From Cephalotus follicularis (lineage: Eukaryota; Streptophyta; Magnoliopsida; Oxalidales; Cephalotaceae), in the NCBI GenBank assembly GCA_001972305.1, contig BDDD01001469.1, forward strand, positions 69,040 through 133,039: DNA of 64,000 nucleotides, written 5' to 3'. Both the position numbers and the translations under genes were made by a program. The notes beneath the pieces are model-generated. The model ran no database searches. It had not been told where the DNA came from and was given only the letters and a program-made list of their open reading frames with translations. Within the stretch, counting starts at the first letter, position 1. The number at the start of each line of letters is the position of its first letter. Of the stretch, positions 1 through 64,000 are shown one piece after another.

Positions 1-518
1 AATAATAAAAATAACACATGCATTCATAAAATCACTATGCAGTGCCAGTAGGAGATCCTACCTCAAAACCATCGAGTCTTGATTTACACTTCCCTTCCTC
101 GGTTAGACACGAACAATTGCTTTTCTGTCCTCAAATTGAGCTCCTTCCTTCTCTGTTTCTCCTTTCGCTTTCTCCGGTTTCTCTCTCCATGTCTTTCTCA
201 TGGATGGAAGTGGGGGGATTAAATCAGGAGTGGAAAGGAGAGATAAGAACTCTCTAGACAATGACATTCTCTTCTCTCTTTCTCTCCAAATTGGCAACAA
301 CCATCCCCACACTCACCACTTTCTCTTTTATAGCCGAAATGGAAGGCTCTAAAATTCATTGGACACTTGTCGTCATTTATTCAGAATGTGGGCTAATAAT
401 TTGTGATGGTCGACCCAGCATTCCTCTATCTGCGGGACCAAGTTCGGCCGACGGCCATAGAATCCATTTCAAAGCCCAAAATACCATTCTTTTGTTATGA
501 AATTTTGGGTGTTACGCA
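1..518 (-). repeat. Tekay-like chromovirus LTR, right-hand part
   Basis: The sequence ends near 518 in AAATTTTGGGTGTTAC, close to the AATTTGGGGCCTTACA end of the solo LTR at 42610-45635. Both ends follow a CT-rich stretch (about 110-300 here) and then AT-rich DNA, the usual layout of these LTRs read on the minus strand. The left part lies outside the window. The short reading frames here show no known domain. Confidence 0.5.
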
Positions 519-1193
519 CACATATATATTCGAATAAACACGTGACAATTTAATATTTAATGGCTTGTCGATTTAATTATCAGGCAAAATAAAATGCAAT
601 TCTTATTAGATAAAATAAAATCTAGTAAGCCTATTTATAGTTCCCAACTAGATTTATTTAATGGTCCCGCCATTGGATTTAATCGAGTGAAAATAATACA
701 ATTAAATATTAGTGGGAACTAATATTATTTCTCTTTTGAATAAATTGTATTACATAAATGAACTAAGTGCATAAGTGAATTAAATATCTGCCCAAACACC
801 CTGGTATGTGCCTGTCCAGTCCAGACAGTATTCCTGCCAAGAACTACGCAAAAACTGCATAGAAACTGCATTGAAATGCTTACCAGAAGCTTGCAGGGAC
901 CTGACGGTAACTTGCAGTAATTGGGTTGGAAACTGTCAGTAAGTGTGCAGAAACTGCTAAAATCTTAGTAGAAATGACTAGAAACCGTGCAGAGAATTCC
1001 TGCACTCAGACTGTCACTAACCAGTCCAACTTTTTGCATAGGTAACTGCCAGAAAATCTACAATAAACAGTGCAAAAAATCTGCGTAGAAATTTCTGCTC
1101 ATAACCAGTTTTCCAGGAGAAATTCCTAACACTTTAAACACATGTTTAATGGCTTTTTAAGGTCTGTTTGTGATCCTAAATCATACATAAGGA
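519..1193. other. AT-rich sequence without a gene; short-motif array at 820-1110
   Basis: No coding potential or element end is visible. From about 820 to 1110 the motif AACTGC or CAGAAACTG recurs roughly a dozen times at irregular spacing, as in the low-complexity parts of plant LTRs. The element it belongs to could not be identified. Confidence 0.4.
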
Positions 1194-3821
1194 TGTTAGA
1201 ATGCCCTTTGCACCATTAATGCCCAATGTATTAATCTTTGGATCAACAAACAATCCAAATAGTCAGTCAACTACCACATTCCAATTGACCTAAATTTCAC
1301 CAATTTTACTCTAGGGTTTGGAGTGCAAATTTCGGTCATGACTAAGGGACATCAAAGCAAGCCACAAGACACTAAATTAAGGTCCAATCGAAGCTAATTA
1401 TGGGCTCTAATTCCACTTGTTGTGAAGGCTCAATTAGCATTGGTCCAATTGAGGACTTGGGGTTTTAGGGTTACAAATTAAAAATTTTCCATCCTTTGCA
1501 AAGGTGCATCCTAAATTCTATGTCCATAATTGTTCCAATTCGGGCAATGATCTCTAATTACAGTTTCAATTGAACCAATTTAATCATCTAAGCATCTAAG
1601 GCACACCAGTGGAGCTAGGGTTTCACTAACCCTAACTTCAGCCACACTCAAAATTGGGCAAGGGTTTACACACCAAAACCCTAGTCCAAGAACCTCCATA
1701 CCCGTGACCTATAAACCCAAACCCTTAGGGTTTGCTAGGGTTCATACATGGAACACCTAGGGTTCGGCTAGGGTTTGAAACCCTAGCTTGAACCTGAAGC
1801 TACATCCAAGCACAATAAAAACTAAAGGAAGATGTTTAGAAGCCATTACCTAGGTCTTCCTCTCCTTCCTTGATGAGCCCCCTCACCCTTTAATTACAAA
1901 GTTTTAAAGCTCCTCCAAAAACCTCCAACAAGGCACGACAATGAATATCTTTGAAGGTAGAAAGCTTTTTGTGTTTGTGACTAAACTAACTTTCACTATA
2001 AGTTAATATTGGATACAAGGTGTAAACAATCTCCACCTATTGTGATAAAGGAGGGTAAGAGATGGTTTATTTGTTTGCTTCAAGATTTTGAATTGTCCTT
2101 CAATGGTGGAAAAGGTACACTTTAATAAGAAGAAGTGAAAATAGAGAGAGCTTTACAGGTGAGAAGAGAGAATAAGAGAAAGTGTGCAAAGTGTGTCTTA
2201 GAAGTCTCTCAAAATATCTCTTACATACATTTAATGAGACTAGACTTCACCTTTTCATTCTCTCCTTTCTATCCACATAAGGTCGACCCTTTCTCTAAGG
2301 GATTAAGAGCCAAGCATTTGCATTTGTCTTTGTCAAAATACGTGGCAAAAAACTATTCATTGTGCCACATTTGGGCTGGCCAAAACCTTGCTATATTTAA
2401 GCATGAGTTTGGCCCACTAAGGGAAGACAAATCCTAATCCCAATGAGCCCTTAAGCTCTCTCACCCAATAAATACCCAATGTATTCATTTCTTAAACAAT
2501 CAACCCTTTGTCCAGAACATTCTATTACGGTGATGCTTCGACTCAATTCTAAAGAAGTGACATATGTCCAGAAAATAAAATGTGCTCCTGAAAAGTAACA
2601 TCTCCCAAATGCTAATCTCTCACTAAATGACATATGTCCCATACACATCAACCTGTTCCAAAATCAGGTGGGACCCGAAAGCCTGGTCGGATTCCGGTAC
2701 AATGATAAATTTCCTACAACATCCCGGAGATCTACTACGACCATCCTAATAGTCCCCGACTATCAAAATAGCCCCGGTATGATACCTAATCATCCTCTGG
2801 ATCCGTTGAATTTAAAACCATGTCAACAAGTCGATATTCGGTTAACCAGTACTTTATCCCTACATCGGTTTGTGTATCATGTATCCTTCATCATTCTTGG
2901 CTCCGACCACGACCTAGGGTTTTGATAAATGTTGACCGTAGGTAAAGCCGCGATAACTATAAATCTATGTATGCCCTGAGTCTATCAGGAGACCTTTCAA
3001 GAAACCCCTTTTCAAGTTTGTCTACACCTGGCGAGGATTTTAAGTCTGCAATGGACATAAATATTATAGACCCTATCACCTCAATACAAGTGTGACGATC
3101 CCCTGTTGCACACTCGCCCGTACATCTCACTACAACTCCAACAAGGCCCAAGGAAAACCCTTTTGCCAGCTTGTGGCTAGAGTTGGGGAAGGCAAAAATC
3201 AAAGCCAAGTGGCACAATGCATGCCAGCCGCTCAGGTCTAAGGAAACAACGCAGGTCACGTATGTCCTACTAGTCACCGTTGACTATACACTACCGAGAC
3301 TATAGGAATCCTATCGACATAGGTATTGACTATCCAAATAGGTTTCCTATGGTTAGTCAGTTTAGTGAACATGCTTTCCAGCATGTTCCCCGTATTGGCT
3401 TTAGGGTAAACCCAAATGGCAATGAGATAATGCGGGTAAACCCAAATGGCAATGAGATGATCCATCCTCCACATGACCCGGGAGCAAGCATAACACGGCA
3501 AGTTTATCCGGTTCATCAATTGCCCTAAGAAAGTGAACCTATGACTTGGAACATTTTTTCAGAAGGGAGTAAGGATCTCATTCGCATATCCTCCCAGGCA
3601 AGATATCCAACCCTTAATCGACAGGGCGCTACATATGTATTCAGTTAATATCTTAATAAATCTGATCCATAGTGATGGTTTGGGATATACATAGAGCAGA
3701 GCCATTGTTAAAAGGAATTTCCACATTAAAACATGAATGGAACTAATAATGTATTAATTAAGAGTGTAATATACAAGCATGTAGCCACCTCGTGGCATGC
3801 AGGGACATCCCTAATCTAACA
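1194..3821 (-). repeat. Copia-type LTR, probably solo
   Basis: Read on the minus strand this block begins TGTTAGATTAGGGATGTCCC and ends TCTAACA. It has the same landmarks in the same order as the solo LTR at 32292-34780: the GGGACAT block, ATTAGTTCCATTCATG, a TATAGGTGG-like block (about 2035) and telo-box-like CCCTAG/AAACCC motifs (1660-1790). It contains no coding domain, and neither a primer-binding site nor a polypurine tract adjoins it. The target duplication is not clear, so solo status is inferred. Confidence 0.6.
1660..1790. promoter_or_regulatory. Cluster of telo-box-like AAACCCTA motifs in a copia LTR
   Basis: Several AAACCCTAG/CTAGGGTTT motifs lie within 130 bases; related clusters occur at 4420-4460 and 34430-34530 in other copies of this LTR. 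In plants such motifs are known in promoters and are bound by Myb-like TRB proteins. Function here is inference. Confidence 0.4.
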
Positions 3822-4735
3822 TGAGGGCCGGCCTTGTGAGAGTAAATAGAGAGAATTAGAGACTTAGAGTCTCATTAGACAAGACTTAGAGTCTCATTAG
3901 ACATTTTTGACTCCTCTCTATCTTGTTGACCCGTGAGTTTCTCTCTCATTTGCTCTCTCATCATCTTCTTCCTTTCCCACAAAACCTCCATTGTTGGAGC
4001 TTGAAACGCTTGCAGTTAAGAAAGGAAAATCACACTCTTCTTCTCTCATCCTCTTTTTGATCATTATAGGTGGTGATACATTACATATTGTAGTGTATCT
4101 TTACTTGCCTTGATCACTAGTTTAGCCATTGGAGCTCTCCATACAACAAGGTATCTTATAGATCATCTTGATCTAGGAAATCTTAAATGGTATTTGATTG
4201 AAGCTCTAATATTTGGGGTGTTGAGAGCATCACTTTCGGCCACTTGAAGAACTCTTGGAGCAGTGGGTTGAAGGTAGCTTGAAGCTCAAGGATATGAGCT
4301 TAGAGGACACAGAAAGTTACTAGAAGTGTAGAGGGAGAAAGTTAGAAGGAATGAGCCATTATTTGGGGTAATGATGTTTCACTCGCCTTCTCTTCTCTTA
4401 TATTTTATGTTTTTGAGTTTTCTAGGGTTTCATGGTTGAAACCCTAGTCCAACCCTTAGTGTTTGGTTTTTGGTGCCACAGGTGTGTTTAGGGTTTGCAA
4501 GGCAACCCTAGGCTTGTTGTTTTCTTGGACCCGAAGCTAGGGTTGTGAAACCATAGCTCCACTCATGGACCTTGCTTGCATTCTTCGTTGTTTGTAGTTC
4601 AATTGGATGCTAATTAGAGATCCTTGGCATGGTATGGACATTTATGGACATAGATTTTATAGGGTGTTCCTATGCTTGGAGGAACTTTGATTGAAAAATC
4701 AAAGTTGAGCGCACTTAGGACCCATGACCAAAAAT
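3822..4735 (+). repeat. Copia-type LTR fragment, inverted relative to its neighbour
   Basis: This piece carries the second half of the same LTR type on the plus strand: a CT-rich stretch (3900-3970), GATCATTATAGGTGG (about 4060), CTAGGGTTTC/GAAACCCTAG (4420-4450) and a GCTAATTAGAGATCC block (4610), in the order seen at 34000-34650. Next to the minus-strand copy it forms an imperfect inverted repeat. The right junction with chromovirus gag lies near 4735. Confidence 0.55.
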
Positions 4736-5358
4736 GCCTAATACCCTTAAAAACACTTACACCAGGTTGGCAAACTCAATTTCCCCTCTTGTCTCTTTCA
4801 TCCTGAGGGAAGTACCGAGCGTTGAACTGTGTCTAGAAAGCAGTCCAAGAACGGCTGGTCCATCCCTTTTCCAATCAGCATTGACCATAGCTCACCGGTG
4901 CTCATCTTCTCCCTACGGCATGTACACCACCAAGACTAGCTTCTGGTCATCATCAATTTCCATAACTTGGCAAATCCCCTATGGATAAAGAAGCTAAGAC
5001 TTTTCTATAGAAAATCTGGGAGTCCCAAGGAGACTGGAGGTTGCAACTTTAAGAACTGATTCAAGGAATTATTTCTACATGGTCTCTGTTAAACTCTCGT
5101 AGCTCTGCGTCCCATGAGATTCTCCATTTGTGCCATGGTCACAGCGATCTGTCTCCATATTTAAGGATATGCTCCTGGAGGTGGAGCATCAGGGTCATAC
5201 TCAGGAAAAGCATTTTCGTGCACAAACTCGTTATCAATAGAAGGAGTTGGAGACTTACATCTACCTCTACGACCACGTCTTCCTCTGTCATCCATTATCA
5301 CCTTATAAACGAAAAGGATAGATTCATATAGAAGGAAACATTCATTTGGCGTTATCAC
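4735..5358 (-). pseudogene. gag: Chromovirus gag remnant
   Basis: The minus strand starts just inside the 5' LTR with a short N-terminal segment rich in Arg and Gly (DDRGRRGRRGR), as in chromovirus Gag. Further on (4990-4735) fragments such as MEIDDDQKLVLVVYM recall the capsid motif around 'D..K...A.Y...GEA..WW' of Ty3/gypsy Gag. Gag would package the element RNA. Only the first part of gag is present before the copia LTR begins. It is old and broken in several places. Its position beside a primer-binding site and an LTR in the correct order supports the assignment. Confidence 0.55.
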
Positions 5359-5394
5359 TACAAATCGATACTTAACCTAGAAGATTGAAAATCA

Positions 5395-5405
5395 CTCTGG
5401 TACCA
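5395..5405 (-). other. Primer-binding site, tRNA-iMet type
   Basis: On the minus strand this reads TGGTACCAGAG, one base from the TGGTATCAGAG complement of initiator tRNA-Met used by most chromoviruses. It lies two bases from the LTR end at 5408, which fixes the element on the minus strand. Confidence 0.6.
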
Positions 5406-6770
5406 AATGTAACACCCCACGTCTGGGTAACAAACCCGAGGTATTACATTCAATGTAATATAGTTAATAAATAGTAGTCGGGCCTAGGTAGCATATCAAA
5501 AGAATGAAGATGTAAAAATTTATTACAAACATGCATCAAGCTTGTAAAAGTAGTGTTAGAAATCAATACAAATGATTACAAGCCTGAATTAGATACAACA
5601 CTTAATCCATCATAGGATAGTACATATACATGATATAAATAAAGCATAAAAGTCTAAGAACTTTAGTCTCCAACAAACAGGTGCAACTAGGAGCCTTACC
5701 AATCGCTGGTCCATGTTGTGTTACCTATATCAAAATAGATACCCCATCGCAAAGGATGGGTTAGCCAAAGGGCCAAGCAGACATACACCCATGCATAGAT
5801 TATGCTAAGAACATGTATGTAGTATCAATGTGTACAATATTGGTGTATACAATATCAGTGTGTACATTATCAATGTATAGCATGTGAATGCATGAATGCT
5901 AGTTGCGATCTATCATTTGTATACCACTGTCCCAAACCGGCGTAAAGGAATGGGATCTAACCAACAGACAATCAACACTGGCATATGAATACACCATGTA
6001 GATCCTATAGAACACGTGACCTCCAGTAGTGCAGTGTCAGTGCAACGCCCTGAAACAACCCTTACTCTCTTTAGCATGTTTTGCATCACATAGCATGGTA
6101 ATAACAAATATTATAGAAATGATTGTGCATATGGATATGTATGGCATGGAGGTATTTCTATACCCATATGGTTTTATGATATGTCTATTTACTGTATTGA
6201 TGATACGTGGGATAGAGTTAGTGAGAAACCTATAAATTGAGCCCTTAAAAGCATAAACCTCTCATTTTTCTCTTATCTCTTTCTCTATCCCGTTTCTCTC
6301 TCTCTCTCTGTCTCTCTCTCTCCCTCCCTCTCTGTACACCAAACTCACCCAAAATCACCCAAAAAAGCTACCAATAGTCATGAATCATGGGGTTATGGTA
6401 TACAAGCTATTAAAGACTTGATTGACACAAGATTAGAGCTCCACAAGCCAAGAACTTGAGTTCTTTCTCAGATTTGTAAACCTAGAGACCAAGATCAAGC
6501 TCCAGTCTTTGGTAGAAACCTTCTCTACCTAAATATGCTATGATTTAAACATTTACGAACATATATAAACTGATTTCATGGATTGAAATGAATTGAAATT
6601 GAACGTTCGAGACTTAGGTCTAAATGGGTATGATGGTTTAAAATGATTAGAGCCTATCTTAATAACATAGAAATGACTAATAGAACTAGTATTGAACTTG
6701 GATTTGAAAGATTTGATGAAAAGAATTGGTTTTGGCAAATTTAAGCAAGAACCCTAGTTTCTGCCTAGCT

Positions 6771-7026
6771 AGGCGTCGACACCCACGCTTTAAACGTCGC
6801 TGCTTAGACTTAATTTTGAAAAAGGAAATCGTTTTTAACTGTTGACACTTTGCTTTCTTAGGCAACGCTTGTCAAAGCGTCGACGCTAAGTCCTTAAGCA
6901 TCACCGATTATGCCTTCATCTAATTATTTGAAAGGCTCTGTACCTAAGCGTTGACGCTCAAAACGCAAAATGTCACTGCTTAAGTGCAAAGCGTTGTGCT
7001 TAAGATCAAGGCATCGCTGCTTAGGC
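6771..7026. repeat. GCGTCGACGC-type palindrome cluster
   Basis: Copies include GCGTCGAC (about 6773), AAGCGTCGACGC (about 6876) and decayed forms such as GCGTTGACGC, AACGTCGCTGCTT and GCATCGCTGCTTAGG. Many variants differ from the palindrome by C-to-T or G-to-A at CpG. Confidence 0.75.
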
Positions 7027-7259
7027 ATTCAGTTTTTTCGCAACTGTTTTTAAAGCATGTTTTTCTCACGAGCCCTTTTCTAGGCTCGTGTAAGGTAAAG
7101 GCTGAGTTTCTTCCCATGTTTTTCAAAGATGACAGGGTAAGGGTAAGAGATAGTCTATAGATGTGTTCATCGTAGAGTGAATTATAACTCCTAGTTAGTT
7201 GACTTTCATTCGACTGATCCCTCAACTAGAGCTACTCTTGGTGTGTGATTTGTTGAGCT

Positions 7260-7611
7260 CCTATTGGTCTACCAATAGGCAACCAATTCTAGTCGATCTC
7301 CTATTGGCTTACCGATCAATGACTAGAAGTATAAATCTTGAGTTTGTGCTGCCTTCGAGAAGGTTTATACTCACAATGGATCTTGTGACCGATTGAGCTC
7401 CTATCAGTCTACCGATAGGCAATTGGGTCTAATGGACTCTTATTGGTCTATCGATAGGCATTAGATGTCTAGGCCTTGAGCTTGTGCCACCTTCCGGTTG
7501 ATCGTATGATCGTATGCTATGGTATGACTATGAATCTGTAACTAGTTGAGCTCTTATAGGTTTACCTGTAGGTAACTAGTTCTAGTGAGTTCCTGTCGGT
7601 CTACCGGTAGG
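7260..7611. repeat. Three doublets of a 19-bp palindrome
   Basis: Imperfect palindromes of the type CTATTGGTCTACCAATAGG lie at about 7261, 7301, 7401, 7440, 7554 and 7593. Within each doublet the spacing is 39-40 bases, and doublets repeat every 140-153 bases. Loop sequence GTCTACC is better kept than the arms, which vary in both halves. Confidence 0.75.
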
Positions 7612-8357
7612 CACTAGATTTTCTTAACCTTGAGGTTTGGTCGGCTTGGACTTACAGATGGTGTATGTTTGTTTAACTACTTAAATAGTCTGGTATGGGA
7701 CAATGTAAATATCTAGTTAACCTCTTATTTGTATGATAGATATATGAATAAGAGTGTATACTTAGGCTAATGGTCTATATATAGGCTGGTATGGGATGGT
7801 TTTATATGTGGATTCATTCACTGCAATTGTTCACGCATTATGCCATGACATGCATTGATATTTGCGATACTTGATCATATCATCAGCATGGTGGTTGTAT
7901 TTTTGGGAAGCATTTAACTGGACCATCCTTCAGGATGGGGCATCTTTATATGTTCAGGCATGGATGGACTATGGATTAGTGGCTATGGGTACGAATACAA
8001 AGAAAAGTGAAGGTAAAGGTGATTGGAGCATGGATGTAAGAAGGATTTCTCTTGTGGTCTCTTGTAGGATCATGCGCTTTAAGGAATTGTATTTGGATAG
8101 TATGTTACGTATGTGAGCGATGTTAAGGATTTGTTGTTATTATGTAATGATTAGCATGTGCTATGTATGTCATGATAATGGAGTGTCATGGAATGTATTA
8201 ATGTTTAAGATGTAATTGAATGGATGCACGCACATATGGTTAAGTTTTTAAGTTGTATGATTTTTCCCTGTACGGAATAGACTTATTAGTACTCGACATA
8301 AGTGATTGAATGGATTTGGGTAACGTCACAGACCCTCTACGGGTTCGGGGTGCCACA

Positions 8358-8803
8358 GTCAGTGTCAATGCCATTTCAAAATCAATGTGTATATCGATAG
8401 TCTAATCACAGAAGATAGTAATTCGAAAAGGGTGGCTAGATGGGTCTAGTTATCTTGGATCTGCAAAAAAAGAAGAAGCTAAACTTGCTTAGTGGTGGTA
8501 CCAACTCGAGTACATACTCAGTTGTGGTGCCAGTCGAGCATATACGTAGTGATATTGCTATCCACGCATGTACATAGTGGTGGTGCCATCTGTTAGGGTA
8601 TATAATGGTCATACATTGGTGTTGTTAAAGATAAGTCTTGCAAGCCAGGTTGTCTAGTAACAATAATAATAGTTTGTAATAAACATTATAATTCAATAAA
8701 GGATGATCTTTATATTAATCAATGGCTCTTGTTCATTTATAAATGTTTATATATATGATCAATGAATGTCCATGGAATAAAGTTCGATGACTTTGTGTTG
8801 GTG
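8358..8803. other. Unassigned AT-rich sequence with a 28-bp tandem repeat
   Basis: No gene is seen. From 8491 to 8591 about three and a half copies of a 28-29-bp unit occur, recognised by AGTGGTGGTGCCA followed by TCGAGCATATAC. The rest is AT-rich without a recognisable element end. Confidence 0.5.
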
Positions 8804-10460
8804 AAACCTTCCAGGTTCCCGGTCAATTTTGGGCGTCGGATGCTATGCGGAATAATTTTAATTTTTCAAAAACTACCAAGAGTCCAAGTAAAGGATTAAC
8901 TGGCATCCTATATCCAAAATCAATGTCCTAGGATGTCCGTTTAATATTCAATACCAATTCAATTAGTCAAGCATACATAAACAAAAGTAAATACGATTCG
9001 GCATAAACATAGTGATTGGAATCATACCATCGTTTGGAGGCTCCATCACTTTGCCGCTAGAGGCTCGAAGCAGCCTCTTTATGATAGCAGAAATTGTCCG
9101 ATATCAGAGCTTCGGCCGGATTCCCGCCAACTCGCCAGGGCTCCAGCCAGGTCATAGTTGGCCTCTAATTATGCCGATCTACGAGCCGGTACTTGTGACT
9201 CGCCATGAAACATGCAGTCACAGTCGACAGTGAGTCCAACTCACTGAGTTGACTCACCTGGCAACTACAACTCCGACAACGCCATCACAAGGCCATAAAA
9301 TCTCTGATCTGCTCGTCTCTACTCTAGACTCACTGAGACTCGCACCTGAGTCATTTCACTAGAGCTCTGGCCATATCGCATAAGCTCATGCCACCACTAG
9401 CCTCCAAATCGTCCGATCTACTCATTGCTACCAAAGATTCGTTGTGACTCACCCCACAACACTTGGTAACAGGGTTCAGCGTGCCATAACTACTGAGTTG
9501 ACTCAGTTACCTAAATCCGCCAAAAACAACACCGATCCAAACGGACAATGCCTAAACTAACATCAATAAGGGTAGATCTAAAGGTTAGCGCCACTCACAA
9601 AGACTACCGGTGGCAAAGTGAAGCCGAAAGTGAAGGAAAAGCTCCAAACATTGCTGTCGGGGAGAAAAGGAGAGAAAGAGAAGAAGAAAGAGGAGAAAGA
9701 GAAGACATACCGTTTGTGGTGAACAACTCAGTATCTCACTCTCTGGTCATCGACGCCACTAAGCCGCTAGCGACTCTCTCTTCTTCGTTTCCATGTTCCG
9801 GCGGCATGGACCATCAAGAAAAACACACACGTTCCTATTGTTCAATTTGTGTGTTATATTGCCATGCCCATTTTACATAAATGCGTCTAACACGTTTTAT
9901 TAAAACGGCTGGAGCTTTTAGCCTCGGCCTTTCTCTTTTCCTTTTAATGTAAAACGCACTCCACGCACATTAGTCTCTATCTCCCCATAATTCACCTTCT
10001 CTTTATATGTTAATCAGGTATTTAGTAGGATAAGATACAAATAGACACAACCATGTGGTGCAAAGTGTTCCACTAATGTCCATTTGATATATACTAGTTT
10101 AACAACTAGATTTACCACCAAGTGACATGTGTCCAACACAACACTTTTTAATAATCAGGTGGGACCCAAAAGTGCAATTCAAAATCGGTAAAGTCGGTAA
10201 ATTACAATAGCGCCCCTGTGCACTAGTAAATTACCATAAATACTCCCTGACTATTTTAAGAGCTTGAAATCATGTTCAACATATTCCAGGTAAAAAAATT
10301 AATCCCCGATTTATTTCCCACTCCGTACATCCGTTTCTGATTCTCCCGGTACTTTTTCCTATTGATGGTTACCGTATACTATAATCCCTCCTCATCTCAA
10401 CTCGTCCGCGGCCTGGGGTAAGGATATGTGTCAACCCTAGTTTTGCCCTCCTCATATCGG
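8804..10460 (-). repeat. Copia-type LTR fragment related to element D's LTR
   Basis: The right half (10010-10440) follows the D LTR (22340-22800) landmark by landmark: ATGTGTCCAACA, a CCCCTG/CCCCTA block, TACTATAATCCCT and GGTAAGGATATGTGTCAACC. The left half shares GGAGGCTCCATC and CTTTGCCGCTA with 21690-21715. Between them (9080-9720) is a GC-richer module not seen in D but resembling the Tekay-like solo LTR at 44490-45150. The fragment stops where Athila LTR sequence begins near 10460. Confidence 0.55.
9080..9720. promoter_or_regulatory. GC-rich LTR module with TGAGTCA/TGACTCA motifs
   Basis: The module opens with GAGCTTCGGCCGG and carries GTGAGTCCAACTCACTGAG (9230), GTTGACTCACC (9250) and CTGAGTTGACTCAG (9498), ending in a purine-rich AGAAAGAG stretch. 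The same order of blocks occurs at 44505-45130. TGAGTCA is a known bZIP (GCN4-like) site; binding here is inference. Confidence 0.5.
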
Positions 10461-10991
10461 CTAAGTCTTAGGCGTCGACGCTTTGAATGTTTAAAGGGGC
10501 TAAGCGTCGACTTGTATTGCTCATCATGGGGCATAAGCGTCGACGCTTAGGTAAGGGGTCAACGCCTACGTTATGTAGCAGGATGGAGTTGACATCTTCC
10601 TCCTTGCGCATTAACGCGTAAACCTACTGTCCAAATTGTGCACTTTTGGCATTGTCGTGTAAATGATGGCGTTGTCGTCTTAATGTTGAATTTCTAGCAC
10701 GTTGATGCCAATGAGATTGGTTTTGACAAAAATCATAAATCTGCAGATTTGTTCATCCTTAAGTACAAAACGTCGACACTTCCATTGTACCCGTCAGCGC
10801 TTAAGAGTTAGGCATCGACGCTTGGCTCTGTTTTTTTTTTTTAGGTTTTTCACAATTTAGCTCATTCTTCATGCACTTTGTCTTTTCAGCTTTATACCTG
10901 AAAATCAACATAACACAACCAAAGTAGTATATTCCAAGTATAAAAATATCACAAATAAATTATTAAAAAGAACACATTTTTATGCTAAACA
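10461..10991 (-). repeat. Athila 3' LTR, partial
   Basis: This segment matches 47720-48283 closely (CTTAGGCGTCGACGCTTTG, GCAGATTTGTTCATCCTTAAG, ATTTTTATGCTAAACA). On the minus strand the LTR begins TGTTTAGCATAAAAATGTG. The adjacent AAACTTTGCTTGTCCTC, read as GAGGACAAGCAAAGTTT on the minus strand, is the conserved motif found just before the Athila polypurine tract, and sets the orientation. Confidence 0.7.
10471..10821. repeat. GCGTCGACGC-type palindrome cluster (Athila 3' LTR)
   Basis: Exact GTCGAC cores stand at about 10473, 10506, 10539 and 10772, with decayed copies such as GCATCGACGC and GTCAACGCC between them. The cluster corresponds to 47711-48118 in the other Athila LTR. Confidence 0.75.
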
Positions 10992-12095
10992 AATACCCAC
11001 ATACTTAAACTTTGCTTGTCCTCAAGCAAACCAAATGGAAAGCTAAAACAAGAAAACAAACACAAAAACAACGATAGAAAACACAAACAAAAACCTAACT
11101 CACTTTCGTAGGAATCACGATTGTATTTAGCATATGCAACAAGCTGTTAAACCCCTAGGTGGCCCTAGTGGATGAGTTTTGTCTCGTGAGTGTTTTCAAT
11201 GAATAAACACACAAAATTCAGTTCATCAAAACTTTGACAATAGGCAAAATGTTTCTATACTTAAAAATTAATAAACACACCCATACTTGAATTTTATTAT
11301 CTCGTTCCAAGTTCTAGAATCAAAATCCATCTCAATTAAGGAGCTTTACTAAATTTTTTGTTTATTCCACACATCTATAAGCCAATCAAGATATGCATTC
11401 TTAGCAACATAAAATCCTAGTTCGGAGTCAAACAAAGAACTTTAGCACTTACACATATTTTCTTTCTTTCTCTTTTTCTTTTGCTTTATTCAAACCCATT
11501 CCTCCACTACCTTTCCATCTGAATTGTCATGGAGGGAGCAAACACCAGACACCCAAAGTACTAAGTAGCTTAAGAATTTGCAATTCGCACATGCAATAAC
11601 AAAAACTTTACCAAATTAAATTCGTGCAATGTCTTAGCCTCTTAAGCTTTCTAAAAGACCCATGTAGCGAGCTTTCGACCAGTTACTCTCAAACCAGTTG
11701 GCTTTAAGGAACTAGGTGTAGAACACCCCTAAGGCTTAATTACTCGAATCAATTAGGCTACAGACTAAGACTGAATTCAAAGAGGTAAAATATTTATTAT
11801 TTTTCTTATTTTCTCTCTTTTTTTTCTTTATTTTTTTTATATATGCAAGAACATCAATTCTTTGTCCTTCTCCTCATTAAGATTCATGAAACTTCAAAAA
11901 CACACAAGAACTATCTTTTTATTCATTCTTTTCATTTATTTTTGCACACACTCCTATCTTGAGATGTATTCCTTTTCTTTTCCTCGAAAACAAAATTTTT
12001 ATTATTTCTCCTATGGGGTTTTCTAAAATTTCTAAATACATCAACATTTACTCATACTTTCAAAATTAAAATGAACTTTGGTACTAAACCCACCA
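10992..12095 (-). other. Athila 3' untranslated region
   Basis: AT-rich DNA without coding potential between the GAGGACAAGC hallmark and the Tat insertion point. It includes T-rich and TTTTCTTT tracts (about 11460-11490 and 11790-11840). Nothing else is recognised. Confidence 0.6.
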
Positions 12096-12714
12096 TGATG
12101 AGGGAAAAAATCTACCACTATTCAGTGCGCCACGTGGTCCATTGAGGAACTGCCATGTGTACAAAGAATTAAAATTCCAAGTGGATAACAGTCAGAGGAA
12201 ACACCATAGAGAAAAGAAAGGAAACAGGCAAGATTCTCGGCTGTTTTCCAAAGGACCTCCTCCCCCATAACGGAATAAGGCCGCAAAATCAGCCTATATT
12301 GCTGGGATTCACTTCCGCAATATCAGCAAGCAGGGTGTAAAATCGGGTGGAGATAAGGAAAATCCCGAGATCCCCAGCATTTCCTTAAGGGAACACAAAC
12401 CACTTCCAAAAATTGGCCAAAGACAGTTGCAAACAATCTCTATAAATACAAGAATCAAAGACTTAACATAGGTCAGCCATTTTTACACACAAAAGCACCA
12501 TGTGATTGCATTCTTCCTTGCCTTGTGTAACTTAAGCATCGGAGTGTCACCGGGAGTAAACCCTCGTGGACCTATTATATGTTTGCTCATTTGTGCAGGG
12601 AATACAATCGCACCACCATTCACACTAACTTCTCAAAGCTTTCACAACCTGTCCTTCAACAAATCACACCCTTCCACGTGAGGGACTGTTGAGGAAAGGA
12701 TTTTTGTATCAACA
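12096..12714 (+). repeat. Tat 5' LTR
   Basis: 619 bases from TGATGAGGGAAAAAATC to TTTTGTATCAACA. The 3' copy at 29316-29932 is the same length within two bases and about 90% identical by eye. It is followed directly by the primer-binding site. Confidence 0.85.
12441..12449 (+). promoter_or_regulatory. Tat LTR TATA box
   Basis: TATAAATAC after CAATCTC, followed some 30 bases on by the likely start region around AACATAGGTCAGCC. The 3' LTR has the related CATAAATAC at about 29660. Confidence 0.55.
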
Positions 12715-12731
12715 GTTGGCGCCGTCTGTGG
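12715..12731 (+). other. Tat primer-binding site
   Basis: GTTGGCGCCGTCTGTGG directly follows the 5' LTR. This tRNA-complementary sequence is characteristic of Tat elements and confirms plus-strand orientation. Confidence 0.8.
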
Positions 12732-12759
12732 AAAACGCAGCAAAAAGCTATTAAGAATC

Positions 12760-14470
12760 ATGCCTCCGAGGAAAAACAATGACAACTCTGGAGCCACTGA
12801 CAGTCGAGCACTTGAGATTCCACCTCCTAATGCCGGTCAAGTTGCGGCTCCCGAGCAAGCTCCCATCACTGGGGAGCAATTCAGTCAGCTCCTCTAGGGA
12901 ATGGAATGCTTAACCAACTTGTTGGCAAATAATTTGGGCAACAAAGATCAGGTCAGACCTGCCCGACCAATCATCCGAGAACAATCTGGTCCAAGCAGGT
13001 TGGCCTAGGAGAAACAACGCCCCCATGGGCAAAGGCGAAACCTACCGAGGAGGGGCATGCTCGCCCCAAGGCGGTCAGGGGTTGATACATCCCTGAGGAG
13101 GAGAGTTGAGATTAATACATCTTAGAGGGTAGAGTCCTCAACTACCTGGGATCATAGCAACAACCCTCGGTATGAGCATCCCGATCATGACCAATGGAAG
13201 TGGATCACTGGGTAGAAGCCGAGGAGACCCGAGTAAGCTCCCATGCTTCGCACAGGCCTGGAACAGTGCGTGGGAGTAGGGCGGCCCATTTGGCCACATT
13301 GGCCCGTCAATCTCATGTTTCTAGCAAGACTAGGAACATTGAGGTTGTGGAGCAAGCAATAAACAGAAGGCTTGCAGAGATGGAGAGAAGGCTCCGAGGA
13401 GCTGAGCAGTCAAGGGGATATCTTTCCGTGGTGCGCAACATTAGCGCCACTCCTTTCACATCTGAGATCATGAAGGAGCGTATCCTTAAGGGATTCCAGT
13501 TCTTGAGTCTGAAGGAGTATGATGGGCCCACTGACCCCATTCAACACGTGCGCTACTACACTAAAGTTATGTCAGTGCACCAGGCCTCAGACGCCATTCT
13601 TTACCGAGGATTCTTCGCAACACTGACTGGAGCTGCCCAATCGTGGTATTTCACTTTACCAGAGCACTCGGTGGCGAATTTTGAGCAGTTTACAGAACTG
13701 TTCGTGGTCAAGTTCCTAAACAGTACCACGTAGAGGAGAAACTCAACTCATTTTATCAACGTGGTGCAGGGGAAAGATGAGTCACTGAGACACTACCTCT
13801 CCAGGTTCAATAAGGAGTCTCTGACAGTGAAGGACCTGGAGTCGTCCTTCCCGCTAGCAGCTCTGAATAGTGGATTGAAAGACAATTCACCCTTCACTTT
13901 CTCCCTCATGAAGAAGTCTGTGGTTTATATGGCAGACCTGCTGAGGAGAGCAGAAAAATATGTCAATGCCGAGGAGGCGATGGCCGCTAGGAAACAAAAA
14001 CATCCTAGTCGGGCCATCAGGTGGAGAAAGGGGAGCATTCACAAAATGCTCCAGAGAAGAAAGATAAGAGGAAGGAGAGGTCCGAGCTGCCCAGGGATGA
14101 CCTCAAACACAAACTCTCTAAGAGAGAGAAGTCACCAAGGGGAGGGATGCCAATCACAGCTTATAACAATTTTGCCCCTCTCCTCGAGACACGCACCAGG
14201 ATACTTGATATGGAAAAGGATAATGTCCCCATCAAATGGTCAGCACCAATGAGGTCCTCGGCTGAGAAGAGAGATATAGAAAAATATTTCCAGTACCATC
14301 ATGACCACGGGCACGATACCGAGGAGTGCATGCACCTAAAGAATCAGATAGAGGACCTAATTCACAAAGGGCACCTATGCAAGTATATGCATAGGAATGC
14401 TCCTCGGGAAAGGAGGGAGCGCAAAGAAGAAGCTTCACAACAACCAGAGGAGCAGCAACATCAGCAATAG
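12760..14470 (+). pseudogene. gag: Tat gag region
   Basis: Gag would form the virus-like particle in the cytoplasm. The leader-proximal start reads MPPRKNNDNSG. The capsid-like core lies around 13470-13730, with motifs ILKGFQFLSLKEYDGPTDP, LTGAAQSWYFTLP and FEQFTELFVVKFL, all close to the Tat 'P.Y.G.TDP' and 'GAAQ.WY..LP' signatures. Then come YLSRFNKESL, and near 14280 KYFQYHHDHGHDTEECMHL, the region that in Tat replaces a classic zinc knuckle. The C-terminal part is Lys/Arg/Gln-rich. The region is broken in several places. Protease follows on the same strand. Confidence 0.8.
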
Positions 14471-14559
14471 TGGCCTAGAGGTGTCATCCACACCATCTCT
14501 GGAGGGGTTGAGTCTTGTGGCGACCATTAAAATTCCAAAAAGGCATATGCAAGGAAAAC

Positions 14560-15170
14560 ATTTGCTGTGCAACAATACCATCATAGCAAAAGGCTGAGGA
14601 CTGGAGGAGAGAAGGAGGTGATATCTTACTCTGAGGCAGACTATGAGGGGGTACGTCTCCCTCATGATGATCCAGTGGTGGTAACTCTTCAGGTGGCACT
14701 TTTCCCTATGAAGAGGATCCAGATTGACAGCGGGAGCTCGGTAGATATCCTATACAAGCATGCTTTTGATCAACTGAGGATACCAACCGACCAACTTAGG
14801 CCCGTAAAAACCTCGTCGGTGGGCTTTGAAGGAGAGATGGTCCATCCTCTAGGATCCATCGACCTGTCCGTGGTTGCAGGCACAACCACACATCAGACCG
14901 AAGTGCAGATGAAATTCCTGGTGATGGACACACCAAGCCCGTACAATGCTATAATTGGGCTCCCGGGACTAAATCTGCTGGAGGCAATAGTGTCCCTGAG
15001 ACACTTACTAATGAAATTCCCAACAAGTTTTGCTGTGGGGGAGGTCCAAGGAGATCAACAGGTAGCAAGGCAGTGCCACAAAACTGCCATGATGGACAAG
15101 GGAAAAAAGAAGGCCTTGTCCGTAGAAAATGTGGAGCTAAGAGGGGAAGTGGAGCCCGAGCGTCCATAAC
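14560..15170 (+). pseudogene. Tat aspartic protease region
   Basis: This would be the aspartic protease that cuts the Gag-Pol polyprotein. The active-site motif QIDSGSSVDILYKHAF (about 14720-14765) matches the Tat form DSGSS-DIL, and AIIGLPGLNLLEAIVS (about 14950) matches the flap and second conserved block ('YN.I.GRP.L'). It sits between gag and RT as expected for Ty3/gypsy. The short linker up to RT holds no other domain that I recognise. Confidence 0.8.
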
Positions 15171-15429
15171 CTATTGAAGATGTAGTGCAAGTGCCCTTGG
15201 AGGAGGGCAATGCAAAAAGAGTTTTCCAACTCGGATCATAACTTGGAGAGGTGGAGAAAGGGGAACTCATAACATTCCTAAAAAATAATATGTATTTGCT
15301 TGGTCGGCTGAGGAGGTCTCTTAGATCAGCCCAGAGTTGATGGTCCATAAATTAAGCATGGATCCTATGAGGCCTCCAACCAAGAAAAAGAAAAGGAACT
15401 TCGTTCCCAAGAGGTAACAGGCAATAGCC

Positions 15430-16180
15430 GAGGAGGTGAGCAAGCTATTGCAAGCGGGGTTCATCAGGGAAGTGCATTATTCAGACTGGCTGGCGAACCC
15501 GGTCCTAGTCAAGAAAGAAAATGGCAAGTGGAGCATGTGTATCGATTTTACCGACCTTAACAAAGCTTGTTCCAAAGATCACTTCGCCCTCCCAAAGATT
15601 TATCAGTTGGTGGATGGGACCTCGGGGTATAGGATATTAAGCTTCTTTGATGCTTACTTGGGATATAATCAAATCCCCATGTATGGGCCCGACGAGAACA
15701 AGACGGCTTTCATCACTGACAGAGGCATGTACTGCTACCAGGTCATGCCCTTTGGATTGAGGAATACATGGGCGACCTACCAACGTTTAGTCAATTAAAT
15801 CTTTGAACCTCTGATCGGGAGGAATATGGAGGTTTACATTGACGACATGCTCGTCAAAATGCCAACAAGGAATCCCCACATGAAAGACTTGGAGGAAACT
15901 TTTGAAGTGTTGAGGAAATACAAGATGAAGCTCAATCCTTTGAAGTATACTTTTGGGGTCACCTCTGGCAAGTTCCTCGGGTTCATGGTCTCAAGCAGGG
16001 GAATAGAGGCTAACTCGGAGAAAATTTCAGCAGTACAGAGCATGAGGCCCCCTCAGACCATCAAGGATATACAGAAACTCAATGGTAGAATATCAGCCCT
16101 GAGCAGGTTTGTTTCAAAATCAGCAGAAAAATGCATTCATTTTTTCAAAGTATTGAGAGATCCCAACGGATTTTCTTAGA
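15430..16180 (+). pseudogene. Tat reverse transcriptase region
   Basis: Conserved RT blocks occur in order: LLQAGFIREV, VKKENGKWSMCIDFTDLNKA, FALPKIYQLVDGTSG, SFFDAYLGYNQIPM, ENKTAFITDRGMYCYQVMPF, EVYIDDMLVK (the catalytic YIDD, about 15830) and GKFLGFMVSSRGIEAN. These match Tat RT closely. It would copy element RNA into cDNA within the particle. RNase H follows directly. The region is broken. Confidence 0.88.
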
Positions 16181-16209
16181 GGGATGAGTGTCAAGCAGCC
16201 TTTGACTAG

Positions 16210-16660
16210 TTGAAAGATTACCTGTCTTCCCCTCCTCTGATATCAAAACTCAAGGATGGGGAATACTTGTATTTGTACCTTGCGGCAACAACGGGCACAG
16301 TGAGTTCAGTGCTTGTCAGAGAAGAGGAGAAAGTTCAGAGGCTGGTGTATTATGTCAGTAAGGCCTTGAACGATGCTAAGGGGAGGTATCTAGAGGTAGA
16401 AAAAATTGCTTATGCCCTGATCATAGCTGCGAGGAAGCTGAGGCCATACTTTCAAGCCCTTACCATCAAGGTTTTGTCTAACGAACCACTAAGACAAGTC
16501 CTAGAAAAGCCAAACGTTTTGGACAGGTTGATCAAGTGGTCGGTCGAGTTGGGTGAGTATGACGTAAAATTTGAGGCCATACCAGCAATAAAATCTCAGA
16601 TCTTGGCCGATTTTGCAGGAGACCATACACTTACGGAGTGTATGGAAGAAGACACCTCTG
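16210..16660 (+). pseudogene. Tat RNase H (RT-linked)
   Basis: The stretch YLAATTGTVSSVLVREE, VYYVSKALNDAKGRYLEVEK, ALIIAARKLRPYFQA and NVLDRLIKWSVELGEYDV is the usual RNase H of Ty3/gypsy pol, ending in AIKSQILADFAGDH. It would degrade RNA in RNA-DNA hybrids during reverse transcription. It lies just after RT and just before the second RNase H. Confidence 0.83.
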
Positions 16661-16669
16661 AAGAAGAGA

Positions 16670-17090
16670 AGGGGTTATGGAGGTTATCCATGGATGGCTC
16701 ATCCTGTGTCTTCGGCAGTGGAGCATGAGTGGTGTTAACTAGTCCAGACAGGTGGAGCTTGGAGTATGCTCTGAGATTCGGATTCAAATCCACAAACAAT
16801 GAAGGAGAGTGGGAAGCTCTGATCGCCGAGCTGACGATCGCAAAGCACTTGGAGGTCCAAAAAATAGAAGCCTCCAGTGATTCTCAGCTGGTGGTTGGTC
16901 TGGTGAGTGGGGAGTATGAAGCCAGAGAAGATTCCATGGCTAAGTACTTAACACACTTTCAGGGTTTTAAGTCGGCCTTTCAAGTGTTGAGAGTCTTGAA
17001 GGTGCCCAGAGAAGAAAATACCCGAGCAGATCAGTTGTCCAAACTAGCTACAACGGAGGAATTACAGAAAAATCAAACCATGCTAGTAGA
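16670..17090 (+). pseudogene. Tat second RNase H (aRNH)
   Basis: Tat elements carry an extra archaeal-type RNase H between the normal one and integrase. Here LSMDGSSCVFGSG marks the first acidic block, KSTNNEGEWEALIAELTIAK the second, SSDSQLVVGLVSGEYEAR the third, and PREENTRADQLSKLA the fourth (N-RAD). The order and spacing match the family. This domain is the strongest marker of the Tat clade in the window. Confidence 0.85.
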
Positions 17091-17196
17091 TTACCTGGAT
17101 AGACCCACCATCTCAGAGATTGATGTGATGGACATAAATGCACCACATGACCCAAACTGGATTACTCCACTTATCAATTCGCTGAGGAACTGAATT

Positions 17197-18386
17197 TTGC
17201 CTGAGGACCCCTTGGAGGCGGGAAAACTGGTGTACATAGCAAACATATATCAGCTTCGAGATGGGATCCTGTACAAAAGGTCTTTTTCTTTTCCTTGGCT
17301 AAGATGTTTGACTCCCTTAGAGACTGATTATGCTCTAAGGGAAGTCCATGAAGGAGTTTGTGGCAATCACATGGAGGGCATAACCTTGTCCAACAAATTA
17401 TTGAGGTAGAGATATTTCTGGCCGACCATGCACCAAGATACCATAGACTTAGTAAGGATGTGTGCTAAGTGTCAGAGGAACACTAACATAAGTAGAAGAC
17501 CTTCACAGCCTTTGATGTCTATCACGACCCCTTGGCCCTTTGCACAGTGGGGAATGGACTTCTTCAAACCATTACCAGAAGCAACAAGGCAGAGGAAGTA
17601 TCTTATTGTGGCAGTGGACTACTTCACCAAGTGGGTAGAAGTTGAACCTCTTGCCACAATTATGGAGAAAAACACGGAGAGCTTCATCTGGAAATCAATC
17701 ATCTGCAAATTTGGAGTCCCGAGGACAATAGTCTCAGGTAATGGTAAATAGTTTGATTGCCAAGCATTCCATGATTTTTGCAAAGAGTGGAGAATTGATC
17801 AAAGGCTTGCTTCAGTAGCCTACCCCAAGAGCAATGGTCAAGCCGAGGTGATTAACAGAGAAATTATCTCGGGCTTAAAAAAATTCCTTGAAGATAGTAA
17901 GGGAAGATGGACAGAGGAGCTACCGAGTGTACTATAGGCATACATAATAACTCCTCGGACCATGACTGGTGAGTCCCCATACAGGCTTTGTTTTGGGGCT
18001 GAAGCCATGATATCGGTGGAGATTGGTGTACAGTCAATAAGGGTCGTGCATTTTATAGAGGAAAATAATGAAGAAGGATTGAGGAACCTCCTCAACTTAG
18101 TAGAAGAACTCAGAGAAAAGGTAGCCATCAAGGTTGCAGCCAACCAACAGAGGGTGAGCCGTTATTATAACAAAAGGGTAAACCCACTACGAGAAAGAGA
18201 TCTAGTCCTACGCAACTCGGCTATTGCAGATCCGATTGGAACCATAGGAAAATTAGCCCCAAATTAGGAAGGACCCTACAAGGTGAAAAGAGTGCTCCGA
18301 CCAGGAACATTCATACTCCAAACTCCGGGGGGCAGGGAAATTCGTAGAGCTTGGAATGCCGAGCATCTAAGGGAGTATTACCAATG
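17197..18386 (+). pseudogene. Tat integrase region
   Basis: Integrase would insert the cDNA in nuclear DNA. An HHCC-type N-terminal part is seen (REVHEGVCGNHMEG, then DLVRMCAKCQRN), then the catalytic core with WGMDFFKPLPEATRQRKYL and VDYFTKWVEVEPLATI, FGVPRTIVSGNGK, the downstream block YPKSNGQAEVINREI, and TGESPYRLCFGAEAM. The C-terminal part ends in an RREIRRAWNAEHLREYYQ-like tail near 18386, typical of Tat. The core has all expected blocks in order but the frame is broken in several places. Confidence 0.85.
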
Positions 18387-19450
18387 ACTATGGTAAGTTG
18401 TAAATTAAAAGACATCAACCAAGCACAATTTTTTATTCAAAAATGTGTTCAAAATCATAGTTCTAAGTTTGCAAGGGACCGGAGGCCCAATGTTCATGTC
18501 CTCAAACCTCTGAACAGCCACCGATCAACTCCCTCAAATGAGAAGCTTCAATACAAGCACGTCTTACCATGCTCCCGAGGGAGCAATCAGAGCAGGCCCT
18601 GGTACAGGACCTAAGCTCTCCAAGTCTTACGAAGACATAAAACTCCTACGGGAGTAAAGTCATGAGCTAGTAAAGACTCCTTCCGAGGAGCAACAGAGAT
18701 TCCTTCCGAGGAGCAACAAAAATTCCTTCCGAGGAACTCTAAATACTCCTTCCGAGGTGCAACAAAGATTCCTTTCGAGGAACGCTAAAGACTCCTTACG
18801 AGGAGCAACAAAGACTCATTTCGAGGAGCACTAAAATTTACAACCTAAGACTCCTTCCGAGGAGCACCTAAGACTCCTTCTGAGGAGCTCCTAAAGACTT
18901 CTAAGGAACCAACAAGACTCCCAAGGGAGAAAACACTGGTCGGCATTCCTTTGCCCGACCAGACCAATATCGTGTATTGAGAGGAGAATCCATAAGATCT
19001 CGCAACGATCGATTTCGTTGGACTGAGCACTTTGAAATAAGTGTCCCCACGAGGACTGCAAGCTCAAATGACATGGTCTAGAATATAATGGATCAAACGA
19101 GATCCTGCTCGGCAAACCCATCAGAACTTCTCCGAGTAGACTTAAGACTTGGTGTGTGAATACACAGGAACTCGCAAAGACTAAGTGTTATTGCCTAAGC
19201 GCCTTTGAAATAAGGTGTCCTAAGGGGACTAGAAAGTTTGGGTAATTAGGTCTAAAAATTGTAAGGCCATAACATAAAGTCTATAGGTTAGACTAAGCTA
19301 AAGTCCCTAAGGGGAACAATGACACTCAGAGGATGCACAAATTTTATTGCCTACATTTTATTATCCTAAGGGAGGTGGAACTATTCGGATAAGGCTCAAG
19401 CATACATAGCAAGAAATAAAGAATATAAAAATATCTGAGATGCAAAAACT
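18387..19450 (+). other. Tat 3' noncoding region
   Basis: No coding domain is seen on either strand. The region is rich in CCGAGGAG and GAGGAGC words, with the tandem array at 18655-18910 as its main feature. It separates integrase from the 3' end of the antisense ORF. Confidence 0.6.
18655..18910. repeat. Degenerate 24-30-bp tandem repeat in Tat 3' region
   Basis: About nine units of the type GACTCCTTCCGAGGAGCAAC follow one another with spacing near 24-30 bases. The CTCC/GGAG halves give each unit an imperfect inverted repeat (CTCCTTCCGAGGAG). Confidence 0.7.
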
Positions 19451-19458
19451 TATGTACT

Positions 19459-21433
19459 TTATTGATATTGAGAAGTTACATTACAGGAAAGAGAAAATAA
19501 AATTATAGGGCAAAAACCAAGCCTCTGGAGGAGGAGCTTCTTGATCATACCCTGGCATATGTGCAGAGAAAGGGATGGAAATAGGAGGTTGAGGAGCATG
19601 GTCAGAGTCACTATAAGTGACAACCACGCCCGAGTCCTCCACCCTTTCTGTCTCCTCGGCCTCCCTGGTGAGACATTCCTCCTCATCAAAGGCATCGGCA
19701 GCCTGCTCTTCCGCCTCATCGATTCCCTCGGGATAAAAGTTAAATTTATCAGAAGTTTAGCAGCATAAAAAATGATCCAAAGGATCCCCGGATGGACTTG
19801 AGAAATCCAGTTCCGAAAAGAATAAAATCCCCGGCGAAAGTACTCAGTGGCTTCTTCGAAAAGTATCTGTCGGAAGACGGGGGAAGCTTTGAAGTCTTTG
19901 ACAGCCGTCTCTAGTATCATTTGGAATTCAGTCGAAGTCTTGAATTCCACTAGGGCTTTATATTTTGCCTCATGGATCTAAGAAGCCTCCTCCTCTCGGA
20001 ACGTGGCGAATTCCTCTTTAAGACTTTTTAAGGAGTCGCTGGTATGCAAGAGGCTATCCTCAATCCTCTTCTTCTCTGCTTTCTCCTCTTCCAGCCTTGC
20101 CAAGGCTGGCATTTTCTCCTCTATGATAGTCTCTTGAACCCCAAGAACCTTTTCCAGCTGAGCTTTTGCCTACCTAGCAGTTTCTATGAGTTTTGCCACC
20201 TCCTCGCGCAGCTGGTTGTTGAGTCCCAAGGTGTCCTTAAAGTTCTCCACCATGAGTTGAGAATCATTCAGAGCTTGCCGAAGGAAAATAGTGTAAGGGG
20301 AATAGCAAAAATATGTTGGATAAAATAGGAGGACCTACATACCCGAATCTAGTTCCGAATGCAGTCGTTGAAGAGCAGGTCATGAGTCCATCCCTTCCTA
20401 GCTTGGAGTTGGGATGGGTGAAAGCACAACTTGCTGAGGACGAAAGGGGCACCAGGAGCATTGAGATCCCAGTCAGAGCTGCCTAAAGCATCTAGCTCCT
20501 CTTCCATCTTGCTAGTACCCAGAGGAACACCAAGGTGGATAGGATCCTCAGAGCTCACCAAGGGAGCTGCTTCAACTTGCCCACGGTTAGAGCCCTCTAC
20601 ACCCTGCCATGTTTTTTGTTTTTTGGGCGGGGGAGGAACCTCTAGTACGATCCTTTTACCCAAGCAGGTCTTAACTGGGCAGCTTCTACAGTAGTGGACA
20701 CAACTGTAGCCACAGCGGCCACCTCGTCCCCTAGAGTTATTTCTTTTTCCTTGTTAACAATTGTCCTCTGCTTATTTTTCTTGTTGACCCTTATGATATC
20801 AGCAACACGGTGCCGAGGTTCCATCGCTGCGAAAAAACAAGATCTTCAGAGTTAAAGTATGAACTAGAAGAAGTATAGGTAAAGGAGGAGATGAAGGCTT
20901 AATACAGCTTTCCCTTGGCATATCAGGCAAGGATCTATCCTAGACTCTCTCTCTTTCTGTGTCAACCCTTTCCGGGATGTCCGCAGCATCATCCATGTGG
21001 GATACTTGGCTAGGGATCACGCTCAAACCAACATGGAGCAGACGATCCTAACGGAGTTCACTCCCTCAGTCTCTGGGGCTAAAAGTTTGCCAAGGTCCAA
21101 CTTCTCTTTCGAGGACAAGCGAGACCTCTTACTAAGGGGCTGTGGGTCTAGAGAATCACACTAGGGGGAGGAAGTGAACCCTGGGAGGTTCTTTTTCAGA
21201 AAATGCCTCCTCTAGTTCTTGATGGATTTGGTGGGATTGACCAGTAGTTTCTTCGCACCAGGGCAGAATTTGAAGAAGTATCCACATTTTCCTGGCAAGG
21301 CCGAGAGGACGTGGAACTCTTTGAATAATCCCACTGACGTAGGCACCTCTGACTCGATGCACTTGAGAAAAAAAAACCCATTAAAAAGCTCCAAGACTGC
21401 GCTTGGAGAAGTGAGGGGTGTAAACAAAAACTC
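19459..21433 (-). pseudogene. Tat antisense ORF, C-terminal part
   Basis: Many Tat elements carry an antisense ORF between integrase and the 3' LTR. Near 21300-21240 the minus strand encodes GKCGYFFKFCPGAKKLL and VNPTKSIKN, resembling the 'W..F......K.L...P.S.K.WK' end of the Pfam family known as putative gypsy-type transposon (PF04195). Next comes a basic, Pro-rich, low-complexity part (20820-20350), a Glu/Lys/Leu-rich stretch that looks like coiled coil (20330-20000), and a C-terminal block (FKASPVFRQILFEEATEYF) typical of these proteins. Its role is unknown. It is broken, and element D separates it from its N-terminal part at 28220-28588. Confidence 0.65.
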
Positions 21434-21438
21434 CTTAA
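21434..21438. repeat. Target duplication CTTAA, left of element D
   Basis: CTTAA immediately before the D LTR start TGATGGAATCGG matches CTTAA at 28215-28219 after the LTR end TCTAACA. This defines D as one insertion event. Confidence 0.85.
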
Positions 21439-23265
21439 TGATGGAATCGGATGAACCGAATCCGGAGCCATAAATGGACTATGGAGTGTAGGGTGTAGAA
21501 CAAAAACAAAAACATATAAACATGGCAGCGGAAGAACACCCAATAAAACAAATGCAGTCCATAATGGCGTGTCCACAGACCACATGGATCACCACATCAT
21601 CAACAAAATTGAATTGGCGACACCATAGCATACAATGGTGACACACAAGCATGGCAAGAAGATAAGGACCAAGAGATATACCAGTGGGTGAAGGCTCCTT
21701 CTTTCTTTGCCGCTACACGCTTGAGTAGATTCCCTCTTTAATCTTCTCCAAGTCACTGGAACAGCAAGCAATCCAACCAGCAATAACAGAGAACCAAGTA
21801 TATGAACTCTCTCTCTCTCTCTCACTAAGCTTAGAAAAGGTAAATTGATATTGACCAATGAAGTCAATAATCAATCCACCCGAGATAAGCACTTGCTTGG
21901 TGTATCACAAATGAAAGGAACACACTATACAGAGAAGAATCTGAAGTCAGTTGCCCAACAAAAACTTTACTCCTCCTGTCTTCATTTTCTGCAGAAAATG
22001 TTTATAACTAGCCTCCTCCTTCTCTCTCCCACTCTCCCATTCACTTAGGATCATGGTCCTCACTCCTAGGGAGTCTATGGCCGTGATCCCCACGTTCCCA
22101 TTACATGAAAGAATGGGAGATGGCTGCTGGAGATGAGAGAAAAAATGTGCCCACGAAGTGAGCTCGTGCACAGGTTGCACGTTCTGCTCAAAGACGTCGA
22201 CGCCTTCTAAAGGACATCGACGCTTATGCAATGTGGTGCTAAGAACATCGACTCTTTCTAAAAAACATCGATGCCCATAAAAACTTTAAGCATCGACGTC
22301 TTTCTAAAAGACGTCGACGCTTTGTCTGGCCAGTGAAGTAAGAGTCTAACTCTTTTAGTGATCTCCTGTACCTTTCGAATATTGGTTAAGTAAGATCAAA
22401 CATATGTGTTTCCACAAAATGCAAAATCCACATAACCGATATTTGACACCAAGACTTAATGTGTCCAACATATCAAAGAACTCATTATAATGCAGGGACC
22501 TTTTAAAATCTTGGTTAAAACAATATGTGTTCATAAATTACCGAAATACCCCTAGGGTCTGGTTTAGCCATTATAAATGGTCCTTGACCAATTTAAATGC
22601 TATTGGAATAATATCCAAATACTATCCAGATGGAAAAATTAATCTAATTAATTTTCTCATAATTTATTACACACCTTATAAACCTTGGATTTTCTAAGTC
22701 GTCGGTTCACGTGTACTATAATCCCTTGTCATGCTTGGCCCCGATTGAGGTTTAGGGTAAGGATATGTGTCAACCTTAGATAATACCTCAATGACTAAAA
22801 TATCTGATCATTACTAGGATCTTTGGTAAACTCTCTGGAAAAGTAATTTCCAGTCTACCTCAACCTTGGCCAAGGATTTCATAAGTCCAAAGTATAATCA
22901 GATTATAATAGAGCCGATCACCTTCGCTCAGGTGTGACAATCCCATATTACGCACTCACTTATATTCGTATAGATTCGATCATACCCAAAGACCACCCGA
23001 TTGCCAGCCCTGCGCAAGGACTGAGTAAGGTGGAGATCAAAGCATAACCGTCTCCATACAATATAGAGCAGTCGCTCAGGTCTATGGATCAGATGAGTTT
23101 GAGAACTCGCTAAGTGATCATCACTTATACACAACCGCAACAAGTAGGAGTCACTACTGACACGAGAATAGCGACTATCCAAATAGTGTCTCCTATGCGG
23201 GTCCTGTTCAGTGTACACACCATCCGACCAAGCATTTGTCTTGTGAAGTGGAAATGAGTACCAAC
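21439..23265 (-). repeat. Element D 3' LTR
   Basis: Matches 26376-28005 nearly base for base. After that the two LTRs differ, so the left one lacks the TCTAACA side. It contains a CT microsatellite (21806-21824) and a GTCGAC-type cluster (22192-22322). A short reading frame at 21196-21585, repeated at 26328-26522, is shared only because the LTR is duplicated. Confidence 0.75.
22192..22322. repeat. ACGTCGACGC-type cluster in D 3' LTR
   Basis: Five or six copies stand at 20-30-base spacing: AAGACGTCGACGCC, GACATCGACGC, AACATCGACTC, ACATCGATGCC, GCATCGACGTC and AGACGTCGACGC. The same set, with extra CpG-type changes, is at 27128-27258. Confidence 0.8.
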
Positions 23266-23269
23266 CAGC

Positions 23270-25060
23270 GGATAAAACAGAAAATTTGAGCGAGGAGTTG
23301 GTTGAATCATTTGTGCATGAAAAATCAAAAGAACAGTTGGTTGACTCCTTCGTGCAACCAACAAATTTAAATGCGCAAGAAGATGTTAGCGAAGAGAAAG
23401 AAAGAGAGGAAAAGGAACAATTAATGGAAATACCCAAGCGTTCATTTGATCCCCCAGTTCCTTTTCCAAAGAGATTAGATAAGAAAGCCTCAGCAATGGA
23501 AAAGATCATTAATACATTTAAACAAGTTCAAATCAATATCCCATTGCTTGAAGCCATTGAACAGGTGCCCTCTTACGCAAAAGTCCTTAAAGACTTATGC
23601 ACAAAAAAGAGGATCCTTCAAACTCCGAAAAAGGCTTTCTTGGCAGCCAATATCACTGCGATCATCTCGCAACCAAAAATTCCAAAATACAAAGATCCTG
23701 GATGCCCGACAATCTCTTGTGTTATTGGCGACACCAAAATCGATCATGCCTTGCTCGATTTAGGAGCAAGTGTGAATTTGTTGCCTTCTTCAGTTTTTGA
23801 GCCACTAGGTTTAGGAGAGTTGCGCCCGGTCCAATACGACTTTTCAATTAGCTGATAGGTCAGTGAAAGTACCAAGAGGAAAAATTGAGGATGTTTTGAT
23901 ACAGGTTGGTGAGTTTTTCTTTCATGTCGATTTTGTCGTACTAGATACCGAGCCTGTTGTGAATATAAAAGACCAAATCCCAGTTATCCTTGGTAAAACA
24001 TTCTTGGCCACAAGTAATGTATTGATCAATTGCCGAAATGGTCTCATGAAGTTGAGTTTTGGAAAGATGTCGATGGACTTTAACATTTTTCATTTGGGAA
24101 AGCATCAATCTGACTTTGATGATGTCTACGTGATTCGCTTGATTCCTGATACCATTGATTCGTATTGTAATATCGACTTTGATCGCAATTTCAGGAGCGA
24201 ATTCGAGATAGAGGAAGCTAAGAAAAAGGATAGATTGATGTGGCTAGAAAACGAGGAAGCGTTAGCATGGTTAGAAAGTAAGCTTAATGAGCCAACGTCG
24301 GATAGTGAATGGGATCATCTATCCCATTACACACACAAACTCGCTACGCCTGACCAAACGTACTTTCACGAAGATTTTGAGAACAGCTTCATGGAATGTT
24401 TGAGAGAGTTCGAGGAATTGGGGGTCGCACAAAAGGAGATATTGAGTTGGTTGGACGATGGGGACGTTGATTCGATTTCGGAAGTTCAATGGGACGATCT
24501 ATCCCATTTCACTCACAAACTTAGCATGCCATCTCACCCTCACACCATCCTCGACAATAACTTTTTCTTTACTAAAGATCAAATAGGATAGAGGGTGTGC
24601 ATTTGTATGGACCATGGGTGTAATTGGTTGGTTGGCCGTGATTATTTGTGTTATCTTCATTATTTTTATTGGTGGCACTCTTATTGGGACAATGCTTATA
24701 GTGATAACATTGTTTTCTCATATCGTGTGTTTAAGCTTTTTCAGGCAGGTATTCATGATTTTTATTGGTGGACATCCATTTGGGATGATGCTTATATTAT
24801 TAAACCTATTCCTTCACGTGGTGTGTTTGAGTTTGCTAAGACAGGTATTGGAGACACGTTCGAAGCACTAAGGAAGCGAGCACTAACGTTTTTCAAATTT
24901 AAAGCTGCGCCGCTGAAAGAGGCCATGGATTTGCATGAGCCTCTTTATGAGCCTCCTTGATCATATCCGGTAAACCCTACCCCCTTGTTCTTTATTTTAT
25001 TGCATTGTTTCTTATATTTGTGTGATCATGCATGTTTCTTTTCTTTACATGGGTTCCTAC
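23270..25060 (+). pseudogene. Athila gag-protease segment and duplicated tail, captured in D
   Basis: The first part (about 23286-23860) has PFPKRLDKKASAMEKI, FKQVQINIPLLEAIEQVPSY and the protease motif LDLGASVNLLPSSVF, as in Athila. The next part (23863-24591) continues with KVPRGKIEDVLIQVG and INCRNGLMKLSFGKM. Where reverse transcriptase would be expected there is instead an acidic stretch with WDHLSHYTHKL (24310) repeated as WDDLSHFTHKL (24490), exactly 60 residues apart. The last part (24595-24960) repeats a 32-residue unit (FYWW...DNAY, then FYWW...DDAY) and ends in EAMDLHEPLYEPP. The copy at 29933-32291 has the same order. Broken, few breaks. Confidence 0.75.
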
Positions 25061-26363
25061 GTTAAGACTTATTATTAAAGTGAGGGAATTTGCGGTCTCA
25101 TGTTTTAATTACCGAGCCATTAATTAATTCATTGGTTGTATTAGCCAATTCCAATTAATTACGGCTTATCATGCAAGACGTGTATCTTATGCACCTTGGA
25201 CATATTTCTAAAATATGTCAATGGATTGGCCAGGACATTATTAGTAGTGACTTGAGCCCAAAGTCACTACTAGATCTTCCTAGGTGTAACGATTTAAATC
25301 TATTTATTACAACAATAACTTTGCATACATGGCCTTCAAAAGTCTTGTGCTCCATTTCTCTTTTCCTCCATCTCTCCTTGTAAGGTCTTCTTTTACATAA
25401 AGAACTTTACATTTTTGAAAGAAAAAATTACATTTAAAAATACAAGGAAAAAATTACAAAAGAAAGGAAAATTAAATGGTGCACGCAGGCACCTTATTAC
25501 AAACCTTTAAAGTAATAAATAAATAAATAAATCCATCCACACAAGAAAAACCACAAACTAGGTCTATGTCCTTATTGGGCCATCCATTGTGCATAAGACT
25601 TATATAATATCCAATATTATAAAACACAAATAAAACAAATGCCATAAATAATAACCAATCAAACAATTTAATTTAAGGATTGTTAACTGATCAAACTCCT
25701 ACTAAATCAAGCAATGATTTTTGATTTTCTAACTGCCAAAATGTATAAAATCCAATTTTATTAAAAACAGTTTTTTTATAAAGACGTCGACGCTTCCCAG
25801 AAGGCGTCGACACATTTTATGAAAATTACTGGAAAAGGGCGTCGATGCATAATACGAGCATCAATGCATTTCTCAAGAACTGTTGAAAAAAGGCGTCGAC
25901 GTTTATCAATAACATCGACGTTTTTCCTGGAAATGATGAACAAGGCATCGACGTCTATCAATAGCATCGACGCGTTTCCTGGAAAGATGAACACGACATC
26001 GACGTCTATCAGTAACATCGACGTGTTTCCTGGAAAGATGAACACGACATTGACGTCTATCAAGAACGTCGACGTCTATAGCCCCTTGGGCAGTTTCTGC
26101 ATTTCAAAAAATTCAGAAAAATAATGGTTTAGACTTTGGCATTCCTATCTGGAAATCCAAACTGCACTATGCATGTTCCAAACATAATTCTAAACACATT
26201 ATATCAAAATCACCAGGTCAAAAACACAATGAAATCCAATTTCATGCAATTTTCACTAAGGCACTTTGAAAATCTAGTTTGATCATAAAACACATCCATT
26301 AATTAAACCATTAATCAGTACATCATCTTAAGGCATAAATTCAATCAAGGAAGATGTGGGACG
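25061..26363 (+). repeat. LTR-like sequence shared with 58348-59600
   Basis: The first 600 bases track 58348-58990: GTTAAGACTTATTATTAAA, CAATTAATTCATTGGTT, CCAATTCCAATTAATTACGG, then a TTACAAACC/AAGTAATAAATAAA block and GCATAAGAC. The rest has a 51-bp tandem repeat with GTCGAC-type motifs. It reaches the primer-binding site of element D. Whether it is the D leader or a separate LTR piece is not resolved. Confidence 0.5.
25784..26080. repeat. 51-bp tandem repeat with paired TCGACG motifs
   Basis: After two leading copies (25786, 25806) the array settles into about three and a half units of 51 bases from 25893. Each unit has two TCGACG cores 19 bases apart, followed by TTTCCTGGAAAGATGAACA. TTTCCTGGAAA is itself a palindrome. 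Confidence 0.8.
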
Positions 26364-26374
26364 CTCTGATACCA
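26364..26374 (-). other. Element D primer-binding site, tRNA-iMet type
   Basis: On the minus strand TGGTATCAGAG, exact complement of the initiator tRNA-Met 3' end. It is separated by one base from the LTR at 26376. Confidence 0.8.
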
Positions 26375-26375
26375 C

Positions 26376-28214
26376 TGATGGAATCGGATGAACCGAATCC
26401 GGAACCATAAATGGACTATGGAGTGTAGGGTGTAGAACAAAAACAAAAACATATAAACATGGCAGTGGAAGAACACCCAATAAAACAAATGCAGTCCATA
26501 ATGGCGTGTCCACAGACCACATGGATCACCACATCATCAACAAAATTGAATTGGCGACACCATAGCATACAATGGTGACACACAAGCATGGGAAGAAGAG
26601 AAGGGCCAAGAGATATACCAGCGGGTGAAGGCCCCTTCTTTCTTTGCCGCTACACGCTTGAGTAGATTCCCTCTTTAATCTTCTCCAAGTCACTGGAACA
26701 GCAAGCAATCCAACCATCAATAACAGAGAACCAAGTATATGAACTCTCTCTCTCTCTCTCACTAAGCTTAGAAAAGGTAAATTGATATTGACCAATGAAG
26801 TCAATAATCAATCCACCCTAGATAAGCACTTGCTTGGTGTATCACAAATGAAAGGAACACACTCTGCAGAGAAGAATCTGAAGTCACTTGCCCAGCAAAA
26901 ACTCTACTCCTCCTCTCTTCATTTTCTGTAGAAAATGTTTATAACTAGCCTCCTCCTTCTCTCTCCCACTCTCCCATTCACTTAGGATCATGGTTCTCAC
27001 TCCTAGGGAGTCTGTGGCCATGATCCCCACATTCCCATAACATGCAAGAATGGGAGATGGCTGCTGGAGATGAGAGAGAAAACGTGCCCATGAAGTGAGC
27101 TCGTGCACAGGTTGCACGTTCTGCTCAAAGACGTCGATGCCTCCAAAGGACATCGACGCCTATGCAATGTGGTGCTAAGAACATCGACTCTTTCTAAATG
27201 ACATTGATGCCTATAAAAACGTTAAGCATCGACGTCTTTCTAAAAGACGTTGACGCTTTGTCTGGCCAGTGAAGTAATAAGAGTCTAACTCTTTTAGTGA
27301 TCTCCTATACCCTTCGAATATTGGTTAAGTAAGATCAAACATATGTGTTTCCACAAAATGCAAAATCCACATAACCGATATTTGACTCCAAGAGTTAATG
27401 TGTCCAACATATCAAAGAACTAATCATTATAAGGCAGGGACCCTTTAAAATCTTGGTTAAAACAAGATGTGTTCATAAATTACCAAAATACCCCTAGGGT
27501 CCGGTTTAGCCATTATAAATGGTCCTTGACCAATTTAAATGATATTGGAATAATATCCAAATATTATCCAGATGAAAAAATTAATCTAATTAATTTTCCC
27601 ATAATTTATTACACACCTTATAAACCCTGGATTTTCTAAGTCGTCAGTTCACGTGTACTATAATCCCTTGTCATGCTTGGCCCCGATTAAGGTCTAGGGT
27701 AAGGATATGTGTCAACCTTAGATAATACCTCAATGACTAAAATATCTGATCATTACGAGGACCTTTGGTAAACTCTCCAAAAATCTAATTTCCAGTCTAC
27801 CTCAACCTTGGCCAAGGATTTCATAAGTCCAAATTATAATCAGATTATAATAGAGCCGACCACCTTCGCTCAGATGTGACAATCCCATATTGCGCACTCA
27901 CTTATATTCGTATAGATTCGATCATACCCAAATACCACCCGATTGCCAGTCCTGCGCAAGGACTGGGTAAGGTGGAGATCAAAGCATAACCGTCTCTCTC
28001 ACAGCCTCCATGCTAGGCATCCAACCTCATGTCAGGGCATCACAAGTGTAAGCAGGTAAATAATAAACTACTTCAATTAAGTGATAAAACACAAGTGATA
28101 TAGCCATAACAAAATTAGCACGCATCATATATATAAGGAATAAGATTGTTTCATACAAGATAAGATATAATTTGACAACCCATCTAATGGCTTGTCGGGT
28201 CACTATATCTAACA
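26376..28214 (-). repeat. Element D 5' LTR
   Basis: 1839 bases. On the minus strand it begins TGTTAGATATAGTGACCCG and ends CCGATTCCATCA. The beginning resembles the other copia LTRs here (3821 leftward, 32292 rightward, 48632 leftward). A GTCGAC-type cluster lies at 27128-27258. It is followed by the CTTAA target duplication. Confidence 0.8.
27128..27258. repeat. ACGTCGACGC-type cluster in D 5' LTR
   Basis: Counterpart of 22192-22322. Compared with that copy, several sites changed by CpG transitions (GTCGACGCC to GTCGATGCC, CATCGATGCC to CATTGATGCC, ACGTCGACGC to ACGTTGACGC). Confidence 0.8.
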
Positions 28215-28219
28215 CTTAA
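28215..28219. repeat. Target duplication CTTAA, right of element D
   Basis: Exact copy of 21434-21438; Tat antisense-ORF sequence resumes here. Confidence 0.85.
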
Positions 28220-28588
28220 AACCGAAATGGCAAAGGAGGGCCCTGGAACTATTAAACCATGCGATAGGGCATCTTCAAAAACCACGAAGAGGCCAGGCCT
28301 GCTCTCCATAGCCATCCGAGGATTTTGGGGAAGATTGAATGTTATGCCCCCAGGAAAGCAGTACTTCCTGGCGAGCTCCAGTACTCTCTCACGAGAAAGC
28401 GCACTCATATCAAAATAGCCTTCGAAGGCTTGAGTTCCAGTTTCAGAGGTGGGAGCATCAGGGTCTCCCGCCACAACAGCTGACTTTTCCTCCGAATCAA
28501 GGGAGCGCTCGGCAACAGGCACCACCATTGCCAAGCGAGCTACATCCTCAGGAGTTGGACATATACGCATATGTGTGGTTCTAGCCAT
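28220..28588 (-). pseudogene. Tat antisense ORF, N-terminal part
   Basis: The minus strand starts MARTTHMRICPTPEDVAR at 28588. It has a Ser/Asp/Glu-rich linker, then LSRERVLELARKYCFPGG, FNLPQNPRMAMES and VFEDALSHGLIVPG. These match the start of the PF04195 family ('L...Y.IP', 'P.G....Y...F..GLRLPL'). Coding stops at the D insertion. The open frame covers over 100 residues without interruption, so this part is better kept than the plus-strand pol. Upstream sequence to the 3' LTR would hold its promoter. Confidence 0.7.
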
Positions 28589-29315
28589 CTAAGTCAGAGA
28601 GAAAGAATAGGAAGCTAAGGAAACCAAAAGGGAAGTCCTAGATCAGTTTGGAGCAACTGGTAACCGAGAGATACTCACCTAAAAGTTCGAAGAAATGTGT
28701 GCGAAGCAAGGTTGACTTGGAAACCCACAAAATTGAAGGAGCTTGATGATAGGATATGAACTGAAAGTTGAAGAAAGTAAAGAGTCTTCCTTGAGAAGAA
28801 AGCGCCATTTAAAGAACTAAAACTCGTTTTTAGATGGATCCAAACCACACAATTTATGCAGATCAAACGGTCAAAAAACGTTCCGTCAAATTAGACGTGG
28901 GAAATGAAGAGACACGGGCGGGAATTATGCAGGACATGCCACATGTAAATCATGCTTGATACGCCTTCTACGGATGCTAGATTTGGGCCCAAAAAGTGAA
29001 GTCCATTAACCGAGATAAGTTTAGCTAAGCCTAATAAGGTTAGCTACCAGTAAGACTCTTTCCTCAAAAATTCTTCTTCCTATGCCAAGGTAGGCCCAAC
29101 TACATCCCAGAGGATCATGCCAAGCAGGAGTCCCCTACCTCTGTATCTCTTCCTCTGATAAGGCAGGCGCAGTTTTGTTAGAGGATAACACAAAGTAAGT
29201 CCATTATCCTCTGTCCTTTTTCCTCTGCCAGTCTAAGCCACAACGGAGTTTGCCGAAGCGACAGCTCCAGCTTCCTTCTCTGCCACGGTCAAAGAATAAG
29301 GACAAGGGGGGCATA
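28589..29315 (+). other. Tat 3' untranslated region and polypurine tract
   Basis: No plus-strand coding is seen. The polypurine tract AAGGACAAGGGGGGCA (about 29299-29313) lies just before the 3' LTR start. The stretch is also the presumed upstream region of the antisense ORF. Confidence 0.7.
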
Positions 29316-29932
29316 TGATGAGGGAAAAAATCTACCAATATTCAGTGCACCACATGGTCCGTTGACGAACTGCCACGTGTACAAATAATTAAAAGTCCAA
29401 GTGGATAGCAGTCAGAGGAAACGCCATAGAGCCAAGAAAGGAACAGGCGAGATCCCCGGCTGTTTTCCAGAGAACGTCCTCCCCCATAACGGAATAAGGC
29501 CACAAAAGCAGCCTATATTCCGTGGATTCACCTTCGCAATATCAGTAAGCAAGGAGTAAAATCAAGTGGAGATCAGGGAAATCCTGAGATTCTCAGCATT
29601 CCCTTAGGGGAACACAAACCACTTCTGAAAATTGGGCAAAGGCAGTTGCAAACAATCTCCATAAATACCATAATCAAAGACTTAACATAGGTCAACCATT
29701 TTTACACACAAAAGCACCCTGTGATTGTATTCTTCCTTGCCTTGTCTAACTTAAGCATCAGAGTGTCCCAGGAGTAAACCCTCCAGGACCTACGATCTGT
29801 TTGCTCATTCGTGCAAGGAATACAATCGCACCACCATTCACACTACCTTCTCGGAGCTTTCACAATGTTTCCTTCGACAAATCAAACCCTTGCATGTAAT
29901 GGACTATTGAGGAAAGGATTTTTGTATCAACA
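29316..29932 (+). repeat. Tat 3' LTR
   Basis: 617 bases, same ends as 12096-12714. About 60-70 differences counted by eye give roughly 10% divergence. Confidence 0.85.
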
Positions 29933-32291
29933 CCCCCCATACTTAAATTTTGCATTGTCCTCAATGCAATGAAAATCACAATAAAAATGACAATGAATGA
30001 GCAAATATATATGAAACAATGCAATCAATAAATAAAAACAATAGGAGTCGGGTTTACCGGATATAATCGTGGAGGCTTAAAATACCGAGGCTCATGAAAG
30101 TCCATGGCCTCCTCTACCAATGCAACGGAAAATTCAAGAAACTTTATTGCTCGTTGCCTATTCATTGTGATCACATCTCCAATACTTGTCTTAGAAAACT
30201 CAAACATACCAGGTGAAAGCACAATTTTAACAATATAAGCATCATCACAAAAAAATTTCCACCAATAAAAAACGTCAATAGAACAAGAGCATTTGAATGC
30301 ATCTCCAACACCTATCATATCAATCTTAAAAACACAATGTGAGAAAACAATTTTTACATTGTAAGCATCATCCTAATATGATTTCAACCAGTAAAATCCA
30401 TCAAGAGAACAAGAATAATCATGGTCAACTAACAAGTCAAACTTTGAATCATTGATAACGCACACCCTCCATCCTATTTTCTCTTTAGTAGGGAAAAAAT
30501 TATTTTTGAGGATGGTGTGAGGGTGAGACGACGTGCTAAGCTTGTGAGTAAAATGGGACAAATCGTCCCATTGACTATCCGAAGAGGAATCAATGATTTC
30601 ATCGTCCATCCAACTCAGAATTTTCTTTTGCATTACCTCTAACTCCTCGAATTCTTTCAAACATTCCATGAAGATGCTCTCAAAATCTATTTCAAAGTAT
30701 GTTTTGTCAGGCATGGTCATTTTGTGAGTGTAATGAGATAGATGATCCAATTCACTATCCGAATTTGGCTCCTTGATCTTATTTTCTAGGCACGTTAACG
30801 CTTCCTCATTTTCCATCCACGTTAACATTTCCTTTTGGGTAGCTTTCATTTTCTTGAATTTTCTCATACACTCAATAAAGTCTCTATAAAAATCAATGTC
30901 AACATATGTGTCAATCCTGTCAAGAATCGAGTGTACCATGTAGACTTCATCAAAGTCAGCTTGATGCTTTCCCAAACGAAAAATGTTAAAGTCCATTGAC
31001 GACTTTCCAAAACTCAACTTCATGAGACCATTTCGACAATTGATCAAAGCAATACTTGTGGCCAAAAATGGTCTACCGAGGATAATCGGGATTTGATCTT
31101 TTATATTCACAACAGGCTGGGTATCTAATATGACAAAGTCGACAGGAAAGAAAAAGTTACCAACCTTGATTAAAACATCCTCAATTTTTCCTCGTGGCAC
31201 TTTCACCGACCTACCAGCTAATTGTAACGTTGTCATGGTCGGGCGCAACACTCCTAAATCAAGTTACTAAAAAATAGAAGAAGGCAACAAATTCACACTT
31301 GCTCCTAAATAGAGGAAGGCATGTTCAATTTTGGTATTCCCAATCACATAAGAGATTGTCGGACATCCAAGATCTTTATACTTTGGAATCTTTGGTTGCG
31401 AGATAATCGCGGTGATATTGGCTGCCAAGAAAGCCTTTTTCGGAGCTTGAAGGATCCTCTTTTTCATGCATAAGTATTTTAGGACTTTTGCGTAAGAGGG
31501 CATCAGGGCAATAGCGTCAAGCAATGGCATATTGATTTGAACTTGTTTAAACGTATCGATGATCGTTTCCATTGCAGGGGCTTTCCTACTTTGCAATCTT
31601 TTTGGGAAAGGAGTTGGGGGATTATATGAACGTTCGAGTGACCCCACTGGTTGTTCCTTCTTCTTCCTTCTTTTCATCTTGCGCACTTTAAGTTATTGGT
31701 TGCGCAAAGGAGTCAACCAACTGTTCATTTAAATTCTCTTGCGCCAAGGACTCATCCAACTGCTCGCTCAAATTTTATGTATTCTCCGTTGGTTGGTCCT
31801 CACCTTCACTCCTCATGATGAACACTTGGTTCAATGGTCCCGAGGAAGAAGATGGGCATTGCGGATTAGATATTGGTTGGATATGAGCGGACTGGTTCAT
31901 GGTATTCCTCAGGTCTGGCTGAGAAGGCATTTTGCCTTTCTCTCTTTCATGTAGAGTAGATGCAAGCTGTGAAATTTGCTTCTCCATGTTATGCTGACTA
32001 GTCATTACAGTGCTCATGAGAAGCTCTATGCTCTTTTCTAGAGATGAAATCCTAGACGTGTCCTCCTTTTGGTTCAACAATCCTGGTGATTGTTGATTTT
32101 GAAACATATTTTGTGGGAAGGATGGTTGGACATTATTTGAATTCGGAGAAAACCTTTGAAAGGTCTGATGTGGTGCAGACTGGCTAGTGAAACTTGAAGG
32201 TTTCCCTAAAAAGTTTGAGTTTGGACCTGAAAAGTTTGAAGGTCCTCTCGCATGTTACCCTTGACTCCATGAGAAGTTTGGATGGTTTCGT
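29933..32291 (-). pseudogene. Athila gag C-terminus, protease region and duplicated tail
   Basis: Read on the minus strand, the first part has HPNFSWSQGNMRG and SSLEKSIELLMSTVM with KQISQLASTLHERE, the C-terminal region of Athila Gag. Then PFPKRLQSRKAPAMETI, QVQINMPLLDAIALMPSY and LGASVNLLPSSIF (protease block), KVPRGKIEDVLIKVG and IPIILGRPFLATS. The expected RT is not found. Instead come an acidic stretch with two (W/L)D(H/D)LSH(Y/F)THK units and two FYW(W/L)...DDAY units, ending near 30060. Then GAGGACAATGCAAAATTTAAG (29935-29960), the Athila hallmark before the polypurine tract. Broken, with roughly five breaks. Confidence 0.75.
32287..32291. repeat. Target duplication, left of solo copia LTR
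   Basis: TTCGT here and TTCGC at 34781-34785 agree in four of five bases. Athila gag sequence lies on both sides. Confidence 0.6.
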
Positions 32292-34780
32292 TGTTAGATA
32301 GGCATGTCCCTGCAAGCCAAGAGATGATTGTAGGCATATGTTCTTAACATATGATACACTCTTAGTCAATACATTATTAGTTCCATTCATGTTCTATAGT
32401 GCATATTCAGTGAAAGATTGGAATTTAAGCTATATGTACAATCCTAAACTGTTGAATCAGATCAGTTGATCACCATAACAACTTAATACACATATAGTGC
32501 CCTGTCGTTTGAGGGGTTGGATCTCATGCTTGAGAGTTTATGAGAATGATATCCTTACTCCCTTCTGACAAAATTTCCAAGTCATAGGTTCACTCCCTTA
32601 GGGAAATTGATGAAGCGTAAAGACTTGTCATATTATGCTTGCTCTCTTGTGTGTGGGGGATGGATCATCTCTTTGTCATTTGGGTTTACCCTAAAGCTGA
32701 TGCAGGTGCGTACTGAGAGAATGACATAGAACTGACCCAATTTAGGTTATCTATTTGGAGAGTCAATACCTATGTCAATAGAGTTTCTATTCTCACAGTA
32801 GTGTTTAGTCAAAGGAGACTAGTGGGTACTTTAAGACTCGCGTTGTATCCTTAGACCTGAGTGTTGGGCATGTATTGTGTAGTAACCGCTTGGATTTGGT
32901 TTCCGCCTTCCCCAGCACTAGCCACGTGCTGGCAAAAAGGTTGTCTCTGGGTCTTGTGGGAGATACATTGAGATGTATGGGCGAGTACGCAAGATGGGAT
33001 CATCACACCTGTGTTGAAGGTTATGGGCTCTGTAACATCTATGACCGTTGAAGACTTGAAGTCTTAGCTAAGCAACTAGGAGATGGAAATGAGGTTTCTT
33101 GGGATGTCTCCCAATAGTCTCAATGTGTTCATAGAATTATAGTTATCTCATTTTACCTAGGGGTGACATTAATCCAAACCCTAGTCGTGGTCGGATCCGA
33201 GATGATGAGGGATATGCGATACATATGCCGATGACAATGATAAAGTACAGGGTTAACTGGTTAACAAATGATAGATGTGGTATACACAGATCCAGGGGTG
33301 ATTGGTGATCACACTGGGGCTATAGGATAGTTTTGGACCATCAGGATAGTCATACCAGAATTCTAGGATTTCTGGGAAATATATCATTTCTACAGGGAAC
33401 CAACCTGGCTTTCGGGTCCCGCCTGATTTTGGAACAGGTTGATATGTCGTGGGGACATATAATTTAGTGAAAGGATAACATCTAAGGAAGATGTTCCTTT
33501 GCTTGGGAATGTTTTATTTGCTGAACATATCATTTCTTTAGAAATGAGTTCAAGCATCACCATAATTAAACATATCGAACAATGGGTTGTTTGTTTCCAT
33601 CAACGAATGTACTTGGGCCTTTGTTTGGGGAGAGAGCTTATGGTCTTATATAATATTGGGCTAGGGATTCACCATCCCATTTGGGCTGAATTTATGCCTT
33701 AAATTGGCTAGGTTCATGGTTGGCCCATAGTAGTTTCATTAATGGCCTAATGGTAAATATGCTAAGCCCACTTTGGTGGACTTTTCAAAGGTGTGTGTGA
33801 TACACACTTTGGCCGAATTTTTGAGGCATATTTGGCCCATCTCTTGGCCGGCCATTTGGTGTTAATATAAGAGAGAAAATGTGTTCATTCATTAGCTTGG
33901 TGGCTAAGTAAAAATAGACTTGACTTGGTCAAAGTCTTATAAAGATATTAGGCATATATCTTATAACACACATGACACATGACACGTGACTCATTCAATT
34001 CTCTCTTGAAACCCACAAGATGCTCTCTCTTTCTCTCTTCTTTCTCTTTACATTTTCTTCTCTTGTTTTAGAAGAAAATATGTTAGCTTGGTGCTCATGA
34101 AGAGTGAAGAAGAAATCAATTTCCTTTCACCCTCCATGATCACTATAGGTGGAGGTTGTTTGTGCTTTGCATCCAACCTTTATCTTGAGTGATTTTAGTA
34201 TAGGATTTAAACACTTTGCCCTCCATCATTTCTACATGTTTTGGGTAGCAAGTTCATGTAGAAAATTGGAGGAGATGGATTCTTGGATCAAAGTGTAGAG
34301 GGAGCACTTGAAGGAAGGAGTTAAAGACCTTAGGTGATGGTTTTTAATCCTCTTATTTTAAGGTTAGATTGTGTATGTCTTGGGACATGGAAATTTTGCG
34401 TTTGGGCAAGGGTTTGTATACCCTAGACAATCCCTTATGTTTTCTTGTGAAAACCCTAGAAAAGCCTAAGGGTTTTTCATGTCTAGGGTTCAGGTTTTGG
34501 AGATTGTGGTCTAAGGGTTTTGTGTGTTACCCTAATCCATGTAATTGAGTATGTATGATGGGATAGTGAATTCCCATCCGTCCATGGCCGAAACCTAGAT
34601 TCTTGGAGTATTAGTATAGTTCATTTGAAAGCTTAATTAGTGATCCATGGGCCTATTGGGACAATTATGGATTTAGGGTTTTAGAATCTCTCATTGACTG
34701 GAGACTAGTTAGATGAAAAATTTTAAAATACAACCCTAAATTGTTCCAATCACATACTTCCGCATAGAGCCATTCCAACA
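32292..34780 (+). repeat. Solo copia-type LTR in Athila gag
   Basis: 2489 bases from TGTTAGATAGGCATGTCCC to ATTCCAACA. Athila gag reads up to each edge: the minus strand has NTYNLGW to the right (about 34800) and HPNFSW to the left (about 32285), two pieces that are adjacent in Athila Gag. There is no primer-binding site, polypurine tract or coding region, so this is an LTR left by LTR-LTR recombination. Its orientation is plus by comparison with element D. It contains telo-box-like motifs (34430-34530) and CT-rich DNA (34020-34050). Confidence 0.75.
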
Positions 34781-35780
34781 TTCGCCAACCCAGATTGTAA
34801 GTGTTACTATACGGGTTGTATTGATTCATTACGGACACATTCTCAGGAGTGTATTGATTTTCAATGTAGCTTTGGTATTCTTTGATGACATGATTAGGAG
34901 ACTAAAACCAAGGGCACATAGATATGCTCTCATTCACGTGATTAGAATGCTCGGGTCCCCTAATTAACGACTCTAATCTCTTGAGGCGGCTATCTATCTG
35001 TGCCTCCAGCGCAACTGCCCCTTCTATAACATACCCCTTACTCGGCAACGCTCTTTAAGAAACTTGAGTGGACTCCAACTCCCTAGTTTGCTCACCCAAA
35101 TCTAATAGGAAATTCCAAGCCTCGTTTTCATCAGTGTATGAGGTGAACCCATCAGGACACATCGATTCGACCAATTGCTTGGCTTGGTAGTTGATTCCTT
35201 CGTAAATGATTTGGCATAAATGCCACGTATTTAAACCATGATGAGGACACTCTAAAAAAAGATCTTTAAAATGTTTCATACACCTAGAAAAGGATTCATT
35301 AGGCCGCTGGCAAAACTGGAGAATGTCGTTCCTAAGCTAATTGGTTTTATGAAGAGGAAAAAATTTCTTAAGGAGCAAAATAGTGAAATGGTCCCATGTA
35401 GAGATGGAACCATGAGGAAGACTGTAGAGCAACTTCTTAGCTCCATATTTCAGAGAAAAGTTTATGAAACGCAATTTGATTATGTCATACGAAAGTTGCT
35501 GAAGTTTCATGAGGGCACACACGTCCTCGAACTCGCGAAGGAAGAGATATGCATCCTCATTGGGTAAACCATGAAAATGCAGGAGCATGCTAATAAACTG
35601 AAATTTCATCTCAAAATTGTTACCTTGAGGAGCAGGAAACAGGATATAGGATGGTTGCACTGTCCTTGCAGGATAAAATCTGTCGCGCAAAGTTTGAATT
35701 GGGCATTCGTTGGCCATTATTCCTTGTTGATGATTGATTCTTTCCAAAACATGATTTGGGCCATGAACCCACTCAGTCAT
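34781..35780 (-). pseudogene. gag: Athila gag, N-terminal and central part
   Basis: Minus-strand motifs are IQTLRDRFYPARTVQPSYI, NNFEMKFQFISMLLHFHGLP, DAYLFLREFEDVCALMK, LRFINFSLKYGAKKLLYSLP and STWDHFTILLLKKFFP, in the order and spacing of the Athila Gag core ('NNFELK...L', 'FSL...AK.WL.SLP.GSI.TWD...Q.FL.KFFP'). Further on come FKDLFLECPHHGLNTWHLCQ and the NPYSNTYNLGW region. Gag would form the particle. Broken in several places and opened by the solo LTR at its left edge. Confidence 0.8.
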
Positions 35781-36010
35781 AAACTACGGAAACCTACTAA
35801 CTAATGCAATCGACACTAAAACAGAAAACGGAAGATTAAAACAGATTTCACTTTTTTTTTTCAATTAAGGTTTATGAAAAGATGAAATTAAACTAAAATT
35901 ATTAAAAGTTATGCAGAAAACATATTTAGCCAAATTAGGGTTTGTTAAAGCTTATGCGAGGTATGAACGTTTGTTTGAAAACTTATGCAACGAACCCTAA
36001 TTAACTATAC
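35781..36010 (-). other. Athila leader, left part
   Basis: Noncoding DNA between gag and the Tekay insertion. AACTTATGCAACGAACCCTAATTAAC (35977-36010, shown in part) recurs at 46597, where the same leader runs uninterrupted into a primer-binding site. The rest of this leader is at 42346-42440. Confidence 0.65.
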
Positions 36011-36015
36011 CAGAG
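36011..36015. repeat. Target duplication CAGAG, left of Tekay element
   Basis: CAGAG here and at 42341-42345 flank the paired LTR ends TGTAACACCC and GTATTACA exactly. Confidence 0.85.
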
Positions 36016-37503
36016 TGTAACACCCCCGATTCGGAGGGAGTCGTTACGGTTCCTAATCCGAGACTAAGCATAACCTATCTTATAACATGGCTCAATTTTA
36101 TTCCTTTTTATCAATTTATTAACTTAGCATATATCCCTATTTAACTATAAATCAAGGTTTTCCTTTATTCTTACTATCAAATTATTAAGTCATCTTTATT
36201 TCAAATTGCGTGATGGTCAATATATATATATAATCTAATAATGGTCTAGCAACTTTAATCAAAATATGAAAACTTAAACATAAACCCAAACTTAAACATA
36301 GTTCAAAGTCATAACTAACAGACATAATATTGTTCAAATAGGGGTCATAACACAACCATAAAATAACTAAGCATAAACGAGTCCATCTCCTAAGTGATCC
36401 TTATCATAAGTGACATCTCGCTGACAGGGGTCCAGTCGACTGTGAAAGGCCAAACAGTCGACTGTTTCACAAGGCAGTCGACTATTCTGGGCGACAGAAC
36501 AGCAAAAACATAGCAATTCAATGAAATTTTGATGTCAAAACTCCAATGTTATAATACCAGAAGATTACCAACATTTAAACAAGACTTATGTGACTTAATC
36601 ATGATATTTAAACATCCAGAATCAAAAGTTCAGGCAATTGGAGATCATGCTTTTAAGAGAGAAGCAATTTTCCAATTTATTACATGCATAGCTTATGATC
36701 AATTTTCTGTCATTCACCCATTGTTAGGTTCGAAATCAGTTTACTAGCATTACCAAACTCTTCAGGACTTGCTAGCAATATCATAAACAGTAACAAAACA
36801 TGCATGGCAGGGAATCAAAAATAAAACTCACTAGCAACCACATGAAATAGAATTGGATAACATTAAACTAATTGTAATTGTTAAACCATAATAACAGAGG
36901 AAGACAAACCTGGTATGATGATCAAAGGAGAACAAAACGAATTCTAATCTTGCAGGTTCGGCTCGGCTCTAGGAGGAAGATACATAGTGGAGGCAGAACA
37001 ATGAACATATAGCATACATATATAATATGGGAAAGGTAATTTAGGTCATGGTAATGCAGAAAAGGAATCCAAAATCTGTTAGAATAGGGAAAGAGGCAAA
37101 ATTTTCGGGATTGAGGGAAAGAAAGGGAAAGCGGAATCGGTTTTGGGAGAGAAAGAAAGCAAGAGTATGGGAGAGGGAGGGAAGAAATAGGAAGAACAAA
37201 TAAAATTGACATATTTCTTTTACTTCCAATAAAATGCTTTTGCCTATTACTAATAAAAACTGATTTAATAATTATACAAAATATCAAACAATTAATTTTA
37301 TTTTTCTCATAATCCTTATTACCTTAATTTACAAAAGCCCAAAGATGGTACTATTTAGCCTAAGACATAAAAGTCCAAAAATTATATCATATAATCCAAA
37401 CACAAGAGTCCATAAAATAAAATAGGCCAACATAAAATAACAAAGCTAAATAAAATCAAATAAAAATCCGAAATTTATGCACGTGAATGAACGAGGTATT
37501 ACA
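36016..37503 (-). repeat. Tekay element 3' LTR, short form
   Basis: Shares its outer 500 bases with 39012-39575 and its inner 810 bases with 41527-42340. The middle is much shorter than in the 5' LTR. Three CAGTCGACTG palindromes lie at 36433-36485. The inner part has a purine-rich stretch (37085-37200) that reads CT-rich on the coding strand. Confidence 0.8.
36433..36485. repeat. Three CAGTCGACTG palindromes (Tekay 3' LTR)
   Basis: GTCGAC cores at about 36435, 36457 and 36477, 20-23 bases apart. The second sits in AAACAGTCGACTGTTT, a 16-bp perfect palindrome. The same three are in the other LTR at 39491-39543. Confidence 0.85.
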
Positions 37504-37545
37504 TCCTCCCCCCTTAAAAAGATTTCGTCCCGAAATCTTAACCTA
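37504..37545 (-). other. Polypurine tract and chromovirus hallmark
   Basis: On the minus strand AAGATTTCGGGACGAAATCT is followed by TTTTTAAGGGGGGAGGA and then the LTR start TGTAATACC. This GGGACGAAAT...AAGGGGGG arrangement is typical of Tekay elements and fixes orientation. Confidence 0.85.
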
Positions 37546-38798
37546 TCCGAAACAAATAGCAAAGACACACCAAGATGCATAACAAACAATTCAGTTACCA
37601 TAGCATAGGTTGACTTATCAATCAAAACAAACTCCTCACGGTTACCAAACAAAAACAAAACCAAAACAATACCTGGAGCGTTTACAGCCTGATGCATCGT
37701 TAAGGCGAAAACTCTACCTCCCACATTACGTCGCTCCACGTCATTACCATTTCCTACTTTATTTCTCGTACGAGGATTCGGGAAATCCTTAAAGAGATGA
37801 CCCTTTTGTCCACAAGAAAAACATGCCCCAGTGGCCTTGTAACATGTCCCAATCGGATGTCGCCTCCCACACGTATCACACAAAGCAATCTGAACATTGG
37901 GGTTATCCCCATCCTTATTCTGATTATGATCCTTTTTATGCTGTTTACTTTCACCTTGCTGTCCCAACTCACATCCTCGCGAATCACTCATATTCCGTTT
38001 CTTTTCCTTTTCTTTCCGAGCTTCCTGGAAATCCAACCTCACCAATTCAATATTCTTCGCAACGTTTGCTACTTCCGCCACGTCAGCAAACCTGGAGTTT
38101 ATCAGTTTCCCCCTAAGCTGGTACTGTAGTTTCCATTTGAACTTCTCAGCTTGCTCAAATGCCGATCCCGCCACGGCTCCAGCAAAACCCGCTAACCTAG
38201 TGAACCGGGCCAAAAACTCGGTGACTGATTCACCATCTTTCTGCCTAGTATTAACAAACTCCCTCGCATAAACCTCCTTATCAGCAATGGGGAAATACTG
38301 CTGATAGAAGATTTCACAGAACTCTACCCAAGTCAAGGTGTCAATGTAGTTTCCTCCTTTTGTGAACTTCAAAGTTTGCCACCACTTTTGAGCATCTCCT
38401 TCCAACTTATATGCCGCTAACCTTACCATTTCTTCATCCTCACATCCCAACACATTGAAGATTTTCTCCATATGCGCAATCCAATGCTCAGCCTCTACAG
38501 GGGTTGGGGCTGAACTAAAAGACTACGGCCTTTGCTTTTGGAACCATTCAAGCCAGACATATGCAGGAGTGTCGAGCCAGTCCCCCATTTCCTTACCAGT
38601 CTGAACATCAGCCGATGCATTCTCCGCCGTAACTGGCTCTTGGCGTCCTTGCCCTTGATTTTGCATAGCGTGAATGAGTCGATCTATTTCTTGAGCAACT
38701 ACCTGTCGCACCAACTCTTCAACCGTAGGCTCATTTCGTACCTCTTCACAAGTTTCAGTCTGTTCGTTTCCTCGACGGGTATTCCTTGTTCGTACCAT
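37546..38798 (-). pseudogene. gag: Tekay gag with start of protease region
   Basis: On the minus strand the N-terminal part reads MVRTRNTRRGNEQTETC, then VEELVRQVVAQEIDRLIHAM. The capsid core has AAYKLEGDAQKWWQTLKF, TWVEFCEIFYQQYFP and EFLARFTRLAGFA, the Retrotrans_gag signature. A Lys/Arg-rich linker and a zinc-knuckle-like CFSCGQKGHLFKDF follow, then GGRVFALTMHQAVNAPGI, the usual start of chromovirus protease, after which the polypurine tract is reached. Gag would package RNA, and in such gag-only elements other functions would have to come from a partner element. A few breaks. Confidence 0.82.
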
Positions 38799-38996
38799 CT
38801 ACGAAACATAAATCCAAAACATAATACAACAACAAAGAAACCAAGGTCGAAACAACAAACACGTCAGAGGAGTCACAACGACAGACCCTAACCCAAAGTC
38901 TACCCAATCTCACAGGTCAAAACCTCCTAACCCAAAGTCTACCCAATCTCACAGCTCAAAACCTAGATAGGTCTTCTAAGGAAAGGAAAACCTATT

Positions 38997-39007
38997 CTCT
39001 GATACCA
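38997..39007 (-). other. Tekay element primer-binding site, tRNA-iMet type
   Basis: Minus strand TGGTATCAGAG, exact, four bases inside the 5' LTR end at 39012. Confidence 0.85.
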
Positions 39008-39490
39008 TCTCTGTAACACCCCCGATTTAGAGGGAGTCGTTACGGTTCCTAATCCGAGACTAAGCATAACCTATCTTATAACATGACATAATTTTATTCC
39101 TTTTTATCAATTTATTAACTTAGCATATATCCCTATTTAACTATAAATCAAGGTTTGCCTTTATTCTTACTATCAAATTATTAACTCATCTTTATTTCAA
39201 ATTGCGTGATGGTCAATATATCTATATAATCTAATAATGGTCTACCAACTTTAATCAAAATATGAAAACTTAAACATAAACCCAAACTTAAACATAGTTC
39301 GAAGTCATAACTAAAAGACATAATATTGTTCAAATAGGGGTCCTAACATAACCATAAAATAACTAAGCATAAACGAGTCCATCTCCTAAGTGATCCTTAT
39401 CATAAGTGACATCTCGCTCATCACACATTGCCCGGATGCTGTCCCAGAATACCTGCCGCATGGAAACAAAAACGCGGCTTGACAGGGGTC

Positions 39491-39543
39491 CAGTCGACTG
39501 TGAAAGGCCAAACAGTCGACTGTTTCACAAGGCAGTCGACTAT
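39491..39543. repeat. Three CAGTCGACTG palindromes (Tekay 5' LTR)
   Basis: Exact counterparts of 36433-36485, with no differences at the three cores. Confidence 0.85.
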
Positions 39544-40605
39544 TCTGGGCGACAGAACAGCAAAAACATAGCAAGTTCCCAACGTCCTTGCTCAATCTGT
39601 AATTGTAGGGGTTAGCCGTTGTCCTCACTTGGCTAAGTAGGAAGATAATGTATGCTAGAGAATATATGAATGCAACATGTATGACAGTTTATATCAAAAT
39701 AATGTTTCAGTGGACCAATATATAAGCAATCATGCCAAGTGGCCATAAACAGTTCATATGCAAGAATACCGCACAAGGGTACAATCAATTCATTCAGTGG
39801 TTTGGGTGTCACATGTCGCTAACTCCTAGCACCAACTGTGCACCACCTAACTGTCACCCTACGCTCCTAGGATGATAGAAAAGGTAACATTTACTACCGG
39901 CGTTGGCGGGTAGTTTAACAGTAATTTCTGCAATTGCAGACAGTGGGGTGATACTCTGGCCAACTCCTGGCACCCAGGATCACATCCATAGTCAGTGATA
40001 TCCTCCATCACTCAACTACGGCAATAAGCATAGACAATCCATTCAATCAGTACAATCGATAGCAATATTACATATATAATTAATATGCAATATCAAGTGT
40101 TTTCTTTAGAAACATTTATCAGTTCAGTAATCATACATCTCATGTGAGGAAACGATATCAGTACAGTAGTGGTTTCCATATGTGGAAACAAAACAGTAGG
40201 TACCTCACATGTAGGAGGAAAATCAGTAGTTATCTTTAACAAGAAGTGTTCTTTTTGAAAATGATAGTAAATATCATAATTTTGGTTTCAAGTGCCATAG
40301 ATGGTTTCAATCTATAAACTATCAGTAGTAGTGGTGTTAATAGCACCAAACATTATATACTAACATAAGTAGCATATGCAGTAATCAAGGCAGTAGTTTT
40401 TGTAAATAGTAATTCTTCATTGAAAGTGATGTTTAAACCATAAATTGTGCATATAGCACATAGTTTCATTCGATCAGTGAAATATCAATAGTAATGATGT
40501 TAAATAACATCAACAGTATATATTATATGATGGTATCATATACATTCAATAGCAATGTAAAAACAGTAGCAAATCAATCAATTGTTATGCAATTTCTGCC
40601 CAGAA

Positions 40606-40717
40606 TAGTCGACTGCCCTCAAGAACCAGTCGGCTGTTGGGTTGTGTAGTCGACTGCTGGGTCTTGCCAGTCGATTGGATCAATTGTGTAGTCGACTGTT
40701 TTCAATAACAGTCGACT
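40606..40717. repeat. GTCGACTG cluster in the middle of the Tekay 5' LTR
   Basis: Four exact GTCGAC cores (about 40608, 40649, 40691, 40711) and two variants (GTCGGCTG, GTCGATTG) at about 20-base spacing. The last pair is arranged GTCGACTGTTTTCAATAACA then GTCGACTA. Confidence 0.8.
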
Positions 40718-42340
40718 ATTTTTGCCCAGAATTGTAGGCAGAACAGTGTAAATGTGATACAATTTCAATGCCAATCAATTCAATGCAAGTAGAAGTTAAC
40801 ATACATGAAATGCATGGACATATCTTCCAAAACATAACACTACCCCTACCTCAATTTGTTATCCCAAGATCAATTGCAAGTGATCTTTCTCATTGAGGTT
40901 TCCAAAGCCTTTTTCCAAGCTTTCACCAACAATCCTTTTTAATCTCAGCAGTTCAATCTATGCATGTTTATGGATACATGCAACAGTAACAATAGATTCA
41001 GTAACACTTAGGAAACTCTAATCCATAATAGTTTTAGTCATTAGTCCATTAAGCTTATTTAACTCTCTTTATCACATCTCATGCATTTGGTCCAACTATA
41101 TCAATTAATTGCCTCCTAAGTGGACAGTAGATGTGTTTGTATATCCATAAGGAAGTCAGTAGCTTATTATAGAACTAACAACAGCTTTAATAACCAATTT
41201 AGAGATTGCATATTCATTTACTTGAACCAAAGTGCTACATTTCATATCAATCCCTTAACTCCTAGGAGATGTTAACCAATCATGTTAACAAAAGATTAAG
41301 TATTCTCTTAACCTTACTGTCAGATTACAACAACACAGGGAGTTCGAATTTGAACTTACCAGGAAGGAGTCCAAGCTTCGAAGTTCTTCTTCCTTTGAGC
41401 TCTACTCCAATCTTTTATGCAAGCTCCTTTAATTCTCCAGCAATTCCCTCTTTTCACAGTGTTTCTAACACTTCTTCACAGTCCATGCATGGCTGATATA
41501 GGGCCTGGAGTGGAGAATTCGCCAGGTTATAGCTTATGATCAATTTTCTGTCATTCACCCATTGTTAGGTTCAAAATCTGTTTACTAGCATTACCAGACT
41601 CTTCAGGACTTGCTAGCAATCTCATAAACAGTAACAAAACATGCATGGCAATGAATCAGAACTAAAACTCACTAGCAACCGCATAAAATAGAATTGGATA
41701 ACATTAAACTAATTTTAATTGTTAAACCATAATAACAGAGGAAGACAAACCTAGTATGATGATCAAAGGAGAACAAAACGAATTCTAATCTTGCAGGTTC
41801 GGCTCTTGGAGGAAGATACACAGTGGAGGCACAACAATGAACATATAGCATACATATATAATATGGAAAAGGTAATTTAGGTCATGGTAATGCAGAAAAG
41901 GAATCCAAAATCTGTTAGAATAGGGAAAGAGGCAAAATTTTCGGGATTGAGGGAGAGAAAGGGAAGGCAGAATCGGTTTTGGGAGAGAAAGAAAGCAAGA
42001 GTACGGGAGAGGGAGGGAAGAACTAGAAAGAACAAATAAAATTGCCATATCTCTTTTATTTCCAATAAAATGCTTTTGCCTATTACTAATGAAAACTGAT
42101 TTAATAATTATACACAATATCAAACAATTAATTTTATTTTTCTCATAATCCTTATTACCTTAATTTATCAAAGGCCCAAAGATGGTACTATTTAGCCTAA
42201 GAAATAAAAGTCCAAAAATTATATCATATAATCCAAACACAAGAGTCCATAAAATAAAATAGGCCAACATAAAATAACAAAGCTAAATAAAATCAAATAA
42301 AAATCCGAAATTTATGCACGTGAACGAACGGGGTATTACA

Positions 42341-42345
42341 CAGAG
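42341..42345. repeat. Target duplication CAGAG, right of Tekay element
   Basis: Exact copy of 36011-36015; Athila leader resumes with ACTTGTTAAAC. Confidence 0.85.
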
Positions 42346-42465
42346 ACTTGTTAAACAAAAACAAAAAATAAATACTGAAAAACAAAACACAATTAAATAC
42401 TACGAATCAGTCAAACAAATTAAAATTAATCTACAATTATTTCCCCGGAAACGACGCCAAAAACT
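42346..42465 (-). other. Athila leader, right part, and primer-binding site
   Basis: The minus strand has TTTTGGCGTCGTTTCCGGGG (42443-42462) next to the LTR end, the Athila-type site known to pair with tRNA-Asp. The leader between it and 42346 matches 46620-46720. Confidence 0.8.
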
Positions 42466-42604
42466 TGTTCACGTCAAAAGAATGTTTTAAATTTATACCG
42501 CAAGTGCACGGTTGTGCAGTAACGGGTCAAACACTGGGAAATCAAGTTAAATTAATTTTAATCTATTCAACCTAGGCATAGCATGCAAAATCAAAGGCTT
42601 TTAT

Positions 42605-42609
42605 CTAAA
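42605..42609. repeat. Target duplication CTAAA, left of solo LTR
   Basis: CTAAA here and at 45636-45640. Uninterrupted Athila sequence at 46881-46890 has TCTAAAACTACTC, showing the target before insertion. Confidence 0.9.
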
Positions 42610-43806
42610 TGTTGTGCCCCGAACCGCGGGAGTAAACCCCAATGATCCGACGTGTGATATACATTCCCACCAATCCATTTATATCATATAATTCATACTC
42701 CAAAAAGTGCTATAAATTTAAAACTTTAAATCAAAGTCAAATAAGCGGAAGAATCATATATACATCAGCGGAATAAATCAATCCAAATAAAAAAAAACTC
42801 TTAAAATCTCCCGAAATTTCGGCATGAAGTATTCGTTTATAGGACTAAACTCCCTGTAAAGAAAAACTCAATTTATATCTCAACACTCCCGAAGGAGGAA
42901 ACAGCAGTTTTTGTATATATACGGGCTCAGCCCTCAGTAATCACAACTAAACCAGTATCAGATCATTCTAATGCCTCAAATGATGGGCTTGTCCCTGTTT
43001 AATACATCAATACACATATCATAAGCATTGCCACATGTCGGAAGGTCGATAGCTGAAATAAAACATCACTATATCATCTTTATATTTGTCTCAAATACAT
43101 AGGGTTCCTTTTCACAATCCTTATATTCAATTCATATAAGCAGAACCAAATACAAGAAACTCCATATACAATTTTCTAACAAAATCTGTTATAGAAGACC
43201 TGTCATCCTCAGCTTACCTTGTTGCAATCCAACACCTGTGCCTGAGCCTGACCCATTCCGCACACAGGGGAAATGGGTCAGCGACATAATGTCGTGTAGG
43301 TATACTATGCTATGCATGCAACAGTATAACGGTGTATGTGTGCAATAGTATATCAATGTATGTCATGTAGTGCATCAGCATAATGGTGATATGCGTGCAA
43401 CAGTATAATATATATATGTATGGTATGTCGTGTGCACAAATGACAATTGCAGGCGGCGTCAGTATACCAACTGTCCCTAAGCAGTGGTATACTGGGCTGG
43501 TCCTAATCACATAAAATCCATAGGCCTACACACAATCCATATAACAATCAATATCAATTATAGGGACAATCAGTCCGTAGGTCTGAGTACTACTCTGCCC
43601 CTCCGACCCGAGATAGTGCTACCACCGACTACCTACCCTTTTGAGGTCGTAGCCGAGTGGGGAAGAGATAACGCTTATCACATCATGGCTAAGCCGTAAA
43701 AATGGTTAGAGCCCGTAAATATAGTGGTAAAGCCGTAAAAACGGTCAGAACCCGTAGTATGTGGTAAAGCCGTAAAAAAAGTTTTAAAAAGCACAAGTAT
43801 AAAGTG

Positions 43807-44066
43807 TCAACGGTTTGTTTTAAACATAAGGCGTCGACTGTTTGGTTTAACTCATAAAAGCGTCGACTGTAAGTTTAACACATAAAAGCGTCGACTGTAA
43901 GTTTAACACATAAAAGCGTCGACTGTAAGTTTAACACATAAAAGTGTCGATTGTAAGTTTAACACATAAAAGCGTCGACTGTAAGTTTAACACATAAAAG
44001 CGTCGACTGTAAGTTTAACACATAAAAGTGTCGACAGGTTTAGTTTTGAAAGCATAAAGCGTCGAC
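43807..44066. repeat. 28-bp tandem array of GCGTCGACTG units
   Basis: Seven units stand at an exact 28-base period (cores at 43862, 43890, 43918, 43946, 43974, 44002 and 44030), each reading GCGTCGACTGTAAGTTTAAC then ACATAAAA. Two looser copies at 43833 and 44061 frame them. One unit has GTCGATTG. Near-perfect units suggest recent expansion. Confidence 0.92.
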
Positions 44067-44489
44067 GGCTTTGATAGAAAATGTAGTTTGTGAAAGAGTT
44101 CGTAAATCAATGGAACTATGTCCGAAACAGTTCAAAACCTTTTAAAATTCATCCCATAGCCCATGAATTGAGAGAAGGCATGAATTCATCTTCTCTTAAT
44201 TCAACGTCGAACCCTTATATCATATGCCATATGCAGTATATATATCCATATGTATGCTGTATATATATATATATACACAATCATGCATCCACACAAATAC
44301 AATTCGTACACATCAATCCATATAATTATTTAGAATGCATGAATGTAATGCAAGCAATAGTATAACCTACCTCATAGCAACTGAGCTCGTAAATCTCGAA
44401 AATCCTCTATCCTTGATCGTTTCGCTTATCCTTGATCATTTCCTTTATCCTGCATGCACAACACATTTCCGTTACACTCTACACACGGA

Positions 44490-45270
44490 AACCAAGAACA
44501 GCCGTCATCGGAGCTTCGGCCAGTTCCGGGCCAACTCATTCAGCTCCGGCGAAACCCAAAGACAGCTTCCACATTGGACGATATGTTCAAAACCATCGGA
44601 GGCTCATCGTGACTCGTCATGAAACACGCTGTCACGGCCGGCAGTGAGTCAACTCATTGAGTCAACTCGCCGGTCAACCACAGCCTTGGTCACCACCCAA
44701 AATCGCCACACAATAATCAATTCTACGCGTCACATCCAGAGACTCGCCGTGAAATGCGCTGTCACAGCCGGACAGTGAGTTCAACTCACTGATTTGACTC
44801 GCCGGTCGTCCTCAGCTCCGGCCAACACCGTAAAACGCATCACAACCATCATACAAACGCACCACCAGCCTTAACTCACCGAGACTCGGCGCTAAACGCA
44901 CCGTCCAAGGCGGCAGTCGGTCAACTCGCTGAGTCAACCCATCAGTTTAAATCCGGCCGTCTCCGACCGAATGACGCCAAATCAGCCACTGAAATAGGTG
45001 TAGCCGGCCTTCTAGGTGAAGACCGGACCTTCCCGCGACGCTAACCGGCGGTGGAACGCACGGCAACGCACGACAGTGGCGACGTCGGGGAGAAGAAAGA
45101 AAGAGAAAAGGAAGAAGAGAAAGAGGAGGTTACCGTGGGTGAAGTCGCGCCGCTAGATTTCCCGGTCTGGCGCCTTCGCCGTCATCTTGTCCGGCGTCTC
45201 TCTCCCACTCTGGTTGTCTCTCCCGATATCTCTCTCTCGTCTGCCTTCTCTCACACTCTCCCCTCTTTCT
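44490..45270. promoter_or_regulatory. GC-rich LTR module with TGAGTCA motifs and CT-rich end
   Basis: Three repeats near 44610-44670, 44745-44805 and 44885-44940 each have a GACTCG.C.TGAAA-type start and then GTGAGTCAACTCATTGAG-type pairs of TGAGTCA/TTGACTC. GCCGG is frequent. A purine-rich stretch (45085-45130) and a CT-rich stretch (45195-45270) follow. A TATA-like TTTAAATAC reading leftward lies at about 45360. The same module, diverged, is at 9080-9720. Confidence 0.55.
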
Positions 45271-45635
45271 ATTTGTGAAGCACCTGGCGCCAGGCGCCTG
45301 GCACTATTCTTTTTCTTTTCTTTTATTTTCTTTTTTCTTTAACTTTTTTGCATCTTCTTTAGTATTTAAAAGCCAAAATACTAAGGCTTGGGTCCCATTT
45401 AATCCGCAATTTGCGATATTAATTATCAGAAAGGGTACCAAAATAATCGCAATAAAAATGTGAACATAGGGACTTATTGTCGCGCATTAAAAATGGGCTT
45501 TATTATTCATTTCGGGCCTTACGATTTGCGGCTCCAATACGCGATGCCTTTTATTAATTCGAGCTCCATCGGCTCAATACGGCCATACATTGTGCCAATA
45601 TTAAAATAACTATTCATAAAATTTGGGGCCTTACA

Positions 45636-45640
45636 CTAAA
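45636..45640. repeat. Target duplication CTAAA, right of solo LTR
   Basis: Exact copy of 42605-42609. Confidence 0.9.
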
Positions 45641-46436
45641 ACTACTCCTAAATATGCAAAATAAACTAAATTACTGAAAACAGACTGAAGGCATCGACGT
45701 GAATAGTTACTGAACTGGAAAACTAATAGAAACAACTGTGCAATTTGTGAACTAATTACATAAGTAAATAAACGAACTAAAATATATAAGAGAATAGCGG
45801 TTTTAGGGTATAGAAACTCACCATAGATTATGTTGAACAATTCACTTAATTGAACAATCAAACCTTGATAACCAACGACAGCTAGGTCGATACAGAGTGC
45901 GACTGTGATGAGAAATCGTATGAGTAGTCATGCTAGGTCTATACAGAGTACGGCAGCGGCGGCAAATCGTATGAGTAGACATGCTAGGTCCATACGGAGT
46001 GTGTTCGTTGTGACAAACCGTATGAGTAGACTCCATCGATTCCGTTGAAAACCATTTATTCATCAACTTTCATATTCACCGACAAAGTGTTTGTGGATTT
46101 TAATTAGACAGATAAAGTGTGTGTGAAGGCAGAAAATTTAAGAACAAATTGAATATTCAAGGATTTTTATTTATGGAATTGAAACAATACAATTTAGGCT
46201 TTGTTCTAATCTAAAAACCTTAGCTACCAAACATTGTAAAATAAAAACTGAAATTCATTAAAGAAAACTGGCTACAAAGCTTGTCACTAACTTTGTTCAC
46301 ATATTTTTGTGACCTAGCTTAATCTATTTATACATAAAATCCCATGCAACAAGAAAAGGAAAAAGTTTAACCTACTAAAATTGTTTAAGGAAATAATTAA
46401 CAGAAGGAAACTTTCCAAATTTGCAATTTGCTATCG

Positions 46437-46590
46437 TAAGCGTCGACATTTATGTCTTGGCCATCAACGCTTTGGATTTGCGTTGACGCTTTGAATTTTT
46501 GAAGGTACTAGGCGTCTACTTGTATCGTTCATTATGGGGCATACTTTGAGCGTTAAGCATCGACGCTTAGGTAAGGCATCGACGCCTACG
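46437..46590. repeat. GTCGAC-type cluster, first Athila 5' LTR
   Basis: AAGCGTCGACATT, GCGTTGACGCTTTG, GCATCGACGCTTAGG and GGCATCGACGCC. Most are CpG-decayed relatives of AAGCGTCGACGCTT; only one exact GTCGAC remains. Confidence 0.75.
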
Positions 46591-46591
46591 T

Positions 46592-46745
46592 TATGTTTGA
46601 AAACTTATGCAATGAACCCTAATTAACTACGCTAAACACTTTTTAAACAAAAACAGAAAAATAAAACACAAATAAACACTACGAATCATTCAAACAAATT
46701 AAAATTAATCTAAACTTATTTCCCCCTCAACGGTGCCAAAAACTT
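46592..46745 (-). repeat. Second Athila leader with primer-binding site
   Basis: TTTGAAAACTTATGCAATGAACCC onward (shown in part) repeats the leader seen at 35970-36010 plus 42341-42465, here uninterrupted. The minus strand has TTTTTGGCACCGTTGAGGG beside the second LTR, a diverged Athila primer site. It joins directly to the first LTR on its left. Confidence 0.75.
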
Positions 46746-48283
46746 TTTCACGTCAAAAGAATATTTCAAATTTATACCGCAAGTGCACGGTTGTACAGTA
46801 ACTGGTTGAACACTAGAAAATCAAGTTAAATTAATTTTAATCTATTCAACCTAGGCATAGCATGAAAAATCAAAGGCTTTTATCTAAAACTACTCATAAA
46901 TATGCAAAATAAACTAAATTACTGAAAACAGGCTGAAGGCATCGACGTTTTGTCAAGGCGTCGAAGTGAATAGTTACTGAATTGGAAAACTAACAGAAAC
47001 AACTATGGAATTTGTGAACTAATTACAGCAGAAAATAAACTAACTAAAATATATAAGAGAAAAGAGGTTTTAGGGTATAGAAACTCACCATAGATTATAT
47101 TGAACAATTCTCTTACTTGAACGATCAAACCTTGATAAACAACGCCAGCTAGGTCGATACGAAGTGTGACTGTGATGATAAATTATATGAGTAATCATCC
47201 TAGGTCTATACAGAGAACGACAGTGGCAGAAAATTGGATGAGTAGACATGCTAGGTCTATACGGAGTGTGTTCGTTGTGACAAACTGTATGATTAGACTC
47301 CGTTGATTCCGTTGAAAACCATTTATTCAGCAACTTTCATATTCACCGACAAAGTGTTTGTGGATTTTAATCAGACAGACAAAGTGTGTGTGAAGGAAAA
47401 AAATTGAAGAACATATCGAATATTCAAGGATTTTTATTTATGGAATTGAAACAATACAATTTAGGTTTTGTTCTAACCCAAAAATCTTAAGAGTTTAGCT
47501 ACTAAACATTGTAAAATAAAAACTGAAATTGATTAAAGAAAAGTGGCTACAAAGCTTGTCCCTAACTTTGTTCACTTGTTTTTATGACCTAGCTTAATCT
47601 ATTTATACATAAAACCCATGCAACAAGAAAAGTAAAAATTTTAACTTACTAAAACTTGTTTAAGGAAATAATTACAAGAGGAAAACTTTCCAAATTTGCA
47701 ATTTGCTGTCGTAAGCGTAGATGCTTAAGTCTTAGGCGTCGACGCTTTGGATTTGCGTTGACGCTTTGAATGTTTGAAGGCGCTAAGTGTCGACTTGTAT
47801 CATTGATTATGGGGAATACTTTGAGCATTAAGCATCGACGCCTACGTTATGAGCAAGATGGCGTTGACATCTTCCTCTTTGCATGTTAACGCGTAAAACT
47901 ACTGTCCGAATTGTGCAGTTTTGGTGTTGACATGTAAATGAAGGCATTATCGTGTTGATGTTGAATTCCCAGCACGTTGACGCCAATTAGTTTGGTATTG
48001 ACGAAAATCATAAATCTACAGATTTGTTCATCCTTAAGTGCAAAGCGTCGACGCTTCCATTGTACCCGTCACCGCTTAAGAGTTAGGCGTCGACGCTTAT
48101 AGTCTATGCGTCGACGTTTAGCTCTGTTTTCTGTAGATTTTTCAGATTTTAGCTCATTTTTCATGTACTTTGGTCTTTTCATCTTTATACCTAAAATCAA
48201 CATAACACAACAAAAGTAGTCTTTTCCAAGTATAAAAATATCACAAATAAATTATTAAAAATAACACATTTTTATGCTAAACA
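46746..48283 (-). repeat. Second Athila 5' LTR
   Basis: About 1.54 kb. On the minus strand it begins TGTTTAGCATAAAAATGTG and ends near AAATATTCTTTTGACGTGAA. It is the most complete Athila LTR in the window. The GTCGAC-type cluster is at 47711-48118. Right of it, copia LTR sequence begins at once (48284). Confidence 0.8.
47711..48118. repeat. GCGTCGACGC-type cluster, second Athila LTR
   Basis: Exact cores at about 47738, 47788, 48047, 48088 and 48110, most inside AAGCGTCGACGCTT or GGCGTCGACGCTT. Decayed forms GCGTTGACGC, GCATCGACGCC and GGCGTTGACATC lie between them. Confidence 0.85.
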
Positions 48284-48632
48284 ATACTCCACCCTCCAAC
48301 CAGCGGGAGCGAGCATAACGTGGCAAGTCTAACCGATTCACTTATGCCCCATATAAATGAAACTATGACTTGGAATAGTTTAGTCACAGGGAATAAGGGA
48401 GTCGTTCTCATAGCCCCCGACCCGACATCCAACCCTTGATGTGACTGGGCACCATTTGTGTAAGCAGATAAAACTACTTCAATGATGTGATAAACACATA
48501 CGGATTGCCAATAATAATAATAAAGTATACACATATGTCACACAAATGGAATAAGACTGTTTTAACCCAGAAATAGTAACCCTTATATCTTGCCACTCAG
48601 TGGCTTGATGGGTCATTATCTCCAATAATCTC
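48284..48632 (-). repeat. Copia 3' LTR, partial, with polypurine tract beside it
   Basis: Minus strand starts TTGGAGATAATGACCCATCA, like the D LTR start TGTTAGATATAGTGACCCG, and continues with AAACAGTCTTATTCC as in D. CCAAGTGGGAGATTA just upstream (48633-48648) is the copia polypurine tract. GGCAAGT...GAACC and GACTTGGAA blocks recur at 3490-3550. Confidence 0.65.
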
Positions 48633-49915
48633 CCACTTGGCCATCAAGCCACGAGAACCATACATTCAAGTCCATCGCCCTGCGATGAATCTCGAATGTT
48701 AAGTTCGTCAAAGCTTTGGATCTGCTATGTTCACCTCTAAGGTGACACTCTCAAGTAATTAGTCTCCCCTATCCATGATCCCTTGGATCAAAAGATAGCA
48801 CTGATAAATGTGTTTGGATTGTAGGTGAGACCGGGGTTCCCTAGGCATGTGCATTGGCCTCCATCGTAGTCGCACTACTGGACTATTGACAGATGGAACA
48901 ACCCTAAGTTCTTCCAAGAACTACTGCATCCTTACACCATCTTTTGCAGCAACTTCGTTCGCTATTCATATGGCTTTAGCTACATAATCTACCATGAATT
49001 CCTGCTGTGAGTTCTAATAGCTCTTTTCAGCCCGTTTAGTGTATAAACTTATCTTAAGACTATTTTTGATTATCCCCATCACAAATAAAAGTGAAGTCTA
49101 TTAAAATCTCCAATTACAATCAACTCTTTCCATCGTAGTCGAAGAAGACATCCTTTGTGCCTCCAAGGCACATCAAGATTCTCTTGACTATATCCTAGTG
49201 TTCCACACGAGGATTGGACTGATCGTTGTTTGTCACAAGCACGATATCAGGCTTAGTACACAACATGGTATACATGATCGATCCTTCAGCATCGCTTAAT
49301 GGGTCTGCTCCATGTATGTTCTTCAAGAAAACCTCTAGAATAGAATTGAATTCCACAAGTAAATAAGGAATTCTTCATGTTGAATTTATTTGGCACTATG
49401 CTGGTGTGCTAGCTTTGGGAAAGCTAAAACAACCTATTGGATCTTCCTGAAGATATCCATAGGTGGCTTCTCCCAAATGCATGATGCAAAAATTATCAGC
49501 ATTCCACACCAACGAATCATACACCTACAATGTTTATAATTGGTAAGATGAAACTCTCGGTATAGAACCCATAATTTATGTTAGGCCTAGTTTGTAACTC
49601 GGTATACACATTGCTTGTTCGCGTTCTTAAAGAAGTAAAAAGTTTGACTGCTTTCTTAGAACCGATAATACAACTATCAGATGCTTGCTTAAAGTTGTAA
49701 CGAACTTACGAGTGCTAAACTTGTTGGATGTAAATCCATTGGATTAAGCCATCCTTTTGCCCAATGTCATAACCATGACGAATGGCAACAACAAGCAAAA
49801 TCCTAATGAATTTGAGCGTAGCTATTAGTCAGAAGGTTTTCAGTATACTTAACACCATATCGTGTACACCCCTTCGTAACTAATTGCATTAAGATTGCCT
49901 CAATATTCCATTTAG
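48633..49915 (-). pseudogene. Copia RT C-terminus and RNase H remains
   Basis: Around 49290-49130 the minus strand encodes GSLMYAMLCTRPDIVL, NDQSNPRVEHWDIVKRILMC, the conserved copia block before RNase H ('GSLMYA..CTRPDI', 'NPG..HW.AVKRIL.YL'). The remainder toward the polypurine tract is decayed but lies where RNase H should be. These would form part of the polyprotein that copies the RNA. Many breaks. Confidence 0.65.
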
Positions 49916-49920
49916 GATTT
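49916..49920. repeat. Target duplication GATTT, left of SIRE-like element
   Basis: GATTT here and at 56134-56138. It places the LTR start at TGAATAAACTAGGGG and the end at ATGTCAACA. Confidence 0.8.
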
Positions 49921-51081
49921 TGAATAAACTAGGGGGGGGTGAATTTTAGTTTCTAAAAACTTAATTAATTTTTTACAAATCTAAGTTAAAATCAATGAAC
50001 AATATATATGTGCAATCAAAAGCAAATAAGTAAACTAATTTTAATGAGAAAGAGTTAGAGAATTTGCAAACACGATTTTAGAGTGGTTCGGCTTAACTTT
50101 TGCCTACGTCCACTTTTCCCAAGAATCTCCTTGAGTTTCCACTAGTCTCTGAATAAAATTTCGAGTGCTATTCGGTACGCCTTTGTGATTGACCTCAATC
50201 ACTTACAATCCTCTTTGGGTTCACTCCCCAATCTCTCTTAGGATTCACTTCCCTATTACAATCAAAGTGTAAAAAGAATAATGTTTGTTCTTAACCTCTC
50301 AAAGGTTGGATTTTACAAGATAATATCTCTCAATCTAAGTAGGAACAAATATGAGCTAAGACACAAGACAAGAGCTTTTGAAGGAGACTTGATGTTTTTG
50401 AATGCTTGTAGTTGATTTTTCTTAATTGATCTTTGTATGTATGTTCACTTGTATTCTTGTTGTATTCTTTCTTCAAAAACTACTTGTTTATAGCCGTTTC
50501 TTGCTTCATAAATCCGTTGGATGTGTCTTGAAATTTGTTGCTTCAAAAACGGCTTATTAAAACTCTGTCAGAAATTTTTTCAGTTGTTCAAAGCGTCGAC
50601 AGTTTACCTCAAAGCGTCGCCACTTATATGACCGTTGGGCAATTCAAATTTGAATTTTATGGTCAAAGCGCCGGCGTTCTGGATTTTGGAGTCGACCGTT
50701 TTCTCAAAGCGCTGATGCTTTGTGTTGAGCATCGTCGCTTTTGTCAAATTGATTGGCTCCAAGAAATCTCTGGTTTTAACCACTGACAAATGGTGTCAAA
50801 GCGCAGACGCTTTGATTTAAAGTGCTGGCGCTTTCATTTAAGCGTTGACGGTTTGGACACTTAGTGCTTTCCTCGAAACGCTTCATCGGTTGATGCTTTG
50901 TTCCTTGTTTCGACGCTTGCACAAAGAGCTGACGCTTACTTCCTGAGCATCGACGCTTTAAGCTGTGTCTGCAATTTTCTCGCTGTTTTGCACATTCTAT
51001 CATTTTCTTGCACATAAAGAAACTTTGTTAAAACACAAATATGTTATCATCAAAACTAGGATTGAGACATAAATGTCAACA
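49921..51081 (-). repeat. SIRE-like 3' LTR
   Basis: 1161 bases. Contains AGAGTGGTTCGGC...TTGCCTACGTCCAC (50080-50110), a block well known in SIRE LTRs, and a GTCGAC-type cluster at 50590-50970 that occupies the part nearest the coding region. Confidence 0.82.
50590..50970. repeat. AAAGCGTCGACGCTTT-type cluster, SIRE 3' LTR
   Basis: More than a dozen units such as AAAGCGTCGACAG, AAAGCGTCGCCAC, AAAGCGCTGATGC, AAAGCGCAGACGC and GAGCATCGACGCTTTA, spaced 20-40 bases apart. The AAAGCG and GCTTT arms are better kept than the centre in this family. Confidence 0.8.
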
Positions 51082-51904
51082 ATCTCCCCCTTTTTGATGA
51101 TGAGAAAATTTGCTTCATTTTAAACACAAGTTTTAAGCAATATAACAATAATGAACAAGTATAAAATTTGCTTCATTTTCAACACACGTTTTAAGCAATA
51201 TAAAAATAATGCACAAGTATAAAATTTGCTTCATTTTAAACACACATTTTAAGCAATATAACAATAATGCAGAGGTATAAAACATATTCATGTACACATG
51301 CTCCCCCTTAATTCAATATCTCCCCCTTAGTTAAACAATGAGTGTTTACTTGTCATTATTTCCCCATCTTTTCCTATACTTTCTCCCCCTCTTTGTTATC
51401 ATTTCAAAAAGGATTGAACTTCTTACAATTAAAACTATTTATGGTTATAAAGCAATGTCACTATAACTTTGAATCATTCACATTGCACACCAAGCATTCA
51501 TTAATACAATTCAATACATTAACACAATATCATTCACATTAGATAAAGTACATAGTGAAATATTACAAAGTTGTTGATTACATCATAAGTTCACATTACA
51601 AACTTTAATAGCACAAACCATAAAATGTTTTTCACAACAAATAAATACATAATCATAACATGCATAATGAATCATGATATGCATGAGCTCAATCGTCCAT
51701 TGGAGTGCCTTCATTATCTCCAACCATATCACCCTCCAAGTTATCTGTCCCTGCATCATCTCACTCAATGTCATCGTCATCTTGGCTTGAAGAGGAGATA
51801 AGCCCTTCGTTGCCAATTATTCCTATTTCCCCAAAATTCTTTGCCATCCTCTTTTGCCTTCTTTTAATTGTGTCATCATTCACCTTCATTTCTTGGACAT
51901 TTTG
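51082..51904 (-). other. SIRE polypurine tract and 3' noncoding region
   Basis: ATCTCCCCCTTTTTGATGATG at 51082 is the polypurine tract read backwards. A 60-base AT-rich unit with AAAATTTGCTTCATTTT and CACAAGTTTTAAGCAATATA repeats about three times at 51105-51275. No other coding is seen up to the extra ORF. Confidence 0.7.
51105..51275. repeat. 60-bp AT-rich tandem repeat
   Basis: Three units with TTTGCTTCATTTT, CACA(A/C)GTTTTAAGCAATATAA and CAATAATG(A/C)ACAAGTATAA in order. Position just inside the polypurine tract. Confidence 0.75.
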
Positions 51905-52934
51905 CTATAGGCCTTTAATTGCCTCCAAGATTTCTTCGAGTTTAGTGCTTGGCAGGTTGATATTTGGTGTGGGCTCCTCTTGGGGCTCTCTTGCTTCACC
52001 TTGAGTTTCATCACCCATTTTTGCTTCTCCTTCTTCTTCGATGACTCTATTCGAGTCCTCCTCCCTAGGGATCCATGTCCCAAGTCTTTTATATTTCTTG
52101 AACCCCATTCTTCTGAGGGTTCCCTTTCCTAGCTTGTCTACACTTTGAAGTGGGTGATGTATCTCTCCAGTTAGGTCAATTTCAAAATGTAGAAGGATTT
52201 TTGTGATAATGTTGCTATAACTCAGTCTAGCCTTCTCTCGGTCGTGGATTGCATGCATATGGTTGATTATAAGGTAGGGCACATTGATCTTGTTTCCAGT
52301 GATGAGATGATACATAGTGTAAGCCTCCATATGGGTTACTTCATCAAACCCACCAGCCTTAGGCAAAATGTGTGGAGACAGCACGATGTAGGAACCTATG
52401 GTGTATGCTAAGGTTCCTAGTGTACATTCGTTGCATAAAGTCAGCATTTTCTCTGAATATCAACTTGACACATTCTTCTTTGTAAAAATTTTCATTTATC
52501 AACCAGTTTCTTTGATTCCATCCTCTTGGTCCTTCACGTGGAATTCCTAGGATATTTGCTAAAGTTGGGACATCAAACTTTATCTCCGTATTTTTAACTT
52601 TGGTAGTTAAATCTACCCTAGAAGTGGCTAGAATATGAACATAAAACTCCTTGATTAGCTCTGGATAAGAGGGTAAATTAATTGAAAATAAGGGTTCTAA
52701 CCCTTGTGCACTTAACCACTCCACAATGGAGAAACCCACATTGTTGCAAAAGTCAAAGTCTAACACTTTGCCTACTAGTATTTTGCGATTGAAATAGGCT
52801 TTGGGATACCTTGGGAGCGTAGGATTAGCCTCTGGTTTGGCTGGCAGTGTGCTTCCACCTTTGTTCTTGCGTCCAACCGATTTTCTCCTCTTTCTAGACC
52901 CTTCCCCAGCTTTAATGTTCTTGGTATTAAGCAT
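51905..52934 (-). pseudogene. Extra ORF of SIRE-like element (plant transposon protein-like)
   Basis: The minus strand encodes a basic N-terminus (GSRKRRKSVGRKNKGG), then YFNRKILVGKVLDFDF, LINEFYVHILA-type and VDLTTKVKNTEIKFDVPTLA with NILGIPREGPRG. Further on come MYHLITGNKINVPYLI, HDREKARLSYSNIITKIL and a Glu-rich C-terminus with PREEDSNRV. The pattern (a conserved I-LGIP-G block, then LPY..L.T.IF) resembles the family of putative plant transposon proteins (PF20167-like). It stands where SIRE elements carry an env-like ORF, but no signal peptide or membrane segment is evident. Function unknown. Near-continuous, with about one break. Confidence 0.6.
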
Positions 52935-53052
52935 CTTTGGTGATTGTTTGAGGTTTAATAACGATTTTCGACAGTATAGGGGTTCGAAATCACCAGAGAC
53001 AGTGTTTTTGAGTTAGGGATTTCAGATTTTAGGGTTGAAATGGGCTGACAGA

Positions 53053-53170
53053 CGGCGCTTTCTGTTTTAAAATACGACTAAAGCGTCGGTGCTTTGATCA
53101 ATTCCCCTAATTCGAACCCTAATTTTAGTGTAAAGCGTTGACGCTTTAATTTCAGGCGTTGGCTCTTTGC
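53053..53170. repeat. GCGTCG-type motifs inside SIRE, upstream of the extra ORF
   Basis: GGCGCTTTCTG, AAAGCGTCGGTGCTTT, AAAGCGTTGACGCTTT and AGGCGTTGGCTCTTT occur within 120 bases between RNase H and the extra ORF start at 52934. This is the one cluster that is clearly outside an LTR in this element. Confidence 0.6.
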
Positions 53171-53279
53171 TCTGTTTTCTGTCGATTTTTCCAAAAGTGC
53201 GTATGAATGAATGCATATGATGCTATACTCAATATATAAGTAATTTAAGCAAAAATCATACAAGTATACAATCATATTA

Positions 53280-53920
53280 ATCATTCAATTTCACATAAAC
53301 GTAGTTCCATTCTAAATTTGGAGAAAGTTTGTTCATCTAAAGGTTTTGTGAAAATGTCCGCGACTTGTTCTTGAGTCAGAACGAAGACTAATTCAATGTC
53401 ACATTTTTCAATATGGTCTTTTATAAAGTGATACCTAATATCAATATGCTTTGTCCTAGAATGATGTACGGGATTTTTTTCCTAGACAAATTGCACACCT
53501 AATTAGCACTTTCTCAAAATTAAAGCCATAGTCAAGAAGTTGTTGTTTCATCCTCATGATTTGAGCGCAACAACTTCCCTCGGCAATGTACTCAGCTTCG
53601 GTAGTGGAAAGTGCTACCGAATTTTGTTTCTTGCTAAACCAAGAAATAAGCATATTGCCTAAAAATTGACACGTGCCACTTGTACTTTTTCTATCTACTT
53701 TGTATCCTCCGAAGTTGGTATCGGAGTATGTATGTAGGTCAAATGATGATTTTCTAGGATACCATAATCCTAAAGAGGGTGTATATGCTAGATATTTAAA
53801 AATTCTTTTTACCGCATGCAAGTGAGATTCCTTAGGGCATGCTTGAAATCTAGCACATAAGCACACACTAAACAAGATATCCGGCCTACTTGCTGTTAAA
53901 TAAAGCAACGAATCTACCAT
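53280..53920 (-). pseudogene. SIRE RT C-terminus and RNase H
   Basis: The minus strand has MVDSLLYLTASRPDILFSV, CARFQACPKESHLHAVKRIF, TYSDTNFGGYKVDRKSTSG, ALSTTEAEYIAEGSCCAQ, then HSRTKHIDIRYHFI and QVADIFTKPL. These are the hallmark copia blocks of the RT end and of RNase H (D-E-D pattern in YSD..., TEAEY). It would remove the RNA strand during cDNA synthesis. It stops near 53280, after which the extra ORF's upstream region starts. Broken, few breaks. Confidence 0.82.
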
Positions 53921-54080
53921 GCTTCTATAGAGTTTTTGGTCTATAGGTTTACCTTATTGCTTTCTTCCTCTTATTCTTCCTCCAAGGCCATCAAAGCTAT
54001 TTGAGCCACTTCTTCATTTGAGTCTTCATCCGAACTAGACTAATCACTATCATCCCATGTTGCGATCATAGCTTTCTTCT

Positions 54081-55010
54081 TCAAGAGAGAGATCCTTCTT
54101 TTTGAGCCGTGGGAAATCGCGGTTTGTTGCACTGGAAGCAAATGATCTCTTCTAACTTGCTTGATTCTCCCTTTTGATAGACCTTCTTGTTTGGCTTTCC
54201 ACCAAACTTCTTCTTGCTAGCTAGGAACTTCTTGAATTTTCGTGTGATGAGGACTAGCTCTTCATTATCATCATCATCCTCGGAATCTTCGATTAGAGAT
54301 GATTTGAATGCCACTATCTTCGTTTTCTTTTTCTCCTTCTCCTCATCATCATATTTCTTTTGCATCGAAAGCTCATGGTTCATTAGTGACCCTAGAAGAT
54401 CCTCTAGCGGAAGGACGTTGCGATTCTTTGCTTCTTCAATTGCGGTAACTTTCGGCATCCAAGACCTTGGCAAGCACCTAAGAATTTTTCTCACCATTTC
54501 ACTGTTATAATAAGTTTTATCCAAAGCTTGTAATGCATTAATAATATTTGTAAATCTAGAGAACATGGATTTAATGTCTTCGTTCTCATTCATAGTGAAC
54601 ATTTCATACTCATGGACTAGCATACTAATCTTAGCTTCTTTAACTTGATTTGTCCCTTCATAGGTGACCTCAAGTCTATCCCACATTTCCTTGGCGGAAA
54701 TGCAAGACAAAATCCTGTTGAAGTCATTTGAGTTTATAGCACAAATGATAATGTGTTTAGCTTTAGCATTTATTTCAACTCTTCTTCTATCATTATCATC
54801 ATAAAGATTTCTAGGTTTAGGAACAACATCCCCGTTTTCAAGTGTGACGGTAGGGAAATTTGGACCATCAACCATGAGGTCCCATAAGTTATAATCAAGG
54901 CATTGAATGAAGATGGTCATCTTAGCCTTGCAATGGCCATAGTTATTACCATCGAAAAAAGGGGGTTTTGACATATTTTGGCTCTCTCCTATGTTCGTGT
55001 TCATTGTCAT
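54081..55010 (-). pseudogene. gag: SIRE gag
   Basis: The minus strand encodes about 300 residues: MTMNTNIGESQNMSKPPF with FDGNNYGHCKAKMTIFIQ (residues 18-35), the UBN2/DUF4219-type start of copia Gag. IICAINSNDFNRILSCISAK and EMWDRLEVTYEGTNQVKEAK (about 91-130) follow, then LVHEYEMFTMNENEDIKSMF, NHELSMQKKYDDEEKEKKK, an acidic EDSEDDDDNEE patch, a Lys-rich tract and the first half of a zinc knuckle (ICFQCNKP). Gag would form the cytoplasmic particle. It starts only some ten bases inside the 5' LTR, much closer than usual. Confidence 0.82.
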
Positions 55011-55019
55011 TCTAGATCG

Positions 55020-56133
55020 TTAAAGGCTCTAGGGGGGTGAATTGTAGTTTCTAAAAATTTAATTAATTTTTTACAAATCTAAGTTAAAATCAATGAACAA
55101 TATATATGTGCAATCAAAAGCAAATAACTAAACTAATTTTAAAGAGAGAGAGTTAGAGAATTTGCAAACACGGTTTTAGAGTGTTTCGGCTTAACTCTTG
55201 CCTACGTCCACTTTTCCCAAGGATCTCCTTGAGTTTCCACTAGTCTCCGAATAAAATTTCGGGTGCTATTCGGTACACCTTTGTGATTGGCCTCAATCAC
55301 TTACAATCCTCTTTGGGTTCACTCCCCAATCTCTCTTAGGGTTCACTCCCCTATTACAATCAAAGTGTAAAAAGAATAATGTTTGTTCTTAACCTCTCAA
55401 AGGTATGAGCTAAGACACAAGACAAGAGCTTTTGAAAGAGACTTGATGATTTTGAATGCTTGTAGTTGATTTTTCATAATTGATCGTTGTATGTATGTTC
55501 ACTTGTATTCTTGTTGTATTCTTTCTTAAAAAACTACTTGTTTATAGCCGTTTCTTGCTTCATAAATCCGTTGGATGTGTCTTGAAATTTGTTGCTTCAA
55601 AAACGGCGTATTAAAACTCTGTCAGAAAGTTTTCCAGCTGTTCAAAGCGTCGACAGTTTGCCTCAAAGCGTCGCCGCTTATATGACCGTTGGGCAGTTCA
55701 AATTTGAATTGTCTGATCAAAGTGCTGGCGTTCTGGATTTTGGAGTCGACCGTTTCCTCAAAGCGATGACGCTTTGTGTTGAGCGTCGTCGATTTTGTCA
55801 AATTGATTGGCTCCAAGAAATCTCTGGTTTTAACCGCTGACAAATGGTGTCAAAGCACAGACGTTTTGATTTAAAGCCCTGTCGCTTTCATTTAAGCATT
55901 GACGGTTTGGACACTTACTCCTTTCCTCGAAACGCTTCATCGGTTGACGCTTTGTTCCTTGCTTTGACGCTTGCACAGCACTGACGCTTACTTCCTGAGC
56001 ATTGACGCTTTAAGCTGTGTCTGCAATTTTCTTGCTGTTTTGCACATTCTACCTTTTTCTTGCACATAAAGACACTTTGTTAAAACACAAATATGTTATC
56101 ATCAAAACTAGGATTGAGACATAAATGTCAACA
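55020..56133 (-). repeat. SIRE-like 5' LTR
   Basis: Counterpart of 49921-51081; about 45 bases shorter. It ends ATGTCAACA at 56133, followed by GATTT. No clear primer-binding site is visible between it and gag. GTCGAC-type cluster at 55644-56012. Confidence 0.8.
55644..56012. repeat. AAAGCGTCGACGCTTT-type cluster, SIRE 5' LTR
   Basis: Counterpart of 50590-50970 with the same order of units. Differences between the two are often at CpG (GCGCCGGCG against GTGCTGGCG, GCGCTGATGC against GCGATGACGC). Confidence 0.8.
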
Positions 56134-56138
56134 GATTT
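56134..56138. repeat. Target duplication GATTT, right of SIRE-like element
   Basis: Exact copy of 49916-49920; the older copia element resumes here. Confidence 0.8.
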
Positions 56139-57300
56139 CATGGCTCCTAGAAAAGCCTCGAATTCAGTGCCTTTCATTGTATTCTAATAGCTTACAGGCT
56201 TGTCATTCTTGATGACATTGGAATCATCAACGCCCTTGACAAAAAAACCATATCTCTCAAGTGCTGATCATATCCTGCCAGAACTCCTCACCAGAGGAGT
56301 GCTTGACTGCGATTCAATCTCAGGTTAATATCTAATCTCAAATGTGTCTATAGAGGATTCAACCTTCAATTCCTTAAAATCTTGCATGGTTTCTACCTGT
56401 GGCAACTCTAAGAGTTCCACTTTACTCCCATTATTTCCTTGGAAAGGATACTCGCTCTCTAGTATCAAATACCTTGTATATTTTGGGATGGTAGAAATAG
56501 TATCCCTAAGTTTCCTTAGGATACTCCACAAACCGACAGCGATCTAATCGCTCCTCTATCTTACTAGGTCCTAACCTATTAATAGAAGCCAGACACCCTA
56601 AACTCCGTTTAGCTTGGGTTTCCTCTTTATCTGTACATAGTACAGAACAGATGGCACAGATCTTTAAGGAATCCGGTTAAGGGTACATGCCATTGCTTCC
56701 AGCTCAAAACCCCAAATATGAGGTAGAGAGATCATTAAAAGACAATATGGACCAGACAATGTCCATCGAAGTCTGGTTCCTCCTTTGGGACACACCGTTA
56801 GCATACAGTGTTCCATGAGATGTCCATTAAGAAAACATTCCATTATCTCTAAGATAATCTTGGAATTTGTCGGATAGGTATTTGCCTCCTCGATCCAATC
56901 GAAGTGTTTTAACAGGCTTACATGTCTGCCCCTCTTTCTCTTTTATGAGTTCTTTGCTGAATTGTTAAAGTTTTGTTTCAAACTTGTGGACCATTAGCAA
57001 TAATAATCCCATTATACACCCAAACATTATTAGACAGGAAAGAACAATCATTGTTCTCAAAATCTAGCTCTAAGCCCATTTTGTATAAGTGAATAAACAC
57101 TTATAATGTTTCTAATTGATCTTAGTATATAACCACTAGGTCCAAGTCTTAACACAAAAACCTTTATATACAAACAATTCATAAATCCTATAGCTTCTTT
57201 TATGATCCTAGATCCAATACAAAGCCATAGATTGACATCTTTATTAGCTCTCAACTGTATTAAAACCTCCAAGGTCATGAGGCACCTCACTAAGGTGAAT
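56139..57300 (-). pseudogene. Copia pre-integrase and integrase remains
   Basis: Minus strand near 57290-57060 encodes RIIKEAIGFMNCLYIKVFVL and RSIRNIISVYSLIQNG, the copia block between protease and integrase ('NCLYVP...RNLISV..L...G'). Near 56905-56850, LRLDRGGKYLSDKFQDYL matches the integrase core 'LRSDRGGEYLS.EF..YL', followed by a TSMDIVWSIMSF-like 'RTLLDMVRSMMS' segment (56780). Integrase would insert the cDNA. The remains are in the right order ahead of RT. Many breaks. Confidence 0.68.
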
Positions 57301-58347
57301 CAGTAGAAGTGGAAGCAATGAACTCCTATTATTCCCTTTTACCAATATCTCGTCGTGTCACAGAGGAAGGAGATCTGGTCCTCAAAAATTTTCTCTATGG
57401 CCATTTTCCCTTACGCTCCTAGCGCATAATCCAACTGAGCTCCCAGCTCAATTAAATCATCATTCTCATCCTAAAAAGCTGTTGAGATTAGTTGAACCTC
57501 ATAGATCCAGGCTATGTTTCATACAACTCCTTAAGAAGTATTCATGAGAGGTTCTCCATATTCTTGTGCTAACACTGTAGTTAGGCATTACGCCTACTGC
57601 TGCAAGGCACCATGCCTATACAATGGCATTGCGCCACTTGGCCTTCTTGGTCAAGACTATATATGAAATATTAATACCTAGTAACATTCGTCCACCGGGC
57701 ACATTTTTTCCAAATTGAGAAAATGAGGCCCCTTTTGAGTTTTATATGGTCTCAAGAATTAAGGTGATCGTAGCCATATCTAACAACCTAAGATAAGGAA
57801 ACTAAAAGCAAGAGTAAGCATTTATTCCATTATTTTATGTGACTACCATAACACTTGGTCTTTAGTGTTTATGGTTTGTACAACTATTCTAATCGTGTTC
57901 CACATCCCCCTGTGGAATTCGAGGTGGGATTGGAATCTATCTCAGCCTATTATGGTCTCCGCTGTGGTGTGAAAGTTACCACAATACCTAAGATAGGTAG
58001 GCTTGCTCGCAAATTTACACTGCGCAGAGTCCCACCCTCACTGTGTAAGATCCAATCATAGATTCGGCCTACCAGCTCAGTATGATCTAGGCCGTGGCTC
58101 GACAAACCCTTAGAGCTAGTATAAATCCATACCCACAATCCTCAATGAAATCCGCGCATTTTGACACCCACACATGTGCGTGTCCAAGTGCCAAACCATC
58201 ACGATCTCCTTGCAGTGCCCAACACTGACATTGACATGACATTTGATAAAGTGCAAACCTTAGCTGTGGCTAACCGCCCACAATCTGCCCATGCCACTCA
58301 ATGAGAATCGTGGAAGGCCACGTTGGGTCACTGACTTGTGTCCCTGA
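57301..58347 (-). other. Decayed copia 5' coding or leader sequence
   Basis: This lies where gag and protease of the old copia element should be. I could not identify a domain with confidence on either strand. The edge at 58347 is set by the start of the LTR-like TGTTAAGAC sequence. Confidence 0.35.
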
Positions 58348-59600
58348 TGTTAAGACTTATTATTAAAATTGGGGGAATTTGGGTATCACATTTTAATATT
58401 ACCAACCATCAATTAATTCATTGGTTATCTTAGCCAATTCCAATTAATTACGGCTGAGCATGCCCCACGTGTTTGAACCATTTATCTCATGCAACCTGTG
58501 TCCAACATAGAAATCAAATTGCTAAGCTAGGGACTACAACTATGAGTGATCCGCACAAGCCAATGCGATCACTCGGTCTCCTAGGTGAACTATTTAATTC
58601 TACTTTATTACAAAATACACCATGCATTCATCACCTTTATTGGTCTTGTATCTTTCCTCATCTTCCTCATCATCCTCCTTTCTTTTGTCACAGAAAGAAA
58701 TTTGCAAAATTACATTTGAATTTAAAGAATACGAATACAAATTAGAGGGAGAAGAGATCCGATGCTAGAGAGGAATTCAAAGGTAAGAAATATGGTGCAT
58801 GTAGACAACGTCATTACAAACCAATCAACCATTAAAGTAATAAATAAAATTAAACATCCACGAAAGAAAATAAAAGCTAGGTTAAGTCCCATCGCCTACC
58901 ATCATGCATAAGACATTAAAAATCTACATCTAATATAGACTTTTAAATAAACACAAACAATTTCAATTTTTGATGGCTAATCGAAATAATTTTAACAAGT
59001 GTGCCGATGTTGCTGTAAAACTCTCACTAGATTAATTAAAACCTAGTTTCCCTTGGTTTACGGAAAATGATTTTATTTTTCAAAAACTTTTCAAAGAATA
59101 ATGCCCGTGCGCGTGCGTTACGCATGGTGTGTTCTCAACGTTCGTTATGTACATTCCGTACACAAACTAAGCAACTAGGTGCGACAAGTTTCTGCCCAAA
59201 ATGCATGGCTTCCATGCTGGCACACCTACCACCCTGCAGGCAATAGCATTTCTTCTGCCCGCCCACTTGACACCAGGTAACTTCTTACGAGAAAATATGC
59301 GCAGAAACATTCTGTACACGTATATTTTGCGCGCATCTACTCGTAACACCTTGTAACCCAATCTGTTGACCTTCCAAGGCCCTATCCGTGATACATAACT
59401 ACACTCAAGAGTCTATTTAGCTATCCACTACAAAACAGCCCCCAGTACACGCTTTCGGACCAAAAAATAGTCCGCTAGTCATACTACGACACTAGTTCGC
59501 AAATTAGGTCCAACCAACACACAAACACATTTTATAATCCAATCGCACATTTATAAAACAACCAAGGGAGGGAATTAAACCTAATATACAGCCACAATAA
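58348..59600 (+). repeat. LTR-like sequence beginning TGTTAAGAC
   Basis: The first 640 bases match 25061-25690 inside element D. The later part (59100-59400) is GC-richer, with GCGCGTGCGTTACGC and TGCGCGCATCTACTCG, and differs from D, which has the 51-bp array there. The right edge is set by the next LTR at 59601. No coding domain is recognised. Confidence 0.5.
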
Positions 59601-59999
59601 TGTAACACCCCCGATTCGAAACTCAGATCACTCCCGATTCTGGATCGGTGTGTCACACAAAACAGAGCTAAAAACATGTCATAAATCTTAATCTTAATCC
59701 AAATTAACATAATACTCCTTCGAATATACTAACAATTGAAAAACTCGAGTTCAAAATCAAATGCTGCCTATAAGCAATTTAGATCTCCAAGTTAACACGT
59801 GATGGTCTAAACACAATCTGATAACATAACATAGTCCGAAAATCATAGTCTGAAAATCATATAATTACATTACTAAAAGAATCATCTCCTAAGAAATGCA
59901 CAAGTCAAAGGTGTTCCTCTCATCACACATGACCATACTGCCCCTGAAAACCTGCCGCATGGAAAAACAAAACGCAGCTGAGCAAACCTCAGTACAAAT

Positions 60000-60350
60000 A
60001 TGGAATCATAAAACAGTTTACGAACAGTTTCTGAAACAAATCAGTTACGAAACAACATAATTACGAATAAAAAAGGATACAAATCAAAACAGAACGGTTT
60101 ACGAAAAGAAACAGTAAGAAACAAAACTGTATCCGAAACAAAGCAGTTTCCAAAATGAAACAGTATCTGAAACAAAACAATATCATGCACAATACAGTAT
60201 GTGAAACAAACACTATACGATACAAAACATTTTATGAAACGGTACACTTTACGAAACAGAAAAGAACAATTTACGGAACAAAAGAAAACATTTTCTGAAT
60301 AGTACGAAACAAACATATTACGGAACAAAACAAAACAAACAGTAAACGAT
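60000..60350. repeat. Degenerate ACGAAACAAAACAGTTT repeat
   Basis: Roughly twenty loose copies of (T)ACGAAACAAAACAGTTT, about 17 bases each, with frequent TTACGAAAC and CTGAAACAAA forms. Confidence 0.7.
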
Positions 60351-61139
60351 AACGATAATTTAAAAGCAGTAAGATTTTAAAGTTAACTCCAAACAGAAAT
60401 CTTAAGCAATATATCAGTTTAAACATTCTTTGAAGTCACATATGAACTTTCATAAAAACCAAATACATAACTTTAAAAACGTATGACAAACTTTTCAAAA
60501 TATAAGTTCCATACTGAGCCACATAACATATCACATATCAGAACACATAGAGCAAGGGAGTAGCTAATTCCACATGCCAAGTAGAATTGAAGTGTACGGT
60601 ACTACACAAGTCAATTCTCACATATCATTTCATATCACATATCCATATACTAGAATCGATTCATACGCCTCTATCAAACATAGCGGATCCATAAATCCAC
60701 CTCATGGGATTTATTCATAACATTCAGAGATGCCGTAGACTAATCACACCGCTACGGAAGTGTCATGTCCCCGTGCCAGGCCTAAGACATGCCTATGGTA
60801 CGCCCCATAGGTGGGTACAATACTCATTATTCAATCATTTCGAAAACATTGATTTATCAAAATCACTTTAAAAACACATAGATATGCTTTCACAAAACAT
60901 ATTTGCAAATCGTTCACCAACGATATCATAACATACATTTCATAATCGGAAATCAACTCATTTATTTCCACCATAAAAGAGATGATCATCACATATTTCT
61001 TAATATATCATAGTATAGGTATAAAGCCATGAACATTCAATTTCGCAAAATGTCAAAACTGACTTTATTTTCAGAACATATCAAATCCATAAAACATAAC
61101 TGAGTTCATAAACCGAAAGAACATATCATAAAAACAAAG

Positions 61140-61560
61140 CTGATTGTCGTTCGATAAAATCAGATAGAATATCAAGAACGAAGTACTCGTGCTTTAATCA
61201 TAAAAGTGAAACTGGATTGTTTTGATAAAATCAGATAGCCAAAGAGCGAAGGAATCCGTACCACATTCACAAAAGTAAAACTGAATTCATTTCAATAAAA
61301 CTGATAGAGAAACCAAGGAAAGGAAATCTATAACAAATACATAATCTGATATTATCTCAAATAAAATCAAAAATATAGCCAAGAAAGAAGGACATCCGTA
61401 CTTCATTTACTAAAACAAACTGAATTTAACTCAACAATAGCGAAGGAGATATCAAGGAAAGAGAATCCGTACTTTATTCATAAAAGTAAAATTAACTTTT
61501 TACTCTAATAAAAACAATAGGAGGGTATCAAGGAACGAAACATTAGTACCTCATGCGATC
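61140..61560. repeat. About 85-bp degenerate tandem repeat, five units
   Basis: Each unit has, in order, ATCAAGGAA(A/C)GA, an ATCCGTAC/AGTACTCGT block, TTCATTCATAAAAGTAAAACTG-like sequence (shown in part) and AATAAAATC(A)GATAG. Unit boundaries fall near 61165, 61250, 61315, 61400 and 61455. Confidence 0.65.
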
Positions 61561-62806
61561 ACCAAAATAACCTCAAGAACGTAGATATCGATACTTCCCT
61601 AGACCGCTCCTCGGTTGTTGAAAATATCTAACAGAAATAAAATCGTTCTCATAAGGACCTAAAATAAAATCAAACATCGACTCATGGGTCATTGTACAAT
61701 AATCATTACCATATAAGATAACAATAGGTTTGCTAAGTCCAATTTGCAGAAACCACATCTAAACATAATTTTGAATTCACTAAGGTAAGTCCAAGTTGTC
61801 CAATTCATCCAATTTTGAATCATAATACTAGTTCAGCTCATAATATCGTAAAACAATTACAGAAATACATAATTCAACTGAAAACAGAATTTAACGGAGT
61901 AGGGTTCAGAGTTTACCGAAAGCAGACGGAACAGATAACAGAGCTAGAATCATGCCGCAGAATCGGAGCGGATCACACCTATGCGGAGAACAGAGTCAGA
62001 AACTGTCCAAAACGTGTCGCAGGAGACTGCCGCACGTGGGCTCACGCGCCGCCGATGGCCGGCGCATGTCTATCACGCATTTCCGGTCAGACGCGGAAAA
62101 GGACGGATCTGAAGTTTTGGAGGTCAAGGATCACATATCCGGGACGCATTTGCCACGGCGCCGCCGCATTTGGTCGGAACTAACACATTTTACCACGGTT
62201 GACTTTATTGCCGATCTGCTTTTCCAGCGTCGCCAAGGGTCGGGGTTGGTCGTGTTCTCTTCATCTCGACGCCAGGATGCTGAATATGTGATTGTCTTGT
62301 CATGCCGATCACCGGAGCAGGAGAATCGACGCTAAACAGATGCGGGAGAGAGAAGACATCGGGCACGCCGAAGAGGCCGTTGTCCGGCGCGGGGGTTGGG
62401 TCCGGTGGACTCAGGAGCTCATGGGGGTTTGACCGGTGCCTTCGCCAGCACCATATCAGCACCGACGTCGACGGCAGAAGCTGAGTGGGGAGAGAGAATG
62501 GGAGACAGGGTGGCAGGACGAGAGAGTGTGTGGGAGAGAAAAGAGAAATTTAATATAAAATAGGGTTTTCGATTTTTAAAAATGCTCAAAATGGTTTTAA
62601 CATTTACATAAAAAAGCCAAAATAGTTTTATTTATTCATAGACTTAATATCAAAACCCACTAGGCTAAGGCTAAAACCCGCTTAGCCAAACCAGGAGCAA
62701 AACAAACAGAAAATGGACAGTCCACAAACCGAAAAAAAAAATCGACAGCCCACACGAAACATATCGAAAAGCCCGAAAATTCTATACGGAAAAACGGGAT
62801 ATTACA

Positions 62807-62950
62807 TCTCCACCCCCTTAAAAAAGATTTCGTCCCAAAATCTAAACAACTACTAACCTGAAGCAAACAGATTATCCCAACGGAACACACCATATCGTAT
62901 CAGCGAAAACCTCAAACAATATCTAAAAGCAGTATGGATAACCATTACAA
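62807..62950 (-). other. Polypurine tract and short internal remnant
   Basis: CCACCCCCTTAAAAAAGATTTCG at 62811 (in part) is the Tekay polypurine tract and hallmark read backwards. After about 100 bases without a recognisable domain, LTR-type sequence begins. Confidence 0.6.
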
Positions 62951-64000
62951 CCATACTCTTAGGATTTCCCGAAAATCGGGCATGATGTATTTGTTTATCG
63001 GACTCCATGCCACCTGATAAACCGCAGTTTATATGTTTGGAGATCAACTCTCATATCTCATCACAATCTATATGTTGGGGTTCAACCCGCACCAGACTAC
63101 ATCACAACTAAATCAAATATACCATTTGCACTCGAAGAACAATCCTTTCAATACTCTGAAAGATGGGCTTCATAAAATCCAATACTATCATAAGCATGCA
63201 AAAGATAATCATGTCAATGAATAATCAATTGAGTACATTCTAACTCTTATAACCTCCCAAAAATTTGGCATGTACTATTCGTTTATCGGACATATGCCCC
63301 CTGTAAAGAAAACACAATTTATATCCACACTCCCGAAGGAGGAACCAACAGTCATAATGAGCTCAGCCCTCAGTAAACCACAATTTAAGTCTGAATCATC
63401 ATTCCAATCTCTCAAGTATGAACTCATGCATATCCAATACATCAACACACACATTTCATAAGCACTGCCACATGTCGGCAGGTCGATAACTGAATAAACA
63501 TATCTCTTAAAGTATCTCTTATACATAACAAATCTCATAAATCTATGCAGTTTAGTTTATAACCAAAAGGCATTCCCTACAAATCATATAAACAAATCCA
63601 TATCCAATATCATAAGCAATGAATGTGTATTGAGGTGCAACAGATATATATATATAATATCGATCATGTGAGATGCATATCTAGCATAAAATATGTGAAC
63701 AATGCCATATCATATCTATATAAGCCATAACATAACCTGTCATTAGTAACTCCACCATATGTCATCATCCAAAGCCTTTTATCCATATCAATCCATGACC
63801 GTGCTATATCCATAGCATTTCATATCCGTTTACGGCCCATATCCACTTACAATCCATATCCGTTTATGATTCACAGCCATTTAACATTCCACTAGGAATG
63901 TAGAGGTAAACTCCATATGTAGTTGATATCGAGTGGTTGACTAAATACATATACTGTCTCATACCAGCATATATAAGTAATTAACTGTCACATCAGTTTA
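62951..64000 (-). repeat. Tekay-like LTR sequence, diverged, related to the solo LTR
   Basis: 63240-63500 follows 42815-43065 of the solo LTR: TTTGGCATG, TATTCGTTTAT, CCCTGTAAAGAAAA, CACTCCCGAAGGAGGAA, GAGCTCAGCCCTCAGTAA and CACATGTCGGCAGGTCGATA. A second, weaker copy of the first part is at 62960-63080 (CCCGAAAATCGGGCATGATG, TTTGTTTATCGGACTCCAT). The sequence runs out of the window. Confidence 0.6.

Follow-up and report, generated by a model that had tools for sequence, protein, structure and literature searches.

Palindrome clusters and their host elements

All counts given here refer to one window, a 64-kb stretch of Cephalotus follicularis DNA, in which 14 cluster regions with a summed length of 3,624 bp hold 40 of the 45 exact GTCGAC sites; the other five (409, 2282, 9223, 31138 and 62467) are about the number that chance would supply. 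The leftmost cluster (6771..7026, no strand assigned) contains two exact sites (6775 and 6879) together with changed boxes and lies in an unclassified element; its description as a chromovirus LTR found no support, as none of six ORFs from 2129-9877 around it matched Pfam at E<=0.1. The DNA at 9098-9342, some 2 kb to its right, aligned with the solo LTR described below at 64% and 67% identity over 256 and 168 bp, so that the clusters at 6.7 kb and 43.8 kb may not be independent.

Three minus-strand clusters lie in Athila-like sequences (45636-48284 and 10472-10992), a label adopted from the preliminary description and from the PBS, which we take to be Athila-type. The LTR piece at 10470..10823 carries four exact sites (10474, 10506, 10539 and 10772) and is 82.9% identical with 47755-48284; the clusters at 46438..46590, in a second LTR piece with one exact site (46442), and at 47713..48119, with five, both stand upstream of TATAAATAG. 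Element D, likewise read on the minus strand, has two exact sites upstream of a TATA box at 22192..22322 of one LTR (21439-23054). The matching cluster of its other LTR (26376-27996) was said to carry GTCGAC at 27128-27258; at 27129..27258 we found no exact site and five changed boxes. A leader array with four exact sites (25782..26080), built from a 51-bp tandem unit with two boxes, lies between the PBS-bearing D LTR and the interior, the PBS-like site being at 26363-26374.

The element at 36016-42340, for which the label Tekay-like was adopted from the preliminary description, encodes a Ty3 gag domain (PF03732, E 9.7e-13) and has the target repeat CAGAG. Its PBS-like site at 38996-39007, with one mismatch, is presumably of the iMet type. 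On the minus strand, three boxes of the AGTCGACT type occur at 36431..36485 of the LTR at 36016-37503, and the same three recur at 39489..39543 of the other LTR (39012-42340), which also carries six boxes, four of them exact, 20-21 bp apart at 40604..40720. The solo LTR measures 3.0 kb (42610-45635, target repeat CTAAA), and its array at 43802..44070 (no strand assigned) has a 28-bp unit and eight exact sites.

A Sirevirus-type copia element at 49934-56133 has a Ty1/copia gag domain (PF14223, E 3e-31); the scan of its ORFs of at least 150 aa gave no pol match. Both LTRs bear the same minus-strand cluster with two exact sites, at 50591..50958 in the 3' LTR and at 55645..56010 in the 5' LTR, and at up to 4 mismatches each cluster comprises 11 boxes (50560-50990 and 55620-56030). 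Three further boxes on that strand (53081..53167; 2, 1 and 4 mismatches) lie just 5' of an ORF in env position, 53012-52359, whose match to PF20167 is below the curated cut-off. Adjoining the 3' LTR, at 51084..51390 on the minus strand, are four PPT-like AGGGGGAG octamers, the only four on that strand; we take this octamer to be the Sirevirus PPT sequence.

Enrichment of the palindrome

The palindrome is enriched in the window: the 45 exact GTCGAC sites compare with 5.14 +- 2.21 in 100 dinucleotide shuffles of the window (maximum 12) and with 8.9 expected from base composition alone. The preliminary estimates of about 45-50 sites, nearly all clustered, against an expectation of 8-9 thus agree with the counts, as does the statement that the Tat sequence and the copia LTR at 32292 lack the motif; no exact site occurs between 10777 and 22196 or between 31143 and 36435. 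When as many as 3 mismatches are allowed, the window contains 54 sites of AAGCGTCGACGCTT where about 0.8 are expected, and when each of the 4096 possible 12-bp palindromes is counted with no more than 2 mismatches, AGCGTCGACGCT comes first, with 40 sites against 30 for the runner-up.

A control on whole LTRs (12 regions, 20 null sequences, palindromic 10-mers with 1 mismatch) was less uniform. A GTCGAC-centred palindrome showed the largest excess in 5 of the 12 regions, was within the top five in another 4, and fell outside the top five in the remaining 3, which were the second D LTR and both copia LTRs. Its raw count exceeded that of every null-sequence palindrome in only 2 of the 12, the Athila-like LTR (6 versus 3) and the long Tekay-like LTR (9 versus 5).

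Box symmetry, position and CpG content

Exact boxes and most changed boxes have the core TCGA, and the AGTCGACT type of the Tekay-like element differs from the others. Covariation between the arms was measured on the 30 distinct sites that remained once LTR copies and identical repeats (10 of 40) had been taken out. The first flanking base was complementary in 67% of the sites versus 38% when permuted (p 0.0006), and the fifth covaried nominally (p 0.046), whereas the first four flanking positions pooled gave 62 complementary pairs out of 120 versus 53.7 permuted (p 0.051); the proposal that the arms stay palindromic therefore holds for the first flanking base, with little covariation beyond it. 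Decay of the core was uneven, with ATCGAC (17) and GTTGAC (11) outnumbering GTCGAT (5) and GTCAAC (2). A half-site polarity read from this unevenness was dropped, because many copies inherited the same changes and the orientation of two of the elements is uncertain.

Where an LTR copy has an unambiguous TATA box, which is the case for two Athila-like copies, two copia copies and one D copy, the exact sites precede it. The distance from exact site to sense-strand TATA is 115 bp and 136 bp in the Athila-like copies at 45636 and 46884, 108 bp in both copia LTRs and 195 bp in the first D LTR copy. TATA boxes of the Tekay-like LTRs are ambiguous, and the stretch examined for the Athila-like copy at 10440-10992 had no TATA downstream of its boxes. 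Placement is not exclusively upstream: the Athila-like TATA is followed by three changed boxes (45695, 46943 and 46962), and element D has its additional array in the leader.

Neighbouring boxes are biased in their spacing; gaps of 19-22 bp, a range picked after the data were seen, made up 14 of 36 collapsed gaps versus a null mean of 4.9, a count reached in 0 of 10,000 nulls. Counted by region, 6 of 8 held such a gap, which was not significant (p 0.06); in other site lists 10.5 bp was often not the best period, and the solo LTR array departs from the pattern with its 28-bp spacing.

CpG is raised in the box regions, with an observed/expected ratio of 1.15-1.94 in 8 of 9 versus 0.28-0.75 in five flanking LTR stretches; the Tekay-like box region reached only 0.72. 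G+C content of the box regions is 36-47%, and the copia clusters combine ratios of 1.29 and 1.19 with a G+C of only 44-45%. CpGs also decay fast between paired LTRs: transitions affected, for example, 12 of 46 CpGs in element D, versus 3.48% of other bases, and 14 of 44 in the copia element, versus 4.14%.

Relation to Sirevirus RM boxes and other systems

Passages of PMC2829016 (Bousios et al. 2010) describe the RM boxes of Sireviruses as palindromic, present many times per LTR, a short distance before the TATA box and with raised CpG, additional copies being located close to env on its 5' side. The preliminary description did not cite these published arrays. The clusters here resemble RM boxes in being a high-copy LTR palindrome (11 boxes per copia LTR cluster, of which only 2 are exact), in their closeness to the TATA box, which they precede by 108 bp in each copia LTR, and in their raised CpG; the three boxes beside the ORF in env position may be a counterpart of those near env. 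The copia element further resembles Sireviruses in its clustered octamers by the 3' LTR. They differ in their core, which is TCGA and not CGG-CCG, and in their distribution, since the Tekay-like, Athila-like, D and solo LTRs carry boxes too. Because boxes extend beyond Sirevirus LTRs, we call the arrays RM-like and not RM boxes. The same passages term the motif Sirevirus-specific, from a comparison that covered Ty1/copia elements only, and offer no candidate for a factor that would bind all the boxes; a table there lists a grape element with CGGTCGACCG, which has a GTCGAC core, and Tnd-1 with ACAATCGATTGT, also without CGG-CCG. Against published RM boxes in the open-licence literature, the TCGA core and the boxes in Ty3-type LTRs seem to be new.

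Maize Sirevirus palindromes, reported as small-RNA hotspots in passages of PMC5311732 and PMC10760457, are likewise clustered in the LTR cis-region, and one maize palindrome is likewise reported from more than one superfamily, there copia elements and Helitrons (PMC10760457). The maize sequence is a different one (CACCGGACNNNGTCCGGTG), and of the five arrays tested in the present window one lacks a stable fold. In ONSEN, a heat element in the LTR is a host transcription-factor site (passages of PMC11656987); the elements here would be driven in the same manner, by a putative host factor recognising the control region of their LTRs. Insertion targeting was rejected as a source of the palindromes: the preference reported in passages of PMC6911290 is weak and cannot yield arrays of one sequence.

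The viral contigs scanned with the copia gag yielded no relative, and neither the solo array, searched against plasmids, nor an Rfam scan of the window gave a match. Two box-pair patterns returned 85 stretches and 1 stretch from the viral contigs; the loci among the matches listed (80 of the 85, plus the 1) were screened by motif count and G+C only, and one of two AT-rich loci (L009) proved to be a phage-like repeat ORF. Auxin-response, W-box and CBF/DREB sites were considered as candidate readings of the box and set aside. Some cereal CBF proteins may accept GTCGAC; passages from the open-licence literature gave no support for this, containing either SalI primers only or no site.

A putative shared enhancer code

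We consider it somewhat probable that the clusters are RM-box-like U3 enhancer arrays with the core (C/A)GTCGAC(G/T), to which a host factor probably binds as a dimer. Position before TATA, spacing and first-base covariation fit a dimeric binding protein: a putative host DNA-binding factor would bind each palindrome as a dimer, adjacent dimers would sit about two helical turns apart, binding would drive LTR transcription, and CpG methylation of the boxes would counteract that activation. The same core occurs in copia, Tekay-like, Athila-like and solo LTRs and in element D, which has no superfamily assignment, and these lineages may therefore share one factor or factor family. That a single factor stands behind all arrays, and that it binds, dimerises, activates and is opposed by methylation, may be proposed from the sequence features.

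A host dimeric factor and the transfer of a module were the two options of the preliminary description, an interpretation that is partly supported, some evidence fitting each. The idea that a single ancestral LTR gave rise to every cluster was rejected: once the boxes were masked, the alignments of 34 of the 36 region pairs were no better than those with letter-shuffled partners (controls were letter and not dinucleotide shuffles; at least 6 of 100 were as good), and whole-LTR ordinary descent thus does not account for the pattern as judged from these alignments. The surrounding sequences are accordingly unlike one another, as had been stated, except for the Athila-like copy pair and for the 6.7 kb region with one Athila-like copy.

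Under module transfer, a box-spacer-box unit arose once, spread by template switching or recombination and then multiplied in tandem. The enhancer reading can accommodate such transfer; taken as a rival, transfer makes shared history and not shared need the source of the likeness, and we regard it as rather unlikely. The 6.7 kb cluster and one Athila-like cluster have in common a two-box stretch of 39 columns, reversed in orientation, and a 16-bp identical word; their unmasked score is 44 (best of 100 shuffles 27). For the D leader against the Tekay-like array the unmasked score is 35, with a best shuffle of 30 (0 of 100 as good), and the two share the spacer word TCAATAACA. Solo LTR sites bear one arm of each type, and the maize palindrome of copia elements and Helitrons (PMC10760457) offers a reported parallel. 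The shuffle-level masked pairs argue against transfer, however, as does the AGTCGACT type of the Tekay-like boxes, unlike that of other clusters.

Improbable, in our judgement, is a role of the palindromes as transcript hairpins, in small-RNA silencing or packaging, and not in DNA binding. Four of the five clusters tested gave sense-strand folds more stable than those of shuffles (z of -3.23 for copia, -4.91 for Athila-like, -6.33 for the D leader and -5.49 for Tekay-like), and the maize small-RNA hotspots (PMC5311732, PMC10760457) accord with such a role. The solo array, however, with its eight exact sites, was not more stable than shuffles (93 of 100 as good, z +1.42; folded on the plus strand, its sense being uncertain), the genomic RNA does not extend at its 5' end into the part of U3 before TATA, and hairpins do not need a fixed core with changing arms. 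Least of all do we credit a few chance sites multiplied through LTR pairs and tandem repeats: repeated counting is real (LTR pairs, three Athila-like copies, tandem arrays), but dinucleotide shuffles stay far below the observed count, 30 distinct sites are left once copies are dropped, and the other CG-centred palindromes CTCGAG (3), TTCGAA (17) and ATCGAT (16) are not raised as far, although CACGTG is likewise raised (19 versus 5.5 expected from dinucleotides).

Returning to the enhancer reading, we advance tentatively, as a possibility less probable than that reading itself, that several LTR retrotransposon lineages of this plant, of Ty1 as well as Ty3 type, have arrived by convergence at one enhancer code: (C/A)GTCGAC(G/T) palindromes that precede TATA and are spaced by some two helical turns, through which one host dimeric factor would co-activate them. 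If Ty1 and Ty3 elements share the box, unrelated LTRs would represent independent versions of the site, and the factor could be sought directly. Different retrotransposons may then answer to one host signal or be silenced through one kind of target, and, if the convergence is true, a single host dimeric factor could activate a large part of the retrotransposons of this plant at once.

GTCGAC clusters lie in LTRs of several retrotransposons

GTCGAC occurs 45 times in the window, against 5.14 ± 2.21 (maximum 12) in 100 dinucleotide-preserving shuffles, and 40 of the 45 sites fall within 14 cluster regions totalling 3,624 bp; the excess and clustering reported in the preliminary description are thus borne out, and the clustering is real in this one 64-kb window. 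Matches to AAGCGTCGACGCTT at 0, 1, 2 and 3 mismatches numbered 2, 7, 19 and 26 (54 in sum; means of 0, 0, 0.03 and 0.73 over 30 shuffles), with only that at 30065 outside the elements listed below. AGCGTCGACGCT led all 4096 12-bp palindromes window-wide, with 40 sites at up to two mismatches and 30 for the runner-up; region-by-region ranks in this comparison are circular, because the clusters had defined the regions. A fairer control used 10-mers over whole LTRs (12 regions): the GTCGAC-centred 10-mer ranked first by excess in five, within the top five in four more, and outside it in three (the second LTR of element D and both copia LTRs), and exceeded every null palindrome by raw count in two of the 12. 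CACGTG was likewise raised in the window (19 against a dinucleotide expectation of 5.5).

Self-comparison delimited LTR pairs of D (21439-23054 / 26376-27996), a Tekay-like element (36016-37503 / 39012-42340, the second longer) and a copia element (49934-51081 / 55032-56133), and Athila-like pieces at 10472-10992, 45636-46572 and 46884-48284. Athila and Tekay are names from the preliminary description, hence "-like"; the Athila-like PBS also looks to be of Athila type. Nested within Athila-like sequence are the Tekay-like element (36016-42340, target repeat CAGAG) and a 3.0-kb solo LTR (42610-45635, target repeat CTAAA). The Tekay-like element has a PBS-like site with one mismatch and a Ty3 gag match (PF03732); among the 22 matches of its gag are relatives whose names point to Apium, Daucus and Asteraceae. 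The copia element has a gag match (PF14223), and four AGGGGGAG octamers, the only four on the strand, adjoin its 3' LTR. D has an exact PBS-like site and is without superfamily assignment; its interior partly resembles a Ty3 gag-protease region, oriented opposite to the PBS-inferred sense. This opposed segment (23219-25017) has an inverted copy at 30007-31838 (77.6% identity by self-comparison), whose ORF has relatives among the gag-protease proteins of plants. The cluster at 6771-7026 (the 6.7 kb region), labelled a chromovirus at first reading, belongs to an element that proved unclassified; about 2 kb to its right lies DNA matching the solo LTR at 64-67% identity.

The boxes share a short core and a preferred spacing

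Arms were analysed in 30 sites, 10 of the 40 cluster sites having been removed as LTR copies or identical repeats. The first flanking bases were C..G in 12, A..T in seven and T..A in one (67% against 38% permuted, p 0.0006); beyond them, the sole nominal rise was at the fifth position (p 0.046). The view that the arms stay palindromic held clearly at the first flanking base, with little covariation further out. Because complementarity is clear at that first base, the element in common is (C/A)GTCGAC(G/T), flanked by A-rich sequence on the left and T-rich sequence on the right.

The commonest distance between adjacent box centres was 19-22 bp. When each family was represented by one copy and tandem units were collapsed, these bins, which were picked post hoc, held 14 of the 36 gaps (null mean 4.9; reached in none of 10,000 null draws), and 10.5-bp phase strength was 0.58 against a null value of 0.19 (p 0.0002). 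Leaving out the six-box Tekay-like array gave 9 of 31 gaps (p 0.0056) and a phase strength of 0.50 (p 0.0046). A gap of this size was present in six of the eight regions, short of significance (p 0.06). For gaps of up to 60 bp in four site lists, 8, 25, 0 and 22 of 2000 null draws matched the observed phase, and the best periods were 10.8, 11.7, 10.8 and 16.8; a period of about 10.5 bp is therefore supported by some lists only. Tandem duplication may contribute to the spacing pattern. The solo array (43802-44070) has a 28-bp spacing.

Sequence around the boxes is mostly dissimilar

Masking the boxes left 34 of the 36 pairs of regions scoring no higher than letter-shuffled partners, in agreement with the earlier statement that surrounding sequences are not alike. 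Two pairs differed: a pair of Athila-like copies, and one of those copies with the 6.7 kb region, where the alignment falls outside the boxes. In the unmasked comparison, the 6.7 kb region matched the other Athila-like cluster over 39 columns in reverse orientation; a 16-bp identical word is common to the 6.7 kb region and an Athila-like cluster, and a spacer word to the Tekay-like array and the D leader, a box array at 25782-26080. These matches are hints that modules may have been exchanged among LTRs.

Position, CpG content and folding

Exact sites lie upstream of a sense-strand TATA box in two Athila-like copies (45636 and 46884; 115 and 136 bp from the last site to TATAAATAG). The same order was seen at 108 bp in each copia LTR and at 195 bp in the first LTR of D. 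No TATA box was found downstream of the boxes, within the stretch examined, in the Athila-like copy at 10440-10992. TATAAAG precedes the cluster in two Athila-like copies, three changed boxes lie downstream of the Athila-like TATA, and the Tekay-like LTRs hold several TATATA candidates; sense orientation is uncertain for the solo LTR and 6.7 kb region. The D leader, a second array, sits between PBS and interior.

CpG observed/expected was 1.15-1.94 in eight of nine box regions (the Tekay-like exception, 0.72), against 0.28-0.75 in five flanking LTR stretches and 0.63 in the whole window. Because their G+C is just 36-47%, the box regions are CpG peaks, not classical CpG islands. Between LTR copies, CpGs changed faster than remaining bases: 12 of 46 against 3.48% in D, 14 of 44 against 4.14% in copia, 15 of 37 against 8.24% in Athila-like copies and, in Tekay-like pieces, 1 of 9 against 3.08% and 5 of 12 against 3.3%. 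One D LTR now has no exact GTCGAC. The faster CpG change fits loss of boxes after insertion from presumably methylated DNA.

Predicted RNA folds beat shuffles in four of five clusters (z -3.23, -4.91, -6.33 and -5.49), the solo array folding no better than shuffles (z +1.42); we take RNA structure to be a by-product of symmetric boxes. Directly right of the 6.7 kb cluster, 7244-7614 holds a different, second dyad array (a 39-nt unit five times, its 25-nt part six times), whose spaced inverted repeat reads CTATTGGTCTACCAATAG in the first copy, at 7261, and a 23/46-bp tandem array at 18672-18899 has the dyad CTCCTTCCGAGGAG in its unit. Positions 4000-4200 of L009, an AT-rich phage-like viral contig, were rejected as unrelated; they hold a GC-rich GGCAGC plus GTCGAC repeat within an ORF.

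Discussion

The favoured reading of the clusters in this 64-kb window is that they are enhancer arrays akin to RM boxes, extending beyond Sireviruses. Bousios et al. (2010; PMC2829016) describe RM boxes as high-copy palindromes in Sirevirus LTRs, forming CpG islands upstream of TATA, with a CGG-CCG core and extra boxes 5' of env; they occurred in 13 elements, whereas the remaining Ty1/copia elements in that comparison lacked them. The paper's table gives CGGTCGACCG for a grape element and ACAATCGATTGT for Tnd-1. The copia element broadly follows this plan, and three of its boxes (53081-53167) adjoin an ORF in env position with a PF20167 match below the Pfam cut-off. The core here, however, is TCGA, and Ty3-type LTRs carry boxes too; this extends rather than contradicts that work, because Ty3 elements lay outside its comparison. 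In maize, PMC5311732 and PMC10760457 describe Sirevirus palindromes as small-RNA hotspots and report Helitrons with the same palindrome.

A host factor common to the LTR lineages is plausible, and module exchange may also have played a part. What is new is a TCGA core common to copia and Ty3-type LTRs within one genome stretch.
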